Part shown: piece by piece, positions 1-64,000 of the stretch
Layout of the letters: the number at the start of each line of letters is the position of its first letter
How positions within the stretch are numbered: the first letter of the stretch is position 1
Source of the DNA: Sphingomonas panacis
GTDB lineage: Bacteria; Pseudomonadota; Alphaproteobacteria; Sphingomonadales; Sphingomonadaceae
DNA length: 64,000 bases
Reading direction: 5' to 3'
Assembly (NCBI RefSeq): GCF_001717955.1
Contig: NZ_CP014169.1
Location: 186,001 to 250,000, forward strand
Notes under the pieces: generated by a model
Databases searched by the model: none
What the model saw: only the letters and a program-made list of their open reading frames with translations
What the model was told of the DNA's origin: nothing
Position numbers and translations under genes: made by a program

Positions 1-427
1 ATCGACGTCGCCTTGTCGGTGAAGACGCGCTGAGAGAGGGCGCGCCGTCGCCGGGTGATGGCGCGTCATACCCGCCCAAGGGACGAGTGAGCCCGGTGTA
101 ATGTGATGGCCTGAAGTGCCTGCCGTTATCGTGGATGTGGAGCGATCCTGAGCGCGGCAACGAGCGAGATGAACGGACTCCCCTGTGTGGTCAGGCCGCA
201 AGGGGAGCGAGCGTTCGTAATGTGCCGGAGCGATTGCGCGGACCCTGGCCCGGGCCTTGGGCTTTGCGGTCCGGCGCCGGCCCATTGCCGTGGGCCGGTC
301 CAGGTAGCTTGTTCCATGTTTGACAACTTTCATGATGACTATCATATAACGAATGATGACGAGGATCATCTTTGCGCTACGGGCACACGGATGGCTACGG
401 AACACGAACAGAAAGGCATCAGAAGTA
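1..427. other. gene-free leader region upstream of the OYE gene
   Basis: No convincing gene is seen here. Only ten sense codons run from the window edge to a TGA at 31-33, which is too short to claim a gene end. The last 100 bases are noticeably AT-richer than the rest and carry the repeated ATGATGAC elements described separately, so the promoter of the downstream ene-reductase gene probably lies between about 320 and 427. Confidence 0.5.
332..369. promoter_or_regulatory. paired ATGATGAC direct repeats, candidate operator
   Basis: ATGATGAC occurs at 332-339 and again at 353-360, a spacing of 21 bp or about two helical turns. Each copy is followed by an ATCAT arm (341-345 and 365-369), so each half is also an imperfect inverted repeat. 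This lies 60-95 bp before the ene-reductase start. A TetR- or MarR-type repressor site is a reasonable guess, but the regulator is unknown. Confidence 0.4.
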
Positions 428-1510
428 ATGACGGAAAAGACCATCTTCGAGCCCTACGAGCTCGGCGGCATCTCGCTCTCCAACCGGATCGTTATGGCTC
501 CCTTGACTCGCAATAGGGCAGGTCCCGGTTTTGTGCCGGGACAGCTTGCGGCGGATTATTATTCGCAACGCGCATCGGCGGGGCTGATCATCTCCGAAGC
601 GACGCAGATCTCCCAGCAGGGGCAAGGCTACCAGGACACCCCGGGCATCTATAGTCAGGCGCAGATCGACGGTTGGCGCAAGGTGACGGACGCCGTGCAC
701 GCAGCGGGCGGCCATATCTTCGTCCAGCTTTGGCACGTCGGCCGCATCAGCCATGTCGACTTGCAGCCGGACGCGCGTGCGCCAGTGGCGCCGTCCGCGA
801 TACGGGCCGAAACCAAGACGTTTGTGAACAACGGGTTCGTGGACGTTTCGGAACCGCGCGCGCTCGAGCTTGACGAGATCCCGGGCATCATCGCGGATTT
901 CCGCCGCGCCGCCGCGAATGCGATCGCGGCCGGGTTTGACGGCGTCGAAGTGCACGGTGCGAATGGCTATCTCCTCGATCAGTTCGCCAAGGATGGCGCG
1001 AATGTGCGCACCGACACTTACGGCGGGTCGATCGAGAACCGCGCGCGGCTGATGCTTGAGGTAACGGCGGCCGTTGCCGAGGAAATCGGCGCTGATCGCA
1101 CTGGTATCCGGATTTCGCCGGTTTCGCCGGCTAACGGCATATCAAGTTCCGATCCGCAGCCGCAGTTCGACTATATTGTCGAAAAGCTGAGCGAACGCGG
1201 CATCGCCTTTATCCATGTCGTGGAAGGCGCGACGGCCGGGCCGCGCGATGTCGCGCCGTTCGATTTTGGAGCGCTGCGCGCCAAGTTCTCGAACAGCTAT
1301 ATCGCCAACAATGGCTACGATCTCGCTCTGGCGACCTCTGCCCTTTCCGACGACAAGGCAGATCTGTTCGCTTTCGGACGCCCCTTCATCGCCAATCCCG
1401 ACCTGGTCGAGCGGCTGAAGACCGGCGCCCCGCTCGCTACTCTTGACCCCGCCACGCTTTATGGGGGCGGTTCGGCCGGTTATACCGACTATCCCAGGAT
1501 CGGCGGCTGA
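428..1510 (+). CDS. Old Yellow Enzyme-family ene-reductase (NemA-like)
   Basis: A 360-residue FMN-dependent TIM-barrel oxidoreductase. Family members reduce activated C=C bonds of enones, maleimides and nitro-olefins with NAD(P)H in the cytoplasm. Seen in the sequence: the N-terminal NRIVMAPLTR flavin-site motif, the SEATQIS strand, the QLWHVGR motif, the active-site His/Asn motif HGANGYLLDQF near residues 175-185, the YGGSIENR motif and a C-terminal YTDYP ending typical of NemA/XenB proteins. Length fits the family (about 360). ATG 428 is preferred over an upstream in-frame ATG at 353 because it starts directly at the conserved domain. Such an enzyme could saturate the ring or side-chain double bond of an enone substrate. 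The exact substrate is not readable. Confidence 0.9.
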   Translation: MTEKTIFEPYELGGISLSNRIVMAPLTRNRAGPGFVPGQLAADYYSQRASAGLIISEATQISQQGQGYQDTPGIYSQAQIDGWRKVTDAVHAAGGHIFVQLWHVGRISHVDLQPDARAPVAPSAIRAETKTFVNNGFVDVSEPRALELDEIPGIIADFRRAAANAIAAGFDGVEVHGANGYLLDQFAKDGANVRTDTYGGSIENRARLMLEVTAAVAEEIGADRTGIRISPVSPANGISSSDPQPQFDYIVEKLSERGIAFIHVVEGATAGPRDVAPFDFGALRAKFSNSYIANNGYDLALATSALSDDKADLFAFGRPFIANPDLVERLKTGAPLATLDPATLYGGGSAGYTDYPRIGG

Positions 1511-1878
1511 TGGAGGCGCGCCGTCGTCGGACCGGACGGGCCGACGACGGCTCTCCACTGTCGCGCGCCGTGGACTCGGCGCGCTGCTTCGACAGGCATT
1601 TTCAGCTGCCGGGTTTCGCCAAAGTCGACGTCGGTGGATTATCCCCAAGGGGCATGGTCGTCCGGCATTTACCCGTTGGCTTTTCCTCACATCCCGCCGC
1701 GCTGGGCTCGTCGAGCACGTGTCGGCTGCTCGATTCCCGCTGCACGGAAGCCTCGGGCAAATCGGTATGGCCTCGCTCGTTGGTGCGGCGCCGGGTCTTG
1801 CCACGACAGCATAGCGATAACACCACTTCCGGGCATTTGGGTCGACAATTGTCAAACGCGGGTATATACCCGCGTGTC
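1511..1878. other. intergenic region between OYE and MarR genes
   Basis: These 368 bases have open frames on both strands but none with recognisable protein character. They look like GC-rich shadow frames. The only structure that stands out is at the 3' end: a 10-bp palindrome GACAATTGTC at 1844-1853, followed at once by the 20-bp palindrome at 1856-1875 next to the MarR start. Confidence 0.5.
1856..1875. promoter_or_regulatory. perfect 20-bp palindrome abutting the MarR start codon
   Basis: ACGCGGGTATATACCCGCGT is its own reverse complement over all 20 bases and ends 3 bp before the ATG at 1879. It is the position expected of an autoregulatory MarR operator that blocks transcription of the marR-MFS unit. 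In RNA the same bases could form an 8-bp stem with an AUAU loop, which would occupy the ribosome-binding region. Confidence 0.6.
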
Positions 1879-2277
1879 ATGAGCAACTGCTATTGTGCCC
1901 GTTTGCGCGCCGCTGCCCGGCGGATTGGTTCTGTCTATGACGAAGCGCTGGAACCTGACGGGATTAACGTTGCGCAATATTCGCTGATGAGCGTCATTCA
2001 GCGCCGGCAGCCGGTGAGCCTTACCGAACTCGGGCGGGCTGCAGAACTTGAACGCTCTACCATCGGTCGGAACGTGCGGGTGCTTGAGCGCGCAGAGCTG
2101 GTCGAGGTTGGGCGAGGGGACGGTGATCACCGAGAGGCGGCCGTCAGCTTGTCGCGACGCGGGGCCGAGGTGCTCGTGTCGGCGCGGTCTCGCTGGGATG
2201 CCTGTCAGCAAGCAATAGAAGCGCGTCTTGGCGCAGATAAGGTGAGCGCGTTCGATGATCTTCTCAATTCGATCTGA
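1879..2277 (+). CDS. MarR-family transcriptional regulator
   Basis: A 132-residue winged-helix protein. The segment from about residue 30 to 95 reads as the MarR DNA-binding fold: QYSLMSVI at the start, SLTELGRAAELERSTIGRNV as helix-turn-helix, VLERAELVEVG as recognition and linker, and GDGDHREAAVSLSRRG as the wing with the usual D-x-R/H-R element. The family normally acts as a dimeric repressor released by phenolic or acidic ligands. ATG 1879 is chosen because the recognisable domain starts just after it; no Shine-Dalgarno is visible since a 20-bp palindrome fills the leader. The MFS gene follows about 40 bp downstream on the same strand, so the pair is probably co-regulated. Confidence 0.85.
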   Translation: MSNCYCARLRAAARRIGSVYDEALEPDGINVAQYSLMSVIQRRQPVSLTELGRAAELERSTIGRNVRVLERAELVEVGRGDGDHREAAVSLSRRGAEVLVSARSRWDACQQAIEARLGADKVSAFDDLLNSI

Positions 2278-2316
2278 CGGTCGCCCGACCGGCCGGTGCA
2301 TTGGTCGATGTGCGGA

Positions 2317-3624
2317 ATGACGGTCGCGTCATCCTCACGTCCCTTCGGTCTCGCCGCGTCTCTGGCTGGTAGGAAGATCCACTATGCGTGGGTTATTGCG
2401 TCGGTGACCTTTCTCACGATGATCGTCACCGCGGGCGCGATCGGCGCGCCGGGTGTGCTGATCGGCCCGCTCCAGGCTGAGTTCGGCTGGAGCGCTGCGG
2501 ATATTTCAACTGCCTTTGCGGCAAGGTTCATGCTCTTTGGCCTCGTAGGTCCGTTTGCGGCCGCCTTCATGAATCGCTTTGGGCTCCGCCGCGTCACCGT
2601 GACGTCGCTCATGCTGATCGGGCTCGGTATAGTCGGCTCCCTGATCATGACCAAGCTATGGCATCTGCTGCTGCTCTGGGGCGTGATTATCGGGCTTGGG
2701 ACAGGCCTGACGGCCATGGTGTTTGGCGCGACCGTGGCATCGCGCTGGTTCGCGACACGACGAGGGCTCATACTGGGATTGCTTTCGGCAAGTGCGGCGA
2801 CGGGCCAGCTGCTGTTTCTGCCGGTGCTTGCGAGCCTGACGGCGCATATCGGCTGGCGTTACGCACTCGCATTCCTCCTCGTCCTGCTGTTGGCGGCAGT
2901 GGGGACGGTTCTGGCGTTGATGCGCGACACGCCGGCCGATGTCGGCCTGACCCCTTATGGCGCGGTGCAAGTGGAGGCAGAAGGTCTGGAGCCAACCAGT
3001 TTTCGGGCCATGCTGATGTCGCCCCTGCTTGCGCTGAAAGACGCGGCGCGATCGGCGACCTTTTGGGTGTTGTTCGGCACGTTCTTTGTCTGCGGCGCCA
3101 GCACGAACGGCCTCGTACAGACTCATTTCGTCGCCATGTGCGGCGATTTCGGTATCGTACCCGTGATGGCGGCGGGCATGCTCGCCATGATCGGCATTTT
3201 CGACCTTGTCGGTACGATTGGTTCGGGCTGGCTCTCCGACCGCTTCGACAGCCGCTGGCTCCTGTTCTGGTATTACGGGCTTCGGGGCCTTTCGCTGGCA
3301 TATCTGCCGTTCAGCAATTTCTCCTTTTATGAGCTCGGCATCTTCGCGATTTTCTATGGCCTGGATTGGGTCGCGACCGTGCCGCCGACAGTGAAGCTCA
3401 TCGCGGATCGCTTTGGCGAGCAGTCGAATCTGGTGTTTGGCTGGGTCTACACCGGCCACCAGCTTGGCGCTGCTCTCGCCGCCTACGCAGCGGGCTACAC
3501 GCGCAGCGCCTACCAAAGCTACTTGCCCGCCTTTTTTGTGGGCGGACTTCTCTGTTTGCTCGCCGCGATGGCGATCGTGATGGTGCGCGAACGTCAGCAT
3601 GTTCTCGCGATCGGTGCGGCATGA
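2317..3624 (+). CDS. major facilitator superfamily transporter
   Basis: About 435 residues with roughly twelve hydrophobic segments, the first at HYAWVIASVTFLTMIV. After TM2 the loop FMNRFGLRRVT resembles the family GxxxDRxGrR loop, and the central loop after TM6 carries RDTPADVGLTPYG, which is common in the oxalate/formate and monocarboxylate-type (OFA/MCT) branch. This suggests uptake or export of an organic acid across the inner membrane. GTG 2296, ATG 2308 and ATG 2317 are all in frame and none has a strong ribosome site, so the exact start is uncertain. It lies between marR and an exported hydrolase and is probably the first structural gene of the 2.3-7.9 kb operon. Confidence 0.88.
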   Translation: MTVASSSRPFGLAASLAGRKIHYAWVIASVTFLTMIVTAGAIGAPGVLIGPLQAEFGWSAADISTAFAARFMLFGLVGPFAAAFMNRFGLRRVTVTSLMLIGLGIVGSLIMTKLWHLLLLWGVIIGLGTGLTAMVFGATVASRWFATRRGLILGLLSASAATGQLLFLPVLASLTAHIGWRYALAFLLVLLLAAVGTVLALMRDTPADVGLTPYGAVQVEAEGLEPTSFRAMLMSPLLALKDAARSATFWVLFGTFFVCGASTNGLVQTHFVAMCGDFGIVPVMAAGMLAMIGIFDLVGTIGSGWLSDRFDSRWLLFWYYGLRGLSLAYLPFSNFSFYELGIFAIFYGLDWVATVPPTVKLIADRFGEQSNLVFGWVYTGHQLGAALAAYAAGYTRSAYQSYLPAFFVGGLLCLLAAMAIVMVRERQHVLAIGAA

Positions 3625-3658
3625 CGTCTGCTGGATCGCGTCTGAGGGAGAATCGACC

Positions 3659-4612
3659 GTGATAGCCCCGAACAGGAGTCTCAAATTCCTCGTCACGCTG
3701 ATGTTTGCCGGCGTCTGGGCGTCCAATGCGCTGGCGCAAACCCCGCTATCCCTGTCACCAGCAAGCTACGAGGAGGTCCGGACCCAGTTTGTCGAGGTGA
3801 AGGGGACGCGCTACGCCTATCGTCGTTTCGGACGAGATAGTTTAGTACCGCTGGTGTTGTTCGCGCACTTCCGCGCCTCGATGGACAATTGGGATCCTCG
3901 GCTTCTGAACAATCTCGCGTGCGCGAGAACGGTCATCGCGTTCGACAACAAAGGCGTGAGCAGTTCTGGCGGGGCGACGCCCGACAGCATCATGACAATG
4001 GCGGACGATGCCGCTGATTTCATCACGGCGCTGGGCTATGCAAAGGTCGATGTCCGCGGGTTCTCGATCGGTGGCACGGTCGCCCAGGAGTTGATGTTCA
4101 GGCATCCCGCGATGGTAAGGCGGGCGATTCTGGCGGGGACGGGACCGCAAGGGTCGGATGGGATCCGCGACCGCGATCCAAGAATCTCTCAGGTGGCGAC
4201 CAAGACGCCGGTGGAACTGACCGACTTCCTCTACCTGTTCTTTCAGCAGACGCCGACGAGCCAGGCTGCGGGGAGGGCGTTCCTCGAACGCCGGGGTCAT
4301 CGCGATATCGATCCGGAACCGGCTTCCACCGCGCAAACCATGGCCGCGCAAGCGAAGGCGTCGGCGTCATATTGGAGCAACAAGACTGATGGACCGGATA
4401 AACTCGGAAGAGTGAAATCCCCTGTTCTCATTGCCAACGGCAGCGATGACATCATGATCGCGACGGCGAACTCCTTCCGCCTCTTTCAGCTTCTCCCCGA
4501 CGCTCAACTGATTCTGTACCCGGATTCGGGGCATGGGTTTCTGTTTCAATATCCCGATCTGTTCGCGCGGCACGTTTCGATATTCCTGAGCGATCAGGGC
4601 GAGGCCAAGTAA
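3659..4612 (+). CDS. exported alpha/beta hydrolase
   Basis: A 317-residue alpha/beta-hydrolase with a clear Sec signal peptide: basic N-terminus, hydrophobic core FLVTLMFAGVW and an ALA-Q cleavage site near residue 26, so it is likely periplasmic. The nucleophile elbow GFSIGG places the catalytic Ser near residue 136; NGSDD supplies the probable Asp region and DSGHGF the His. GTG 3659 is preferred because AGGGAG sits about 10 bases before it and the signal peptide begins there; an upstream ATG at 3599 overlaps the MFS gene and would bury the signal. It could be an esterase or lactonase acting on substrate outside the inner membrane, but the substrate is unknown. Confidence 0.82.
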   Translation: MIAPNRSLKFLVTLMFAGVWASNALAQTPLSLSPASYEEVRTQFVEVKGTRYAYRRFGRDSLVPLVLFAHFRASMDNWDPRLLNNLACARTVIAFDNKGVSSSGGATPDSIMTMADDAADFITALGYAKVDVRGFSIGGTVAQELMFRHPAMVRRAILAGTGPQGSDGIRDRDPRISQVATKTPVELTDFLYLFFQQTPTSQAAGRAFLERRGHRDIDPEPASTAQTMAAQAKASASYWSNKTDGPDKLGRVKSPVLIANGSDDIMIATANSFRLFQLLPDAQLILYPDSGHGFLFQYPDLFARHVSIFLSDQGEAK

Positions 4613-4634
4613 ACACCAAGACGAGGAATTTCGG

Positions 4635-5642
4635 ATGAAATATACTGTATTTGGCAAGACCGGCCTGCGGGTGTCGCAAATCGCGCTTGGGACCGGCACC
4701 TTCGGGACGGGCTGGGGTCACGGGGCCGATCCGGAGACGAGCCAGGCGGTGTTCGATGCCTATGCCGAGGCGGGCGGCAATTTCATCGACACGGCCGATA
4801 TCTACCAGTTTGGCCAATCCGAGGAGATCCTCGGCACCCTGCTGGCCGGCCGCCGGGAAAATTTCGTCCTCGCCACCAAATTCACCAACGGGGCCGTGCC
4901 CAATGCTGACCGGCTCGTCACCGGCAACAGCCGCAAGGCGCTGGTCGATTCGGTTGAGGGCAGCCTCAAGCGTCTCAAGACGGACCGGATCGACATCTAC
5001 TGGGTCCATCATCCCGATGGCGTGACCCCCGCCGAGGAGATCGTCCGGGGCTTCGAGGATCTCGCCCGTGCGGGCAAGATCCTCTATGCGGGTCTTTCCA
5101 ACTTTCCGGCCTGGAGGCTTGCCCGCGCCGTTACGCTCGCGGAACTGACCCACGCCGTTCCGATCGCAGCGGCGCAATTCGAACACAGCCTGGTCCACCG
5201 TCAGCCCGAAGCTGACCTGTTTGCCGCGGTCGAAGCGCTCGGGCTCGGTGCCGTGACGTGGTCGCCGCTCGGCGGCGGCATGCTCACCGGCAAATACCGT
5301 CACGGCGAGAAGGGACGTGCCGAAGGCATGGGCGGCAGGGTGTTCCAGCCGGAAAATTCGGAACAGCGCACCAGGATTCTCGATACCGTGCTCGCGATTG
5401 CGGGCGAGCTCGGCGTCAGCGCGGACCAGGTCGCCATCGCCTGGGCCGGTACCCACGGCGCGGTTCCGATGATCGGTCCGCGTTCGCTTGACCAATTCTC
5501 CAGCAACATCGGGGCGATCGCAGTGGAATTGTCGGCGGACCAGCTCGGCCGGCTCGACAGCGTCAGCTCTCTCGATCCGTCCGCGCCGGCAAGAGAGCCG
5601 GCGGCCTGGGCGTCCGGAGAAAGCGCGAAGGCCATCGCCTGA
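4635..5642 (+). CDS. aldo/keto reductase
   Basis: A 335-residue NAD(P)H-dependent TIM-barrel reductase. The catalytic tetrad is visible as Asp52 and Tyr57 in FIDTADIYQFG, Lys82 in LATKF and His125 in YWVHHPDG. The loop FGQSEEILG and the C-terminal cofactor region with IGPRSLDQF fit the AKR YajO/general-stress-like subgroup. A GAGGAA ribosome site lies nine bases before ATG 4635, 22 bp after the hydrolase stop, so it is in the same operon. It probably reduces a ketone or aldehyde intermediate, or runs in the oxidative direction. The specific substrate is not evident. Confidence 0.88.
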   Translation: MKYTVFGKTGLRVSQIALGTGTFGTGWGHGADPETSQAVFDAYAEAGGNFIDTADIYQFGQSEEILGTLLAGRRENFVLATKFTNGAVPNADRLVTGNSRKALVDSVEGSLKRLKTDRIDIYWVHHPDGVTPAEEIVRGFEDLARAGKILYAGLSNFPAWRLARAVTLAELTHAVPIAAAQFEHSLVHRQPEADLFAAVEALGLGAVTWSPLGGGMLTGKYRHGEKGRAEGMGGRVFQPENSEQRTRILDTVLAIAGELGVSADQVAIAWAGTHGAVPMIGPRSLDQFSSNIGAIAVELSADQLGRLDSVSSLDPSAPAREPAAWASGESAKAIA

Positions 5643-5681
5643 GCGTCCTACCCATGACATTCCTCACATCGGGAGATACTT

Positions 5682-6866
5682 ATGAGCACTCGCGACATCG
5701 TCCTCGCCTATCCGGTCCGCACGGCGATCGGGGGCTATAACGGCACGCTGAAAGGCGTGCCCGCGACGGAACTTGGATCCATCGTCGTGCGGGAAACGCT
5801 GCGACGCGCCGGACTTGCGGGCGACGACATCGGCACAGTTGTCATGGGTAATGTCGTCCAGGCCGGCAACCGGATGAATCCCGCGCGGCAGGCCGCCATC
5901 GGCGGCGGCCTTCCTGTGTCCGTGCCTGCCCTCACCGTCAACCGTGTCTGCGGCTCGGGCGCGCAGGCGATCCTTTCGGCCGCCCTGGAAATCGCCGCCG
6001 GCGACAGCGATGCCGCCATTGCCGGCGGCATGGAGAATATGGATCGCGCGCCCTATCTGCTGGACGGCGGGCGCTGGGGCTATCGCATGGGTCCGGCCCA
6101 GATCCTCGACGCCATGCTGACCGACGGGCTCAACGATGCGTTCTCTGGCGAGCATTCGGGCTGGCACACCGAAGACCTCGTCACGAAGCTCCAGATCACG
6201 CGTGAGCAGCAGGATGCCTTCGCTGCTCGCTCGCAGCAGCGCTTCGCTGCTGCGCGTGATGCAGGGCGCTTTACCGACGAGATCGTCGCGGTGGAGATCA
6301 AGGGGCGCAAGGGGACGGAAAGCTTCGTTGTCGATGAAGCTCCGCGTCCCGAGACGACGGTCGAGACGCTGGCGCGGCTGAAGCCCGCCTTTCGCCAGGA
6401 CGGCTCCATCACCGCCGGCAACGCGCCGGGGCTCAACAGCGCCGCCGCTGCGCTGATCGTCGCCGAGCGTGGCTTTGCCGATGCGAAAGGCCTGGAGCCC
6501 ATGGCCCGTCTTGCCGGCTATGGTGTCGCGGCGGTCGAGCCGGGCTTCTTCGGCCTTGGTCCCGTTCCGGCTATCCGCAAGGCGCTCGACAGGGCAGGCT
6601 GGGCGCTGGGTGATGTCGAGCGGATCGAGATCAACGAGGCTTTCGCTGCCGTTCCTCTGGCGGTCATTCGGGAGCTTGGCCTGCCGGAGGATGTCGTGAA
6701 CGTCGAAGGAGGCGCCGTCGCGCATGGTCATCCGATCGGCGCTACCGGCGCGATCCTCACCACCCGGCTTCTCTATTCGATGAAGCGGGACGGACTTTCC
6801 AAAGGGATCGTCACGCTCTGCATCGGTGGCGGCCAGGGCATCGCGCTCGCGCTCGAAGCGCTGTAA
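5682..6866 (+). CDS. acetyl-CoA C-acyltransferase (thiolase)
   Basis: A 394-residue thiolase with all catalytic residues: Cys90 in NRVCGSG, His350 in [10 protein letters not shown] and Cys380 in CIGGGQG. Length and motifs match degradative or biosynthetic tetrameric thiolases (AtoB/PhaA/PcaF type). It cleaves a 3-ketoacyl-CoA with CoA to release acetyl-CoA, or the reverse. It lies 39 bp behind the aldo/keto reductase in the same direction, with a GGGAGA ribosome site, and supplies the last beta-oxidation step of this operon. A paralogue is present at 30345-31523. Confidence 0.92.
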
Positions 6867-7104
6867 TCGGCTACGAAACGCGACAAATGCGTCAGTGCCG
6901 GTATTCCGGGCCAGCGTCCCCGCCGGATGCTCCCCGGCTGGCAAAGAGCGCGCCTTGCCGAACGAGAATACCTCTCTGCAAGGGCGCATCGGCAGACGGC
7001 GCACCGCGGCGGTACGCTGAGGGAAAGCCCCAGATCCGGCGGCCATAGCGATGGGCAGTATGCGCGAGACGCCTCGGGTCAAATGAGCGCAGAAAGGACA
7101 TGAT

Positions 7105-7887
7105 ATGGCAGTCAGTTCGGAGCACGGTTCCACGGCGCTGGAAGGAAGTATCGTCGTAGCGGGCGTCGGGTCGATCAACGGTGTCGGCGCGGCGATCGCG
7201 CGCCGATTTGGACGTGAGGGCTATCCCGTCGTGATCGCGGGTCGGAATAGCGAAAAACTGCTGGCGACCAGTGATGCGCTCAAAGGGGCGGGTGTCCACG
7301 TCCGAGCCGTTCCCGGCGACGTATCACAGCTCGAGGATGTGAAGCGCTTCGTCGCAGAGGCCGAGAAGCTGGCACCGCTGGCGATCGCCGTCCATAACGC
7401 AGGCAGTAATCGTCCCTCGCCCTTTCTCGAAATACCGGAAGGGGATTTCGAGATGCATTGGCGCGAACATGCACTTGGCGCCTATCATCTGGCGCGCGCG
7501 GCTTTGCCGGCGCTGCTCGCTCGTCAGGACCCGAGCCTGCCGTTTGTTCACGGCGCCAGCTTGTTCTTCACCGGCGCGAGCGGCAGTCTGCGCGGAAAGG
7601 CGAAGTTCGCGCCCTTCGCCGCTGCCAAGGGCGCTCTGCGGAACCTTTCCCAGTCGCTCGCTCGGGAGTTCGGCTCTCTGGGCGTCCATGTCGCTCATGT
7701 CGTGATCGATGGCGGCATCGCGGGCGAGCGGCTTCTCTCGCGACTTCCCGACCTTGCCGAACAGCGTGGACCAGACGGTCTCCTGAACATCGATGCCATT
7801 GCCGAGGCATATTGGGCGCTACACCATCAGCATCGCAGCGCCTGGTCTCAGGAGCTCGACCTCAGACCCTGGAGCGAAACCTTTTGA
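7105..7887 (+). CDS. atypical SDR-family protein lacking the catalytic tyrosine
   Basis: A 260-residue Rossmann-fold protein of the short-chain dehydrogenase/reductase superfamily. The cofactor-binding region (residues 18-33) has a modified glycine pattern, VGSINGVGAAIA, and the NAG motif appears as HNAGS near 97-101. The catalytic YxxxK is replaced by Phe171-Ala-Ala-Ala-Lys175, in KFAPFAAAKGAL, so the usual acid/base tyrosine is missing. I recall a subfamily of bacterial SDRs with FAAAK at this site, so this is probably a family trait and not a recent mutation. AAAGGA precedes ATG 7105 at good spacing. A 238-bp gap separates it from the thiolase, so it may have its own promoter. Activity as a dehydrogenase is doubtful. 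Confidence 0.8.
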   Translation: MAVSSEHGSTALEGSIVVAGVGSINGVGAAIARRFGREGYPVVIAGRNSEKLLATSDALKGAGVHVRAVPGDVSQLEDVKRFVAEAEKLAPLAIAVHNAGSNRPSPFLEIPEGDFEMHWREHALGAYHLARAALPALLARQDPSLPFVHGASLFFTGASGSLRGKAKFAPFAAAKGALRNLSQSLAREFGSLGVHVAHVVIDGGIAGERLLSRLPDLAEQRGPDGLLNIDAIAEAYWALHHQHRSAWSQELDLRPWSETF

Positions 7888-8090
7888 GCGCTTGAGGCAG
7901 CGATCCATGAGCTGGTTCCGCAATCTTCGGTCTCTGATTAGCTCCCGCCACTCATGCAACGCAGGCGGGCGTCGGTGCAGGGACCGAGGTTGCGCAGGGC
8001 TGCGCCACGACAAATCGCATCGCGCAATCTGGCTATCGCGTACCCATGATGGTCGCGCGCTGCGCAGCGGCTCACTATCATAGGAGCAGC

Positions 8091-8711
8091 ATGACCAGCC
8101 TCTCGTCTCAAACGCCCGCGGGGCAGCGCGGTCCATCGGACCATGTCATACGCGACCAGATCATTCTCGCGGCACAACAGCATTTCAGTCACTATGGCTA
8201 TGGAAAGACGACGGTCTCGGACCTGGCCAGGAACATCGGCTATTCAAAGGCTTATATCTATAAATTCTTCGACTCCAAGCAGGCGATCGGTGAGGCGATC
8301 TGCGCCCGTTCGCTGGCCGGTATTCTTGCGGAGGTGGAAGCGGCCGCAGCCGACGGCAAGTCGGCTACGGAAAAGCTGCGGCGGATGGTGGAGAAGCTGA
8401 CATCTCTCAGCGCCGAATTCTTCTTCGCTGATCGCAAGCTCTACGATATCGCTGTGCATTCAGCGATCGCGAAATGGCCCCCGTCGCAGGAATATATCGC
8501 TCGGATAAAGGATATACTGGCCGGGATCATCGTCGAAGGCCGCGAAGCGAACGAGTTCGAGTGCAAGACTCCTCTCGATGAAACCTGCCGGGCGATTGTG
8601 CGCGCCTTGCAGCCCTTCGTCAGTCCGCTCATGCTGCAGTATAATCTTGACGACGTGCCGCGCTGTACAAACGAGACGCTCAGCCTGATCCTGCGAAGCC
8701 TCGCTCCCTAA
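8091..8711 (+). CDS. TetR-family transcriptional regulator
   Basis: A 206-residue regulator. Residues about 17-65 form the TetR helix-turn-helix: RDQIILAAQQHFSHYGYGKTTV, then SDLARNIGYSKAYIYKFFDSK, with the typical KxYxYxxFxSK ending. The C-terminal half is the variable ligand-binding domain. ATG 8091 has AGGAGC eight bases upstream and is preferred over ATG 8046, which would add a non-conserved tail. It closes the 2.3-8.7 kb gene run and converges on the decayed IclR gene. It may repress the upstream SDR or the whole operon. The ligand is unknown. Confidence 0.87.
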   Translation: MTSLSSQTPAGQRGPSDHVIRDQIILAAQQHFSHYGYGKTTVSDLARNIGYSKAYIYKFFDSKQAIGEAICARSLAGILAEVEAAAADGKSATEKLRRMVEKLTSLSAEFFFADRKLYDIAVHSAIAKWPPSQEYIARIKDILAGIIVEGREANEFECKTPLDETCRAIVRALQPFVSPLMLQYNLDDVPRCTNETLSLILRSLAP

Positions 8712-8820
8712 AATTCGGTAGCAAGGGACCGTTGGCATGCCAGAGACGCTATCGCCAATGAAAGCCCTTGGCGTGACAGGCGATCACATACATCTGCCTC
8801 GGCTCATTGCTTCCCATGGG

Positions 8821-9550
8821 TCAGGCTGCGGCTCGGCCCGACGCTGTGATGGTGTCGGCGCTGACCATGGACGCCGCGTGCACGACGGCAGCCGTCGCGT
8901 CATCGAATATTCGGTAGAAAATCGAGCGCGGTGCGGTGATCGAGACAGCTGCAATGGCAATGCCGTCGGGATCGAGCACGGGAGCGCTTGCGCAGCAGGC
9001 TTCCTCAAGGATTTCGCCATCGTCGACGGCATAGCCTCGCGCCCGGATCTCGGCGATTTGTTCGTGGAACACGCCAGCGTTTGGTGTCGATTTCCGGGTC
9101 AGGATCTCGAAGGTTGCCTCTTCCAGATATTTCTCGAGCTCCCAGGTCGGGCGGAAAGCGAGTATCGCCTTGCCTATGCCTGTATTGTGCGCCGGCAGCG
9201 GCGTGCCGGCTTTCAATTCGATCCGGAACGTTTCAGGCGATGGGATCGAGTCGGCATAAATGACCGAGCCGCCCGCCAACGTGCCGAGGTTCACTGTCTC
9301 CGCAAACCGTCTTGCCAGTGTCGCTAGATGGGGCTTGGCGACATCGATCAACGATATCCGGGGCCGGATGCTGTCGGCAATCGCGACGAACTTCACACTG
9401 AGGCGATACTTCTTGGTTTCGGCGATCCAGTCACCGGCAACGAGCTTCATGAACAGGGCACGATCCAGCCCGCGATCATTGCGATAGTCGACTTCCTCCG
9501 GTGTTGCCTGGTGGCGCAACGGTCGCAAGCTTCTGCAGTCGTCGTGCCGC
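8821..9550 (-). pseudogene. decayed IclR-family regulator (HTH region disrupted)
   Basis: The minus-strand frame from about 9450 down to 8821 encodes a good IclR effector-binding domain, with LSVKFVAIAD, AKPHLATLARRFAETVNLG, PAHNTGIGKAILA, IAEIRARGYAVDDGE and IAAVSI in the expected order. The N-terminal winged helix is not continuous: RRLQKLATVAPPG...SRLSQ is in one frame and ends at a TGA, while GLDRALFMKLVAGDWIAE is in another, so at least one frameshift breaks it and part of the recognition helix is absent. No start codon gives a complete DNA-binding domain. It is divergent from the MaoC/CaiB/lyase operon, which it presumably once controlled. A sequencing error cannot be excluded. Confidence 0.65.
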
Positions 9551-9711
9551 TCCCCCCGCTTGCCACACCCGGTTATCGTGGTGGCCCAGCAACAGGTGGG
9601 CAATCGCGCGCAATCACGATGTCGCTGGACCGGAACTGCTGTACACAAAGCGAGATTGATCGGCATCGTCGGGCCCAATTCCCAAGGAGGCAATTACGGC
9701 GACGGCACGCC

Positions 9712-9725
9712 ATTGCATATGCAAT
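9712..9725. promoter_or_regulatory. candidate regulon operator, site A
   Basis: ATTGCATATGCAAT is a perfect 14-bp palindrome, 16 bp if the flanking C and G are counted (9711-9726). It ends 84 bp before the GTG start of the MaoC operon and lies in the region shared with the decayed divergent IclR gene. Four related copies precede other operons in this island. Confidence 0.65.
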
Positions 9726-9809
9726 GCTTCCCGGTTCGACGCCGGGCAAGGGTTGTGGCCAGTGCGGCTAAACGGCACGAACGCCCGGAAGATAAATCGG
9801 GAGCGGGCG

Positions 9810-10304
9810 GTGACTCAGCACATTCGGCAGCGTGCCAAGCTCTGGCCGAAAGGGCGATTGTTCGAAGACTTCGAAGTTGGTAAAACGTTCGCGCATCATT
9901 GGGGGCGCACGATCACGGAGAGCGAAACGTTATTGTTCACGACGCTTACGCTGTCTTATAATCCTCTATACTTCAATCGTGCGTTCGCAAATGCGCACGG
10001 ACATCCCGACATCGTGGTCAACCCGCAGCTGATATTCAACACTGTGCTGGGATTGAGCGTCGAGGATTGCAGTGAAATCGGCGGTCCGTTTCTCGGGGTT
10101 TACGGTCTCAAATATCATCGTCAGGTTTACCCTGGCGTTACGATAACGGCGTCTAGCAAGACGACCGAAGCTCGCATTTCCAGCAGCAATCCTGCGAACG
10201 GTATCGTCACGTGGGAGAGCGAGGGTCTGGACGAAAACGGGGAGGTCGTCGTTAGCTTTCGTCGATCCAATTTGATCCGTTTGCGTGCGGCGGGAGAGGC
10301 GTGA
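9810..10304 (+). CDS. MaoC-like hydratase/dehydratase, subunit or half 1
   Basis: A 164-residue single hot-dog domain of the MaoC type, starting with LFEDFEVGKTFAHHWGRTITESE, the canonical opening of mesaconyl-CoA or (R)-enoyl-CoA hydratases. The family binds an acyl-CoA and adds or removes water. The gene is the first of a tightly overlapping operon; its stop shares a base with the next start (TGATG). GTG 9810 is chosen because it sits close to the conserved domain; an upstream start near 9753 would add an unconserved basic tail. Known mesaconyl-CoA hydratases are double hot-dog proteins of about 340 residues, so this and the next gene may be the two halves of one enzyme. Substrate assignment is inference. 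Confidence 0.82.
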   Translation: MTQHIRQRAKLWPKGRLFEDFEVGKTFAHHWGRTITESETLLFTTLTLSYNPLYFNRAFANAHGHPDIVVNPQLIFNTVLGLSVEDCSEIGGPFLGVYGLKYHRQVYPGVTITASSKTTEARISSSNPANGIVTWESEGLDENGEVVVSFRRSNLIRLRAAGEA

Positions 10305-10792
10305 TGGGCCGGCTGTCGACTCTCACTGGCACGAGCAATTACTTCGAAGACTTCGAGGTTGGCATGGCGATCCGCCATGCGCGTGGCAAGACGCTCAGCA
10401 ACCTTGAAAATGTCCTCATCTGCAACATGGTGATGAACACGGCGCAAGGTCATTTCAACGCGCATGCGATGCGCGACATGGCGTTCGGCGGAGGACAGAT
10501 CGTCAGTTACGGCGGAGTCAACTTTTCGCTGGTTCTCGGTCTTGCGGCGCAGGATTGCATCGAAAACGCTTTGGCAGAACTTGGCCTCGACAACATCAAG
10601 CTCTCGCGGCCGGTTACGCACGGCGACACGCTTTATGCGTATAGCGAGGTACTGGAGACCGGGCCCGCGGAGCGCGAGGATGCCGGTATCGTGACCTTCC
10701 GCCACTACGGCTTCAATCAGGATGACGAACAGATCGCACAGATTGACCGCACCGCCCTTCTGAAGCGCAAGAGCCATTGGGCCGACCGATGA
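10304..10792 (+). CDS. MaoC-like hydratase/dehydratase, subunit or half 2
   Basis: A 162-residue MaoC-type hot-dog protein beginning NYFEDFEVGMAIRHARGKTLS, with NMVMNTAQGHFNAHAM in the region where mesaconyl-CoA hydratases carry the catalytic helix, then YGGVNFSLVLGLAAQD and the hot-dog strand RPVTHGDTLYAYSEVLE. The ATG overlaps the previous stop by one base and its own stop overlaps the CaiB start (ATGA), so the three are translationally coupled. It is similar in opening motif to the preceding gene, which suggests an ancient duplication with heteromer formation. Hydration of an unsaturated dicarboxylyl-CoA such as mesaconyl- or itaconyl-CoA is the most economical guess given the neighbours. 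Confidence 0.85.
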   Translation: MGRLSTLTGTSNYFEDFEVGMAIRHARGKTLSNLENVLICNMVMNTAQGHFNAHAMRDMAFGGGQIVSYGGVNFSLVLGLAAQDCIENALAELGLDNIKLSRPVTHGDTLYAYSEVLETGPAEREDAGIVTFRHYGFNQDDEQIAQIDRTALLKRKSHWADR

Positions 10793-12015
10793 GTACGCAG
10801 ACCCCGTTCGGCGCGTTGAGCGATATCAAGATTATCGATCTCACACAGATGATGGCCGGGCCTTATGGCAGTATGATCCTTGCGGATCATGGTGCGCGGG
10901 TCATCAAGATCGAGGCGCCAACGGGCGATATCACCCGCGCTGCGACAGGGCAGCTTCAGGGCGGCCGCGAGCTTGGCGGCTATTTCCAGAGCATCGATCG
11001 CAACAAGGAAAGCGTGGTCCTTGATCTGAAGACGCACGGCGGCCGTCAGGCTTTGCTCGCGATGGTTCGCGATGCTGACGCGGTCATGGAGAATTTTCGC
11101 GCAGGAGTGATGGATCGGCTCGGGATCGGCTGGGACGTGCTGCGCGAGGTCAATCCGCGGCTGGTCTATGGATCGCTGCGAGGGTTTGGTGATCCGCGAG
11201 GCGGCACTAGCCCCTATCAGGATTGGCCGGCATACGATGTTGTTGCGCAGGCCATGGGCGGAATTATGGCAATCACGGGTCCCGACCCCGTCACGCCGAC
11301 CAAGGTGGGCCCGGGCGTGGGGGACATTATACCCGGGATGATGTTGGCCTTCGGCGTGTTGGCAGCCATCCACCATGCGCGCCGAACCGGGTGCGGCCAG
11401 TTCGTGGATGTTGCGATGGTCGACGCCATCCTTTCGGTAAGCGAGCGCATGGTATGGCAACATTCTGTCGACGGAAGCGTGCCGGGGCCCGAGGGCAATC
11501 ATCATCCGTTCCTGTGCCCCTTCGGCATGTTTCCAACGAGTGACGGTTTCATCACCGTTGCGGCGCAGCAGGACGCGTTCTTCAAGATTCTTGTCGAGCA
11601 ACTCGGCGCAGATCAAATCGCGGCAAATCCGCGATTTGCGTCGCAAGACCTGCGAACGTTCAACCGGCGCGATCTCGTGGCCGCTCTCAGTGCCGCGACG
11701 GCCCGGTTCACGAAAGCGGAACTCGTCGATCTGCTTGGCGGACGTATTCCGTTCGGCCCGGTCATGAATATTGCCGATATCGAAGGCGACCCGCACTTCG
11801 CATCGCGTGATATGATCGTTTCGGTCGACGAACCGGGGCAAACGCCGCTTCGTGTTGCCGGCGTTCCGATCAAGATGACTGAAACTCCGGGCGCGGTTCA
11901 CAGGCGCGCCCCATTTCTCGGCGAGCATACCCGCGATCGCTTGCGAGAGGCGGGGCTTTCCGATGACGAAATTCAGCTTCTCATCGATCGCAGGGAAGCG
12001 ATCGCCCGTAATTAA
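10789..12015 (+). CDS. CaiB/BaiF-family (class III) CoA-transferase
   Basis: A 408-residue family III CoA-transferase. Visible family features are the N-terminal IKIIDLTQMMAGPYGSMILADHGARVIKIEAP, the VLDLKTHGGRQAL motif, NFRAGVMDRLGIG, YGSLRGFG and the catalytic-aspartate region PAYDVVAQAMGG near residue 150. These enzymes move CoA between carboxylates through an aspartyl-CoA anhydride. It starts at ATG 10789, overlapping the MaoC stop by four bases. Between a MaoC hydratase pair and a malyl/citramalyl-CoA lyase-like gene, it could activate itaconate or mesaconate (as Ict does) or shuffle CoA between C1 and C4 of mesaconate (as Mct does in the 3-hydroxypropionate bicycle). Which applies cannot be decided from sequence alone. 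Confidence 0.93.
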   Translation: MSTQTPFGALSDIKIIDLTQMMAGPYGSMILADHGARVIKIEAPTGDITRAATGQLQGGRELGGYFQSIDRNKESVVLDLKTHGGRQALLAMVRDADAVMENFRAGVMDRLGIGWDVLREVNPRLVYGSLRGFGDPRGGTSPYQDWPAYDVVAQAMGGIMAITGPDPVTPTKVGPGVGDIIPGMMLAFGVLAAIHHARRTGCGQFVDVAMVDAILSVSERMVWQHSVDGSVPGPEGNHHPFLCPFGMFPTSDGFITVAAQQDAFFKILVEQLGADQIAANPRFASQDLRTFNRRDLVAALSAATARFTKAELVDLLGGRIPFGPVMNIADIEGDPHFASRDMIVSVDEPGQTPLRVAGVPIKMTETPGAVHRRAPFLGEHTRDRLREAGLSDDEIQLLIDRREAIARN

Positions 12016-12029
12016 GGAGGACGATAACA

Positions 12030-12938
12030 ATGACCTCGATACGCCGTGCGCGTCGTTCGCAACTGTCGGTGCCAGGTTCGAGCGAGAAAATGCTCGCCAA
12101 AGCGGCCGGCTCACAGGCCGACCACGTGTTCTGCGACCTTGAAGACGCGGTCGCGCCATCGGTTAAGGTCGAGGCTCGCCAGAAGATCGTTCACGCTCTC
12201 AACTCGCTCGACTGGGGCCGAAAGACCCGCTGCGTGCGCATCAATGACGTCTCCACCGAATGGTGCCACGGCGACATCATCGAGATCGTCGAGGGGGCCG
12301 GCCGCAACCTCGATACAATCATGCTCACCAAGCCATATGGTGCGGCTGACGTTCTCTTCCTGGACCGGATGCTCACCCAGCTCGAGAAGAAACTGGGGCT
12401 TGAGCGTCGCATCGGCATCGAGGTGTTGATCGAGGAGGTGCAGGCGCTGCAGAATGTGGAGGAGATCGCGACCTGCAGCGATCGGATGGAATGCCTGGTT
12501 TTCGGAATGGGCGACTATTCGGGTTCGCAAGGCATCGATACGAAGTCGATCGGTTCTGACAGCGATTACCCGGGCGACCTGTTCCATTATGCTCGCTGGC
12601 GCATCACCATGGCGGCGCGAGCAGCGAAGATCGATGCCATCGATGGCCCTTATGCCGACTTCGGCGATGAGGAGGGATATCGGCGCGAGGCAGTGCGCGC
12701 TCGCTGCCTTGGCATGGTCGGCAAATGGGCGATCCATCCATCGCAAATAGCCCCCGCGCTTGACGTGTTCAGCCCGAGCAACGCTGAGATTGCGAACGCG
12801 CGCAAGCAGGAGGAAGCGTACCGGGCGGCCGAGGCGCGAGGTCTGGGTGCGGCTCAGGTCGATGGCGTTATGATCGATGTTGCCGTTCTTCGCCTTACTC
12901 GTAATGTGCTGGATCGCGCGGAATTGTATGGGATGTAG
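12030..12938 (+). CDS. HpcH/HpaI-family lyase, malyl/beta-methylmalyl/citramalyl-CoA lyase-like
   Basis: A 302-residue CitE-like TIM-barrel. It shows RSQLSVPGSSEKML at the N-terminus, the DLEDAVAP magnesium-binding loop near residues 37-44, RINDVSTEW, IEVLIEEVQAL with the acidic metal ligand, and FGMGDYSGS near residue 160. The PGSS and DWG-x-KT features resemble alphaproteobacterial Mcl1-type malyl/beta-methylmalyl-CoA lyases more than citrate lyase beta subunits. The reaction would split a 3-hydroxy dicarboxylyl-CoA into acetyl- or propionyl-CoA plus glyoxylate or pyruvate. A strong AAGGAGGA ribosome site precedes ATG 12030, 14 bp after the CoA-transferase. A shorter CitE paralogue is at 19066. 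Confidence 0.9.
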   Translation: MTSIRRARRSQLSVPGSSEKMLAKAAGSQADHVFCDLEDAVAPSVKVEARQKIVHALNSLDWGRKTRCVRINDVSTEWCHGDIIEIVEGAGRNLDTIMLTKPYGAADVLFLDRMLTQLEKKLGLERRIGIEVLIEEVQALQNVEEIATCSDRMECLVFGMGDYSGSQGIDTKSIGSDSDYPGDLFHYARWRITMAARAAKIDAIDGPYADFGDEEGYRREAVRARCLGMVGKWAIHPSQIAPALDVFSPSNAEIANARKQEEAYRAAEARGLGAAQVDGVMIDVAVLRLTRNVLDRAELYGM

Positions 12939-12940
12939 AT

Positions 12941-13726
12941 ATGCGCTCCATCAAGTCGGCGGAACGCACGCTCGCGCTTTTTGAGCTGTTTACGAAGCGC
13001 CAGCGGCCGCTGAGCGTCGGCCGAATTGCTGCCGAGCTCAACATCCCGCAACCCAGCACGTCGATGCTGCTCTCCAACCTGCTGCAGCTTGGCTATATCA
13101 GTTACGACCGGTTCGCGCGGACGTACACGCCCACTATCCGGGTGGCGCTCTTGGGAGGGTGGATCAATCATCGGTTCGATCAAGCTGGCGGGTTGACCGC
13201 GCGGTTGAAAGATCTCCAGCGTCGCGTTGACGAGACGGTCTTCATCGGCATTCAGAACGGTGCTCACGCCCAGTATATTTTCAACCTGCCGCGCGACAAA
13301 CCGAACGGGATGCAGGTCGTGAATGGCCATGTAAAACTGCTCACGGGGTCGGCGGTGGGAAGGGCGCTGCTGTCACTTAAATCCGATCAGGAAATCCTAA
13401 AGCTGACTCATCGCTGCAACGCGGAGGCGGGAGAAGCGAGGTTGCGGGTGGTCCCGAGCGACTTCCTCGCGATCGTCACGACCGTGCGAGAACGGGGTTA
13501 TGCGCAAACCCGGGGTGACATCACTCCAGACTTTGGGGCATTTGCCGTCACGGTCGACGCTCCGCATGAGCTTGTTCCGATCGCGGTCGGCGTCGGGTTG
13601 CCCATCGACCGCATAGAGCAGAAGCGTGACGTCGTGATCGAGGCCCTTGCAGAGCTGAAGGGCGTGTTCGCGGAATACATCGCGCCAGAAGCTGGAGAAT
13701 CGCAAGACAGCGACACCGCAGCGTGA
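12941..13726 (+). CDS. IclR-family transcriptional regulator
   Basis: A 261-residue IclR protein. Residues 1-60 form the winged helix (IKSAERTLALFELF, LSVGRIAAELNIPQPSTSMLLSNLLQLGYI) and the rest is the effector domain, ending in the usual VAVGVGLP and helix. It starts 2 bp after the lyase stop, so it is the last gene of the MaoC-CaiB-lyase operon. Because the divergent IclR gene at the head of the operon is decayed, this protein is a good candidate for the remaining local regulator and for the ligand of the repeated 14-bp palindrome. That link is inference. Confidence 0.9.
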   Translation: MRSIKSAERTLALFELFTKRQRPLSVGRIAAELNIPQPSTSMLLSNLLQLGYISYDRFARTYTPTIRVALLGGWINHRFDQAGGLTARLKDLQRRVDETVFIGIQNGAHAQYIFNLPRDKPNGMQVVNGHVKLLTGSAVGRALLSLKSDQEILKLTHRCNAEAGEARLRVVPSDFLAIVTTVRERGYAQTRGDITPDFGAFAVTVDAPHELVPIAVGVGLPIDRIEQKRDVVIEALAELKGVFAEYIAPEAGESQDSDTAA

Positions 13727-13764
13727 ACTGGGCAAGCCGGCACGCGCCGAAGGCGCTGACGAGG

Positions 13765-14568
13765 TCAGTTAGCAAGTGCCAACTGGGGGGCGCCTTGATA
13801 CCCGAGCTCGCGCGATACACGCAGCGCCGCTCTGCTGAGGGTATGAACGAGTGGCTCGATCTCCTCGTTGGGCAGATGCTCAAGAGTGCCACCAGCGGAA
13901 ACGGTCGCTACCAAGCGGCCGTTTTGGCTACGTATCCCAGTAGCAACGTGGCGCATGTTGTAGGCGAGCTCTTCCGTTTCCGTTGCAAAGCCACGGTTCC
14001 GCGTGGCCGCGACCTCCGTCACATACGCGTTCGGTTCCGTAATCGTGTTTGCGGTGAAGGGATCCATACCCTGACGCTGAAGCAGCGCCAGCAATGCGTC
14101 CTCGTCGATTTCGGTAGCAAGCATCTTGCCTGGCGCGGAGGCATGTACTGGTACGACCGCAAAGAGGCTGACGTCGCGGTGGCTCGACGCGGTGGCGCGA
14201 GATCGCATCACGATGATGCGGCCTCGCTCGAGCCTGCTGAGGCTGAAATAGAGTTTGGACCGGCTCGCCATTTCGTCGAGAATGGGCATGGTCAATCGAT
14301 CGATTTCCCGACGGTCAAGCGCATCCGCACCCAAGGCGGTCAGGCCAAGGCCGAGATAGCAGCGGCCGGTTTCAGGATCCTGATGCACGAGGCCACCGCT
14401 TGCCAAAGTCGCAATCAGCCGAGACACGGCACTGGTCGACATCTCAAGCCGCATGGCAAGGTCACTGACCCGTAAGGGCCGCCGGACCTCGGAAAGCGCA
14501 TCCAGGATCGCCATAGCCTTGCGCACCGACTTGATGGGAAAGTCTTCCGTCATGATAGTGATACTCAT
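13765..14568 (-). CDS. IclR-family transcriptional regulator
   Basis: A 267-residue IclR regulator read on the minus strand: IKSVRKAMAILDALSEVRRPLRVSDLAMRLEMSTSAVSRLIATLASGGLV is a complete winged helix (residues about 12-62), followed by the GAF-like effector domain with VPVHASAPGKMLA and ATRNRGFATETEEL. It lies 14 bp downstream of the HSL-type hydrolase on the same strand, so the two form an operon, and it converges on the preceding iclR gene with about 38 bp between stops. It may control the divergent hydrolase/BVMO promoter region. Confidence 0.9.
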   Translation of the reverse strand: MSITIMTEDFPIKSVRKAMAILDALSEVRRPLRVSDLAMRLEMSTSAVSRLIATLASGGLVHQDPETGRCYLGLGLTALGADALDRREIDRLTMPILDEMASRSKLYFSLSRLERGRIIVMRSRATASSHRDVSLFAVVPVHASAPGKMLATEIDEDALLALLQRQGMDPFTANTITEPNAYVTEVAATRNRGFATETEELAYNMRHVATGIRSQNGRLVATVSAGGTLEHLPNEEIEPLVHTLSRAALRVSRELGYQGAPQLALAN

Positions 14569-14582
14569 TTCTTCGACGTGCG

Positions 14583-15473
14583 TCAGCCGAGCTTGGCCTG
14601 CATGAACCTACCGATCTTTTCGATTGCTTCGACCCCCTCGGGAAGCACGTCGGCGAAAAAGGGCCAGATGTGGATCATGTCCTCCCACACGTCGAGTTCG
14701 ACATCGACGCCGGCGCGTTCGGCCTTGTCTGCGATGCCTGCGGCATCGTCGAACAGCATCTCACTGGTTCCGACCATCACAAGCGTCGGCGGGAGGCCAT
14801 GCAGGTCGGCGTACAGGGGAGAGGCCAACGGCGTCTTGGGATCGGTCTGGCCAAGATAGCGCGCCGCATGCGCGGTGGTTGCCTCGAGATTTACGATTGG
14901 GTCGAGGTGAGCGCGTTCCCGGACCGAGGCACCTTCACGCGCAAGGTCTGTCGACGGTGAAATGGCGACGATGGCGCCGGCACACGGAAGGCCCTGCTCG
15001 CGTGCCAGTGCGGCTGTCGCGAACGCAAGCCCGCCCCCGGCTGAGTCGCCGGCAAGCACGACATGTTCGGCTGCCACATAATTTTCTATCAGCCAGCGAT
15101 ACGCCGCCACGCAGTCTTCGACTGCGGCCGGGAACGGATGTTCCGGAGCGAGCCTGTATTCGACGGACAGGGCGCGCATCCCTGCCGCTCGCGACAGTCG
15201 GCCGACGAAGCTGCGGTAGCTGGCGACCGATCCGATACTGTAGCCGCCGCCGTGAAAATACAGGATCACGCGATCGTGCCGGACGTCGGGCGCGTCGGTC
15301 CACTCGACGGGAACGGTGTCGGCGATTTCGGCTGAAAATACGATATCGGCCGCCGGTTTGAAGCTCGCCGTGAAGGCGTTCCAATTTGCGCGCAGGTCAT
15401 CGACGGTTGGGGCGTCGAGCCGAGGCGCGGCACGAATCGCGGCCACAAGGTTTTCAAACTCCGGCGAAACCAC
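14583..15473 (-). CDS. HSL-family alpha/beta hydrolase (esterase or lactone hydrolase)
   Basis: A 296-residue hormone-sensitive-lipase-type hydrolase. The oxyanion-hole motif YFHGGGYSIGS and the nucleophile motif GDSAGGG are both clear; the acid is in the VMVGTSEMLFDDA region and the His in DMIHIWPFF. It has no signal peptide, so it is cytoplasmic. GTG 15473 has AGGAGAG five bases upstream and opens at the conserved N-terminus; a longer frame reaches 15599 but adds unconserved residues. It is divergent from the BVMO gene, with a shared 216-bp control region. In known cyclic-ketone pathways an esterase of this family opens the lactone made by the BVMO, so that role is proposed here. Confidence 0.88.
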   Translation of the reverse strand: MVSPEFENLVAAIRAAPRLDAPTVDDLRANWNAFTASFKPAADIVFSAEIADTVPVEWTDAPDVRHDRVILYFHGGGYSIGSVASYRSFVGRLSRAAGMRALSVEYRLAPEHPFPAAVEDCVAAYRWLIENYVAAEHVVLAGDSAGGGLAFATAALAREQGLPCAGAIVAISPSTDLAREGASVRERAHLDPIVNLEATTAHAARYLGQTDPKTPLASPLYADLHGLPPTLVMVGTSEMLFDDAAGIADKAERAGVDVELDVWEDMIHIWPFFADVLPEGVEAIEKIGRFMQAKLG

Positions 15474-15501
15474 ATTCTCTCTCCTAGAATCGCAAACAGC
15501 G

Positions 15502-15635
15502 TGCATAATACGGGAAGGGGATCCCCAAATCCGGCCATTGCCGATATTACATTTGCGATGATCCTTGGGGAGAGATTGTCCGCTCTGCCCGTCCTGCATA
15601 GAAATGCACTAAGGTTGCCTAATACGCAACAGCGT
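15502..15635. promoter_or_regulatory. repeated elements in the hydrolase/BVMO divergent promoter
   Basis: Two short modules recur: TGC[AC]TAATACG at 15502-15512 and 15616-15626, and CGCAA(A)CAGCGT at 15491-15502 and 15625-15635, in swapped order. The second block also contains an inverted repeat GTTGC-N7-GCAAC (15614-15630). These lie on either side of regulon site E and may be additional binding sites for a local activator or repressor. Confidence 0.4.
15546..15559. promoter_or_regulatory. candidate regulon operator, site E
   Basis: ATTACATTTGCGAT matches the shared degenerate palindrome AT[TC][AG]C[AG]TNTG[CT][AG]AT. It begins 72 bp upstream of the divergent hydrolase start (15473) and ends 130 bp before the BVMO start (15690), so it could control both directions. 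Confidence 0.5.
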
Positions 15636-15689
15636 CCCTTAACGAGCGGCGTGCCGCGACCGGGTGCCGTGCGATGCGAGAGGATGAAG

Positions 15690-17600
15690 ATGGTCGAAGA
15701 TATTGCAAAAGCCGTTTTGCTCCGTCTGGCCGATGCGGAGGGGCTCAATCCTGATCTGCTCAAAGACAGGTACGTTGCAGAACGAAACCGGCGGATCGTG
15801 CCGACCGGCAATGGTCAATACACCCCGACGGTGGAAGGCGCCTTTGCCAATTTTGGCAGGGATCCCTGGGCCGATCCCAATTTTCAGCGCGATGCTGTCC
15901 TGGGACATTCCGAAGTCATCGTGGCCGGCGCCGGCTTTGGCGGTCTGGTGAGCGCTGCCCGGCTGCGCGAGGCGGGATGTAACGATATTCGCGTCATCGA
16001 CGAGGCCGGCGATTTCGGCGGCACCTGGTACTGGAACCGATATCCGGGCGCGATGTGCGACATTGAGGCGCACATCTATCTGCCGTTGATCGAGGAACTG
16101 GGCTACGCGCCAAAGCATCGATATTCCTATGCGCCCGAGATGCTCGATGTCAGCCAGCGGGCCGGCCGGCACTATGGACTTTACGAACAAGCCTTGTTCC
16201 AGACGAGCATCCTGGACGTACGTTGGCTGGAAAGCGAAAAGCACTGGCTGGTCGAGACCAACCGAGGCGATCGGCTGACCTGCGACATCCTGGTGATGGC
16301 GTGCGGTCGACAGAGCTTGCCGAAGCTTCCAGGCATTCCCGGGATCGACCGCTTCAAGGGGCACGCATTCCATTCGAGCCGCTGGGATTATGCCTATACG
16401 GGTGGCGACTTCCATGGCGGAATGACCGGATTGGCAGACAAGCGGGTCGCCGTGATCGGCACCGGCGCCACCGCCATTCAGCTGATCCCCGAAGTGGCCA
16501 AGGACGCCAAGGAACTGCTGGTATTCCAGCGTACCCCGTCCTCGGTCGGCGTGCGGGCCAACCGTGACACTCCGCCGGATTATGCTGACAGGAGTCGACC
16601 CGGTTGGCAGCGCGAGCGGCGATACAATTTTCAGTCGATAATCTCGAACATTCCTCAGGACCAGGATCTGGTCGGTGATGGCTGGACCGATTTCACGCGG
16701 AAGATCAAACCGCCCACGCCTATCGAACTCGCGGAACAGCTTGGTCGCCAGCCGACCCCTGAGGAGCTGAAGCTCGTCGCGGAAATCTTCGACTACCGCG
16801 TGATGAACGAATTGCGCGGGCGCATCGACGACATCGTTGCCGATCCGGAAACGGCTGAACTTCTGAAGCCTTGGTATCGGTGGTTCTGCAAGCGTCCGTG
16901 TTTCCACGACGGTTACCTCGAGACATTCAACCGGCTCAATGTGCGCCTGATCGATACCGGTGGTCTCGGCGTCGAGCGCATCAGCGAGACAGGCATCGTC
17001 GTCGACGGCGTCGAGTATCCGATCGATTGCCTGATCTTCGCGACCGGATTCGAGGCAAACATCTCCTACAAGCGACTGACCGGCTTCGAAGTCTATGGTC
17101 GAGGTGGACTTGCGCTAGGTGACCATTGGACCGGTGGCGTTCGGACGCTGCATGGCATGATGACGGACGGCTTTCCGAATCTGTTCATGGTCGGTGGAAA
17201 TCAGCAGACTACAGCCGCGGTAAATGCCGTGCACCTTATCGATGAGCAAGCCGAGCACGTCGCGTATATCTACCGTCGTTTCAAGGAACTTGGCCTCAGG
17301 CAAATCGAGCCGACGAGCGATGCGGTAGACGATTATGTGCATATCATCCGCTCCTCGCCGGCCAACGCCGCCTTGGTGGATTTCTACAAGGACTGCACAC
17401 CCGGCTACTACAACGCCGAAGGCAAGGCGACGCGCAGCGAGGACATCTTTTTCGGGGGCCGTTATGGCGATGGCCCTATCCCTTTTTTCCGCATGTTGCA
17501 GGCTTGGCGGGCGACAGGTCAGATGGAGGGTCTGACGCTGGGCGATTATACGGGCGAGCATGTCGGCTCTGGCGACTACGTGTCGAACATCATCAGCTGA
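15690..17600 (+). CDS. Baeyer-Villiger monooxygenase (type I FMO-like)
   Basis: A 636-residue FAD/NADPH monooxygenase. The FAD Rossmann motif GAGFGG is near residue 79, then DFGGTWYWNRYPG, the BVMO fingerprint FKGHAFHSSRW (FxGxxxHxxxW) near 222, the NADPH motif GTGATA near 255 and the FATGFE motif near 450. Length exceeds cyclohexanone monooxygenase (about 540) and fits the larger cyclopentadecanone/steroid/phenylacetone branch, which has an extra N-terminal segment. It inserts oxygen beside a carbonyl to give an ester or lactone. ATG 15690 is chosen since GAGAGG lies 6 bases upstream; ATG 15684 is nearly as likely. Divergent from the HSL hydrolase. A paralogue lies at 57368. Confidence 0.93.
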   Translation: MVEDIAKAVLLRLADAEGLNPDLLKDRYVAERNRRIVPTGNGQYTPTVEGAFANFGRDPWADPNFQRDAVLGHSEVIVAGAGFGGLVSAARLREAGCNDIRVIDEAGDFGGTWYWNRYPGAMCDIEAHIYLPLIEELGYAPKHRYSYAPEMLDVSQRAGRHYGLYEQALFQTSILDVRWLESEKHWLVETNRGDRLTCDILVMACGRQSLPKLPGIPGIDRFKGHAFHSSRWDYAYTGGDFHGGMTGLADKRVAVIGTGATAIQLIPEVAKDAKELLVFQRTPSSVGVRANRDTPPDYADRSRPGWQRERRYNFQSIISNIPQDQDLVGDGWTDFTRKIKPPTPIELAEQLGRQPTPEELKLVAEIFDYRVMNELRGRIDDIVADPETAELLKPWYRWFCKRPCFHDGYLETFNRLNVRLIDTGGLGVERISETGIVVDGVEYPIDCLIFATGFEANISYKRLTGFEVYGRGGLALGDHWTGGVRTLHGMMTDGFPNLFMVGGNQQTTAAVNAVHLIDEQAEHVAYIYRRFKELGLRQIEPTSDAVDDYVHIIRSSPANAALVDFYKDCTPGYYNAEGKATRSEDIFFGGRYGDGPIPFFRMLQAWRATGQMEGLTLGDYTGEHVGSGDYVSNIIS

Positions 17601-17693
17601 AAGAGGCTGCGCTGCAAGAACGGGGGTGGCAACGCCGCCTAGGCTCTGCATTGGAATAGAGCTCCAAGGCTCCGGCTGTCGCGATAGTAAACC

Positions 17694-17707
17694 ATCGCAT
17701 GTGTAAT
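17694..17707. promoter_or_regulatory. candidate regulon operator, site D
   Basis: ATCGCATGTGTAAT matches the shared degenerate palindrome and ends 72 bp before the acyl-CoA dehydrogenase start at 17780, in the 179-bp gap after the BVMO gene. This implies a separate promoter for the dehydrogenase-lyase pair. Confidence 0.5.
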
Positions 17708-17779
17708 TGCGACGGCCGTTGTCGCTGTCGAAATTTTCGGCGATCCACTTCTGGCGGCCCCGCATCGGAAAAGAGTAAA

Positions 17780-18985
17780 ATGACCGATATCAATACGGAG
17801 ACAACGCTTTACCTCACGGAAGAGCGACTGATGATGCGGGATCTGGCCCGCGAGTTCACCCTCAACGAAGTCTTGCCGATTGCAAACCAACTCGATCCGA
17901 TCAAGGGCGACATACCGAGGTCGCTGATCGACAAGATGGGAGAGCTCGGCTTTTTCGGCATCATGATTCCGGCAGAGTTGGGCGGGCTCGGGCTTGGAGC
18001 GTTCGAATATTGTCTGGTCGCGGAAGAGCTCGCACGCGGCTGGATGAGCGTCTCGAGCATCATTGCTCGTGGCAATGGTCTTTACAAGTCCATTCCCGGC
18101 GATGAGGAGGAGCGCGCAGAGAAAACCAAGCTCATGGCAGCAGGCCAGTACCTGGGGGCAGCAGCCTTGTCCGAACCGAGCACGGGGTCCGATCTCTCAG
18201 GTGTGAACTGTCGGGCTCGCAGGGACGGCGATGACTGGGTGATCACCGGAAACAAATACTGGTGCACCTTTGCTGATGGCGCCGACTTCATCAACGTGCT
18301 CTGTCGGCTTGATGGCGCGGAGGTTTCTGAGGGTGGGCGAACGCCGACCGTGACAATCGCGGTCGAAAAGCCACGTGGTGTATTGCCGGACGGCGTGACG
18401 GGCAGCCCGATCCCGAAGATCGGCTATTTCGGCTGGAAGACCTGGGAGCTGCATTTCGACGCGGTTCGCGTCCCCTACCGGCCGCCGGTTTCGGACGCGG
18501 AAACCGGGCGCGGCTTCCAGGCGACTGCCGAATTGCTGGGTGTCGCCCGCGCGCACACAGCCGCACGCTCCATTGGCCTTGCACGCGGTGCGCTCGAAGA
18601 CGCTGTGGCCTATGCCCGCGAACGCGTGCAGTTTGGACAGCCCATTTCAGATTTTCAGGCGATCCGCTTCAAAATTGCAACGATGGCCACGGAGATCGAG
18701 GCGGCCCGCCAATTGATGTACTATGTCTGCAGCCAGATTGATGCGGGTCGCGATGCGCGAACCGAAATCTCCATGGTCAAGCTTTTCGCCGCGGAGATGT
18801 CGGAGCGCGTTACCAGCGAGGCTCTGCAGATCCTGGGTGGAGCAGGATACACGACGCACTTTGCTGTCGAGCGGTACTGGCGGGATGCGCGCCTCACGAA
18901 GATCTTCGAAGGCACGTCGGAAATTCAGCAGCGGATTGTCGCCGACATCCTGCTTGGGAAGCCGACGCGACGCGGTTCGAACTGA
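17780..18985 (+). CDS. acyl-CoA dehydrogenase
   Basis: A 401-residue flavin acyl-CoA dehydrogenase. The N-terminal helical domain (MRDLAREF...), the FAD/substrate signature ALSEPSTGSDLSG and NKYWCTFADGADF, the C-terminal RVQFGQPISDFQAI and QILGGAGYT, and the terminal KIFEGTSEIQQRI with the catalytic Glu near residue 377 are all in place. It introduces an alpha-beta double bond in an acyl-CoA; the GSDLSGVNC region gives no chain-length clue. ATG 17780 begins at the conserved domain; an upstream start at 17699 would add a cysteine-rich tail with no family match. The CitE-like gene follows 80 bp downstream. Confidence 0.92.
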   Translation: MTDINTETTLYLTEERLMMRDLAREFTLNEVLPIANQLDPIKGDIPRSLIDKMGELGFFGIMIPAELGGLGLGAFEYCLVAEELARGWMSVSSIIARGNGLYKSIPGDEEERAEKTKLMAAGQYLGAAALSEPSTGSDLSGVNCRARRDGDDWVITGNKYWCTFADGADFINVLCRLDGAEVSEGGRTPTVTIAVEKPRGVLPDGVTGSPIPKIGYFGWKTWELHFDAVRVPYRPPVSDAETGRGFQATAELLGVARAHTAARSIGLARGALEDAVAYARERVQFGQPISDFQAIRFKIATMATEIEAARQLMYYVCSQIDAGRDARTEISMVKLFAAEMSERVTSEALQILGGAGYTTHFAVERYWRDARLTKIFEGTSEIQQRIVADILLGKPTRRGSN

Positions 18986-19065
18986 TACGGCACCCGGCGC
19001 GGCCTGCTCGTTAGGGTTGCGCGGTCGGGTGCGCGCAATTTCCGTGAACGAATAGGGGAATGCTG

Positions 19066-19923
19066 ATGAGTCAGAAGCCGCGCCGCAGTGCGCTCTACAT
19101 GCCCGCATCGAACGCGCGTGCGATCGAGAAGGCCCGGACACTCGAGGTCGATGTCGTCATCCTCGATCTGGAAGACGCGACCGCGCCGGATGCGAAGGAC
19201 GCGGCGCGGAAGCAGGCCGTGGCCGAGATTGCCAAGGGTGGCTTTGGCGAGCGCGAGGTGGTCCTGCGTGTAAACGCGCTCGATACCGTATGGGGTGCTG
19301 AAGACCTGGCAGTTGCTGCCGGATGCGGCGCGGACGCCGTGTTGCTACCCAAAGTCTCCGGTCCCAAGGCATTGGCCGAGGCCCGGGCAGCGTTGGGCGA
19401 TTCCGGTGCCGATCTTTGGGCAATGATCGAGACGGTTCGCGGCATCGTGGATCTGCGCGCTATCGCCGAGGCGGCCGAGAAATACAGGCTGGTGACGCTC
19501 GTAGCCGGGACGAACGATTTGGCTAAAGAGCTTCGCTGCCGCCCCGGCAGCGACCGGGCGCCGCTCCTGGGTGCGCTTGGCGAGATCGTACTCGCAGCGC
19601 GCCTGACGGGCTTGGTTGCGATCGACGGCGTCTGCAATACCTTGACCGACGCGGACGTTGTCCGGGCCGAATGCGAACAGGGGCTGCGGTGGGGTTTCGA
19701 CGGCAAGACGCTGATCCATCCGGCTCAGGTTGCGGTGGCGAACAGGGTCTTTACGCCAAGCGACACGGAGATTGCCTGGTCGAAGCAGATTCTCGACGCC
19801 TTTGAGCAACCCGACAATGCCGGAAAAGGGGCACTCCAGCTTGGAGGGCAGATGGTCGAGTTGCTGCATCTCGATGAAGCGCGCCGGATTTTGTCTATCG
19901 CGCAGGCGTGCGGCGTCGCCTAG
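19066..19923 (+). CDS. HpcH/HpaI-family CoA lyase (CitE-like)
   Basis: A 285-residue CitE-like protein: RRSALYMPASNARAIEKA, VVILDLEDATAPDAKDAAR (metal loop), LRVNALDT, WAMIETVRGIVDL with a metal-binding Glu, AGTNDLAKELRC and DGKTLIHPAQV. It matches the (3S)-malyl-CoA thioesterase / citramalyl-CoA lyase-like group. AGGGGA lies 6 bases before ATG 19066; ATG 19060 is in frame but would sit on the ribosome site. It probably cleaves a 3-hydroxy-3-methyl or hydroxy-dicarboxylyl-CoA made after the preceding acyl-CoA dehydrogenase. It is the last gene of its unit and is followed by a strong terminator. Confidence 0.88.
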   Translation: MSQKPRRSALYMPASNARAIEKARTLEVDVVILDLEDATAPDAKDAARKQAVAEIAKGGFGEREVVLRVNALDTVWGAEDLAVAAGCGADAVLLPKVSGPKALAEARAALGDSGADLWAMIETVRGIVDLRAIAEAAEKYRLVTLVAGTNDLAKELRCRPGSDRAPLLGALGEIVLAARLTGLVAIDGVCNTLTDADVVRAECEQGLRWGFDGKTLIHPAQVAVANRVFTPSDTEIAWSKQILDAFEQPDNAGKGALQLGGQMVELLHLDEARRILSIAQACGVA

Positions 19924-19953
19924 TCCCCGATCACACGCCCGAAAGATGAAAAG

Positions 19954-19987
19954 AATGCCCCGCGACGGATGACCGTCGCGGGGCATT
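19954..19987. terminator. strong bidirectional rho-independent terminator
   Basis: A 15-bp perfect stem, AATGCCCCGCGACGG pairing with CCGTCGCGGGGCATT, closes on an ATGA tetraloop and runs into TTTT. The other side is A-rich, so the hairpin also has a U-tract when read on the minus strand. It sits between the convergent CitE-like gene and the TonB receptor and should end transcription of both. Confidence 0.9.
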
Positions 19988-20074
19988 TTAGCTGCGCATG
20001 CTCCTGCCCCAGCCAAGCCGTTGCAGCGTCATTTGCCAGCGGCCGCTGCCGCCGCCGACCGACGCTCGATTGGC

Positions 20075-22522
20075 TCAGAAATTATATCCCAGCCGGACGC
20101 CGTAGGTAATCGGCATTGCGGCGTATCGATTCACGGTGTTCGTGGTCGTGACGACGTTAGTCCAATAGTATTTGTTGGTGAGATTCTTGCCGTAAATCGC
20201 GATGTTGAGCTTGTTGTCCATCAGCGACAGGCCAATATCGCCGTCAAGGACGCCATACGCATCGATTTGGCTAAGCGATCGGCCGGCGGGGATGGCGACG
20301 GCGGGATTGGACTCGCCGCCAACAACGGTAACCGCCTTGGTCCGGTAGTTGAATTGCAGTCCAGCGGTCAGTTTTACCCCGTCCGAGATGGGGCGAGTGA
20401 TGCGCGGCGAAATAGCAAACTGCCATTTCGGCGAGAAGGGGACGGCTGTCCCAGCGAAATCGCCGGCCAGACCGGCGCCGTTGATGCCCGAAAACTCGTC
20501 GATCGTCGCATCGAGGTAGGTCACGGCGCCTGAAAGGCTGAGTCCGCCGCCAAAATTGAGCGTTGCGTCTGCGTCGACACCGCGAACGCTCGATTTCGGA
20601 ATATTCTGCAAAACGTCTAGGATGCCGAAATTGGCATCGGCGACTTTGGAGCGCAGCTGTTTATTTTTATAGTCGTAGTAGAAGCCGGCGGCATTGATCT
20701 GCAGCAATCGGTTGAACATCGTTGCCTTGATGCCGCCTTCGATCGCAAGAACTGATTCCTGCTTTACCGGCAAGTACGAACGGAACGAAGAGCTCGAGAC
20801 CAGCGGGAATGAGCCGGCTTTGTAGCCCTTCGACACATTCATATAGAGAAGAACGCCCGGATCGACTTTCCAGTCGACACCGGCTCGCCACGAGACATTG
20901 TGTTCGTGCAGCGTATCAACATAGGGACCGGGCGCACCGGCGGCGACGCCGTTGATCGCTCTGCCCTGATCGTTGATTGGGAAGCATTTGCCGGCCGTGT
21001 AGGGGCCGTACGCGCCGCCCAGCAGGCGCGTGTAGAAGAACGCGCCAGCATCGGTAGGCAGATCGGTGATCGATTGGTTGCAGGTGTAGCCGTCATTCTT
21101 GCTGTCGGTGTATCGCACGCCGCCCTTGATGGTCACGTTCGAGACGACGTCAGCCTCGACGTTTCCGAAAAAAGCGTAATTCAGGATGTCCTGATTGGTG
21201 GTGAACCGGGCACCATTGATGAAATATCCGGTGCCGAGGAAGATCGCATAGACCGAGCTCGATTGCGGAGTGATCACCTGCGCGGTCTGGCGCACATCGC
21301 TCTTCTCGAGATTTCCGCCGACGACCCATCGGATCGGCTGGTTGCGGGCGTTTGAGAAGCGTAATTCCTGGGTGAATGATTTTGCCGTCCCGCGATCAAT
21401 ATCGAGGTCGAGCGCCGAGAGCGGCAATCCGTCCTGATCGGTGCGCTGATTCTGGCTGTACGTCACATAATTGGTGATCGACGTCAGTTTGACTGCGTCG
21501 CTAAGCGTTTTGTCTACGCGCAAAGTGGCCTGAACCTGTGAATTGCGTGCGAAGGGAAGGCCCTGCTTCCAGTCGGCGGCGCGCGCCACCTCGGGCGAGA
21601 AAGGCGATGCACGCAGGGTCGGATCGATGAGCGCTCCGGCCACCTGCAAAGCGATATACTGCGTGGCCTGCGGCTGACTGTGGTCGATCCAGCCGTTGAC
21701 GTTTAACTGTATATCGAGTCCGTCGTTGGGGTTATAGCGCAGAATGCCGCGGCCCATCGCGTTGAGGCGCCTGCCATTCTGGTCATTCGGCCGGCTGTTG
21801 CTAATCTGCCAGGCGTCGGCGCGTTCGAACCGGCCGGCAACGCGGAACGTCAGATTTTCGCTGATCGGGCCCGTGTAGAAAGCCTCGGCATTGACCTCAT
21901 TGAAGCGACCATATGAAATCGTTGCGGAGCCGCGGGGCTGATCGCTGGGCTTGCCCGCGATGTAGTTGATGGCGCCACCGGTGGCGTTGGATCCGAATAA
22001 AGTGCCCTGCGGGCCTTTGAGAACCTCGATCCGCTCGAGATCGTAAGCCGAGTGCTTTGACATGACTGGAAAGGGCAGCGGGGCCTCGTCGCTGTAAACA
22101 GTGACCGCCGGATACGCACCCATCGATGTATCGTAGAACCCGACGCCGCGCAGCGTATAAACCGGCGTGTTGTTCGCACTGTTGGTATAGGACAGGCCGG
22201 GAATCGCATTGGCGATGTCCTCAAGGCTGCTGATCTGGCGTTGTTTCAGTTCGTCCGCGCCAAGAACGCTGACGGTGAGGCCAACGTCGCTCAGGCGCTG
22301 AACGCGCTTGTTGGCGGTTACAACGATATCGGCAACTGTGTTGTCCGGATTCGTGGCCGGCGAAGCGGGCGCCGGCGCCTCCGGGGTCGATTGTACGCTT
22401 TGTTGGTCAGTCTGAGCCGCCGCCTGCTCCGCTGGCGATGCCGTCGATGCAATGGCTGAGTGCGACGACGTTGCGAGCAGCAACACCGCGGCAACTTTGG
22501 AAACATTCTTGACGGTATTCAT
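20075..22522 (-). CDS. TonB-dependent outer-membrane receptor
   Basis: An 815-residue receptor on the minus strand. It has a signal peptide (basic start, VAAVLLLATSSHSAIAS), a Pro/Ala/Gln-rich spacer, a TonB-box-like DIVVTANKR near residue 65, the plug domain (RLSDVGLTVSVLGADEL, LRGVGFYD, DLERIEVLKGPQGTLFG, NATGGAINYI) and a beta-barrel ending in aromatic Phe (VRLGYNF). Sphingomonads use such proteins to import hydrophobic or oligomeric carbon sources in place of porins. A GGAGGAT ribosome site precedes the ATG. It is divergent from the GMC oxidoreductase and likely takes up the island's substrate. A paralogue beside the second BVMO is at 59307. Confidence 0.95.
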   Translation of the reverse strand: MNTVKNVSKVAAVLLLATSSHSAIASTASPAEQAAAQTDQQSVQSTPEAPAPASPATNPDNTVADIVVTANKRVQRLSDVGLTVSVLGADELKQRQISSLEDIANAIPGLSYTNSANNTPVYTLRGVGFYDTSMGAYPAVTVYSDEAPLPFPVMSKHSAYDLERIEVLKGPQGTLFGSNATGGAINYIAGKPSDQPRGSATISYGRFNEVNAEAFYTGPISENLTFRVAGRFERADAWQISNSRPNDQNGRRLNAMGRGILRYNPNDGLDIQLNVNGWIDHSQPQATQYIALQVAGALIDPTLRASPFSPEVARAADWKQGLPFARNSQVQATLRVDKTLSDAVKLTSITNYVTYSQNQRTDQDGLPLSALDLDIDRGTAKSFTQELRFSNARNQPIRWVVGGNLEKSDVRQTAQVITPQSSSVYAIFLGTGYFINGARFTTNQDILNYAFFGNVEADVVSNVTIKGGVRYTDSKNDGYTCNQSITDLPTDAGAFFYTRLLGGAYGPYTAGKCFPINDQGRAINGVAAGAPGPYVDTLHEHNVSWRAGVDWKVDPGVLLYMNVSKGYKAGSFPLVSSSSFRSYLPVKQESVLAIEGGIKATMFNRLLQINAAGFYYDYKNKQLRSKVADANFGILDVLQNIPKSSVRGVDADATLNFGGGLSLSGAVTYLDATIDEFSGINGAGLAGDFAGTAVPFSPKWQFAISPRITRPISDGVKLTAGLQFNYRTKAVTVVGGESNPAVAIPAGRSLSQIDAYGVLDGDIGLSLMDNKLNIAIYGKNLTNKYYWTNVVTTTNTVNRYAAMPITYGVRLGYNF

Positions 22523-22606
22523 AATATCCTCCCCCTCGTATTTTGTCTAAGAACTGCGACGGGGCCGCATTTAGGTCAACCGCGTCCGAGGGAGGTTTCG
22601 GGCCTT

Positions 22607-22620
22607 ATTACATGTGCAAT
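22607..22620. promoter_or_regulatory. candidate regulon operator, site C
   Basis: ATTACATGTGCAAT matches the shared degenerate palindrome. It begins 84 bp upstream of the TonB receptor start (22522) and lies 145 bp before the divergent GMC oxidoreductase start, within their common 243-bp control region. Confidence 0.55.
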
Positions 22621-22765
22621 GGATGGTGCTAATCGAGCCGCAAAGAGAGACAGGCACTCTAATCCACGACTAATAGTTCGCTAACTGAGCGGTCTGGTAA
22701 TCGAGCATGATTGCCAGATCCAAGAAAGGTGCCCGTGCGCCAAATTTACTGGTGGGGATGTCTTA

Positions 22766-24349
22766 ATGGGCGTGAATTATGACTACATCATCGTAGGGGC
22801 TGGCTCTGCCGGCTGCGTCCTGGCGGAACGTCTCTCGCAGGGGAGCGAGCGCGTGCTTCTCATTGAAGCCGGCGGCCGCCCGATGCATCCGATGTTGCAC
22901 ATTCCGGCCGGGTACTCGTACAACCTAGGGCCGCGTCCCTACAATTGGGGGTACGAGACCGAGGCAGAGCCGGTTCTGGGCGGTCGAAAGATCAAATGGC
23001 CTCGCGGCAAAGTGCTCGGTGGATCTTCCGCCATCAACGGCATGATCAATGTCATCGGTCAGCGGGAAGACTATGATCACTGGCGCCAGCTTGGCAATGA
23101 AGGCTGGGCCTGGGACGACGTCTCCCCGTATTTCCGTCGGCTTGAGCGTTTCCCAGAAGGCGGTGCCGATCGAGGCAAGACCGGTCGGCTTGGCATCACC
23201 CCCATGGCGCCACATCCGATTTCGGAGGCCTTTATCGGCGCCCTCGATAGTCTTGGCACGAAGCTGACCGACACCAATTCCGGTGATCAGGAAGGCTGCA
23301 CATATGTGGAATCGACCGTGTTCAAGGGCGTTCGGCAATCGACGGCGAAAGCCTATCTCGAGCCAGCGCGGAAGCGTCCGAACCTCAGCATCATGACCGA
23401 TGCCCTCGTCGAGCGCATCGTGTTCGACGGGAATCGCGCAACCGGTGTCGTGGTGCGGCGGGACGATCGCGTCGAGACTGTCGCAACGAAAGGCGAGGTG
23501 ATCGTCAGCGCTGGTGCGGTCAACAGTCCGCAGCTCCTTGAACTGTCAGGTATCGGCCATTCCGAGACGCTTGTTGCCGCTGGCATAAAAGTCTTTCACG
23601 ACCTGGCCGGTGTCGGCGAGAACCTGCAGGATCATTATGCGGCGTTCGTCTCGTATCGGGTAGCTGGCGCGAAGACGGTCAATGAGCTCTCTCGCGGCCT
23701 CCCGCTGGTGGGGCAAGTGCTTCGCTTCGCCTTTCTTCGCAAAGGCCTTCTGACTTCGGCGCCGGCGCATGTGCTCGCCTATATCCGCACGCGTTCGAAC
23801 CTTGCCTCACCCGACATTCAGTTGGCGATGATGCCTGCGACGCTCGATCCGCAAACCAACGCGCTGGAACGGGAAGCCGGAATGACCTGTGTGGCCTACC
23901 AACTCAGGCCGGACAGCCGGGGCTCCATCCACGTCACTTCGGCGGATCCGAGCAAGCCGCCGCGTATCATCGCCAATTATCTGAAAGAGGCAGGCGATCA
24001 GCAGACCATCGTCGAAGGCATAAAGGCGATCCGCACGATCATCGGGCAGCCGCCACTGGACCCATTCCGGAGACAAGAGCTGACTCCAGGCGCTGCGCGG
24101 CAGTCCGACGCCGATTTGCTCGCATTCGCGCGCGAGACCGGGTCCACGCTCTACCATCCTGCCGGAACCTGCAAAATGGGGAACGACGATGCCGCAGTCG
24201 TGGACGCGCGCCTCCGCGTTCGCGGCCTGCGCAACCTTCGCGTCGTCGACGCGAGCGTTATGCCGGTTATCATCTCGGGCAACACCAACACTCCGACGAT
24301 CATGATCGCGGAAAAAGCTGCAGACATGATCCTTGCGGATGCGCGCTGA
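22766..24349 (+). CDS. GMC-family FAD-dependent alcohol dehydrogenase/oxidase
   Basis: A 527-residue glucose-methanol-choline oxidoreductase. GAGSAG at residues 11-16 binds FAD; RGKVLGGSSAINGM is GMC signature 1 and GAVNSPQLLELSGIG is signature 2; the C-terminal YHPAGTCKMG and SGNTNTPTIMIAEKAAD carry the active-site His and Asn. Length fits choline dehydrogenase and AlkJ-like alcohol dehydrogenases. It probably oxidises a cyclic or aliphatic alcohol at the cytoplasmic membrane and passes electrons to the respiratory chain or oxygen. It is divergent from the TonB receptor, and a zinc alcohol dehydrogenase follows 98 bp downstream. Confidence 0.92.
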   Translation: MGVNYDYIIVGAGSAGCVLAERLSQGSERVLLIEAGGRPMHPMLHIPAGYSYNLGPRPYNWGYETEAEPVLGGRKIKWPRGKVLGGSSAINGMINVIGQREDYDHWRQLGNEGWAWDDVSPYFRRLERFPEGGADRGKTGRLGITPMAPHPISEAFIGALDSLGTKLTDTNSGDQEGCTYVESTVFKGVRQSTAKAYLEPARKRPNLSIMTDALVERIVFDGNRATGVVVRRDDRVETVATKGEVIVSAGAVNSPQLLELSGIGHSETLVAAGIKVFHDLAGVGENLQDHYAAFVSYRVAGAKTVNELSRGLPLVGQVLRFAFLRKGLLTSAPAHVLAYIRTRSNLASPDIQLAMMPATLDPQTNALEREAGMTCVAYQLRPDSRGSIHVTSADPSKPPRIIANYLKEAGDQQTIVEGIKAIRTIIGQPPLDPFRRQELTPGAARQSDADLLAFARETGSTLYHPAGTCKMGNDDAAVVDARLRVRGLRNLRVVDASVMPVIISGNTNTPTIMIAEKAADMILADAR

Positions 24350-24447
24350 GCAGACCGACGGGTCGGTAGCGACGAAGAGGTTCACGACGAAAGGAACTGC
24401 CGGCCGCGAAAATTCGCTCGGCTGTCGGTTGTTGTAGGAGAAGTCTG

Positions 24448-25500
24448 ATGAAAGCGATTGTATATCACGGTGTCGGGGATGTTCGGTTTGAATCTGTTCC
24501 CGATCCCGTGCTGCCCTCCTCGAAGGGCGCGATCGTGCACATCACGACCTGCGGTATTTGCGGCAGTGACCTGCATCCCTATCATGTAAATCCTGGTCTT
24601 GGATCGTTCTGCATTGGCCATGAGGCGGTCGGGACGGTCGCGGCGGTCGGATCCGACGTCCGCAACTTCAAGGTCGGAGATCGCGTTCTGGTGGCCGCGT
24701 CGGCCGGGTGCGGCGAGTGCGCGCGCTGCGAGCGCGGAGAGGTCATCCTGTGTGAGCGCTCGACGATCGGTCGTGCCTTTGGCCAGGGCCTCCCAGATCT
24801 GAGCGGTTGCCAGGCAGAAGGGGTTGCCGTGCCGGCCGCGGATCGCAACCTCTGGCCACTGCCGGAGGAATTCTCCGACGACGTCGGCATCATGCTGACC
24901 GACAACCTCTCGACGGCCTGGTACTGCGCGCGCGGTGCCAAGGTCAAACCCGGTGACACCGTCGCCGTTATCGGGCTTGGCTCGGTGGGCTTGAGCTGCG
25001 TTATGGCAGCAAAGGCGATGGGCGCGGCGAGGGTTTTCGCAATCGACCTACTCGCCGATCGGCGTGCCGCCGCCGCCGCTTTGGGCGCAGAACCGATCGA
25101 CGTCGAAGACGTCCGTGCCGCCGTCTTGGAGATGACCGACGGTGCCGGCGTCGACGCCGCTCTCGATGCGAGCGGCGGGCGCATCACTACGCCGTTGGCG
25201 GTGAGCCTCGCGCGGCGCGGTGGAAGCGTCTCGGTCGTTGGTGTCACCGAGCAACCCGCGTTCGAGTTCCCCGTGCTCGAGTGTCTGCGCAAGAACTTGA
25301 CATTCGTGACAGGCGTTTGTTCGGTTCAGGCTCAGTTGCCCGAGATCGTGTCGGCGTTGAAGAGCGGAAAGCTCTCGGCCGACCATATGGAGTCGCTCGT
25401 GACGCATCGTATTCCCCTCTCTGAGGCGCGAGATGCGTACAAGGTGTTCGACGAGAGGCCGGAAGGCTTGAAAAAGATCCTGCTCACACCGTCGGGCTGA
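24448..25500 (+). CDS. zinc-dependent medium-chain alcohol dehydrogenase
   Basis: A 350-residue MDR enzyme. Catalytic zinc ligands Cys38 (CGICGSD) and His58-Glu59 (GHEAVG) are present, and the structural-zinc lobe has the full Cys88/91/94/102 set in AGCGECARCERGEVILC. The NAD-binding motif GLGSVG is near residues 172-177 and an acidic residue follows (FAIDL), which favours NAD over NADP. It interconverts a secondary or primary alcohol and the carbonyl. It follows the GMC gene by 98 bp in the same direction. In a lactone-type pathway it could oxidise the hydroxy-acid released by the hydrolase. Confidence 0.93.
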   Translation: MKAIVYHGVGDVRFESVPDPVLPSSKGAIVHITTCGICGSDLHPYHVNPGLGSFCIGHEAVGTVAAVGSDVRNFKVGDRVLVAASAGCGECARCERGEVILCERSTIGRAFGQGLPDLSGCQAEGVAVPAADRNLWPLPEEFSDDVGIMLTDNLSTAWYCARGAKVKPGDTVAVIGLGSVGLSCVMAAKAMGAARVFAIDLLADRRAAAAALGAEPIDVEDVRAAVLEMTDGAGVDAALDASGGRITTPLAVSLARRGGSVSVVGVTEQPAFEFPVLECLRKNLTFVTGVCSVQAQLPEIVSALKSGKLSADHMESLVTHRIPLSEARDAYKVFDERPEGLKKILLTPSG

Positions 25501-25540
25501 TCGAACTTGTTGATAACGCCTATTTCGAAGTAACTATGTC

Positions 25541-25554
25541 ATTGCGTATGCAAT
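25541..25554. promoter_or_regulatory. candidate regulon operator, site B
   Basis: ATTGCGTATGCAAT differs from the perfect palindrome of site A at one base and ends 83 bp before the TTG start of the FadB-like gene. It is the only site-like element between the alcohol dehydrogenase and the beta-oxidation operon. Confidence 0.6.
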
Positions 25555-25637
25555 AGCTTCTCAAGCCACTTGAAGCGTTGCCTGGCGCTGCCAATACTGT
25601 TTGCGATAGTGGCATCGATCAGGACTGGAGAAGTTTT

Positions 25638-27698
25638 TTGCACGTCGACCGGACAGTTCAACAACGGGTGGCGATCATTCGTTTCACGTCCCCCCCGGTG
25701 AACGCCCTGTCCATTGCAAATGGTCTCGTTGCCGGTCTGGCAGCGGAGATCGATCAGGTGAATGCGCTGGAAAATATCGACGCGATCGTACTCGCGGGAT
25801 CCGCAGGCACCTTCAGTGCCGGTGCGGACATCAAAGAGTTCGATCATGATCGATCCCGGCTCGATGTATCGCGCGCGTTGTTCGAACGTGTTGCTGCGAG
25901 CCGCTACCCGGTCGTGGCTGCGATTGACGGCACGTGTCTCGGCGGCGGCTTTGAACTGGCGCTGGCTTGCACCTGGCGGGTCGGGACTGCCAGCGCCCGC
26001 ATAGGTCTGCCCGAGGTCACGCTCGGCCTGCTGCCCGGCGGCGGTGGCACCCAGCGATTGCCGCGTCTGATCGAGCCGGGTGCCGCACTGGACCTTATGC
26101 TCACCGGCACGATTCTCGATGCGGATAAGGCGGCACGGGTCGGCATCCTTGATGCGATTATCGCCGGCGACGTCATCGCGGGCGCCATCGAATGGCTTCA
26201 GACCAGCGGCGCTCAACCTCACCGCGAGGTGTCAGCGACCAGCAAAATCGCCGCTGCCGTGCACGCGCGTGGTGATGTGCGTGGCGTTGCGCAGCGGGCG
26301 ATCCTGGCCTGTGTGGAGGCAGCGGGAACGCTTCCGCTTGCCGAAGGGCTGGCGATCGAAGCCCGCTTATTCGACGGATTGCTCGACAGTCCGGAATCTC
26401 TTGCGCGTCGGTATGCCTTCGCCGCGCGGCGGATCGCCGCACGTCCTCCGCTGGGCGTGGACGGCATCGCACATCCGCTTCAATCGGTCTTGATCCTAGG
26501 TGCTGGGACGATGGGGATCGGCATTGCGACAGCGATGATCAACGCCGGCATCGACACCCAGCTTTTCGACCCCCTCGACGGGGCACTTGATCGCGGGCAG
26601 CGCACGATCGCTTCGACGCTGGAACGTGAGGTCACCAAACAGCGCCTATCTGCGAACGAGCGCGATGTGCGTCTTGCGAGGCTTGGGATGGTGACCGACC
26701 TGGAGGCGGCTCGTCCAGCAGATCTGTATATCGAGGCGGTCTTCGAAGACCTGTCCGTCAAAAAGGATGTCTTTGAAACCCTTGATCGCTTGGCGCCTGA
26801 GGGTGCGCTGCTCGCCAGTAACACGTCCACGCTGAACCTCGACGTCATCGCGGGCTTCACGAAGCGGCCGGCCGATGTTGTTGGCCTGCATTTCTTCAGC
26901 CCGGCCAACATCATGCCGCTGCTCGAAGTAGTGCGCGGGGCTAAGACATCGCCAGCCACTGTGGCGACCGCCATGGCGTTTGCGAAACGTATTCGCAAAC
27001 AGGGGGTCGTCTCAGGAGTCTGCGACGGCTTCATCGGAAACCGTATGTTCGAGGAGTATTTGCGGCAGAGCTATTTCCTGCTGGAAGAGGGCGCTCTGCC
27101 GCAGCAGATCGACCAAGCCTTGGAACGGTGGGGCATGGCGATGGGGCCGTGCCGCGTCCTCGATCTCGCAGGACAGGATATCGGTTGGAGCGTTCGCAAG
27201 CGCCGCGCCTTGGAGCAGCCCGATCGGCCCTATTCCCGTATCCCAGACATGCTTTGCGAGATGGGCCGATTCGGACAGAAATGCGGTGCAGGCTTTTATC
27301 GGTATTCGAATGGTCGCACCGCCGAGCCGGATCCCGAAATCGACGCGCTGATTGTCGCCCATTCCGCCGCGATCGGCGTAACCCGTCGCGCGATCTCGGA
27401 GGAGGAGATCGTCGAGCGTTGTATTTACGCCCTCATCAACGAAGGCGCGCGCATTCTCGATGAGGGGATAGCATACCGCCCTTCAGACATCGATGTCGTC
27501 TATCTCGATGGTTATGGGTTTCCCGCCGATCGCGGCGGTCCGATGTATGAGGCGGACCGCGTCGGCCTGCCCGCGGTGGTCTCGCGAATGCGGGCATTTG
27601 CCCAACTGCGCCAAGGCTGGGCCTGGCAGCCGGCACCGCTTCTCCTTGAATTGATCGAGCAACGCGGAAATTTCAGCGCGCTCAATGCTTCGGCGTAG
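25638..27698 (+). CDS. bifunctional enoyl-CoA hydratase / 3-hydroxyacyl-CoA dehydrogenase (FadB/FadJ-like)
   Basis: About 686 residues with two enzymes fused. Residues 1-190 are crotonase ([44 protein letters not shown] with the paired catalytic Glu residues). From about residue 290 comes the 3-hydroxyacyl-CoA dehydrogenase: [47 protein letters not shown] and GFIGNRM, then a duplicated C-terminal domain ending near [12 protein letters not shown]. It performs two successive beta-oxidation steps. TTG 25638 with GGAG seven bases upstream is taken as start; a farther TTG at 25578 overlaps regulatory DNA. First gene of a five-gene operon. Confidence 0.93.
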
Positions 27699-27722
27699 TC
27701 GCTTGGCTGTGAGGAATGACCG

Positions 27723-29450
27723 ATGAGTGATGCTTTGATCGTGCGGCGAGACGTCAGTTTCCTGCTCTTCGACTGGCTCGACTTGGGGAAACACCATGAT
27801 CGCGCAACGATCGACAGTGTGCTCGACCTTTCCGAGAAGCTTGCCGAACAGGCCTTCCTTCCGCACTACAAGGGTGCGGATGTGCACGAGCCGCAGCTCA
27901 AGGATGGCCAGGTCTCGATATATCCGCCGATCGGCGGGGCGCTTCGCGAATATGCAAATCTCGGGCTCTTTGCCGCCGGCTTTCCCGAGGACATCGGTGG
28001 CCTTGCGTTACCCAGCGCCGCTTGCTGGGCGAGTTACGCGTATTTCGCGGCGGCGAACATTGCCATTGCCGGGTATGCGATGCTCACCGTCGCCAATGCG
28101 CGCCTTATCGCCACTTTCGGATCTCCCAACCAGATTGAGCAATTTGCGCAGCCCGAGATCGAGGGCAGGTGGTTCGGGACGATGTGCTTGTCCGAGCCGC
28201 AGGCCGGTTCAAGCCTTGCCGATGTGCGCACGCGGGCCGAGCCAGACGGATCGGACGATCTCGGGGCGCGATACCGGCTGACCGGTAACAAGATGTGGAT
28301 TTCCGGCGGCGACCAGGATGCGAGCGAGAACATCGTACACCTCGTTCTTGCCAAGGTGCCCGGTGCCGATGGCAGCTTGCCTGCCGGCACCGAGGGGCTC
28401 TCGCTCTTCATCGTTCCAAAAACGCTTCCCGACGGCTCGCGCAACGACATCAGCGTCGCCGGGCTCAACCACAAAATGGGCTTCCGCGGGACTGCGAACT
28501 GCCTGCTGAACTTTGGCGAGAAGGACGGCGCAATCGGTTGGCTCGTTGGAGAGCCGGGACGCGGACTGCGACAGATGTTCCAGATGATGAACGAGGCGCG
28601 GATCGGCGTCGGCGTCGGCGCTGCAGCGCTCGCTTATCGTAGCTATCGGCTGTCCGTGGCCTATGCCGGAGAGCGTTTGCAAGGACGCGAGATCGGCACG
28701 CGGACGGGCGACCCCATCGCAATTATCCGCCACCCCGACGTGAAGCGAATGCTGCTTTCGCAGAAAGTCTATGCGGAAGGCGCGCTGGCGCTCTGCCTGC
28801 TTTGTGCATCACTGGTGGATAATGAGGCGGACGCTGAAGCGCGCGAGTTGCTCGCCTTGCTCACACCGGTCGCGAAGACTTGGTCATCAGAATACGGGTT
28901 GGCCGCGAACGATCTCGCGATTCAGATACATGGCGGATACGGCTATACAAGGGATTTCGACGTCGAGCAGCTCTGGCGCGACAATCGGCTAAACCCAATT
29001 CACGAGGGGACTACCGGCATCCAGGCAATTGATCTACTTGGCCGCAAGGTCCTTAACGACGATGGCGCAGGCTTGGCGTCACTCGAGGCGCGGATTGCGC
29101 GGACGGTCGGACGCACGGTCGGAACCGACCGTGAGGTCTATGCCCAACAGCTCGTTCGACTCTCGGGCCAGATCGCCACGTGCATCGAGGCATTGCGTCA
29201 GCATCACGCCCCGCTGGCCAACGCGACCACGTTTCTATCCGCCTTCGGTCACGTCGTCGTCGCTCTTCTCTGGCTGGAGCAGGCAAATGCGGCATCCGCC
29301 CTCGAGGGAGAAGACGCTTTCGCTGCGGGCAAGCGTCGAGCGTGCCGCTTCTTCTACGAATACGAGGTGCCGCGGGTCGATGCCTGGCTCGCCATCGTGC
29401 GATCCGGAACCGATGTCGCGGGCAACGCTCCACTGGAGACCTTTATATGA
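27723..29450 (+). CDS. acyl-CoA dehydrogenase, long (AidB/DmdC-like) type
   Basis: A 575-residue acyl-CoA dehydrogenase with the C-terminal extension seen in DmdC/AcdB-like proteins. Features include MCLSEPQAGSSLADVRTRA, KMWISGGDQ, NHKMGFRGTANCLLNFG, MMNEARIGVG, QIHGGYGYTRDFDVEQLWRDNRLNPIHEGTTGIQAIDL (catalytic Glu in HEGT), then an extra helical bundle. Members of this group act on methylthiopropionyl-CoA, phenylpropanoyl-CoA or similar bulky thioesters. It lies 24 bp after the FadB-like gene, and its stop overlaps the SDR start by four bases (ATGA), so translation is coupled. Confidence 0.93.
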   Translation: MSDALIVRRDVSFLLFDWLDLGKHHDRATIDSVLDLSEKLAEQAFLPHYKGADVHEPQLKDGQVSIYPPIGGALREYANLGLFAAGFPEDIGGLALPSAACWASYAYFAAANIAIAGYAMLTVANARLIATFGSPNQIEQFAQPEIEGRWFGTMCLSEPQAGSSLADVRTRAEPDGSDDLGARYRLTGNKMWISGGDQDASENIVHLVLAKVPGADGSLPAGTEGLSLFIVPKTLPDGSRNDISVAGLNHKMGFRGTANCLLNFGEKDGAIGWLVGEPGRGLRQMFQMMNEARIGVGVGAAALAYRSYRLSVAYAGERLQGREIGTRTGDPIAIIRHPDVKRMLLSQKVYAEGALALCLLCASLVDNEADAEARELLALLTPVAKTWSSEYGLAANDLAIQIHGGYGYTRDFDVEQLWRDNRLNPIHEGTTGIQAIDLLGRKVLNDDGAGLASLEARIARTVGRTVGTDREVYAQQLVRLSGQIATCIEALRQHHAPLANATTFLSAFGHVVVALLWLEQANAASALEGEDAFAAGKRRACRFFYEYEVPRVDAWLAIVRSGTDVAGNAPLETFI

Positions 29451-30340
29451 GCGGCGCAATCGATCTTCACGGACGTGTGGCAATCGTAACCGGAGCAGGC
29501 CGGGGTCTCGGACACTCCCACGCCCGCGCGCTGGCGGCTCGTGGCGCAAGCGTCGTGGTGAGCGACCTTGATCTCGTTGCAGCCGAGGCAGTCTGCGCGG
29601 ACATCACTGCCGGCGGCGGGGACGCCATGGCCTGTGGTGCCAACGTCACAGACGTTGCCGCAGTCGAGGCGATGTGCGCGGCCGTCAAGTCTCGCTGCGG
29701 TCGGATCGACATTCTCGTCAACAATGCCGGCATTGTGCGCGACAAGAGCTTCGCGAAGATGGATCTGGCGGCATTCTCGTTGGTACTCGATGTCCATCTG
29801 CGCGGTGCCGCAATCTGCACGATGGCGGTCTGGCCCATCATGCGAGCCCAAAAGTATGGACGCGTGATTTTTACGACCTCTCCGGCAGGCCTCTACGGCA
29901 ATTTTGGTCAGGCGAACTACGCAGCGGCCAAGATGGGTCTGGTCGGGCTCATGCAGACGCTCTCCATCGAGGGTCTTCGTGACGATATTCGCGTCAACTG
30001 TCTAAGCCCGGTTGCAGCAACAGCGATGACCGACGCGGTGTTTTCCGCTGAGGATCTGGCGTTGCTGGATCCCGCTCTGGTCTCCCCGGCGGTGGTCGCC
30101 CTTGCGAGCCAGGATGCCCCGACGCGGGCTATCGTCACGGCGGGGGCAGGCTGTTTCGGAACCGCTCACGTGACCATGTCGCCGTTGACCTATCTCGGCG
30201 ATGCCGATGACGCGGCCGAGCTGGTGCTGTCGTGTGTGAAGGCGGACGCCTCGGCGCATGACACGACTCCGTCGAGCGCCGAGGCGCAATGGCTCGCTGC
30301 CCTGCCGCTCGCGCGATCTTCTCAAACCGAACAGGCCTGA
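29447..30340 (+). CDS. SDR-family 3-hydroxyacyl-CoA/alcohol dehydrogenase
   Basis: A 297-residue classical SDR with an added C-terminal extension. VTGAGRGLG binds cofactor near residues 15-23, with an Asp after strand two (VSDLD) favouring NAD; NNAGIVRD, the Ser region TSPAGLYGNFGQ and the active-site YAAAK are intact. The layout resembles the dehydrogenase domain of peroxisomal multifunctional enzyme 2 (17-beta-HSD4), which oxidises (3R)-hydroxyacyl-CoA, often of branched or steroid side-chain acids. Starts inside the stop of the acyl-CoA dehydrogenase and is followed 4 bp later by a thiolase. Confidence 0.9.
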   Translation: MSGAIDLHGRVAIVTGAGRGLGHSHARALAARGASVVVSDLDLVAAEAVCADITAGGGDAMACGANVTDVAAVEAMCAAVKSRCGRIDILVNNAGIVRDKSFAKMDLAAFSLVLDVHLRGAAICTMAVWPIMRAQKYGRVIFTTSPAGLYGNFGQANYAAAKMGLVGLMQTLSIEGLRDDIRVNCLSPVAATAMTDAVFSAEDLALLDPALVSPAVVALASQDAPTRAIVTAGAGCFGTAHVTMSPLTYLGDADDAAELVLSCVKADASAHDTTPSSAEAQWLAALPLARSSQTEQA

Positions 30341-30344
30341 CATC

Positions 30345-31523
30345 ATGGACCCTATCTATATTACCTCGGCAAAGCGCACTGCGATCGGCACATTCGGTGG
30401 CAGTCTGAAGGATAAGTCACCGAGCGAGCTGGCGGCGCTGTGCGTCAAGGCTCTCCTGATCGAGAGCGGCATCCCGATCGATGCTGTTGGACATAGCGTG
30501 TTCGGCCAGGTTCTGCCGACGTCACCGCGAGACGCCTATATCGCGCGCATCGCGGCGGTCGAGGCCGGGCTGCCGCACGAAGTGCCGGCACTGACCGTCA
30601 ACCGCTTATGCGGATCGGGCCTTCAAGCCATCGTGACCGCCGCCCAGATGCTGATGCTCGGCGACGCGTCGGTCGCGGTCGCCGGGGGCGCCGAGGTCAT
30701 GAGTGCGGTGCCGTATCACGCGCCGACCGAGCGCTGGGGGAAGCGCATGGGCGATGCTCGCCTGGTCGACGCCTTGGAGCGTGCCCTGGACGATCCGTTC
30801 GGCGGTGGCGCGATGGGGGTAACCGCCGAGAATATCGCCGAACGGTACGGCGTCTCGCGCGATCGTCAGGACAGATATGCGCTCGAAAGCCAGCGCCGCG
30901 CCGCCAAGGCGCTAGCAGAGGGTTATTTCACCGATCAGATCGTGCCGGTCGAGGTCCAGCGCGGCCGCTCGGTCGAGGCCTTCAGAGTCGATGAGCATGT
31001 TCGCGGCGAGACCACCATCGAGCAACTCGCCAAACTCCGGACGCTTTTCAAGCAGGATGGAAGCGTGACGGCGGGCAACGCCTCCGGCATCAACGATGGC
31101 GCAGCCGCGATATTGCTTGCGACCGAAAGCGCGGTGACAACACACGCACTTGCCCCGCTCGCGCGCATCGTCGCTTACGGTCATGCTGGGGTTGATCCCA
31201 ACTTTATGGGGATTGGTCCGGTGCCGGCATCGCGCATCGCTCTTGGCAAGGCCGGCTTGTCGGTCGATGACATGGACGTGATCGAGTCGAACGAGGCATT
31301 CGCAGCCCAGGCCTGCGCCGTTGCCGACCAACTGGGTTTCCCCGCCGAACGCGTCAATCCCAATGGCAGCGGAATCTCGCTCGGGCATCCGGTTGGTGCC
31401 ACCGGCGCCATCATCCTGACGAAGCTGGTACATGAACTGCGCCGGCAAAACGGCCGCTACGGGCTCGCAACCATGTGCATCGGCGGCGGTCAGGGCATCG
31501 CGCTGGTGGTGGAGCGGGTCTGA
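30345..31523 (+). CDS. acetyl-CoA C-acyltransferase (thiolase)
   Basis: A 392-residue thiolase with Cys89 (NRLCGSG), His348 (GHPVGATGA) and Cys378 (CIGGGQG), the complete catalytic triad. It cleaves a 3-ketoacyl-CoA. It lies 4 bp after the SDR and shares the operon with the FadB-like, acyl-CoA dehydrogenase and aldehyde dehydrogenase genes, completing a beta-oxidation set. It resembles the thiolase at 5682 in length and motif spacing but differs in many positions, so the two are old paralogues. Confidence 0.93.
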   Translation: MDPIYITSAKRTAIGTFGGSLKDKSPSELAALCVKALLIESGIPIDAVGHSVFGQVLPTSPRDAYIARIAAVEAGLPHEVPALTVNRLCGSGLQAIVTAAQMLMLGDASVAVAGGAEVMSAVPYHAPTERWGKRMGDARLVDALERALDDPFGGGAMGVTAENIAERYGVSRDRQDRYALESQRRAAKALAEGYFTDQIVPVEVQRGRSVEAFRVDEHVRGETTIEQLAKLRTLFKQDGSVTAGNASGINDGAAAILLATESAVTTHALAPLARIVAYGHAGVDPNFMGIGPVPASRIALGKAGLSVDDMDVIESNEAFAAQACAVADQLGFPAERVNPNGSGISLGHPVGATGAIILTKLVHELRRQNGRYGLATMCIGGGQGIALVVERV

Positions 31524-31572
31524 GGCGCGCGCCCAGATAACAACTGCCGCAGGTTTCTTCTTGGAGGTCATC

Positions 31573-32979
31573 GTGTCGAACGAATTCAAATTGTTGATCA
31601 ACGGTGCCCTTGTCGGGGCCGCAAACTCCACCCCGGTTCTGAATCCGGCGACACAAGAGGTCGTCGGGCTTGCGCCACGGGCATCGGTCGAACAACTCGA
31701 AGACGCGATCGGCGCAGCCAAAGCCGCCTTCCCGGGTTGGGCCGCGACGCCGCTCGACGAGCGGCGGAAGGTGCTTGTTCGGATCGCGGATGCGATCGAC
31801 GCGGAGGCTGATACGCTGGCGGAACTCCTAACGCGGGAGCAGGGGAAGCCGCTGCCTGATGCGCGCGCCGAGGTGGGCGGGACGGCGTACTTCTTCCGGT
31901 ATTTCGCTGCGGTCGAACTCGAGGACCGTACAGCGACGACGGCGAGTGGCCGCACCGCCGATATCAGCCGGGTGCCGCTGGGAGTAGTGGCAGCCATCGT
32001 GCCGTGGAACTTCCCGCTGAACTTGATGGCTGCGAAGGTTCCGCCGGCGCTACTGGCAGGGAATACTGTTCTTCTCAAACCGGCGCCGAGTACGCCGCTT
32101 TCGACGCTGGAAATCGGAAGGATCATCAAGGATATCTTGCCGCCGGGCGTGCTCAACATCATTGCCGACGAAAACGACCTGGGTGAGCGTATCACCGGAC
32201 ATCCGGACATCCGCAAGGTGAGCTTCACCGGCTCAACGCAGACCGGTCGCAGAGTAATGCGCAGCGCTGCGGAAACGATCAAGCGGATCACGTTGGAGCT
32301 CGGCGGAAACGACCCTGCGATCGTGTTGTCTGATGCGGACCCCGTCGCGGCCGCCGAGGGCATCTTCCAGTGCGCCTTTGCGAATAACGGCCAAGTCTGC
32401 CTCGCGATCAAGCGCGTGTACGTGCAGGACAGTATTTACGACGTGTTCTGCGACGCGCTGGCCTCCAAGGCGGATGCTGCAAACGTCGGCAATGGCCTCG
32501 ACGCCGGAACAGAGCTCGGGCCGCTTCAGAATAAGGCCCAGTACGAGCGGGTGCTCGATCTAATCGAAGACAGCAAGATTTCCGGCAAGATCATCGCGGG
32601 TGGCGCGGCCATCTCCGGGGCCGGCTACTTCATCCGCCCGACAATCGTCCGCGATGTCGGGGACGGTGCGAGGATCGTGGACGAAGAACAGTTTGGGCCG
32701 ATCCTGCCGGTGGTGCGCTTCGGCGACATCGACGATGCGATCGCGCGCGCCAATCGCTCGGAATATGGCCTCGGAGCGTCGGTGTGGGGCAACAATCCTG
32801 TAAAGCTTCGCGAGGTAGCCGCCCAGCTGGATGCCGGGACCGTTTGGATCAACGGCCATCTCGACATGTCGCCGAACGTGCCCTTTGCCGGAGCCAAACA
32901 ATCCGGCCTCGGCGTCGAGCTCAGCGAGCAAGGCTTGCATGAATACACGCAGTTCAAGGTGATCAATTCACCCGCATAA
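31573..32979 (+). CDS. NAD(P)-dependent aldehyde dehydrogenase
   Basis: A 468-residue aldehyde dehydrogenase. VPWNFPLN is the coenzyme-binding motif, FTGSTQTG and LELGGND carry the general-base Glu, and NNGQVCLAIKR the catalytic Cys near residue 275. The C-terminal GLGVELSEQGLHEYTQFK fits the ALDH gabD/betaB-like group. GTG 31573 is preceded by TTGGAGG; the gene follows the thiolase by about 50 bp. It oxidises an aldehyde to the acid, presumably an omega-aldehyde intermediate between the alcohol dehydrogenase and CoA activation. Confidence 0.92.
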   Translation: MSNEFKLLINGALVGAANSTPVLNPATQEVVGLAPRASVEQLEDAIGAAKAAFPGWAATPLDERRKVLVRIADAIDAEADTLAELLTREQGKPLPDARAEVGGTAYFFRYFAAVELEDRTATTASGRTADISRVPLGVVAAIVPWNFPLNLMAAKVPPALLAGNTVLLKPAPSTPLSTLEIGRIIKDILPPGVLNIIADENDLGERITGHPDIRKVSFTGSTQTGRRVMRSAAETIKRITLELGGNDPAIVLSDADPVAAAEGIFQCAFANNGQVCLAIKRVYVQDSIYDVFCDALASKADAANVGNGLDAGTELGPLQNKAQYERVLDLIEDSKISGKIIAGGAAISGAGYFIRPTIVRDVGDGARIVDEEQFGPILPVVRFGDIDDAIARANRSEYGLGASVWGNNPVKLREVAAQLDAGTVWINGHLDMSPNVPFAGAKQSGLGVELSEQGLHEYTQFKVINSPA

Positions 32980-33029
32980 GCTTGATCAAGGGGGGCGGGT
33001 TGTCGCTTACGTCGGGCGTATAGGCCGCG

Positions 33030-33383
33030 TCCTTCGCCCCAAACGGCTGCCCGCACGGTGGATAGCGGCACGAGGCCGGGATCGGCCACGACGGCCGCCC
33101 GGTTGTCGATATCGTTGAACGTCTGGAAGAGGTCGCTCCTGAAGATCGAGAAGGGTACTTCCCGGTTGCGGGCACGCTCGACCGCGCGGATCATCTCTTC
33201 GGCGCTCGCTCCGAAAATCCGGACAGGATCCTTGAACATCGGCCGATACTTGTTGCCTGACGCATCGCGGTAATCGTCGCCGACAGCGCCGTCCTGGCTC
33301 GCGACGCCGCCGATGGTGAAGGCCGCGACATTCAATCTTTGCCAGGGCTAGAGGTCCGGACGCAGTACGACCGCGATCTTCAT
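33030..33383 (-). pseudogene. DUF2000-family gene broken by an in-frame TAG
   Basis: From ATG 33383 the minus strand reads MKIAVVLRPDL, then a TAG at codon 12 (33348-33350), then PWQRLNVAAFTIGG in the same frame and on through DYRDASGNKYRPMFKDPV, FGASAEEMIRAVERA and FNDIDNRAAV, a recognisable DUF2000 protein (about 140 residues, function unknown, PTH2-like fold). The C-terminal part after AAVWG loses similarity, suggesting a further frameshift. The frame is otherwise well kept, so the nonsense change is recent or a sequencing error. It converges on the aldehyde dehydrogenase and sits next to the IS element, which lies upstream of its start. Confidence 0.7.
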
Positions 33384-33430
33384 CGGCTGGCTGTCATCTT
33401 GCGCCGCCCGCGACTCGACAATTGTGGATC

Positions 33431-34957
33431 GATTGTGTTGAAAAAGGCGGTTCTGGGGCGGGTAGGATGATGCCCGCGCGGCGCAGATAAGCGGCGTCGG
33501 CACTTACCGGGCTGCAACCACGTCAGGCATTGGGATAAGCTTGGCGAGCTTGCGGAAGTTCTGGGCGGTGGCGGCGAGGAGGAATTCATCCTTCGCACCG
33601 TTGGGGCCTCGCAGTCGAAGGCGCCCGAGCTTCAGGATGCGTTTGAGGTGCGCGAACAGCATCTCGACCTTCTTGCGTTGCCGGCGGGATGCGACATACG
33701 CGTCGGTGGTGGCGATATCGCGCGCCATGTCGCGAGCGCCCTCGTGGATCGAGCGCAGGATCTTGCGGGCTGGCGCGTTGGGGCAGCAACGCTGCTTCAG
33801 GGTGCAGGCGTCGCAATCGAGCTTGCTGGCGCGATACCGGGTCATGCCCTCGGCATCGACGAAGGGGCGCGCTTCCCGATAGTGCTTCTGGCGCTGCCGC
33901 AGGCGCATGCCGGCGGGGCAGACATAGCTGTCGTCGTCATGGTCGAAGATGAACTTCGCGCGCTCGAAGGTGCCGTCGTGCCGGGCTGACTTGTCGAACA
34001 CCGGGATGTGCGGCTCGATGCCGCGATCCTCCACCAGCCAGGACAGGTTCCTGGCGTCACCATAGCCGGCATCCGCGGCAAGCCGCTCGGGCCACAGCCC
34101 GAAGCGCGTGTGGGAGCGCTCGATCATCCTGCGCTGGGCGGTCACCTCGGCCTGGCGGACGGCGGTGGTCGCCTCGACATCGACGATCACGGCATGGTCG
34201 AGATCGATCAGATAGTTGGTCGAATAGGCGAAGAAGGCCCGCTCGCGCGACGCCGCCGTCCACCGCGCCGCCGGATCGGTCACCGCCAGCTGCTTGGGCG
34301 GCACCGGGGTCGCGCCACCGAACGCGGCATCGTCGAGCACGGCCAGATACTCCCGTACGGCGTGGCTGGCGCTGGCGGGCGGAAGCTGTTCGGCGCGATC
34401 GACGGCGTTCTGCCGGCTGACGTCGGCCCGGATCAGGCTGGCATCGACCGCAAAGCCCTCGCCGCCCACCAGCTTCTCGGCGATGCAGCGCGCCACCGTC
34501 GTCTCGAACAGCCGCCGAAGCAAGTCGCTGTCGCGGAACCTGCCGTGCCGGTTCTTGGAGAAGGTCGAGTGGTTGGGGACGTCGCCTTCCAGCCCGAGCC
34601 GGCAGAACCAGCGATAGGCCAGGTTCACATGCACTTCCTCGCACAGCCGGCGCTCCGAGCGGATGCCCATGCAATAGCCGATGATCAGCATCCGCAGCAT
34701 CAGTTCGGGATCGATCGAGGGTCGCCCTGTCTCGCTGTAGAACGGGCGCAACTGCTCGCGCAGATCCGACAGATCGACGAAGCGGTCGATAGAACGCAGC
34801 AGATGATCCCTCGGTACGTGCCGCTCCAGGCTGAAGCTGTAGAACAGCGCCTCCTGCGACACAGTTCGCTCGCCCATCATCCGCACGTCTCCCGCCGACC
34901 GGCAGAAGTGAATCAGACACTCACCTCGACTTCAAGGACGCCTTTTTCAACACAATC
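33431..34957 (-). mobile_element. IS1182-like insertion sequence, intact
   Basis: A 1527-bp element bounded by perfect 19-bp terminal inverted repeats (33431-33449 and 34939-34957, GATTGTGTTGAAAAAGGCG and its complement) and flanked by a 5-bp direct repeat GGATC (33426-33430 and 34958-34962), which reads as a target-site duplication. It contains one full-length transposase gene. Perfect ends and intact reading frame indicate recent insertion. A 5-bp duplication is not the most typical value recalled for this family, so the family name rests on the transposase. Confidence 0.9.
33504..34880 (-). CDS. IS1182-family DDE transposase
   Basis: A 458-residue transposase. The N-terminal DUF772-type region is clear (LFYSFSLERHVPRDHLLRSIDRFVD, GRPSIDPELMLRMLIIGYCMGIRSERRLCEEVHVNLAYRWF, HSTFSKNRHGRF), followed by a DDE RNase-H core with VDASLI, ADAGYGD and a terminal Glu in the RKKVEMLFAHLKR segment. 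A Cys cluster (CDACTLKQRCC) is typical of this family. ATG 34880 has GGGAGA seven bases upstream. It is full length and apparently functional. Confidence 0.93.
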   Translation of the reverse strand: MMGERTVSQEALFYSFSLERHVPRDHLLRSIDRFVDLSDLREQLRPFYSETGRPSIDPELMLRMLIIGYCMGIRSERRLCEEVHVNLAYRWFCRLGLEGDVPNHSTFSKNRHGRFRDSDLLRRLFETTVARCIAEKLVGGEGFAVDASLIRADVSRQNAVDRAEQLPPASASHAVREYLAVLDDAAFGGATPVPPKQLAVTDPAARWTAASRERAFFAYSTNYLIDLDHAVIVDVEATTAVRQAEVTAQRRMIERSHTRFGLWPERLAADAGYGDARNLSWLVEDRGIEPHIPVFDKSARHDGTFERAKFIFDHDDDSYVCPAGMRLRQRQKHYREARPFVDAEGMTRYRASKLDCDACTLKQRCCPNAPARKILRSIHEGARDMARDIATTDAYVASRRQRKKVEMLFAHLKRILKLGRLRLRGPNGAKDEFLLAATAQNFRKLAKLIPMPDVVAAR

Positions 34958-35021
34958 GGATCTATATCAGACATTCCGCGGCCTCCGCCGTTCAAGGTCG
35001 GGGTAGCGGCTGACAGGGTGT

Positions 35022-35315
35022 TCAGTCGGACGGTTCGAGTTGGTAGATTTCCGGCTCGCGCGCTAATATCCTTTCCGCTTGCGCGAAGAACTCCTGGACG
35101 TTGGGCTTGAGACGGTGAGTGTCCGAGTGCTTTTTGCTTTCCCAGATCTCGTACAGGATCCAGATCGGGGCCTCGACGACCTTATGATAGTTGAAGGTGA
35201 TGAGGCCTTCATCCTTTCGGGTCTCGGTGACATTCTCGCTTACTCTGCGTGCGAACTCCTCCTCATGTTCAGGCTTGATATTAAGGAGGACGCATAACGC
35301 ATATTGATCGGACAT
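35022..35315 (-). CDS. antibiotic biosynthesis monooxygenase (ABM)-domain protein
   Basis: A 97-residue single ferredoxin-like ABM domain, similar to YgiN/LsrG quinol monooxygenases: ALCVLLNIKPEHEEEFARRV, EGLITFNYHKV, PIWILYEIWESKKHSDTH and the closing helix with a conserved HxxT-like region. Homologues act as cofactor-free oxygenases or dimeric stress proteins. ATG 35315 is preferred because the fold begins just after it. It is divergent from the TetR-MATE operon, with an inverted repeat between them, so all three may respond to the same ligand. Confidence 0.85.
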   Translation of the reverse strand: MSDQYALCVLLNIKPEHEEEFARRVSENVTETRKDEGLITFNYHKVVEAPIWILYEIWESKKHSDTHRLKPNVQEFFAQAERILAREPEIYQLEPSD

Positions 35316-35453
35316 GATAATCTCCGTTTGTGCGGGCAAGGCGCTCGTCGGGTGCGGGAACTCCCGCCCGCCGATGCCTGTCTCACGCGTCTGAGTTCGA
35401 CAGGGTTCCGGATGACGACTCCTGCATTGCTCTTCTGGGTTTCGCCTCTATAT

Positions 35454-35468
35454 TGATGACATTCATCA
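35454..35468. promoter_or_regulatory. TGATGA-CAT-TCATCA inverted repeat, candidate TetR operator
   Basis: A perfect 6-bp inverted repeat with a 3-bp centre lies in the 217-bp gap between the divergent ABM gene (start 35315) and the TetR gene (start 35533). It resembles the ATGATGAC repeats in front of the ene-reductase at 332-369, so the same or a related regulator could bind both. Confidence 0.5.
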
Positions 35469-35532
35469 TGTTTGTATAGGGCTTATGATCGTCGCAGGAG
35501 CGTGGTCAAGGCTGGTCCCGGGGAAGTTGAAG

Positions 35533-36105
35533 ATGAAGGTCAGTCGGGAGCAGATGGCGGAAAATCATGTCCGTATACTGGACGAGGCCAGCCGGCTGTT
35601 TCGCGAGAAGGGGTTCGAGGCCGTCACCGTGGCGGAGGTGATGAAAGCGGCCGACCTGACGCATGGCGGCTTCTACGGGCATTTCGAGTCCAAGGACGAT
35701 CTGGTCGCGCAAGCGATCGAACGGACGCTCAAGGCGGCCGCAGGCGGCAAGTTCGATCTCGACGCTTTTATCGACAGGTATCTCTCCCCGCGTCACCGTG
35801 ACAATCCTGGCGCGGGCTGTCCGATTGCCGGTCTGGTCGCGGAGACCCGCCATCAGAGTCCGGCGGCGCGAACGGCGATGACGGAGGGACTCCGTGCGCA
35901 AATCGAGAGGATGAGCAACGCGTTTCCGGGAACGAGCGACGCCGAGAGCCGTCAGGAGGCCATCGGAAGCTTGGCGGCAATGGTCGGCGCGGTGATCCTC
36001 GCCCGCGCGATCGACGATCCCACGCTTTCAGGCGAGGTACTCGAACAGACGCGCAGTTGGATCGGATCCGGCGGCTGCCATATCCGCGCGGGCCGGCGAC
36101 TGTAG
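35533..36105 (+). CDS. TetR/AcrR-family transcriptional regulator
   Basis: A 190-residue regulator whose residues about 8-55 form the helix-turn-helix: NHVRILDEASRLFREKGFEAVTV, AEVMKAADLTHGGFYGHFESKDDL, the GGFYxHFxSK version typical of NemR/AcuR-like repressors. The C-terminal domain carries GAGCPIAGLVAET, also typical of that group; NemR-type repressors often use a cysteine to sense electrophiles, and the Cys in GCPI is a candidate. ATG 35533 is chosen as the conserved start. The MATE gene follows after 2 bp. Confidence 0.88.
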   Translation: MKVSREQMAENHVRILDEASRLFREKGFEAVTVAEVMKAADLTHGGFYGHFESKDDLVAQAIERTLKAAAGGKFDLDAFIDRYLSPRHRDNPGAGCPIAGLVAETRHQSPAARTAMTEGLRAQIERMSNAFPGTSDAESRQEAIGSLAAMVGAVILARAIDDPTLSGEVLEQTRSWIGSGGCHIRAGRRL

Positions 36106-36107
36106 GC

Positions 36108-37481
36108 ATGGCCGATATCGATGCGACCACCGCAGGTGGCCCTATGGACGTGCGAACTCGGCGTCTCCTCGAGGCGCCGATCGTCCCGCTGCTCCTCAGC
36201 ATGGCATGGCCTAACATTCTGATCATGGTGGCGCAGGCCTCGACCGGTTTGATCGAAACCTGGTTCGTGGCGAAGCTCGGCACCGACGCGCTCGCCGGGA
36301 TGGCGCTGGTATTCCCTCCCGTCATGCTGATGACCATGATATCGGCCGGCGCCATGGGCGGGGGCATTTCGTCCGCCGTCGCGCGCGCATTGGGGGCCAG
36401 GCGTCGCCGGGATGCCGACGATCTCGTCCTGCACGCGATCGTGATCAACGTCTCGCTGGGACTGACCTTCTCCGTGATTTTCCTGATGTTCGGCCGACCG
36501 ATCTACCGGATGATGGGCGGGGAAGGGGGCGAGCTTGAAGCGGCTTTGATCTACTCGAACATTGTGTTCACCGGCAACATCTTCATCTGGCTGATGAACG
36601 GCCTCGCCAGCGTCATCCGCGGCACGGGCAACATCCTCTTTCCGGCGCTTGTCATCTGCGTCGGCCTGGTTTTCCTCATCCCCCTCTCGCCGGTCCTGAT
36701 TTTCGGCTTTGGGCCGGTGCCGGCGCTCGGTATCGCAGGTGGCGGCGTTGCCATGATCCTCTTCTATGTTGGCGGCACGGCTGCGATGCTGTCGTACATC
36801 CTTTCGGGGCGCAGTTCGGTCCAATTCCGCTGGGCGAGACTTCAGTGGCCCGCTCTGGCGAGCATCCTGCGGGTCGGCGCCGTCTCCGCGATCACGTCTA
36901 TCCAGACGAATGTCATCATCGGCACCGCGACGGCGCTGGTCGCCACCGTCGCCGGGGTCGGCGCGGTTGCCGGCTTCGGCACGGGGGCGCGCCTGGAATA
37001 TCTCCTCATCCCGCTGATCTTCGGTATCGGGGCGCCGCTGGTTGCCATGGTTGGCACGAACATCGGTGCCGGGCAGCGTGATCGAGCGTTGAAGATCGCC
37101 CTGGCGGGTGGTTCGCTCGCGTTCATCCTGACCGAGACGATCGGAATTGCCGCTGCAATCTGGCCTGCGGTGTGGTTGAGCCTGTTCAGTGCCGACCCCG
37201 AAATGATCGAGACCGGGAGCACCTATCTGCGGATCGTGGGGCCTGCCTATGGCTTTTTCGGATTAGGGCTTTCGCTCTATTTCGCGTCGCAGGGAGCCCG
37301 GCGACTGTTCTGGCCGCTGACGAGCGGCTTTCTGCGCATCGCCGTCGCGCTGGGCGGCGGCTGGGTCGCCATGAAACTCACCGGCTCGCTGAGCGGGCTA
37401 TTCGCCGCCATCGCGCTGGGGCTAGTGGTCTACGGGCTGACCATATTGACGGCCGTGCGATCGGGCGCCTGGTTCCGCTGA
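36108..37481 (+). CDS. MATE-family efflux transporter
   Basis: A 457-residue inner-membrane protein with about twelve hydrophobic segments in two homologous halves. PLLLSMAWPNILIMVAQASTGLIETWFVAKLGTDALAGMAL is the MATE N-terminal signature, and the second half repeats the pattern around SAITSIQTNVIIGTATALVA. It would export cationic or lipophilic compounds by Na+ or H+ antiport. It lies 2 bp after a NemR-like TetR gene and is probably repressed by it, giving export of toxic intermediates. ATG 36108 is set by the gap to the regulator. Confidence 0.93.
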   Translation: MADIDATTAGGPMDVRTRRLLEAPIVPLLLSMAWPNILIMVAQASTGLIETWFVAKLGTDALAGMALVFPPVMLMTMISAGAMGGGISSAVARALGARRRRDADDLVLHAIVINVSLGLTFSVIFLMFGRPIYRMMGGEGGELEAALIYSNIVFTGNIFIWLMNGLASVIRGTGNILFPALVICVGLVFLIPLSPVLIFGFGPVPALGIAGGGVAMILFYVGGTAAMLSYILSGRSSVQFRWARLQWPALASILRVGAVSAITSIQTNVIIGTATALVATVAGVGAVAGFGTGARLEYLLIPLIFGIGAPLVAMVGTNIGAGQRDRALKIALAGGSLAFILTETIGIAAAIWPAVWLSLFSADPEMIETGSTYLRIVGPAYGFFGLGLSLYFASQGARRLFWPLTSGFLRIAVALGGGWVAMKLTGSLSGLFAAIALGLVVYGLTILTAVRSGAWFR

Positions 37482-37551
37482 TCCGCTCTGCCGCAGTGGA
37501 ATGAGCACAGCAGTCGCAAGCGCCGGCCGGCAGCGAGCGGGCTGAGCATTC

Positions 37552-38007
37552 TTACGCTGTCGGCGGTCTCCTAAAGACCACGAGATTGCCGACCGATACC
37601 TGCACCGTCTCGTTCTTCTGGTTCAGCGTGGTGGTGCGGACCTTGACCATCCCCTGTTCGGGCTTGGACCGCGATGGCCGAACCTCGAGGACTTCACTTT
37701 CGATATGCAGCGCGTCACCTGGGCGAACCGGGCGCGGCCAGCGCAATTCTTCGAAACCCGCGCCGATGATCCCACCGGCAGGCCTGATATCGCTCCCGAC
37801 CAGAAGCCGCATCGTGATCGCGGCGGTGTGCCAGCCGCTGGCGGCTAGTCCGCGAAAGAAGCTGTTTCCTGCCGCCTCATTGTCCAGATGAAATGGCTGC
37901 GGGTCGAACTCGCCCGCGAACCGCTTGATGTCGTCCTCCTCTATGCGCAGCGGCCCCGCGCTGAATGTCTGACCTACGGCAAAATCTTCCAGATGGTGCA
38001 AAGCCAT
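37552..38007 (-). CDS. MaoC-family (R)-specific enoyl-CoA hydratase-like
   Basis: A 151-residue single hot-dog protein. LEDFAVGQTFSAGPLRIEEDDIKRFAGEFDPQPFHLDNEAA contains the hydratase-2 motif with the catalytic Asp (FDPQPFH) and His, and HIESEVLEVRPSRSKPEQGMV forms the characteristic strand pair. It hydrates trans-2-enoyl-CoA to (3R)-hydroxyacyl-CoA or acts on related thioesters. It stands alone, convergent with the MATE gene; the HxlR gene is upstream on the same strand at 314 bp. Different from the mesaconyl-type MaoC pair at 9.8-10.8 kb. Confidence 0.87.
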   Translation of the reverse strand: MALHHLEDFAVGQTFSAGPLRIEEDDIKRFAGEFDPQPFHLDNEAAGNSFFRGLAASGWHTAAITMRLLVGSDIRPAGGIIGAGFEELRWPRPVRPGDALHIESEVLEVRPSRSKPEQGMVKVRTTTLNQKNETVQVSVGNLVVFRRPPTA

Positions 38008-38321
38008 TATCGGGTTTCTCCCTGCTTTCCCCGCGCGCGGGTTGCCCGGAATAGGAACAACCGGTCGGCGATGATGATGATATTCCTGTCAATCGCTGCG
38101 AACGACCACCTTCGCTCGACCGGCCTGAAGGCGATGTCCTGTTGCCGGCAGATCGGGCAGCAGGTCGCGCATCCGCGCAGCACCGTTCTCGAGAGGGGAG
38201 CCAGGCTCTCACGGCTACGCCCGCTGTGCCGCATGGATCGATCCGCGCCGCGCGCAGCGCAGCATCCATGGTGAGAGAGACGCCCGCAACGTAGTGTGCA
38301 AAAGTTGCGGGACAGGGCGGC
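38008..38321. other. gene-free gap between MaoC and HxlR genes
   Basis: Both strands are open in places, and a minus-strand frame at 38007-38234 has a CCPIC cluster, but there is no ribosome site and no family resemblance. I see no promoter or repeat that stands out. It probably holds the promoter of the MaoC gene. Confidence 0.4.
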
Positions 38322-38807
38322 TCAAACTTGTGCGCCCGCCATCAGTCTTCGTTCCGCTGTCATGTCGCTCGACATTTCAAGGGTGACATCGCGCGGTCCG
38401 ACCCCGTCGCCGCAGCGCGAACAGCTCAGCTCAAGTTGCATCTCATGGCCGCAGGACGCATGACGCAGTTTGAGCGGAACGCCCGATGGCCATTCGTGCC
38501 AGCGTTCGCCCCATTCCTTGAGCGTGATGATGACCGGCCACAGGCTGATGCCCTTTTCGGTCAGACGGTATTCGTAGCGTTTCGGGCGCTCGAGGTAGGC
38601 CTGGCGCCGAACGATATCCGCTTGTTCGAGCTTTCGCATGCGCACGCTCAGAAGGTGTGGAGACATCCCGGTCATGGCCTGGATTTCGTCAAACCGGCGG
38701 TTCTTCAGAAAGAGCTCCTTCAGGATCATGAGCGTCCAGGGATCACCGATCGTCGACACCGTCTTCGCGACGGCACAGGTCAGGGAGCGGAGGCCGTTTA
38801 ACGACAT
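38322..38807 (-). CDS. HxlR-family transcriptional regulator
   Basis: A 161-residue winged-helix protein of the HxlR/MarR-like group: VAKTVSTIGDPWTLMILKELFLKNRRFDEIQAMTGMSPHLLSVRMRKLEQADIVRRQAY is the DNA-binding domain, and RYEYRLTEKGISLWPVIITLKEWGERW its continuation. A C-terminal Cys pair region (CSRCGDG) may bind metal. The N-terminal Cys11 (LTCAVAKT) sits where redox- or aldehyde-sensing HxlR proteins carry a reactive cysteine. Divergent from the enoyl-CoA hydratase operon across 274 bp with an inverted repeat just upstream of its start. Confidence 0.88.
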   Translation of the reverse strand: MSLNGLRSLTCAVAKTVSTIGDPWTLMILKELFLKNRRFDEIQAMTGMSPHLLSVRMRKLEQADIVRRQAYLERPKRYEYRLTEKGISLWPVIITLKEWGERWHEWPSGVPLKLRHASCGHEMQLELSCSRCGDGVGPRDVTLEMSSDMTAERRLMAGAQV

Positions 38808-38817
38808 GCTAGACTCA

Positions 38818-38832
38818 CTTCATAATTTGAAG
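38818..38832. promoter_or_regulatory. CTTCA-TAATT-TGAAG inverted repeat, candidate HxlR operator
   Basis: A 5-bp inverted repeat around an AT-rich centre begins 11 bp upstream of the HxlR start codon (38807), a typical position for autoregulation. It may also act on the divergent hydratase gene, whose start lies 250 bp away. Confidence 0.5.
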
Positions 38833-39081
38833 CTACACTAAGTCCAAGGAGGCGATTCATCAATACTTGATCGGAGATGCCAGGAGGCGGATGTCTGGGA
38901 CGGGATCCGTTCCATCGCGTGCGCCCACGGTTTCTCCATCCTTTTTCCGAGGGAACCGATGGCCGCCGTGCCCGAACGGCGTGGTCTCCTCTCGATGTCG
39001 ATCGGGGACATTCTTCGTCAACAGGGCCGTGCGTCGTGTCGCTCCGGTGAAAGAGTCGCTTGAAGCAGGAGGCAAGGAACG

Positions 39082-39855
39082 GTGAGCGAATATATAGTGG
39101 TGAGCCAGGTCCGGGCAGTTCGGACGATCACGATCAGTCGCCCGGAGAAGAAGAACGCGCTCACGCGGGTCATCTACGACGATCTGGCGGCGGCGATCCG
39201 ATCGGCCGACGACGATCGATCGGTGAGGGTGATCTGCATCACGGGCGCGCAAGGCGCGTTCACCTCAGGCAACGATGTCACCGACTTCGAGGCAAATCCG
39301 CCAACTGTCGGCGGCGAGATCGGACCGGGTGCGTTGTTTGCCGCGCTGCGCCATGTTGAGAAGCCGGTCGTCGCAGCCGTAAACGGTATCGCGGTCGGCA
39401 TCGGAACGACCCTGCTGCTGCATTGCGACCTCGTCTACGCTGCGGCAAGCGCCCGCTTCAAACTGCCGTTCGTCGGGCTCGGCCTCGTACCCGAGGGGGG
39501 ATCCACCGGTCTGCTTCCCAGGTTGCTCGGCATGCGCCGCGCAAGCGAGCTGCTGTTCTTTGGCGATTGGATCGACGCGCAGAAGGCGCTCTCATGGGGG
39601 CTCGTCAACGACATATTCGAGGACGCCGAGTTGCTCGCTGCCGTCCAGTCCCGGGCCGATCGGCTTGCGTGCCAGCCCGGACGCCTGCTGCGTCTGACCA
39701 AGCGGCTCATGAAGCAATCGCCGGTCAGCCTCGATCAGCGGATCGACGAGGAACTCGAACTGGTCGCCCAGAACATCCCGCAACCGGAGGCACAAGAGGC
39801 TCTCCTGGCGCTCCGGCAGAAACGGGCGCCAGACTTCGAGCAGTTTGAGGCATGA
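39082..39855 (+). CDS. enoyl-CoA hydratase/isomerase family protein
   Basis: A 257-residue crotonase: ITISRPEKKNALT, the oxyanion-hole segments GAQGAFTSGNDVTDF and NGIAVGIGTTLLLHCDLVYA, and FVGLGLVPEGGSTGLLPRLLG with one catalytic Glu (PEGGS). This matches the ECI/PaaG-like subgroup in which one Glu serves isomerisation. GTG 39082 has AAGGAA upstream. It begins a three-gene co-directional run with the nitronate monooxygenase-like gene and a second crotonase. It is expected to act on unsaturated acyl-CoA in the cytoplasm. Confidence 0.9.
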   Translation: MSEYIVVSQVRAVRTITISRPEKKNALTRVIYDDLAAAIRSADDDRSVRVICITGAQGAFTSGNDVTDFEANPPTVGGEIGPGALFAALRHVEKPVVAAVNGIAVGIGTTLLLHCDLVYAAASARFKLPFVGLGLVPEGGSTGLLPRLLGMRRASELLFFGDWIDAQKALSWGLVNDIFEDAELLAAVQSRADRLACQPGRLLRLTKRLMKQSPVSLDQRIDEELELVAQNIPQPEAQEALLALRQKRAPDFEQFEA

Positions 39856-39937
39856 GTCGGCCGGCTTTGCCGGGTCACCATGCACGCCTAATCTATCTTA
39901 CCTCGCCTTCAACGTTCCCAATTTCATCGGGGTCCCC

Positions 39938-40912
39938 ATGACTGCAACACTAGATGCGCCTCTGACCACCGCCGCCCGCCTCCGTTCCCGCGTGACGCTC
40001 CCTGTCATCGGCTCGCCATTGTTCATCATCTCGAATCCAGCGCTCGTCATCGCGCAATGCAAGGCGGGTATCGTTGGGTCCTTCCCCGCGCTGAATGCTC
40101 GTCCGGCGTCGATGGTGGACGAATGGCTGGCGCAGATAACGGAGGAATTGCGGGCGTGGGATCAGGCCCATCCCGACGCGCCGTCGGCGCCGTTCGCGGT
40201 CAACCAGATCGTACATCGTTCCAACGACCGGCTCGAGCAGGATCTGGAGCTGTGCGTGAAGTACCGCGTGCCCATCGTGATCACCTCGCTTGGAGCGCGG
40301 CCTGAGGTGAATGCGGCGGTGCACTCCTATGGGGGCGCGACCTTTCACGATGTCATCAACACGGCGTTCGCCCGCAAGGCCGTGGAAAAGGGGGCGGACG
40401 GCCTCATTGCTGTTGCCGCCGGCGCCGGTGGACACGCCGGAACGCTGTCGCCCTTTGCGCTTGTTCAGCAGATCCGGGCCTGGTGGGACGGTCCGCTCGT
40501 GCTGTCGGGCTCGATCGCGACGGGTCGCGCGATATTCGCGGCCGAAGTCATGGGTGCGGATTTCGCTTATATCGGTTCCGCGTTCATCGCCACGGAAGAA
40601 GCCAATGCGTCGGAGGCCTACAAGGCTGCGATCGTCGAGAGCGGCGCGGAAGATATCGTGTACACCAACCTCGTCACCGGTGTGCATGGCAATTATCTGA
40701 GAAGCGCGATCCTCGCCGCCGGTCTCGATCCAGACGCCCTGCCAAGTTCCGATCCGTCGGCCATGAATTTCGGCTCGGGCAGCGCCAAGGCGTGGAAAGA
40801 CATTTGGGGTTCGGGCCAGGGCATCGGTGTCATTCAAGCCGTCTCGCCGGCGCGGGAGCTGATCGATCGCCTGAAGCGCGAATATCGCGAGGCCCGCGCG
40901 AGATATTTCTAG
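39938..40912 (+). CDS. nitronate monooxygenase-like FMN protein
   Basis: A 324-residue TIM-barrel FMN protein: PVIGSPLFIISNPALVIAQCKAGIVGSFPALNARP at the N-terminus, the VITSLGARP strand, VAAGAGGHAGTLSPFALV and SGSIATGRAIFAAEVMGADFAYIGSAFIATEE, the phosphate-binding part. It fits the class I NMO/2-nitropropane dioxygenase family, whose biological substrates are mostly propionate-3-nitronate or unknown; some members are ene-reductases or CoA-linked. ATG 39938 gives the conserved start. It sits between two crotonase genes, so a role in fatty or branched acid breakdown is possible. The substrate is not assigned. Confidence 0.87.
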   Translation: MTATLDAPLTTAARLRSRVTLPVIGSPLFIISNPALVIAQCKAGIVGSFPALNARPASMVDEWLAQITEELRAWDQAHPDAPSAPFAVNQIVHRSNDRLEQDLELCVKYRVPIVITSLGARPEVNAAVHSYGGATFHDVINTAFARKAVEKGADGLIAVAAGAGGHAGTLSPFALVQQIRAWWDGPLVLSGSIATGRAIFAAEVMGADFAYIGSAFIATEEANASEAYKAAIVESGAEDIVYTNLVTGVHGNYLRSAILAAGLDPDALPSSDPSAMNFGSGSAKAWKDIWGSGQGIGVIQAVSPARELIDRLKREYREARARYF

Positions 40913-40991
40913 GTCTGGGGCGGATCGAGTCCGATGGCTGATCATCCTGCGGGTGCGAACCTCGATGTTGAAGATGGAAAGGAGCCGGCGC

Positions 40992-41783
40992 TTGATCACG
41001 ACCGAACTTGTCGATGGCATCGCGGTCATCAGGCTTGCGCGCGCAGCGTCGCGTAACGCGCTGGGAATCGAGGACTGGGGCGCGTTGCAAACGGCGCTCG
41101 AGACGATCGCCTCGCCATCCGCGCGGGTGATCCTGCTGGAGTCCGCGGTCCCTTCCGCATTCTGTGCCGGATCCGATCTCAAGGCGATGGAATCCCTGGT
41201 CGGGCGGCCCGATCGGGCTGCCGAATTCCGCTTGCGAATGCGGTCCGCGATCGAGGCTCTGGCCGCGGCGCCGGTTCCCACCATAGCCAACATACAGGGC
41301 GATTGCTTCGGTGCCGGCGTTGCCCTCGCGCTGGCGTGCGATTTTCGCGTTGCCGGGGACGGCGCGCGATTTGGCGTAACGCCGGCGAAGCTCGGGCTGT
41401 CCTATCCGGCTGAGGATGTCGCGCGCCTGGTCAGCACGGTCGGCGCAGGGCAGGCCAGCCGCTTGCTGATGAGCGCAGACACCATTTCCGCCTCCGACGC
41501 CCATTGCATGGGCCTGGTGGAAGTTCTGGGCGGCGCTGACGAGGCAGTGCGGATCGCGACTGCGGTCGCGCGCAACGCTCCGCAAAGTGTGGTGACCGCC
41601 AAGCATGTGATCGAGGCCATCACGCGCGGAGAAGAGCTGGCATTCGATGATGTGTTTGATGGTTTCTTTGCGTCCGCGGCGTTCGCGGAGGGTTTGAAGG
41701 CCTTCAAGGAGAAACGCCGGCCCGTCTACGCCGACGAACCACGCCCGGATGTAGCGCGTGATGCGGGCCGCCGTTGCCCTTAG
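40992..41783 (+). CDS. enoyl-CoA hydratase/isomerase family protein
   Basis: A 263-residue crotonase with AFCAGSDLKAM and GDCFGAGVALALACDFRVAG as oxyanion-hole loops and FGVTPAKLGLSYPAEDVARL in the catalytic region. One Glu position found in hydratases is replaced by Ala/Pro (SYPAEDVA), so isomerase or hydrolase-type chemistry is possible. TTG 40992 is proposed because AAGGAG lies 7 bases upstream and the conserved ITTELVDGIAVIRL begins there; ATG 40974 and GTG 40953 are alternatives. It converges on a TonB receptor pseudogene one base beyond its stop. Confidence 0.82.
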   Translation: MITTELVDGIAVIRLARAASRNALGIEDWGALQTALETIASPSARVILLESAVPSAFCAGSDLKAMESLVGRPDRAAEFRLRMRSAIEALAAAPVPTIANIQGDCFGAGVALALACDFRVAGDGARFGVTPAKLGLSYPAEDVARLVSTVGAGQASRLLMSADTISASDAHCMGLVEVLGGADEAVRIATAVARNAPQSVVTAKHVIEAITRGEELAFDDVFDGFFASAAFAEGLKAFKEKRRPVYADEPRPDVARDAGRRCP

Positions 41784-41784
41784 G

Positions 41785-42700
41785 TTATTCCGATTGGCCC
41801 AGGTAGAATGCCACACCGGTCCAGAAGGTTCGCGGTGTGCCGAGGTCGTCGGACAAGACCGGAGTGCTGACGCAGCGAGTATAAACCCGAGTGTCGAACA
41901 TATTCTCGACCCGGCCGATGATCGCGACGCCGCGGCCCAGCGGCGCGCATGCGAACGCATCGCGAGTCAATGCGTCGGGCAGGGAGTCGACGTTGAGGTC
42001 GTCTTCATATTGCCGCTCCGCATAGCGAAGCGTCGCGGCGAGGCGCGCGCAGCCCCCGGGTTGCCAGGCGAGGGTTGTCGATGCGGCATGTTGCGGCTTT
42101 TGCGCGGGGTCGAGACTGTCGAGCGCGGCGCCCGGCGCACGCACCTTTGAATGGCTGAACGTGTAGGCCCGGCCAGATTGAACGCGCCGAGCCTGGCTGA
42201 AGCCGTCAGCTCGATCCCGTGCGCTTCGATCGCGCTTACGTTCCGGGGTTGGCGGACGTTCACGCCAGTGGTGACATTGGCGATGGCGTCGTCCAGCTGG
42301 TTGTCGAAGATGGTGAGGCCGACGGCGATCCCGCTGGCCGGCGCCAGCTCCACGCCGCGCAGGCGCTCCGGCTTCAGGTCCGGATTTGCGTTGGTGACGA
42401 CGGGAAGGACCGTGAAGCTGCGATACAGCTCGTTGAGCGTCGGAAGCCTGAAGCCGGTATAGGCGACGGCGCGCAGCGCGACGGCTGGATTTAGCTTGTA
42501 CATCGCGCCGGCGTGACCGCCCCCCTCCCACGGGGAGCGGTCAGGATATCGCTATCCGATGACAGGGCGCCCGCCAGCTTTCATACCGTGCGGGAACGGA
42601 CGCTGCGGTCCGCTGGCTCCCCGGCTTGGTCTGGAAACCATCACCGCGCTCATAGCGGCCGGAGAGCGAGACGAAATCCTCGCGCGAACCGAATGCTCTT
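41785..42700 (-). pseudogene. TonB-dependent receptor remnant (C-terminal barrel, frameshifted)
   Basis: The minus strand carries pieces of a receptor beta-barrel in order but in different frames: FGSREDFVSLSGRYERGDGF at about 42680-42620, then AYTGFRLPTLNELYRSF and NANPDLKPERLRGVEL from 42470, then after about 42165 a different frame with LDSLDPAQKPQHAASTTLAWQPGG, RVENMFDTRVYTR and the C-terminal FYLGQSE. No signal peptide, plug or TonB box is present. This is a BtuB/FecA-like receptor truncated at the 5' side with at least two frameshifts. The remaining part suggests decay after gene transfer or deletion. Confidence 0.8.
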
Positions 42701-42943
42701 TGCTAACTGGGCGGAATTCGTAAGCCCTGACGCCAGAGCTGGATCGATGCAATCGCCGAACCCGACAAAGGCGCGAAATGCCAAATAAGAGTCGTGAACG
42801 GACAAGTTCGAAAGATCGTCTGCTGGCAGCATACAGGGCTGCTGAAAGCGGGTCGGAGCTTCTTCGTCCGACAAGCGGGAACAGATCGCTATCGCGGCCG
42901 AACGGCCCTCAAAGGTCAGAAAATAACTAATGGAGAGACTGTC

Positions 42944-43744
42944 ATGACGCGTTTCCAGGGCAAGACCGCCATCGTAACGGGCGGCGGCGGGGGTATTGGC
43001 TCTGCCATCGTGAAACTGCTGGCCGCAGAAGGCGCCACGGTCTTCGCCGCCGACATCAAAAAGGCGGTACTCCAGCATGATGCGGAGGGTGTCACGAATT
43101 ATGTCTGTGACGTTACGTCGAGCGATCAGGTCACCGCGATGGTGCAAGCCGTGGTCGATGCCCATGGCCATATCGACATGGTGTTCAACAATGCCGGGAC
43201 CGGTTCGATTGTCGAGGTAACCGAAACCACTGACGAGGACTGGGATCGCGTGCTTAAGGTCAACCTATCAGCGATCATGTACGCCTGCCGCGCGGCGGTA
43301 CCGCACATGCGTCGCCAAGGCGGGGGCGCAATCGTCAATACTTCATCGGTTAGCGGGCTCGGTGGAGATTACGGGTTTGGCTCGTACAGTGCGTCGAAGG
43401 CTGCGGTGATAAACTATACGCGGACTTTGGCGCTGGATCATGGGCGGGACAATATTCGGGTCAATGCCTTTTGTCCCGGCTTTATCCCTCAGACAGGCCT
43501 TACGCTCAGCGTCGAGGGTCTCCCGGTTCGGCAGCAGTTCAACGATATAATCCCGCTGGGGCGGGGTGGTACGCCCGAGGAGATGGCCAATGTCGCGGCC
43601 TTCCTGGCCTCCGATCAGGCATCCTATGTAACCGGAGCGATTCTGGTCGCCGATGGCGGTATCATGGCACACACGGGCCAACCGAATGTGATGGCCGTGA
43701 TGCGCGAATTGTCGGCCCGAGCGCCGAGTTCTTCGGCCGCTTAG
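42944..43744 (+). CDS. classical short-chain dehydrogenase/reductase
   Basis: A 266-residue SDR. TGGGGGIGSA near residues 11-20 binds the nucleotide and the acidic residue in FAADIK favours NAD; NNAGTGS, the Ser region NTSSVSGLGG, and YSASK active site are intact, followed by RVNAFCPGFI and the terminal SYVTGAILVADGG. ATG 42944 has GGAGAG upstream. It stands alone between the TonB remnant and the decayed AraC fragment. It probably oxidises a secondary alcohol or a 3-hydroxyacyl compound, substrate unknown. Confidence 0.92.
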   Translation: MTRFQGKTAIVTGGGGGIGSAIVKLLAAEGATVFAADIKKAVLQHDAEGVTNYVCDVTSSDQVTAMVQAVVDAHGHIDMVFNNAGTGSIVEVTETTDEDWDRVLKVNLSAIMYACRAAVPHMRRQGGGAIVNTSSVSGLGGDYGFGSYSASKAAVINYTRTLALDHGRDNIRVNAFCPGFIPQTGLTLSVEGLPVRQQFNDIIPLGRGGTPEEMANVAAFLASDQASYVTGAILVADGGIMAHTGQPNVMAVMRELSARAPSSSAA

Positions 43745-43863
43745 CGGACACGCAAAATGGGATCCGCGAAGATTTGCCTGGCAGCGACACGAGGGGCTGG
43801 AGTCGACCATTTTGCGTCTGTTCTAGATCGAGGCATCTTGGCTTCATCGATATGATGTGACGG

Positions 43864-44073
43864 ACAGTCCAAATCGGAGCGTTCCAGGGTGGTTGCAGCC
43901 GTTCCAATTGTCGCTGCGACGGAGGTATATGAGATCAGTCTGCTATCCTCTCCGGCCGCTTGAGGATCAATCCCCAGCCTATGTGGCAGGGCGCGTGGAT
44001 CGCCGCCCAGGCCGGTTACGAGCGGCGCATAGTCGACCGGGGTGGAACCTGAAATCAGATCGATCATGATCAT
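43864..44073 (-). pseudogene. fragment of AraC-family regulator (ligand-binding N-terminus)
   Basis: About 70 codons read SGSTPVDYAPLVTGLGGDPRALPHRLGIDPQAAGEDSRLISYTSVAATIGTAA, the start of the arabinose-binding-type domain of AraC regulators; compare the intact gene at 56077. Similarity stops near 43864, and no helix-turn-helix follows before the SDR gene. It is a 3'-truncated remnant. Confidence 0.6.
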
Positions 44074-44167
44074 CTGTCCCCAAGCCGGCCGCGCTTGAGG
44101 GCAGGGTTTTCCGAATTCGGGGGACTGACTGATCGTCATCCCGGAAGGTGCGGAGACCAGACATTGG

Positions 44168-44404
44168 TCACGCAAATCCCGGAAGCTCACGCGCAGACTT
44201 TTCCAGCGTATCTCTGAAATCCGGATGTGCGATCGCAATCAGCGCTTGGGCGCGCTCCTTCATGCTCTTCCCCTTGAGTTCCGCGCTGCCATATTCGGTT
44301 ACGACGATATGCGTGTCGGTGCGCGGCGTGATCGCAGCCCCCGACAGGGCGGGAACTACGCGAGACACCGAACCGCTCGCGGCTGTTATCTCCTCCGATC
44401 AACG
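44168..44404 (-). pseudogene. C-terminal fragment of an acetyl-CoA hydrolase/transferase family gene
   Basis: The minus-strand frame reads GSVSRVVPALSGAAITPRTDTHIVVTEYGSAELKGKSMKERAQALIAIAHPDFRDTL, the conserved C-terminus of acetyl-CoA hydrolase/4-hydroxybutyrate CoA-transferase proteins (family length about 430-500). The upstream nine-tenths are missing, with a stop just before the preserved part. It lies between the AraC fragment and the acyl-CoA ligase in the same orientation, so these were probably once one operon. Confidence 0.75.
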
Positions 44405-44499
44405 CGCGCTTCAATCCCTTCGGCGCCTTTGCGATCCCGGTTCGCCTTCATTGCGAGCGGATGAAGCGGTCAACCTCAGCGGCGGCAGCTGAAGTATCG

Positions 44500-46128
44500 T
44501 CATGCTGCGGTTCGCAGATCTTTTCTGAGGATTTTGCCGGAGGGTGATTTGGGTATGGCGTCGATGAAGGCCACGCGTCGGATCTTCTTGTGGGGGGCGA
44601 CCCTGGCGGCGATGAAGGCCATGACGTCGTCGGCGCTGAGCGGTGCGTCACCCCGGCGAACGATGTAGGCCATGGGGATTTCCTCGCCGTCGTTGTCGGG
44701 CACGCCGATGACCGCCGCGTCACCGATCGCTGGGTGGGTCAGGAGCAACGCTTCCAACTCGGCCGGTGGCACCTGATAGCCCTTGTACTTGATGAGCTCC
44801 TTGAGCCGATCGACGATGAACACACGGCCCATGCTGTCGATCCGCGCGAGGTCGCCGGTATGCAGGAAGCCATCGGCGTCGATCGTCTCGGCGGTCGCTT
44901 GCGGGTTGCCGAGATAACCCAGCATCACATTTGGCCCGCTGACCAGCAATTCGCCGGGCTTGCTCAGCCCTTCCGTCGGCGGCAGGATGTCGTTGCCGGT
45001 CGCGGGATCGACGATCCTGTTGATCGTGTTGGGAACGGGCCAGCCGCACGAGCTGAGCGGCGCCAGCTCGCCGAACAGGCGCAAGCCGCGATCCGCGGGC
45101 ATCAGGTGGCTGACGGGGCTGAGTTCGCTCATCCCATAGCCATGGATCATTCGTACCTTCAGACGCTCCTCGACCGCGGCGCCCAGCTCGCTGTCGAGCG
45201 GGGCGGCGCCCGACAATATGGTGTTGAGCGAAGAGAGGTCGTACTGGTCGACTAGGGTGTGCTTGGCCAGCGTGACGGCCACCGGTGGCGCGATGAACCC
45301 ATAGGTGATCCGGTGACGCTCGATGGTGTCGAGGAACTCCGTCAGATCGAATCTGGGCATGACGACGAGCGTCGCGCGGGCTTGCAGCGCGGCGTTGAGC
45401 AGGACGGTCATGCCGTAGATGTGGAAGAAGGGCAGCACGGCGATGATTCGGTCGTCGCGCTTTATGTCGAGCAGGGGCCGAATCTGCGCCATGTTGGCGA
45501 CCAGGTTGCGATGGGTAAGGATCACGCCTTTAGGATTGCCGGTGGTGCCCGAGCTATAGGGCAGGGCGGCCGGGTGGATGGCAGGATCGAAGACGGCCTG
45601 CGGAGCGTGGACGGTTCGCGCAAGAATGTCGGCGAGGCTGGGATGTCCGGTCGCGATTCGGGGCCCGCCGTCCAGCAGGATCACATCCTCGCGCGCGATT
45701 CCGGCGGTCGCTGCCGCTTCCAATGCGTGTGGCAACAGCGCCGTCGCGGTGATGAGCAGTGAGGCCTTCGCGTCGATGAGCTGCTTGGCGATGTCGTCCG
45801 CTGTGAACAGCGCGTTGACCGTGGTCGCCGTGGCGCCAGCCCGCAAGATGCCGTGGAAGGCGATGGCGAACTGGGACGAGTTCGGGGCGAGAAGCCCCAC
45901 GACACTGCCCGGTCCCACGCCGCGCAAGGCCAGCGCTCCGGCCATCGCAATCACCCGCACGCGCAGCTCGCGGTAGCTGGTTTGCGCGCTATTGGCGCTG
46001 TCGATGAGGGCAGTCCGGTCGAGGTCCTGCTCGTCGATCTCGGCAAACAACGCATCGAAGACGCTCGACGCAGGAATTTCCACGTCCGCAAAGGGGCTGG
46101 CGACGCTCACGTCACAGGCCCTCACCAT
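44500..46128 (-). CDS. acyl-CoA ligase (4-coumarate-CoA ligase-like, ANL superfamily)
   Basis: A 542-residue adenylating enzyme. The P-loop-like A3 motif YSSGTTGNPKGV, GYGMSELSP, GELLVSGPNVMLGYLGNPQATAETID, the hinge region HTGDLARIDSMGRVFIVDRLKELIKYKGYQVPPAELE and the catalytic Lys in PKSPSGKILRKDL are all intact, and length fits 4CL-type ligases. It converts a carboxylic acid to acyl-CoA through an acyl-AMP. It is the only intact gene in a minus-strand stretch whose neighbours (aldehyde dehydrogenase, CoA-transferase, AraC) are decayed, so it may be kept for a different job or be on its way to decay. Confidence 0.92.
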   Translation of the reverse strand: MVRACDVSVASPFADVEIPASSVFDALFAEIDEQDLDRTALIDSANSAQTSYRELRVRVIAMAGALALRGVGPGSVVGLLAPNSSQFAIAFHGILRAGATATTVNALFTADDIAKQLIDAKASLLITATALLPHALEAAATAGIAREDVILLDGGPRIATGHPSLADILARTVHAPQAVFDPAIHPAALPYSSGTTGNPKGVILTHRNLVANMAQIRPLLDIKRDDRIIAVLPFFHIYGMTVLLNAALQARATLVVMPRFDLTEFLDTIERHRITYGFIAPPVAVTLAKHTLVDQYDLSSLNTILSGAAPLDSELGAAVEERLKVRMIHGYGMSELSPVSHLMPADRGLRLFGELAPLSSCGWPVPNTINRIVDPATGNDILPPTEGLSKPGELLVSGPNVMLGYLGNPQATAETIDADGFLHTGDLARIDSMGRVFIVDRLKELIKYKGYQVPPAELEALLLTHPAIGDAAVIGVPDNDGEEIPMAYIVRRGDAPLSADDVMAFIAARVAPHKKIRRVAFIDAIPKSPSGKILRKDLRTAA

Positions 46129-46233
46129 GGCTTGACCCAGCGGCGCGGTGGTCTCGATCGCGTCGAGGGGGAAGTGCCTCTGACTGGATGGCGGATTTGA
46201 ACAACATGGTCTCCCAAGGCAGGAAAGGCGAAC

Positions 46234-46680
46234 TCACCCGCGCTGCGCAGAGGCAAAGATTGCGGGCAGGGCGGTCCATCGGGGCGAGGCGGCGAAGCGC
46301 GTGAGCAGGCGTCCGGTTGTCGCGGCCGTGCGGTTCGTGACGAACCAGGGCGGCCGGGGTGATAGGGTGAGCTCGCCATGCAGCGCAGGTCGGAACGACC
46401 CGCGCAATACGGTCCGCTCCGACCCGTCCAGAAACAGCGCGTTACGCACAACCTCGATGCCGCTCTACACGTTTTCGATCGTGTGGCCCGGAAAGGCGCC
46501 CCAGTTAGCGGTCGCTGTCAGATACCCGAAGCCGGTTCAGGCATTCAGTCCACCATGCTGTGCCGTAGCGTAATTCGGCGATCGCGTCTGTGACCACGGG
46601 GCCGAGTTCCGTAATGAGATTGACCCCAAGCATTCGCGACAACCGTTCCCGCCGACACGATTACGGCGTCTTTCAGGGGA
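46234..46680 (-). pseudogene. aldehyde dehydrogenase C-terminal remnant with nonsense codons
   Basis: In minus-strand order I read RMLGVNLITELGP, ELRYGT, then after a frame change GLNA-stop-TGFGYLTATANWGAFPGHTIENV-stop-SGIEVVRNALFLD, and finally GELTLSPRPPWFVTNRTAATTG and FAASPRWTALPAIFASAQRG. The two stops fall where Trp (TGA for TGG) and Gln (TAG for CAG) would be expected. The C-terminal signature belongs to a branch of the aldehyde dehydrogenase superfamily that I cannot name exactly. The catalytic half is missing. Confidence 0.7.
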
Positions 46681-46792
46681 AGCGACATCCGATGCCCAGC
46701 ATGAGCGTCCAGGCAACCTTGCAAAGCCGCCTGAGCTAGTCCAGATCAAGGTGCACGGACATCGGCTTCATGGTCCAGGGGACCAGCACCGA

Positions 46793-47002
46793 TCAGGCGG
46801 CCTGTTGTTGGCGGCTGATCAGGCCGAGATTGGCTTTTCCGGTCTCCCCGATATTTGCTGCGGGATGTTCCCGGATCACGACGTTGATATGCTCGCACGA
46901 CGAGCCGATCGCTTCGTTCGTTACGGCAACCATGCGTTTGACGATTTCGATCTTCTGCTCGTCCGACAAGCCCAGTTCGATGTCGCATTGAATGAAAGGC
47001 AT
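46793..47002 (-). CDS. 4-oxalocrotonate tautomerase-family protein
   Basis: A 69-residue tautomerase. After Met removal Pro1 (MPFIQCDIE) would be the catalytic base, followed by the family helix LSDEQKIEIVKRMVAVTNEAIG and the strand INVVIREHP; an Arg in VIREH fits a 4-OT substrate ligand. It converts enol and keto forms of dienoates. The start is ATG 47002, 2 bp downstream of the stop of a second tautomerase gene, so the two are co-translated and may form a heterohexamer as in heterohexameric 4-OT and CaaD enzymes. Confidence 0.85.
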   Translation of the reverse strand: MPFIQCDIELGLSDEQKIEIVKRMVAVTNEAIGSSCEHINVVIREHPAANIGETGKANLGLISRQQQAA

Positions 47003-47004
47003 GA

Positions 47005-47289
47005 TCATTCTCCATGGTGTGGTGTTCGGGAAACCTTGCTCTTGGCTTCGTTGCGCAGACGCAGCTGCGCGGCGCCGGCGATGTCTTCGCCATTCGGTCC
47101 CGGCACATAGTCAGGTATATGTTCGCCGGCGTCGAGGAAATTGAAGCCGGGCATCTCGCGAGTAACGACGAAGATGTTGTCGATCGACACGCCGGCGACA
47201 TCGATAAGAACCTGGCTCAGTCCCTTCGCGAGCCGGCTCTTCTGCTCCTTCGTGCGTCCGTTGCGAATGTCGCATGTAATAATCGGCAT
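47005..47289 (-). CDS. 4-oxalocrotonate tautomerase-family protein
   Basis: A 94-residue tautomerase with Pro1 after Met (MPIITCDI), RTKEQKSRLAKGLSQVLIDVAG as the family helix, and NIFVVTREMPGFNF with the equivalent Arg. It has a longer C-terminal tail (about 25 residues) than the canonical 62-residue enzyme. It lies 2 bp upstream of the shorter tautomerase in the same direction. Pairing of unequal tautomerase subunits is known in trans-3-chloroacrylic acid dehalogenase and heterohexamer 4-OT; whether that applies here is inference. Confidence 0.85.
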   Translation of the reverse strand: MPIITCDIRNGRTKEQKSRLAKGLSQVLIDVAGVSIDNIFVVTREMPGFNFLDAGEHIPDYVPGPNGEDIAGAAQLRLRNEAKSKVSRTPHHGE

Positions 47290-47337
47290 TAGCCTTCCTT
47301 TCTCAGGCTCACAGTCACTCCACGTTGATCGCCGCGC

Positions 47338-47631
47338 CTATGGCCTCGGCTCAAGCCCTGATCCGAACACATACTTCCACTCCTGAATCTCAACGGATCC
47401 ATAGAGTTCGAGCGCGCGGAACGGATCCTTGGCCGCCCAGTCCTCTGCGGCCGCAAGGTTCGCGACATCGAGCAGGAAGAAGCCGCCCACGGCATGTCCG
47501 TCAGGACCAATCAGCGGGCCGGCAGCGACGATACTCGAGCCACTGCCCTTGATATATTCAAGATGGGCCGGACGGTTATTCAACCGCACCTGCTCCATCG
47601 ACGCGTTATCCCGGCAGTGCACTGCAAACAT
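47338..47631 (-). CDS. YciI-family protein
   Basis: A 97-residue YciI-like protein: MFAVHCRDNASMEQVRLNNRPAHLEYI with the conserved His, AAGPLIGPDGHAVGGFFLLDVANLAAAEDWAAKDPF with the conserved Asp-Pro. YciI folds are ferredoxin-like dimers related to muconolactone isomerase; biochemical roles are mostly unknown, although some act on chloro- or muconolactone-like compounds. It sits between the tautomerases and the 2-keto-4-pentenoate hydratase-like gene, so a role in ring-fission product isomerisation is plausible. Confidence 0.82.
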   Translation of the reverse strand: MFAVHCRDNASMEQVRLNNRPAHLEYIKGSGSSIVAAGPLIGPDGHAVGGFFLLDVANLAAAEDWAAKDPFRALELYGSVEIQEWKYVFGSGLEPRP

Positions 47632-47705
47632 CCTAGATCCTCTCACACATTCGATATGCCCTCAGGCGCACTCCCATCACGAGCGCCTGAGACATATGAC
47701 TGGTG

Positions 47706-48467
47706 TCAATCGACGGCCGAAAACTCCACGGATCCAATGCCGGAAAAATGAGCCACGAACCTGTCGCCAGCGTGGATCGGCTGTTGGCGCAGGAACGAGC
47801 CCGTCATGATCAAAGAGCCCGGCACGAGTTTGGCGTCGTACCGTTTCAAACGCTCCTTCAGCCAGAGCAGCGAATTGAGCGGATTGCCGAGGACTGCGGA
47901 ACCGTCGGCCGAACCGACCGTCTCTCCATCGACCTCAAGGCGGCATTCGACCTTCGAAAAGTCTAGATCAGCGGGGATCGGGATGCCTTTGCCAAGGACG
48001 ATGGCGGTGTGCTCGGCGTTGTCAGCCATCGCTCCGCCGAAGTCGGTGATGGGCACGCGTTTTTCGATAAGCTCGAAAGCGGGAAAGCATTTCAGCACCG
48101 AGGCGCGGGCGTTGTCGAGGGTCTCCGCCGACAGGATATCCGCGGTGATCTCGAAGCAGATCTCGCATTCCGCATGGGGCTGGACGAGTTCGGCAATGGC
48201 TAGCTCATGCCCGTTGGGGTAGTTGCGCGACGTTCGTAAACTCCCGAAAGCCGGCTCGGTGATGCCCAGTTGCTGCTGCACCGCCGGATTCGTCGCGGCC
48301 ACCTTCCATCCGATGCGCATGTCGCCTTCGCGGTCCCGAAATTCCTGCATGAGGATCTGGACGCGAAAGCCGTCGTCGGCGTCGAGAATATTGGCATAGC
48401 GATTGGGAACGCCGACAGCATTTCGGGCTTCCCAAAAAGCCTCGGCGACTTCAGCGATGTTCGACAA
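47706..48467 (-). CDS. 2-keto-4-pentenoate hydratase-like (FAH superfamily)
   Basis: About 254 residues of the MhpD/HpaH/DmpE-type family: VAEAFWEARNAV, MRIGWKVAATNPAVQQQLGITEPAFGSL, CEICFEITAD with the metal-binding Glu pair, FPAFELIEKRVPITDFGGAMADNAEHTAIVLG, NPLNSLLWLKERL and ITGSF-like LIMTGSF near the C-terminus. These enzymes hydrate 2-hydroxypentadienoates or decarboxylate oxalocrotonate with Mg2+. TTG 48467 with AGGGGA six bases upstream is proposed, overlapping the preceding FAH gene by 17 bp; ATG 48491 is the alternative. The pairing with tautomerases points to a meta-cleavage-like lower pathway. Confidence 0.87.
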   Translation of the reverse strand: MSNIAEVAEAFWEARNAVGVPNRYANILDADDGFRVQILMQEFRDREGDMRIGWKVAATNPAVQQQLGITEPAFGSLRTSRNYPNGHELAIAELVQPHAECEICFEITADILSAETLDNARASVLKCFPAFELIEKRVPITDFGGAMADNAEHTAIVLGKGIPIPADLDFSKVECRLEVDGETVGSADGSAVLGNPLNSLLWLKERLKRYDAKLVPGSLIMTGSFLRQQPIHAGDRFVAHFSGIGSVEFSAVD

Positions 48468-49356
48468 GATGCTTCCCCTCTGCCGCCGCATTGCCTTGAG
48501 ATGCATCTTCGTTCGCGATGACATTTCGCAACAGGCCGATTCCCTCGACCTCGATTTCGCAAACGTCGCCATCCTTCATCCACAAGGGTGGAGTGCGGCC
48601 GGCACCGACGCCTGCAGGGGTTCCCGTGATGATCACATCGCCAACCTCAAGCCGCAGGGTCTGGCTCAGATCCGAGATGAGCGCGGCGACCGAGAAGACG
48701 AGGTCACGGGTGTTGGCGTCCTGCACCACCACTCCGTTCAGCCGCGTCTGGATCGAAAGCCCTGATGCGCCTGCAGGAAGCTCATCGGCGGTGACGAGAT
48801 AGGGTCCGAAGGCACCGGTGCCATCGAAATTCTTCCCGATCGTCCATTGCGGTGTACGCAGCTGAAAATCGCGTATCGAGGCATCATTGAACAGCGCGTA
48901 GCCAAGCACATGCGACAGCGCATCCTCGGGCGAGATATAGCGCCCCCCTTTGCCAAGCACGACGGCGACCTCGCCCTCGTAGTCGAGCTGATCGGATTGC
49001 CGCGGCTTGAGGATCGGCGCCTCGTGACCGATGAGGCTGGAGGCAAAGCGGGGAAACACCGTGGGATGGTCGGGAACTTTGAAACCCGTCTCCTTGGAAT
49101 GGTCGGCATAGTTCAGGCCAACGCAGATCATTTTCGAGGCGCCGGTTATGGGCGGGAGAAAATCGATCGCACTCAGATCAATCTGCTCGCCGGCGGACAG
49201 GGCCTCGCCGAGATCGGAAACATCCTTTTTCGTAAGCAGGGCTGGTGTGAGGTCGCCTGGATACCCCTCTTGCGAAGCGGTGAAACCGTGAAAGCTTTTG
49301 CCGTCTCCCACCGCAAGGCCGACCTCGCCATCCTTTGAAAAGCGCAAGAAGCGCAT
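48451..49356 (-). CDS. fumarylacetoacetate hydrolase-family protein
   Basis: A 302-residue FAH-domain enzyme. KMICVGLNYADHSKETG, PTVFPRFASSLIGHEAPI, the metal-binding motif YEGEVAVVLGKGGRYI (Glu-x-Glu), GYALFNDASIRDFQ and the closing ITGTPAGVGAGRTPP are all present. The family hydrolyses C-C bonds of acylpyruvates or dehydrates 2-keto-3-deoxy sugar acids with Mg2+. ATG 49356 has GGAGGAAAG upstream. First gene of the minus-strand operon and divergent from the GntR gene. It could be an acylpyruvase, oxaloacetate decarboxylase or 2-keto-3-deoxy-pentonate dehydratase. Confidence 0.9.
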   Translation of the reverse strand: MRFLRFSKDGEVGLAVGDGKSFHGFTASQEGYPGDLTPALLTKKDVSDLGEALSAGEQIDLSAIDFLPPITGASKMICVGLNYADHSKETGFKVPDHPTVFPRFASSLIGHEAPILKPRQSDQLDYEGEVAVVLGKGGRYISPEDALSHVLGYALFNDASIRDFQLRTPQWTIGKNFDGTGAFGPYLVTADELPAGASGLSIQTRLNGVVVQDANTRDLVFSVAALISDLSQTLRLEVGDVIITGTPAGVGAGRTPPLWMKDGDVCEIEVEGIGLLRNVIANEDASQGNAAAEGKHLVEHR

Positions 49357-49528
49357 CAGCTTTCCTCCATCCACGACAGTTTCGTTGTTCTGACCAGGCG
49401 ACGCGCTCGGCGGCGGCGAAGTCCGTTGATCGGACGCTCGCAGGGCTAATCACCGGTATCCATCGAGTCAAATAAAATCTTTTTTCTGGCGTTTGACGGG
49501 ATTCCGTCGTTCGCTTAGGCTGAGGCGC

Positions 49529-50191
49529 ATGAACAAACCTTCGAGCGTCAGCCTGACTGAGGCCACCTATCACCGTACCCGCGCCTACATCCTGAGCGCC
49601 CAGGCGAAACCCGATGACAAGCTCAAGGTCGCCGATCTGGCGGCTGTGATGGGGGCCAGTCCAAGCGTCGTACGCGAAGCCCTTTCGCGTCTTGTTTCCG
49701 AAGGGCTTGTGGTGGCCGAGCCGCAGCGAGGGTTCCGGGTAGCCCCTTTGGAACTGTCCGATGTCCGTCACCTCTTTGAAGCGCGTATCAAGATCGAGTG
49801 TGCATGCCTGTCGGGAGCGATCCGCAATGCGGACCTGGGCTGGGAAGGCCGGGTCGTGGCAGCGCTGCACGAGCTGGCTCGGACGCCTGAGGAACGCGGC
49901 GTGCGGGAAGATAGCGTGTCGGCCCATTGGGCCACCGCCCATTCGATTTTTCATCAAGTTCTGGTCAGCACCTGCCCCAATCCATGGTATCTGAAAATCA
50001 GAGCCAACTTGTATCTCCACAGCGAGCGCTTTCTGGCGCTCGCGATGGTGTCTCGCCCTACCGACAGGGACCTTCTTACAGAGCATAACGAGATTGCGGA
50101 GGCTGCCATCGCCCGCGACGAACCTGCCGCATGTGCGTTGATGACCTTGCATCTCAACCGGACCGTGAAAGAGTTCTGCTTGAGCGAGTGA
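49529..50191 (+). CDS. GntR-family regulator, FCD-domain
   Basis: A 220-residue GntR regulator: residues about 8-65 are the winged helix (TEATYHRTRAYILSAQAKPDDKLKVADLAAVMGASPSVVREALSRLVSEGLVVAEPQRGFRVAPL) and the C-terminal two-thirds the FCD ligand domain with conserved His residues (HWATAHSIFHQ, LTEHNEIAEAAIARD) that bind metal in this family. It is divergent from the FAH-hydratase-tautomerase operon and co-directional with the IlvD/Edd gene, so it probably represses one or both in response to an organic acid. Confidence 0.9.
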   Translation: MNKPSSVSLTEATYHRTRAYILSAQAKPDDKLKVADLAAVMGASPSVVREALSRLVSEGLVVAEPQRGFRVAPLELSDVRHLFEARIKIECACLSGAIRNADLGWEGRVVAALHELARTPEERGVREDSVSAHWATAHSIFHQVLVSTCPNPWYLKIRANLYLHSERFLALAMVSRPTDRDLLTEHNEIAEAAIARDEPAACALMTLHLNRTVKEFCLSE

Positions 50192-50627
50192 TCGCTCGCG
50201 CCACGCTGCGCAGATTCCAAGATGTTCACCGGCGGCCGGCCTCGTCCAGGCGGTAGCGGCCTGTTCCATGCGCGCGCCTTTGCGTCCGCTTCTTGGGGTG
50301 AACACCGCCCTCCGGAGCGCCTAACGGCGCCCGGCGCTCCAGATGGATCGTCACGGCGGCGCGGACCGTCGCAAAAAAGATGTTGTTGATAATATCGAGA
50401 TTATTGACGCGAAGGATTTTGGCGACTAGACCCGCCGGACGCTCATAAAGACACGCCGCGATCTGTGGTGAAGTCGGCATGTGCAAGTGGCCACGCGACG
50501 CGAGGGTGGTTTCCCGCCCCATGGCCTCGAGGACGTCTGACGAGACGGGCACGAATGCCCGCCGACGGGTTCATGCCGTCCGTGCCGCATCGTGCGGTGA
50601 TCGGATGGGATCAGGTGGGGATAAATA
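50192..50627. other. gene-free region before the dehydratase gene
   Basis: These 436 bases contain no recognisable gene. A minus-strand frame at 50226-50552 reaches about 108 codons but has no family similarity and no ribosome site. The AT-rich stretch around 50375-50405 (with TTGTTGATAATATCGAG) could belong to a promoter, but I cannot place one firmly. No repeat was noted. Confidence 0.4.
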
Positions 50628-52355
50628 GTGGACGCTGAACGCTCAGGAAAACAGGGCCTGCCCAGTCGGCATGTCACGGAAGGCTATGAGCGCGCATCCC
50701 ACCGGGCGTTACTATATTCGATGGGCCTCACCAAACAGGAAATCGACCAGCCGTTTGTCGGCGTGGTTTCCTGCTGGAACGAGGCGGCTCCGTGCAACAT
50801 AGCCTTGATGCGGCAGGCGCAAGCCGCGAAGCGCGGCATCGTCCGCGGCGGCGGCACGCCGCGCGAGTTCGCGACGATCGCGGTCACGGACGTCCTGGCG
50901 ATGGGGCACGAAGGGATGCGCTCCTCGCTCCCCTCTCGTGACTGCATCGCCGACTCGGTGGAACTGACGGTACGCGGTCATGCCTATGATGCCCTGATCG
51001 GTCTCGCCGGCTGCGACAAGACATTGCCGGCCCTGATGATGGCCATGATTCGGCTCAATGTCCCGTCGATCTTCATTTATGGCGGCTCGCAACTGCCTGG
51101 TTCGCACGACGGGGCGTCGATCACCGTGCAGGATATGGTGGAGGCTGTGGGCAAGCATTCCGTGGGCGCTCTATCGGCCGAGGAGTTGGAAGAGATGGAG
51201 CGGGTGGCGTGCCCCTCGTCCGGTTCCTGTGGCGTCCAGGCGACCGCGAACACAATGGCATGCGTCTCGGAGGCGATCGGCCTCGCCCTGCCGTACTCCT
51301 CTGGCGCGCCGGCAGCCTATCTCAGCCGTGATGCGCTCTGTGTCCTGTCTGGCGAAAAGATCATGGAACTGGTCAGGAACCGTATCCGCCCTCGCGACAT
51401 CGTCACCCGGCAGGCGCTCGAGAATGCCGCCGCTGTTGTAGCGGCGTCGGGCGGCTCCACGAATTCGACGCTCCATTTGCCGGCGATTGCGCATGAATGC
51501 GGGATCTCGTTCGATCTCTTTGATATCTCTGCGGTATTTAACCGAACGCCTTATGTTGCGGATCTCCAGCCTGGTGGGAAGTACAACACCAAAGAAATGT
51601 TCGACGCTGGCGGCGTTCCTTTGCTGATGAAAACGCTTCTCGAGGGCGGCTACATCCACGGGGACTGTTTGACCGTGACTGGGCAGACAATTGCCGAAAA
51701 CCTGGCCGGCGTGAAGTGGAACCCGAACCAAAACGTCATCAGTGCGGTTGGCAATCCCAAAAGCCCCAGGGGCGGCGTCACTGCGCTTCGCGGAAACCTG
51801 GCGCCTGAAGGCGCGGTCGTTAAGACGGCGGGCATCGCAAAGACCAGCTTTAGCGGTCCGGCGCGCTGCTTCGACAATGAGGAAAGCGCGTTCGCGGCGG
51901 TTCGGGATCGGCAGTATGAAATGGGCGATGTGATCGTCATCCGCTACGAGGGCCCCAAAGGGGGGCCCGGCATGCGTGAAATGCTGGCGACGACAGCGAT
52001 GCTCTACGGGCAGGACACCTCGGGAGAGGTAGCGCTGGTCACCGATGGCCGCTTCTCTGGTGGGACCAGGGGCTTCTGCATAGGTCATGTCGGCCCCGAG
52101 GCAGCCGAGGGCGGCCCGTTGGCGCTGCTGCGCGACGGCGACATCATCGATATCGATGTTGTCGAAGGCACGCTCGACGTTCGTCTGACCGATGACGAGT
52201 TGCGCGCGAGGCGTGCGGCCTGGAAACCCCTTGGACCGGGCCGGTACCGGTCCGGTGCGATCTGGAAATATGTTCAGCAAGTCGGCCCCGCGTACCAAGG
52301 CGCGGTGACCCATCCTGGCGCCCTGGCTGGGGAGGCAACTTACGCAGACATCTGA
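50628..52355 (+). CDS. dihydroxy-acid dehydratase family (IlvD/Edd)
   Basis: A 575-residue dehydratase. Three cysteines expected to hold a 2Fe-2S or 4Fe-4S cluster are seen: the Cys in [23 protein letters not shown] and [76 protein letters not shown] and [17 protein letters not shown] complete the family pattern. It dehydrates 2,3-dihydroxy acids, in branched-chain amino-acid synthesis or as a sugar-acid (arabonate, xylonate) dehydratase. Being next to a GntR regulator and a FAH-family gene, and not to ilvBNC, a catabolic sugar-acid role is possible. GTG start; the true start may be slightly downstream. Confidence 0.9.
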
Positions 52356-53151
52356 AGCGTTCTCCCCAGTGCGGAAATTTGCGTGGTGAGCGGCCAAATG
52401 AACCAAGCGTATTGATATAGTATAAGTAAGGGACGTATCCGGGACAAGTCCAGACGAAGAAAGCAATTCAAGATGAGTGGCGTGGGCTATGAAGGATTTT
52501 CGGACGCGGCGGCGTTGGATGGTTTCACCTTGCTGAACGCCCCGGCCGTGGCTGGGAAACTTGAAAAGCAAAATCAAGATTCAGGTAGTGGGTCCAAGGC
52601 CGCGAGATCTGAGATACCAGTTCCTCAAATCGACAGACTGATTGATTACCCGAACCGGGCGTCAGCATCGTGACGGCACATAAGCGACTCCTGGGCGTCC
52701 AGAAAGTCCTGATCCCCACCGCGACGGGATCGGCCGGACACTTTGCGGCATTGAGGACTGAGATTACCGCCGGACCGGCCGGGATCGCTTGGCAGTTGCC
52801 GTACCTGAGAGGGAACGATCGCGTTCCAGCTTGTTTCATCCGCAGGGTCTGCTTCAGCGATACGACGTTCTGCAAGCGTCGGACAGTCGCCGTGTATGTG
52901 GGGGAAGCGCCAAGTTCTTCCTCTCCAAGCACGCGAGGCGCGACCCTCGATATTGGTCCTAGTCGTTTCAACAGCGCGAGCCCGACGGTGTTCATCAGCC
53001 AATGGGCGAATAATCGGCATCTGGAGCGATCAAAAGGACCACTGGAAGGAAACTATCTCAGCAACGCGGCGATCGGCCGGCAGGAGTTCAACACGGGCTG
53101 GATCATGCGTGATCGGGATCCCTCCGCGGGTCCAGGATGGAGGCCATGCTC
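52356..53151. other. 796-bp region without a recognisable gene
   Basis: Open frames exist on both strands (for example 52473-52673 and 52670-53155 on plus, 52525-53020 on minus), but none matches a family I know and base use is less biased than in neighbouring genes. A local AT-rich stretch at 52408-52430 (ATTGATATAGTATAAGTAAG) is promoter-like. It may contain degraded coding DNA. I cannot identify it. Confidence 0.4.
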
Positions 53152-54333
53152 ATGAAGCCTTCTCCGCAGCTGGGGAGCGGATCGCCGGGTGACACTATCA
53201 CGCCGTTCTCCGTATCTGTGCCACAGGCCGATCTTGACGATCTGAGGCGACGTCTGGCCGCCACCCGCCTGCCCGATAAGGAGTCCGTCGGAGATTGGAG
53301 CCAAGGGGTACCGCTGGCGAAAGCACAATCGCTTCTCGACTATTGGCAGGATCGTTATGACTGGAGGAAATTCGAGGCGCGCCTCAACAAACTTCCCCAG
53401 TTCCGTACCACCATCGATGGGATTGGCATCCATTTCCTGCATGTCAGGTCGGTTCATGCCGAAGCGCTGCCTCTCATTCTCACGCATGGCTGGCCGGGTT
53501 CGATCATTGAATTCCTCGATGTGATCGAGCCCCTCGTTGACCCCGTCCGCCATGGCGGGAGCGCCGAGGATGCCTTTCATCTGGTGATTCCCTCGCTTCC
53601 AGGCTTCGGCTTTTCGGATAAGCCGGTCGAACCTGGTTGGCACCTCGGACGAACGGCGCGAGCCTGGGCTACCCTGATGAAGCGGCTCGGCTATCCCCGC
53701 TGGGTCGCCCAAGGGGGTGACTGGGGAGCGGGGCTGGCGATCGTTCTCGCACAACAACAGCCGGATGGCCTTGTCGCGGCGCACGTCAACTGGCCGATGG
53801 TCTTTCCAAAGGAGTTGCCCTCCAGCCCGACTCCGGAGGAGCAACGTGCGATCGACGATCGGGCAGGCTTTCTGGCATCAGGATCGTCATACTTCCGGCA
53901 GCAAGCAAGCCGGCCCCAGACATTGGGCTACGGTCTGGCGGATTCACCTATCGGCCAAGCCATGTGGATCTATGAGAAATTCTGGGATTGGACCGACAAC
54001 AAGGGAGCCCCTGAGGATGCGTTGTCGACCGTGGCGATGCTCGACAACATCACTCTCTACTGGCTAACGAACTCCGCGACCTCGTCGGCTAGGACTTACT
54101 GGGAGAATACCCAAAGTGGCCATGTCGGACATGGCAAGGGGCGTGTCGAACTGCCCATGGCAGGTACTGTATTCCCGCGCGAGATATTTCGCGCGCCGAG
54201 GATTTGGGCCGAGCGGGAATGGCCGAATCTGTTCTACTGGAACGAACTGGATAAGGGAGGTCACTTCGCGGCGTTCGAACAACCCACTCTTTTCGTCAGG
54301 GAATTGCGCCATGCTTTCGCCGCGATCCGTTGA
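53152..54333 (+). CDS. epoxide hydrolase (microsomal type, EHN domain)
   Basis: A 393-residue alpha/beta hydrolase with the N-terminal EHN segment (ITPFSVSVPQADLDDLRRRLAATRLPDKE, GVPLAKAQSLLDYWQDRYDWRKFEARLNKLPQFRTTIDGIGIHFLHVRS). HGWPGS near residue 112 is the oxyanion-hole motif, QGGDWGAGLA near 188 holds the catalytic Asp nucleophile, and GGHFAAFEQP near 370 the His. It opens an epoxide to a diol through an ester intermediate. GGAGG lies 8 bases before ATG 53152; earlier ATGs at 53137 and 53146 would overlap it. The aldehyde dehydrogenase follows on the same strand after about 200 bp. Juvenile-hormone-like, limonene or alkene epoxides are possible substrates. Confidence 0.92.
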   Translation: MKPSPQLGSGSPGDTITPFSVSVPQADLDDLRRRLAATRLPDKESVGDWSQGVPLAKAQSLLDYWQDRYDWRKFEARLNKLPQFRTTIDGIGIHFLHVRSVHAEALPLILTHGWPGSIIEFLDVIEPLVDPVRHGGSAEDAFHLVIPSLPGFGFSDKPVEPGWHLGRTARAWATLMKRLGYPRWVAQGGDWGAGLAIVLAQQQPDGLVAAHVNWPMVFPKELPSSPTPEEQRAIDDRAGFLASGSSYFRQQASRPQTLGYGLADSPIGQAMWIYEKFWDWTDNKGAPEDALSTVAMLDNITLYWLTNSATSSARTYWENTQSGHVGHGKGRVELPMAGTVFPREIFRAPRIWAEREWPNLFYWNELDKGGHFAAFEQPTLFVRELRHAFAAIR

Positions 54334-54522
54334 AGGCAGGGTCGATGCCGAAGACGCAATCCTGGGTCAGCTTGGAATCATGCGTGAGCGCCGAAGTGCT
54401 CAGACCCGAAGCGAGTCGCGCAAAGGACATCCTTCTCGAAGGCGAATGTGGCCGAGCATTCGTTCAGTCGGTGGCGACGTCGAATTTCAAAGTTCAACCA
54501 GCATCATCGCGATCTGCTAAAT

Positions 54523-55859
54523 TTGAGGAGTGTTGTGACATGAACATCGAGGTCCATACGAAGGCTGCGGCTTGGCACGAGCGTATTTATGTGGGCGGGT
54601 CGTGGGAGGCGGGCGCGGGGGGCGTGGTGGACGTTCGCGAGCCGGCGACTGGGGATGCGATCGCGACGGTCGGCATGGCGGGACCGGCGGACGTTGATGT
54701 GGCTGTGGCGGCGGCGGTGAAGGCGCAGGTGGCGTGGGCGGAGACGCCGGCGACGGAGCGGGCGCGGGTGCTGCGCACGGCGGGTACGCTGCTCGAGGAG
54801 CGCAAGGAGGAGTTCATCGAGTGGCTGGTGCGCGAGAGCGGCTCGACCCGGTTCAAGGCGGGGTTCGAGGTGGCGAGCTTGGCCGAGCTGTATGAGGCCG
54901 CGGCGCTCCCGACGCAGCCCGAGGGCATGGTGCTGCCGTCCGGCTCGGCCGTGCGGATGAGCTTCGCGCGGCGCGTGCCCGTCGGCGTGGTGGGCGTGAT
55001 CACGCCGTGGAACTTCCCGCTGGCGATGGCGCTGCGCGCGGCGGCGCCGGCGCTTGCGCTCGGCAATGCGGTGGTGCTCAAGCCCGATCCCAAGACGCCG
55101 GTGTCGGGCGGCATGCTGCTGGTGGGGCTGTTCGAGGAGGCGGGCCTTCCGCCGGGCCTGTTCAGCGTGTTGCCCGGTGGCGGCGACGTCGGCGAGGCGC
55201 TCGTGGGGCATCCCGATGTCGGGATGATCTCGTTCACCGGCTCGACGGCAGTGGGCCGCGCGATCGGCAGGACCGCGGGCGGGATGCTCAAGAAGGTGTC
55301 GCTGGAGCTGGGCGGCAACAATGCGCTGATCGTGCTGGAGGATGCGGATCTGGACAAGGCGAGCGCGGCGGGCGCCTTCGGCTCCTTCTTCCATCAGGGT
55401 CAGGTGTGCATCGCGTCGGGGCGGCATTTTGTCCACCGCAAGATCGCGGACCAGTATATCGAGCGGCTCGCGGCGCGCGCGAACAATATCGTGGTGGGTG
55501 ATCCGTTCCGCCAGGATGTGGGGATCGGGCCGATCATCAGCGCGCCGCAGCTCGCCAAGATCGATCGGCTGGTGCAGGAGAGTGTCGGCGCGGGCGCGAG
55601 CCTGGCGGCCGGCGGGACGCATGACGGGCCGTTCTACCGTCCGACCGTGCTCGCCGGCGTCACCTCGGGCATGTCGGCCTTCACCAACGAGATCTTCGGC
55701 CCGGTCGCGCCGGTGACCGTGTTCGATGATGAAGACGAGGCGGTCGCGCTCGCCAACGACACCGAATATGGCCTGTCGGCGGCGGTGATCAGCCGGTCGC
55801 CGATGCGGGCGCTGGCGGTCGGGCGCCGGCTCAAGAGCGGCATGGTCCATATCAACGAC
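54523..55859 (+). repeat. long direct repeat, copy 1
   Basis: The sequence from 54523 (TTGAGGAGTGTTGTGACATG) to 55859 recurs at 62664-64000 with an offset of exactly 8141 bp. No difference was seen on reading, and all open frames of both copies have identical translations. The repeat begins 17 bp before the aldehyde dehydrogenase start and therefore includes its ribosome site but not its promoter. The second copy is cut by the window end, so the true length is at least 1337 bp. Confidence 0.95.
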
Positions 55860-56009
55860 CAGACCGCCATCTATGAGGTCCACGCCCCCTTCGGCGGCGT
55901 CAAGTCGTCCGGCAACGGTGCGCGCCACGGATCGCTGACTAACCATGAAGAATACACCGTCCTCCAGTGGGTCACCATCAACGACGAACCCCCAGCTTAC
56001 CCGTTCTAA
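54540..56009 (+). CDS. NAD-dependent aldehyde dehydrogenase (benzaldehyde dehydrogenase-like), copy 1
   Basis: A 489-residue aldehyde dehydrogenase: RIYVGGSWEAG, VITPWNFPLAMALRAAAPALALGNAVVLKPDPKTPVSG as coenzyme motif, FTGSTAVGRAIG, LELGGNNALIV (general-base Glu) and GQVCIASGRHF (catalytic Cys near residue 292), with HAPFGGVKSSGNGARHG and a final EEYTVLQWVTI as in XylC-type benzaldehyde dehydrogenases. GAGGAG precedes ATG 54540. The gene is more extremely GC-rich and codon-biased than its neighbours, and a second identical copy lies 8141 bp downstream. It follows the epoxide hydrolase. It probably oxidises an aldehyde released in the pathway. Confidence 0.93.
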   Translation: MNIEVHTKAAAWHERIYVGGSWEAGAGGVVDVREPATGDAIATVGMAGPADVDVAVAAAVKAQVAWAETPATERARVLRTAGTLLEERKEEFIEWLVRESGSTRFKAGFEVASLAELYEAAALPTQPEGMVLPSGSAVRMSFARRVPVGVVGVITPWNFPLAMALRAAAPALALGNAVVLKPDPKTPVSGGMLLVGLFEEAGLPPGLFSVLPGGGDVGEALVGHPDVGMISFTGSTAVGRAIGRTAGGMLKKVSLELGGNNALIVLEDADLDKASAAGAFGSFFHQGQVCIASGRHFVHRKIADQYIERLAARANNIVVGDPFRQDVGIGPIISAPQLAKIDRLVQESVGAGASLAAGGTHDGPFYRPTVLAGVTSGMSAFTNEIFGPVAPVTVFDDEDEAVALANDTEYGLSAAVISRSPMRALAVGRRLKSGMVHINDQTAIYEVHAPFGGVKSSGNGARHGSLTNHEEYTVLQWVTINDEPPAYPF

Positions 56010-56017
56010 TTAAAAGA

Positions 56018-56056
56018 GAGACGGGTGGCTGTTCGTAAGAACGAGCCACCACGTCT
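56018..56056 (+). terminator. bulged hairpin after the aldehyde dehydrogenase, possible terminator
   Basis: GAGACG-GGTGGCT-GTTC can pair with GAAC-GAGCCACC-ACGTCTC, giving a long stem with two single-base bulges, directly after the stop at 56009. There is no clear U-tract, so it may be an attenuating or stabilising structure in the leader of the araC gene and not a full terminator. Confidence 0.45.
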
Positions 56057-56076
56057 CCTTCACGAAGGAGAGGACA

Positions 56077-57114
56077 ATGGAAATGCTAGGAAATTCCGGA
56101 TGTATCCGTCAGTTTGCGCGATTTGCCCGGGAGCAGGGTATAGCTCTTGAGGCGCTGATAGACGGAGACTTGAGAGAGGTTCTTAGGGCCAGCTATGAAA
56201 AGGATAGGGTTCCGGCGCACGCAATCGTCGATATGCTGCAAATATGCTCGGTCAAGATGGATCGCCCCGCTCTCGGAGCCTCGACAGCGGCATGGGCTAA
56301 AATCAACGGCGGCTTTGGTCCGCTCAGTTTGGTATGGGACCATGCTCCAACGCTTGCCGATGCACTGCGCGTCAACCGTCAATATATCCATCTGGAAAAT
56401 GGTGCTGTTGGCTTCAACCTGTCGGATGAAGACGAAAACATCGCCCTCGAACATATATTAATGGTGCCCGCGCGTTTTGGCGCATCGCAGTTCGTAGAAG
56501 CGTCGCTGACACTCGAGGTGCGCATTATACGCATGATCCTGGGCAGTGAAAACTGGTCTCCGGTGCGTGTCGAACTCGCTCATCACGCACCGCCTACCAT
56601 CAGGATTCAGCAAAATATCTTTCGTTGTCCTATGGATTTCAACTCGGATCGTAATGCGGTTGTCCTTAAACGGCGGGACTTGAAGCAGCCATCGCGCAAC
56701 GGCAATGCACAGATGTTTGCGTTTTTGGAGCGGCAGATCCGAACCGAGGACTCTGCCGCGCCCGTGGAACTTCCCAGACGAGTCGAGCAGATTATTGCGG
56801 CCAAGCTCGTAAGAGGGGAAGCCACGCTCGAACATGTGGCACATGGGCTTGGCATGAGCCCGCGTGCATTGCAGCGGCACTTAGCCGGGCACAATCTAGC
56901 ATTCGCGGATTTGCTGATCGAGGTGCGGACCAGGATAACCGACGAATATTTTGGCGGCGAACGGCGTCCAAACCTTACGGCGCTTGCACATCGATTGGGC
57001 TATAGTGACAATAGCGCGGTAAGCCGCTTCCTACGTAAGCATTTGAATACGGGCGCCCGCGCTCTACGGGCTCAGAAGGGGGCAATGAAATGTCGGGAAC
57101 CCGCGTTGCATTAG
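56077..57114 (+). CDS. AraC-family regulator with arabinose-binding-type N-terminal domain
   Basis: A 345-residue regulator. The N-terminal two-thirds (FAREQGIALEALIDGDLREVL to about residue 210) match the AraC arabinose-binding-like domain seen in OruR/ArgR-type activators; the C-terminal third is the AraC helix-turn-helix pair: ATLEHVAHGLGMSPRALQRHLAGHNLAFADLLIEVR and NLTALAHRLGYSDNSAVSRFLRKHLNTGARALR. AAGGAG lies before ATG 56077. It stands between the aldehyde dehydrogenase and the second BVMO gene and is the likely activator of the BVMO-TonB-SDR cluster. A decayed relative of its N-terminal domain is at 43864. Confidence 0.92.
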   Translation: MEMLGNSGCIRQFARFAREQGIALEALIDGDLREVLRASYEKDRVPAHAIVDMLQICSVKMDRPALGASTAAWAKINGGFGPLSLVWDHAPTLADALRVNRQYIHLENGAVGFNLSDEDENIALEHILMVPARFGASQFVEASLTLEVRIIRMILGSENWSPVRVELAHHAPPTIRIQQNIFRCPMDFNSDRNAVVLKRRDLKQPSRNGNAQMFAFLERQIRTEDSAAPVELPRRVEQIIAAKLVRGEATLEHVAHGLGMSPRALQRHLAGHNLAFADLLIEVRTRITDEYFGGERRPNLTALAHRLGYSDNSAVSRFLRKHLNTGARALRAQKGAMKCREPALH

Positions 57115-57367
57115 GCGTCAGGCGGTTACTGCTAGCCGTATGCGTTACGCAAGTGCGGGGCCTTAGTCCTCCGTAGGGCCACCTGCTGCCCTCGCCGGAC
57201 TGCGCGCGGCACGCCATGGGGTCTTTGCCCGGAACCGAGCGGGAGCAACACTGTCGCGATCGGTCAATATTCTGGCGCGCATCGCAACGTCTTCGGGACG
57301 CTCATTCGATAAGATCCATCCAAGAGAAGGCCGGGGGAGGAATCGCCCGCAAGCCCAAGGAGTGGAT

Positions 57368-59173
57368 ATGACCGGAAGTGTTGCTGAGGTCTCGCGCGAT
57401 CACGCCAGCGTGGAATCGCTCCGCGCAAAATATGCGGAAGAGCGCAACCGCCGTCTCGATCCGCGCAAGAATGAGCAGTTTATCGAAGTAACTGGCGAAT
57501 ATCGTCACTTCGTCGACGATCCGTGGATCGAAGCGCCGATCACGCGGGGTTCAATCGAAGAGGTCGTCGAGGCGCTTGTGATAGGCGGGGGATTCGGTGG
57601 ACTCCTGGCATCGGCGGGTCTGAAGAAGATCGGGATCGACGATATCCGAATTGTGGAAAAAGCAGGCGATTTCGGTGGAACTTGGTATTGGAACCGGTAT
57701 CCGGGCGCACAGTGCGACATCGAGTCCTACATCTATCTGCCGCTGCTTGAGGAAACGGCCTATATTCCCACCGAGAAATACGCCCACGCGCCGGAGATTT
57801 TCGAGCATGCCCAGCGCATCGGCAGACATTTCGGGCTATACGACAAGGCTCTGTTTCAGACCGAGATCACCAGCATGGATTGGGACGAGGCGGCATTGCG
57901 CTGGACCGTTCGTACCGATCGCGGTGACCTGATCCAGGCGCGCTATGTGCTGACCGCCAGCGGACCCCTCAATCGCCCCAAGTTGCCCGGTATCTCCGGG
58001 ATCAGCCGCTTCAAGGGTCACATGTTCCACACCAGCAGGTGGGATTATGGCTATACCGGCGGCGATGCAAATGGGGGCATGACGCGCCTTGCGGACAAAA
58101 AGGTTGCGGTGCTGGGCACTGGCGCGACGGCGGTCCAGTGTGTTCCCTATCTCGCGCGCGATGCGCAACATGTTTACGTGGTACAGCGCACCCCCTCCAA
58201 TGTAGGCGCGCGGGGCAACAGACCGACGGATCCGGACTGGGTAAAATCCTTGGCTCCCGGTTGGCAGCGCGAACGGATGGAGAATTTCAACGCCATAGTG
58301 TCCGGTGCGCGCTGTGAGACGGACTTTGTCGCCGACGGGTGGACCGAGCTGTTCAGCGACATGTTGACCAACTGGCGACCCGAGGATGGCCGGGAACTAG
58401 CCCTTCCTGAGGCCATGGCGCTGATGGAACGCGCCGATTTTCAGAAGGGCGAGGAAATGCGCGCCTGGATCGCGGCCCATGTGGAACGCCCGGAGGTCGC
58501 GGAGGCGCTCAAGCCTTGGTACGGTGTACTGTGCAAGCGCCCCGCCTTCAACGATGACTATCTGCCCTCCTTCAATCGGGACAACGTCACGTTGATCGAT
58601 ACGCACGGGGCGGGGGTCGACGAAATCACCGGGTCGGCCATCGTATGTAACGGCGTTTCCTATCCTGTCGACTGCATCATCTTCGCGACCGGTTTCGAGG
58701 TTGGCACGACCACCAATCGCACCGCCGGCGCCGCCATCCGCGGTGTCGGGGGTGAACTCCTGGCCGGCCATTTCGCGGATGGTCCCCGCACGCTGCACGG
58801 CTTCTATGTCCATGGATTTCCCAACCTGTTCCTTCTGGGGTCCGGCAATAATGCGGTGAAGCCCAATATCACCGACATGCTGGCCGAGCAGGTCGATCAT
58901 CTCGTCGATCTCATCGCCAAGACGCGTGCAGTCGGCGCCAAGCGGATCGAAGCGACGGCGGGTGGCGAGGCGGAATGGCGCCAGATCATCGTGGCGAAAT
59001 CGCAGGGCATAAGGGCCATGCACGCCCAATGCACGCCGGGCTATTTCAATGCAGAAGGCGATATCGAGAAGAGTTGGAGCGCCAACACCTACGGTGGCGG
59101 AGCCCTCGAATTTTCGGCGCTGCTCAACGAGTGGCGCGAACGCGGCGATAATGCGGGATTGAAGATTTCGTAA
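57368..59173 (+). CDS. Baeyer-Villiger monooxygenase (type I FMO-like), second copy
   Basis: A 601-residue FAD/NADPH monooxygenase: GGGFGG near residue 73, DFGGTWYWNRYPGAQCDIESYIYLP, the fingerprint FKGHMFHTSRW near 215, GTGATA near 247 and FATGFE near 439. It shares its layout, including an AERNRR-type N-terminal motif and a CTPGYFNAEG segment near the C-terminus, with the BVMO at 15690 but is diverged, so they are paralogues and not a recent copy. AAGGAG lies 5 bases before ATG 57368; the in-frame GTG 57362 overlaps that site. It is followed by a TonB receptor, repeating the BVMO/TonB pairing seen in the first island. Confidence 0.94.
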   Translation: MTGSVAEVSRDHASVESLRAKYAEERNRRLDPRKNEQFIEVTGEYRHFVDDPWIEAPITRGSIEEVVEALVIGGGFGGLLASAGLKKIGIDDIRIVEKAGDFGGTWYWNRYPGAQCDIESYIYLPLLEETAYIPTEKYAHAPEIFEHAQRIGRHFGLYDKALFQTEITSMDWDEAALRWTVRTDRGDLIQARYVLTASGPLNRPKLPGISGISRFKGHMFHTSRWDYGYTGGDANGGMTRLADKKVAVLGTGATAVQCVPYLARDAQHVYVVQRTPSNVGARGNRPTDPDWVKSLAPGWQRERMENFNAIVSGARCETDFVADGWTELFSDMLTNWRPEDGRELALPEAMALMERADFQKGEEMRAWIAAHVERPEVAEALKPWYGVLCKRPAFNDDYLPSFNRDNVTLIDTHGAGVDEITGSAIVCNGVSYPVDCIIFATGFEVGTTTNRTAGAAIRGVGGELLAGHFADGPRTLHGFYVHGFPNLFLLGSGNNAVKPNITDMLAEQVDHLVDLIAKTRAVGAKRIEATAGGEAEWRQIIVAKSQGIRAMHAQCTPGYFNAEGDIEKSWSANTYGGGALEFSALLNEWRERGDNAGLKIS

Positions 59174-59306
59174 CGCAGATCGCGGCTGCTTCCGACACAA
59201 GGAACGCCACGTACAACTTGCCATAGGGATTAACGCTGGAGTGAAGAAGCAGGGATAGGGTCAGACGTCTAAAGAACGAAAACCATAAAAGTCAAAGGAG
59301 GGGAAA

Positions 59307-61730
59307 ATGAAGCTCTTGAATAAGGGAGTCTTTTCGGTTGTCACGCTATGCAGTTCGACTTCTCTGTTTGCACAAGTGGCGGCTGCTCAGCAGGCTGGCA
59401 GTGTGGTCGCACCTGCATCTCCGGTCGTGCAAGCATCCGGCGTGACATCAAACGAACCGCAGGTCGGCGATATCATCGTTACGGCACAAAAGCGGTCCGA
59501 GCGTCTCAATGATGTCCCGATGTCGATTACGGCGAGCACCAGTGATCAGTTGAAGTCGGCCGGAGTAACAAGCACCGATGACCTCGCGAAGATCGTTCCC
59601 GGCTTCACCTTCCTGAAAAGCAGCTATGGAACACCGATCTATTTCATACGCGGCATCGGGTTTAATGATACCACGCTCGGCGTAAGCCCAGCCGTTACCG
59701 TCTATGTGGACCAAGCGCCGCTTCCCTACTCCCCGATGTCGCGCGGCGCCACACTCGATCTCGAGCGCGTCGAAATCCTGAAGGGACCGCAAGGTACGCT
59801 TTTTGGGCAGAATTCTACCGGCGGCGCGATCAATTACATCGCTGCCAAACCGACTGACCATCTCGAGGCCGGGTTCGATCTGGGATTCGGCCGCTTCAAC
59901 GCCGTCGATACCGAGGCGTTCATCAGCGGTCCGATCACCAACACCCTCAAGGTGCGCCTCGCTGTTCGCCAGGAATATCAGGATGACTGGCAAAAGAGCT
60001 ATGTCAGCAGTGATACCATCGGACAGAAAAGGTTCATCAATGGTCGGGCGATGCTCGATTGGGACCCGAGCAGTACCTTTCATGTCGCATTGACTGCTTC
60101 TGCGTGGAAGGACACATCTGATACCCAGCAGCCGCAATTCGTGCTGTTCCGCGGTCCCGATAGCGCTCCCGCTCACCTGCCTATTCCGTATCCTATCGAT
60201 ACCTTCCCGGCAGCGCCAAAGAACGACCGGGCAGCAGCATGGGATCCGGGGGTGAGTTTCGCAAGGAATGACAGATTCTATCAGTTCACCGGGCGGGCTG
60301 ACTGGAACTTGATGGATGATATCGCGCTGACGTCTTTAACATCGTACGCCAATTATAAGACATTCACGCCGCTCGATCTCGACGGCACCATCTATCCGGT
60401 CTCGCGCACGGTTGTCTCCGGCATGATCAAAAGTTTTTCTCAGGAATTACGGCTCAATGGGACCGCAGGAGACAGGCTGCGCTGGATGTTGGGCGGAAGC
60501 TATCAGAAAGACACGGTCAACGAGGAATTCCGATACGATCCCCAATTCACGACGAATGGAAATATAGGGCCCTTCGTCTATCACGGATTTGGAGTGACCA
60601 ACGATCAGAGCATCAGGACAGCGGGGGTGTTTGGAAGTTTAGATTTCGCGATAACCGATAAAATCACGCTGCAGGGATCGGCTCGCTACACCGACCAGCA
60701 CCGCCGTTATCAGGGATGCGGGAGAGATGACGGTGACGGGGATCTAGCAGCAGCCTTCGATTACCTGGCTTTTCTACTGAGTGGAACTGCCGGAAACATT
60801 CCTCCTGGAGGTTGCGTCACACTGAATGCCACCACCGGCGTGCCGGGTCTCGTGCATGATCAGCTCAATCAAAACAACGTCTCTTGGCGCGCGAGTGTGA
60901 ATTACAAGCCGAGATCGAGCATGTTGTTTTACGCGAATGTAACAAAGGGCTACAAGTCAGGCAGCTTCCCGACACAGCCCCCGCCTACCTCCGCAGCTCT
61001 TAATCCGGTAAACCAGGAATCGGTTCTGGCTTATGAGGTGGGGACGAAAATCGATCTGTTTCGCCGGAAAGTGCAGCTGACTGCTGCGGCCTTCTATTAT
61101 GATTACCGCGACAAACAGCTTCTTGGTACTCTCAATCTTCCGCCATTCGGCGCGCTTCCTGCATTGGTCAACATCCCTATGTCGAGGGTTGAAGGTGCGG
61201 AATTCAATGCAACCCTGCTGCCGCTTCACGGCCTGAGACTTAATGTGGGCGGCACCTATGTCGATACCAGGATAAAGAGCGATCCGCCCAATCCCACAGG
61301 CCCTTTCGGCAGTCAGGGCGGGAGCTTCGTCGGTAGCCCGTTTCCCTTTACGCCCAAGTGGCAGGGCGTTGCGGATGCCCAGTATACCTTTCCGATCTCG
61401 TCTGGCCTGAACATGTACTTGGGAGGCAACGTGACGGCTCGAAGCAAAGCGAACGCGTCGCTTTTCAACGGGGGTTCGGCCGTTTCGCCTTACGACGGCG
61501 CATCGATCGCAGGTCTGGAGAAAATGCTTGTCATTCCCGGATACGCGCTGCTGGACCTACGGGCGGGCGTGGAAACGCCGGACTCGAAACTCCGCATCGA
61601 GATCTGGGGCCGCAACGTGGCGAACAAATTCTACAGCACCAATATCGTTCGAGTATCAGATTATGTCTATCGATTTGCTGGCATGCCCGCAACGTACGGA
61701 GTGACCTTGAAGTTTCGCTTCGGTCAATGA
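59307..61730 (+). CDS. TonB-dependent outer-membrane receptor, second copy
   Basis: An 807-residue receptor with a signal peptide (FSVVTLCSSTSLFAQVAAAQQ), TonB-box-like DIIVTAQKR near residue 53, the plug domain (RLNDVPMSITASTSDQL, IRGIGFNDTTLGVSPAVTVYVDQAPLPY, DLERVEILKGPQGTLFG, NSTGGAINYI) and a barrel ending in VTLKFRFGQ. It is clearly paralogous to the receptor at 20075 over its length. GGAGGGG lies before ATG 59307, 133 bp after the BVMO stop. It likely imports the substrate of this cluster. A tiny open frame overlaps its stop codon. Confidence 0.95.
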   Translation: MKLLNKGVFSVVTLCSSTSLFAQVAAAQQAGSVVAPASPVVQASGVTSNEPQVGDIIVTAQKRSERLNDVPMSITASTSDQLKSAGVTSTDDLAKIVPGFTFLKSSYGTPIYFIRGIGFNDTTLGVSPAVTVYVDQAPLPYSPMSRGATLDLERVEILKGPQGTLFGQNSTGGAINYIAAKPTDHLEAGFDLGFGRFNAVDTEAFISGPITNTLKVRLAVRQEYQDDWQKSYVSSDTIGQKRFINGRAMLDWDPSSTFHVALTASAWKDTSDTQQPQFVLFRGPDSAPAHLPIPYPIDTFPAAPKNDRAAAWDPGVSFARNDRFYQFTGRADWNLMDDIALTSLTSYANYKTFTPLDLDGTIYPVSRTVVSGMIKSFSQELRLNGTAGDRLRWMLGGSYQKDTVNEEFRYDPQFTTNGNIGPFVYHGFGVTNDQSIRTAGVFGSLDFAITDKITLQGSARYTDQHRRYQGCGRDDGDGDLAAAFDYLAFLLSGTAGNIPPGGCVTLNATTGVPGLVHDQLNQNNVSWRASVNYKPRSSMLFYANVTKGYKSGSFPTQPPPTSAALNPVNQESVLAYEVGTKIDLFRRKVQLTAAAFYYDYRDKQLLGTLNLPPFGALPALVNIPMSRVEGAEFNATLLPLHGLRLNVGGTYVDTRIKSDPPNPTGPFGSQGGSFVGSPFPFTPKWQGVADAQYTFPISSGLNMYLGGNVTARSKANASLFNGGSAVSPYDGASIAGLEKMLVIPGYALLDLRAGVETPDSKLRIEIWGRNVANKFYSTNIVRVSDYVYRFAGMPATYGVTLKFRFGQ

Positions 61731-61807
61731 CGCTGATGGACGCATATTTGGGAATGAAATTTTCATTGATTGAGAAGGAAGGTGGTCTTGACTGCCTTCT
61801 CGGCTGA
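61727..61807 (+). CDS. possible 26-codon leader peptide between TonB and SDR genes
   Basis: An ATG at 61727 overlaps the TonB receptor stop (ATGA) and opens a 26-codon frame, MTLMDAYLGMKFSLIEKEGG..., ending at a TGA at 61805-61807, ten bases before the SDR ATG. It could couple translation of the two genes, or be a chance frame. A GAGAAGG...CCTTCTC stem inside it could hide or expose the SDR ribosome site. There is no family evidence. Confidence 0.25.
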   Translation: MTLMDAYLGMKFSLIEKEGGLDCLLG

Positions 61808-61817
61808 GGGAGCTTCT

Positions 61818-62612
61818 ATGGCGGAACGCCTGGCTGGGAAGAGCGCGCTGATAAGTGGCGGCGGGGGCGGCATCGCGCGTGCGACCGCACGCCGTTTCGT
61901 CGAGGAAGGCGCCAGCGTGGTGCTGGGGGATATCAGTCTCGCGCTTGCTGAAGAGGCGGCCAAGCCGCTGGGAAGTTCGGCGGCTGCCGTCGCGATGGAT
62001 GTTCGCAAGGAGGACGATTGGCAGGCAGCCGTTGATCTCGCCGTATCGCGATATGGCAAGCTCGATATCGTCTGCAATGTCGCCGGCTTCGGTATTCCTG
62101 GGACGATCGAAGACATGAGGATGGAGGACTACCATCGCATGCTGGCGGTCAACCTCACGGGCACGGTGATCGGGTGCCAGGTTGGACTTCGCGGCATTCT
62201 TGCGTCGGGCGGCTCGGGCGCGATCGTAAATCTGTCGACGCTCGCCGCTTTGCTCGGGCCGGCGGATGCCGCCGGCTATGCAGCAGCTAAGGGCGGCGTT
62301 ACCGCTTTGACGAGGACGGTCGCCATGCACTGTGCGCAGCGGCGTTATCCTGTGCGCTGTGTCGCGATCCATCCGACCTACGCCGATACGCCCAACATTG
62401 ATGCCGTTGCCGCTCAGGTGGAAGGCGGGCGCGCCGCACTTTTGAGCGCGATGGCGACTCAGGTGCCGATGGGCCGCGTTTGCACCGCCGATGATATTGC
62501 ATCCTCGATCCTGTTCTTGGCCTCGGATGAGGCCGCGATGATCTCCGGTTCCAGCATCGTCATCGACGGAGCGCAAAGCGCCGGCCCTCCAAGTATCCGG
62601 CCGCTTGAATGA
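61818..62612 (+). CDS. short-chain dehydrogenase/reductase
   Basis: A 264-residue classical SDR: SGGGGGIARATARRF binds cofactor with the last Gly of the usual motif replaced by Ala (GGIAR), GDIS is the acidic cofactor-selecting turn (NAD), CNVAGFG replaces the usual NNAG, STLAALLG carries the Ser, and YAAAK is the active site. GGGAG lies before ATG 61818. It is 88 bp after the TonB receptor in the same direction and belongs to the second BVMO cluster; it may supply the ketone substrate by oxidising a cyclic alcohol. Confidence 0.9.
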   Translation: MAERLAGKSALISGGGGGIARATARRFVEEGASVVLGDISLALAEEAAKPLGSSAAAVAMDVRKEDDWQAAVDLAVSRYGKLDIVCNVAGFGIPGTIEDMRMEDYHRMLAVNLTGTVIGCQVGLRGILASGGSGAIVNLSTLAALLGPADAAGYAAAKGGVTALTRTVAMHCAQRRYPVRCVAIHPTYADTPNIDAVAAQVEGGRAALLSAMATQVPMGRVCTADDIASSILFLASDEAAMISGSSIVIDGAQSAGPPSIRPLE

Positions 62613-62663
62613 CGTAGGCGATTTCATCGAGGGGCCACGCGGGTTCCTGCAATGAACCATTAA

Positions 62664-64000
62664 TTGAGGAGTGTTGTGACATGAACATCGAGGTCCATAC
62701 GAAGGCTGCGGCTTGGCACGAGCGTATTTATGTGGGCGGGTCGTGGGAGGCGGGCGCGGGGGGCGTGGTGGACGTTCGCGAGCCGGCGACTGGGGATGCG
62801 ATCGCGACGGTCGGCATGGCGGGACCGGCGGACGTTGATGTGGCTGTGGCGGCGGCGGTGAAGGCGCAGGTGGCGTGGGCGGAGACGCCGGCGACGGAGC
62901 GGGCGCGGGTGCTGCGCACGGCGGGTACGCTGCTCGAGGAGCGCAAGGAGGAGTTCATCGAGTGGCTGGTGCGCGAGAGCGGCTCGACCCGGTTCAAGGC
63001 GGGGTTCGAGGTGGCGAGCTTGGCCGAGCTGTATGAGGCCGCGGCGCTCCCGACGCAGCCCGAGGGCATGGTGCTGCCGTCCGGCTCGGCCGTGCGGATG
63101 AGCTTCGCGCGGCGCGTGCCCGTCGGCGTGGTGGGCGTGATCACGCCGTGGAACTTCCCGCTGGCGATGGCGCTGCGCGCGGCGGCGCCGGCGCTTGCGC
63201 TCGGCAATGCGGTGGTGCTCAAGCCCGATCCCAAGACGCCGGTGTCGGGCGGCATGCTGCTGGTGGGGCTGTTCGAGGAGGCGGGCCTTCCGCCGGGCCT
63301 GTTCAGCGTGTTGCCCGGTGGCGGCGACGTCGGCGAGGCGCTCGTGGGGCATCCCGATGTCGGGATGATCTCGTTCACCGGCTCGACGGCAGTGGGCCGC
63401 GCGATCGGCAGGACCGCGGGCGGGATGCTCAAGAAGGTGTCGCTGGAGCTGGGCGGCAACAATGCGCTGATCGTGCTGGAGGATGCGGATCTGGACAAGG
63501 CGAGCGCGGCGGGCGCCTTCGGCTCCTTCTTCCATCAGGGTCAGGTGTGCATCGCGTCGGGGCGGCATTTTGTCCACCGCAAGATCGCGGACCAGTATAT
63601 CGAGCGGCTCGCGGCGCGCGCGAACAATATCGTGGTGGGTGATCCGTTCCGCCAGGATGTGGGGATCGGGCCGATCATCAGCGCGCCGCAGCTCGCCAAG
63701 ATCGATCGGCTGGTGCAGGAGAGTGTCGGCGCGGGCGCGAGCCTGGCGGCCGGCGGGACGCATGACGGGCCGTTCTACCGTCCGACCGTGCTCGCCGGCG
63801 TCACCTCGGGCATGTCGGCCTTCACCAACGAGATCTTCGGCCCGGTCGCGCCGGTGACCGTGTTCGATGATGAAGACGAGGCGGTCGCGCTCGCCAACGA
63901 CACCGAATATGGCCTGTCGGCGGCGGTGATCAGCCGGTCGCCGATGCGGGCGCTGGCGGTCGGGCGCCGGCTCAAGAGCGGCATGGTCCATATCAACGAC
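62664..64000 (+). repeat. long direct repeat, copy 2 (cut by window end)
   Basis: This stretch is the second occurrence of the 54523-55859 sequence, in the same orientation and 8141 bp downstream, with no difference noticed. The left edge is sharp: just before TTGAGG the two copies differ. The right edge lies outside the window. Confidence 0.95.
62681..64000 (+). CDS. NAD-dependent aldehyde dehydrogenase, copy 2 (partial)
   Basis: The first 440 codons are the same protein as the gene at 54540, including the coenzyme motif, the LELGGNN general base and the GQVCIASGR catalytic Cys; the window ends within the GMVHIND segment near the C-terminus. The ribosome site is shared with copy 1. It lies 68 bp after the SDR gene and could be co-transcribed with the second BVMO cluster, giving the cluster an aldehyde dehydrogenase at both ends. 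Confidence 0.93.
   Translation, partial: MNIEVHTKAAAWHERIYVGGSWEAGAGGVVDVREPATGDAIATVGMAGPADVDVAVAAAVKAQVAWAETPATERARVLRTAGTLLEERKEEFIEWLVRESGSTRFKAGFEVASLAELYEAAALPTQPEGMVLPSGSAVRMSFARRVPVGVVGVITPWNFPLAMALRAAAPALALGNAVVLKPDPKTPVSGGMLLVGLFEEAGLPPGLFSVLPGGGDVGEALVGHPDVGMISFTGSTAVGRAIGRTAGGMLKKVSLELGGNNALIVLEDADLDKASAAGAFGSFFHQGQVCIASGRHFVHRKIADQYIERLAARANNIVVGDPFRQDVGIGPIISAPQLAKIDRLVQESVGAGASLAAGGTHDGPFYRPTVLAGVTSGMSAFTNEIFGPVAPVTVFDDEDEAVALANDTEYGLSAAVISRSPMRALAVGRRLKSGMVHIND

Follow-up and report, generated by a model that had tools for sequence, protein, structure and literature searches.

A 14-bp palindrome shared by catabolic operons of Sphingomonas panacis is a probable operator of an IclR-type regulator

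Results

The locus

The window, the whole 64-kb stretch of DNA analysed here, belongs to a 319-kb replicon of Sphingomonas panacis that we infer from its size to be a plasmid. It carries an island of catabolic genes among which one 14-bp near-palindrome recurs. Putative operators and genes are, in order:

9712..9725, putative operator 1: perfect palindrome ATTGCATATGCAAT at the head of the operon containing the IclR1 gene, 84 bp from the start of MaoC1
9810..10304, + strand, MaoC1: like the N-terminal half of mesaconyl-CoA (2-methylfumaryl-CoA) hydratase (PF19315 positions 11-169)
10301..10792, + strand, MaoC2: like the C-terminal half of the same hydratase family (PF19315 positions 216-352)
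10777..12015, + strand, CaiB, class III CoA-transferase: nearest NCBIfam model succinyl-CoA:mesaconate CoA-transferase (412 bits, cut-off 700)
12030..12938, + strand, CitE1, CitE-type acyl-CoA lyase: nearest solved relative malyl-CoA/beta-methylmalyl-CoA lyase
12941..13726, + strand, IclR1, proposed regulator (HTH_IclR and IclR_C): closes the operon that follows operator 1
13765..14568, - strand, IclR2, a further IclR protein encoded behind the hydrolase: probably a target rather than owner of the operator
14583..15473, - strand, alpha/beta hydrolase (Abhydrolase_3)
15546..15559, putative operator 2: ATTACATTTGCGAT, 72 bp before the hydrolase (-) and 130 bp before BVMO (+)
15690..17600, + strand, Baeyer-Villiger monooxygenase-like flavoprotein (BVMO)
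17694..17707, putative operator 3: ATCGCATGTGTAAT, 72 bp before ACAD1
17780..18985, + strand, acyl-CoA dehydrogenase (ACAD1): counterparts of 66-80% identity stand next to IclR1 relatives in 7 of 15 loci
19060..19923, + strand, CitE2, second CitE-type lyase
20075..22522, - strand, TonB-dependent receptor
22607..22620, putative operator 4: ATTACATGTGCAAT, 84 bp before the TonB receptor (-), with the GMC oxidoreductase starting 145 bp away in the other direction
22766..24349, + strand, GMC oxidoreductase
24448..25500, + strand, zinc-type alcohol dehydrogenase (ADH)
25541..25554, putative operator 5: ATTGCGTATGCAAT, 83 bp before the FadJ-like gene
25638..27698, + strand, FadJ-like enoyl-CoA hydratase/3-hydroxyacyl-CoA dehydrogenase
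27723..32979, + strand, downstream beta-oxidation set: acyl-CoA dehydrogenase (27723-29450), SDR (ending 30340), thiolase (ending 31523) and aldehyde dehydrogenase (ending 32979), with uncertain starts

Five sites stand at similar distances from gene starts

The initial annotation had read the motif at five places, 72 to 84 bp from the nearest start; each position proved exact, the distances were confirmed, and the pattern matched nowhere else in the 64 kb. With the divergent genes facing operators 2 and 4 (BVMO and the GMC oxidoreductase), the sites cover up to seven transcription units rather than five. Starts were GTG for MaoC1 and the hydrolase, ATG for ACAD1 and the TonB receptor, and TTG for the FadJ-like gene, the three GTG or TTG codons being chosen from ribosome-site and domain position; the automatic start caller placed later starts for MaoC1 (9858) and FadJ (25668), which gives distances of 132 and 113 bp. 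By eye, the flanks of the five sites are mutually dissimilar.

Pattern search of the window returned 6 rows for the five sites, the perfect palindrome at 9712 being counted on both strands; shuffled sequences gave a mean of 0.09, and 0/100 reached 6. A looser search (perfect palindrome, up to 3 mismatches) gave a smaller excess, 6 versus a shuffle mean of 1.7, and one shuffle in 100 reached it. A promoter and terminator scan was uninformative (9 promoter-like places, 6.0 in shuffles).

The motif is rare and clustered in the genome

Across the whole 5.3-Mb genome, the pattern occurred at only 10 places and the reversed-pattern control at none. Five of the places fall within the 16 kb described here. 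A 14-kb chromosomal cluster that also carries the gene of an IclR paralog (IclR3) has three, and two are single sites at TonB receptor genes elsewhere on the chromosome. Ninety-eight other genomes of the family yielded 148 match rows, about 1.5 per genome with palindromes counted twice. Assuming 0.5 to 2 sites per Mb, five sites in 15.8 kb have a Poisson probability of about 3e-13 to 3e-10. The looser pattern ATYRCRYRYGYRAT with one mismatch was useless, giving 303 places per strand, mostly CGCGCG words. A strict motif, ATTRCATRTGYAAT, was present in 12/397 family genomes; among 11 strict-motif loci from other genomes, an IclR1 relative lay inside 3 kb in L079 only. No plasmid record covered most of the island, very near records possibly being left out of the comparison.

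The palindrome accompanies IclR1 relatives in other genera

IclR1 exceeds the Pfam cut-offs for both an N-terminal HTH_IclR domain (46.3 bits versus 22) and a C-terminal IclR_C domain (50.2 versus 24). A protein search of genome contigs with the IclR1 sequence alone returned no relative; an alignment-based search did find relatives. We sampled 15 loci with IclR1 relatives (46-67% identity) from Sphingopyxis, Polymorphobacter, Caulobacteraceae, Rhizorhapis, Reyranella and others, and scanned them with a matrix built from the sites of this genome alone. Sites of at least 16 bits were detected in 13 of the 15 loci, 32 sites in all, against a mean of 0.3 and a maximum of 3 for 60 column-permuted matrices. 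At a threshold of 15 bits, a site adjoins iclR1 or heads the operon containing it in 12 loci. The site lies 66-88 bp before MaoC1 in all eight loci with an intact MaoC1 gene, and precedes the MaoC-MaoC-CaiB-CitE operon in 8/8 relatives that have it. The 14 whole genomes that encode an IclR1 relative contain 39 exact palindromes, of which 16 were within 10 kb of it (0.17 expected).

Two loci were weak: the best site of L043 scores 14.1 bits, and within L051 the sites score no more than 15.0 and 13.6 bits, although the L051 genome carries one of 22 bits at 11.7 kb from the IclR1 relative. The same matrix detected a site in 1/18 remote-IclR loci. Among class-wide remote IclR relatives outside this genome, 4/19 loci reached 15 bits, the motif being mostly absent; 5/12 remote MaoC1 loci reached 15 bits, and Tistrella and Paracoccus plasmid clusters had no sites.

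Because the same palindrome adjoins IclR1 relatives in many other bacteria, the five palindromes are very probably docking sites of IclR1. Chance or repeated DNA, whether through a mobile repeat that was copied or through an accident of composition, is already refuted by this conservation and has a probability close to nil: counts were far lower in every control (shuffles, the reversed pattern, permuted matrices, the family background), and we found nothing in its favour. Ownership of the palindrome by an unlinked global regulator or architectural protein, with sites frequent here by accident, would fit the two single sites at chromosomal TonB receptor genes; with 8 of the 10 places in two catabolic clusters that each carry an IclR1-type gene, and with the site tracking that gene across genera, we consider it very improbable. 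The single regulon that had been proposed is strongly supported, and it withstood the refuting test set out with that proposal, a genome scan and a check of site conservation in related islands. We are nearly certain that it is real, and predict from the sequence comparisons, with great confidence, that IclR1 is the protein binding the palindrome.

Other candidate regulators

Both IclR proteins of the island had been put forward as candidates; the comparison upholds IclR1 but not IclR2. The IclR2 gene adjoins IclR1 within the island, and the L051 genome has an IclR2 relative with a 22-bit site about 1 kb away, as expected if IclR2 owned the palindrome, alone or with IclR1. This is extremely improbable: an IclR2 relative (E <= 1e-20) is missing in 13 of 14 genomes with an IclR1 relative, and the chromosomal regulator with the same site type is a paralog of IclR1 (33% over 248 residues) rather than of IclR2 (28% over 61). 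Moreover, a GTTGC-N7-GCAAC inverted repeat at 15614, before BVMO, is closer to the classical IclR consensus, although it may be chance. A search of 190 class genomes with IclR2 (E <= 1e-60) matched its own genome only. Since IclR2 relatives are so often absent, IclR1 is very probably the regulator and IclR2 probably a target; the IclR2 gene follows that of the hydrolase, and a site stands at the start of the operon they share.

The TetR (8046) and MarR (1510) proteins had no retained match in the 15 loci at E <= 1e-10. A third IclR paralog (C1:4389435) adjoins no such palindrome except a 15.4-bit place 518 bp upstream.

A chromosomal paralog has shifted half-sites

IclR3 (33% identity to IclR1) has its own chromosomal cluster of five sites with shifted half-sites: ATT half-sites number 0/10 there versus 8/10 in the window (Fisher P 7e-4). 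As a plausible though tentative proposal, somewhat short of even chances, IclR1 and IclR3 would form an undescribed IclR subfamily with a spacer-less 14-bp operator and activation from about -70. Duplication would have given a single cell two regulons that differ by a shift in their half-sites, with ATT on the 319-kb replicon and ATC on the chromosome. Across several alphaproteobacterial orders, the subfamily would link a conserved disposal module of the methylsuccinate type to ring-opening or hydroxylating enzymes that are exchangeable (BVMO in the window, cytochrome P450 in L041 and L047).

Site position suggests possible activation

In 8/9 MaoC1 promoters, a -35-like TTG lies 27-28 bp after the site; these promoters share ancestry and hence are not independent observations. 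Over all promoter directions, TTG was at this spacing in 14/55 versus 1.4 in shuffles. Directions other than MaoC1 gave 6/45 versus 1.3 (reached by 4/3000 shuffles), and those with the site at 60-100 bp a weak excess (3/23; 68/3000 shuffles). Only 2/7 window promoters have the spacing; the TTG is at 24 bp for FadJ, 18 for the hydrolase, 17 for BVMO and 12 for the acyl-CoA dehydrogenase, with none near for GMC.

Class I activators occupy positions near -61.5 and -71.5, and this type of activation calls for an operator that lies upstream of the -35 element in a fixed helical phase. The spacing in MaoC1 promoters suggests activation from about -70, and IclR1 is somewhat more probably an activator than a pure repressor. 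That IclR1 binds the palindrome as a simple repressor released by inducer is a less likely, though still sizeable, possibility. The IclR family includes repressors (PMC8222616); in Sphingobium, the IclR protein PheR represses a degradation operon, and TonB genes rise when PheR is deleted (PMC13273656). Against this, the operators stand 72-84 bp from the starts, and the best conserved promoters have the site upstream of the -35-like TTG, not over the promoter.

Under the activator model, IclR1 would bind as a dimer to ATTRCAT-ATGYAAT and would most likely act at the structural operons as an activator placed at about -70, or nearer by one helical turn where the promoter differs in this respect. 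Its own gene is carried in the operon that operator 1 is predicted to control; in loci where iclR1 and the MaoC operon diverge, this site is close to the iclR1 start, and IclR1 probably represses its own gene there.

The genes behind the sites resemble a methylsuccinate/mesaconate module

The best overall explanation, which we hold with considerable confidence, is that the palindrome is the IclR1 operator and that IclR1 controls up to seven units, most likely as an activator at the structural operons. These would comprise 18 genes (9.8 to 33 kb). The TonB receptor would serve uptake, and GMC, ADH, BVMO and the hydrolase would serve oxidation and ring opening; the remainder would provide beta-oxidation and a CoA module of the methylsuccinate/mesaconate type, made up of a CoA-transferase, an acyl-CoA dehydrogenase, the split MaoC hydratase and a CitE lyase. 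The four families of this module all stand under one operator type, each below curated cut-offs among the listed models; indeed no enzyme match reached its curated NCBIfam cut-off among the matches listed (for two proteins, the best 25 models). We take PDB 6es9, titled only Acyl-CoA dehydrogenase in the database, to be methylsuccinyl-CoA dehydrogenase.

By its gene families, the conserved core resembles methylsuccinate/mesaconate degradation, and a methyl-branched C4/C5 dicarboxylate is its moderately favoured substrate. All units may serve one substrate and one pathway, as first suggested. The ring-opening or hydroxylating genes vary between relatives.

The itaconate/methylsuccinate cluster of Cupriavidus and Pseudomonas (PMC12290011) likewise combines CoA-transferase, hydratase, C-C lyase and acyl-CoA dehydrogenase; MmgE/PrpD, the family of its methylsuccinate isomerase, recurs behind operators in two relatives of the window (L046, L047). 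Here, in contrast, the hydratase is split into two MaoC proteins, none of the 30 window frames scanned has an MmgE/PrpD domain, and genes for ring opening and beta-oxidation, together with an IclR regulator, are linked to the module.

Discussion

Scattered catabolic genes thereby become a defined regulon with a named candidate regulator, a written operator and a target list. The same operator allows the regulon to be read in other genera, and what induces the operons gives a direct route to the substrate. If the activation geometry is true, the system offers a compact sensor-promoter pair. Among the open-licence PMC papers listed for this operator, for an IclR regulator of mesaconate, itaconate or methylsuccinate, and for related degradation clusters, none was recognised as a description of this regulon.

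PheR of Sphingobium sp. SHPJ-2 is likewise a sphingomonad IclR regulator of a degradation operon that affects TonB genes; it differs in being a repressor, with a footprint from +23 to -21 around the transcription start, a minimal motif GCAACG and phenanthrene as effector (PMC13273656). The HmgR operator of Pseudomonas putida, ATTACGTTATTCGTAAT (table 1 of PMC8222616), shares the half-site ATTAC, but has 7 bp between ATTAC and GTAAT, compared with 4 bp between ATTRC and GYAAT here.

With the local IclR regulons of a 2021 survey (PMC8222616), the proposed system has in common the HTH and effector domains, a putative palindromic operator, its own operon among the predicted targets, adjoining catabolic genes and helical-turn steps in site position. 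Published palindromes follow GKTYCRYW3-4RYGRAMC (group 1) or TGRAACAN1-2TGTTYCA (group 2) and lie mainly at -20 to -80 from the start codon, whereas the 14-bp palindrome here has no spacer and its centres are at -79 to -91. All five sites had at least 6 mismatches to group 1 and at least 5 to group 2 in any register within 15 bp. The IclR family would thus gain an operator outside both published consensuses, and a natural paralog pair with different half-site preference in one genome. Tandem IclR operators consist of two palindromes with centres 18-22 bp apart (PMC8222616); among the 15 loci, pairs of sites of at least 11 bits within 120 bp were confined to L040 (74 bp) and L047 (48 and 71 bp). 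Two remote relatives, L117 and L127, may be an exception to this absence of tandem operators.

Proposed operator sites in the island and genome

The initial annotation had proposed that one 14-bp near-palindrome precedes five operons at a nearly constant distance. The pattern matched exactly at these places (9712, 15546, 17694, 22607 and 25541) and nowhere else in the 64 kb, against a mean of 0.09 matches in the dinucleotide-shuffled window. On re-reading the start codons, the claimed distances to the nearest start (84, 72, 72, 84 and 83 bp) also hold, provided that translation starts at GTG 9810 for MaoC1, GTG 15473 for the hydrolase and TTG 25638 for the FadJ-like protein. Since two sites also face divergent genes (BVMO at 130 bp, GMC oxidoreductase at 145 bp), the five predicted operators could together control as many as seven transcription units, not five, with 18 genes by predicted start codons and operon extents.

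A genome scan returned 10 pattern places, five of them in the window, which occupies C2:186001-250000 of the 319-kb second contig alongside a 5.0-Mb chromosome (C1). The reversed pattern had no match in the whole genome. Three of the remaining places lay at C1:951-966 kb and two were single sites at TonB receptor genes, outside both clusters. A matrix built from the eight clustered sites added two chromosomal-cluster sites, C1:953229 and C1:964827.

C1:951000-966500 (loci L011, L012), predicted further regulon with this type of operator, five sites around IclR3
C1:91279-91292, single site inside the predicted reading frame of a TonB receptor, at its 5′ end
C1:3269902-3269915, single site upstream of another TonB receptor gene

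The chromosomal cluster encodes acyl-CoA synthetase, thiolase, crotonase, a bifunctional SDR, TonB receptors, a carboxymuconolactone decarboxylase-like protein and IclR3, with an operator-type site 89 bp ahead of its gene. Across 98 other genomes of the family, pattern matches came to 148 rows, about 1.5 per genome; among the places listed, at least three within 16 kb occurred only in the window's genome and one other (G003).

The motif tracks IclR1

Two adjacent proteins had been named as candidate regulators.

12941-13726, + strand, IclR1
13765-14568, − strand, IclR2

IclR3 shares 33% identity with IclR1 over 248 residues (E 3e-39) and is related to IclR2 over 61 residues only. Profile search of the species collection identified 15 loci with IclR1 relatives (46-67% identity) and 18 with remote ones (24-36%), all Actinobacteria by title. 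A matrix derived from this genome's ten sites alone found sites of at least 16 bits in 13/15 relative loci (32 sites, 253 kb), few and partly MAG contigs, versus 1/18 remote loci (1 site, 355 kb). On the 15 loci, 60 column-permuted palindromic matrices averaged 0.3 sites (maximum 3), confirming that the sites are conserved in related islands. One miss, L043, had a best score of 14.1 bits, 19 bp before a gene match; the other, L051, had sites of 15.0 and 13.6 bits, the latter ∼150 bp before a BVMO match (71% identity).

Across the 14 whole genomes from which these loci come, the exact palindrome ATYRCANNTGYRAT occurred 39 times, 16 times within 10 kb of the IclR1 relative (0.17 expected); three genomes (G644, G645, G646) had none within that distance. 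Because sites recur at IclR1-relative loci while an IclR2 relative (E ≤ 1e-20) was present in 1/14 genomes only, the motif follows IclR1; of the two candidates, IclR1 is supported as the probable regulator and IclR2 is not. More remote IclR1-like proteins mostly lacked the motif (present at 4/19 loci in one set), which argues that the predicted operator is a property of the IclR1 clade, not of all neighbouring clades.

Half-sites were ATT in 8/10 cases on the 319-kb contig, a presumed plasmid, and ATC in 10/10 in the chromosomal cluster (Fisher P 7e-4, taking half-sites as independent). An IclR3 relative in Sphingopyxis granuli (55%) has the ATC-type site ATCACATATGTGAT 101 bp upstream. This split fits divergence of the two paralogs in specificity.

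Upstream of remote MaoC1 relatives, L117 and L127 carry the variant palindromes ATCAGATATGTGAT and ATCATGTATGTGAT, whose GTGAT end recurs 19 bp further on (GTGATTTA); the arrangement may be a tandem operator with the spacing described for the IclR family.

Comparison with known IclR operators

In the survey PMC8222616, IclR operators fall into two consensuses, from each of which our five sites differ at 5 or more positions. HmgR (ATTACGTTATTCGTAAT, table 1 of the same survey) has a half-site similar to ATTRC, with a spacer 3 bp longer than here. Because the OphR operator CGCGTACGCG, a gapless palindrome, is already listed there, the operator is an unusual member of the IclR operators and not a new kind. 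IclR proteins are described there as generally controlling their own gene plus one or two adjacent operons; the target list proposed here is longer.

An inverted repeat at 15614-15630 (GTTGC-CTAATAC-GCAAC), located between operator 2 (15546) and the start of the BVMO gene, comes nearer to the classical IclR group 1 consensus than the operators do and may be bound by IclR2. When one mismatch is permitted, such repeats are about as frequent in the window as chance predicts (3 vs 2.6 expected). Of five other loci checked, L052 alone has the repeat.

Operator position suggests activation

Nearest-start distances peaked at 70-89 bp (20/46 sites of at least 15 bits with a predicted start within 250 bp, from the window, chromosomal cluster, relatives and extra stretches; one counted twice in overlapping loci). 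The operator lay 66-88 bp before MaoC1 in 8/8 relatives with an intact gene. In 8 of the 9 MaoC1 promoters (these and the window's), TTG starts 27-28 bp past the operator; in the ninth (L046) it lies at 17 bp, about one helical turn closer. Over 55 promoter directions (start 55-170 bp away), TTG at 27-28 occurred in 14 versus 1.4 in letter shuffles, a count reached by 0/3000. Excluding MaoC1 left 6/45 versus 1.3 (4/3000), and further restriction to 60-100 bp left 3/23 versus 0.6 (68/3000). Within the window, MaoC1 and TonB have TTG at 28; offsets are 24 for FadJ, 18 for hydrolase, 17 for BVMO and 12 for acyl-CoA dehydrogenase, and the GMC promoter has no TTG at 27-28.

Should this TTG be the -35 element, the centre of the operator would fall near -70, a position typical of an activator that contacts RNA polymerase from its upstream side; the spacing classes of 72 and 84 bp would be about one turn apart. 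IclR1 is thus somewhat more likely an activator than a pure repressor, judging from promoter layout; action as a repressor has a lesser, though appreciable, probability. In five loci (L041, L042, L044, L045, L047) iclR1 diverges from the MaoC operon, and its predicted start is 13-90 bp away from that operon's site; in L045 the site falls within the predicted reading frame. Such a layout would permit autorepression.

A conserved CoA module and putative pathway

By tblastn against the 15 loci, MaoC1, MaoC2, CaiB and CitE1 showed 66-83% identity wherever the operon occurs (L046 has a second CaiB copy at 52%) and ACAD1, the acyl-CoA dehydrogenase, 66-80% in 7 loci; all are better conserved than IclR1 itself. 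CitE2, GMC oxidoreductase and aldehyde dehydrogenase recurred in relatives' loci, where other operators precede:

TonB receptors (L040, L047)
cytochromes P450 (L041, L047)
MmgE/PrpD proteins (L046, L047)
an MFS transporter (L046)

MaoC1 and MaoC2 cover the first and second halves of the mesaconyl-CoA hydratase family PF19315; at 9810-10792 a hydratase of this type thus appears as two adjacent genes, a split also seen in relatives. CaiB was nearest succinyl-CoA:mesaconate CoA-transferase, below the model cut-off. For CitE1 the nearest solved structure was malyl-CoA/beta-methylmalyl-CoA lyase, and the nearest NCBIfam models were citE and RipC. No core protein reached the curated cut-off of any listed model.

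The same CoA genes (50-66% identity) occur on Tistrella mobilis pTM1 and Paracoccus sediminicola p5, where a TRAP dicarboxylate transporter and an MmgE/PrpD gene accompany them; the Tistrella set includes a remote IclR (33%) as well. These clusters lack the motif (0/2), so the CoA module occurs under other regulation. For such a cluster in Cupriavidus and Pseudomonas, PMC12290011 shows an MmgE/PrpD protein to be methylsuccinate isomerase and an acyl-CoA dehydrogenase to be methylsuccinyl-CoA dehydrogenase. Because domains, plasmid clusters and these enzymes fit, the core plausibly serves disposal of a methyl-branched C4/C5 dicarboxylate. Alcohol oxidation, Baeyer-Villiger ring opening, hydrolysis and beta-oxidation would supply it in this island. 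A methyl-substituted ring might yield a 3-methyladipate-like intermediate and, by a presumed beta-oxidation step, methylsuccinyl-CoA.

Two further features were seen in the island.

19954-19987, terminator-like hairpin of 15 pairs between the converging CitE2 and TonB genes
33504-34886, DUF772-type transposase right of the aldehyde dehydrogenase, possibly the island's right border
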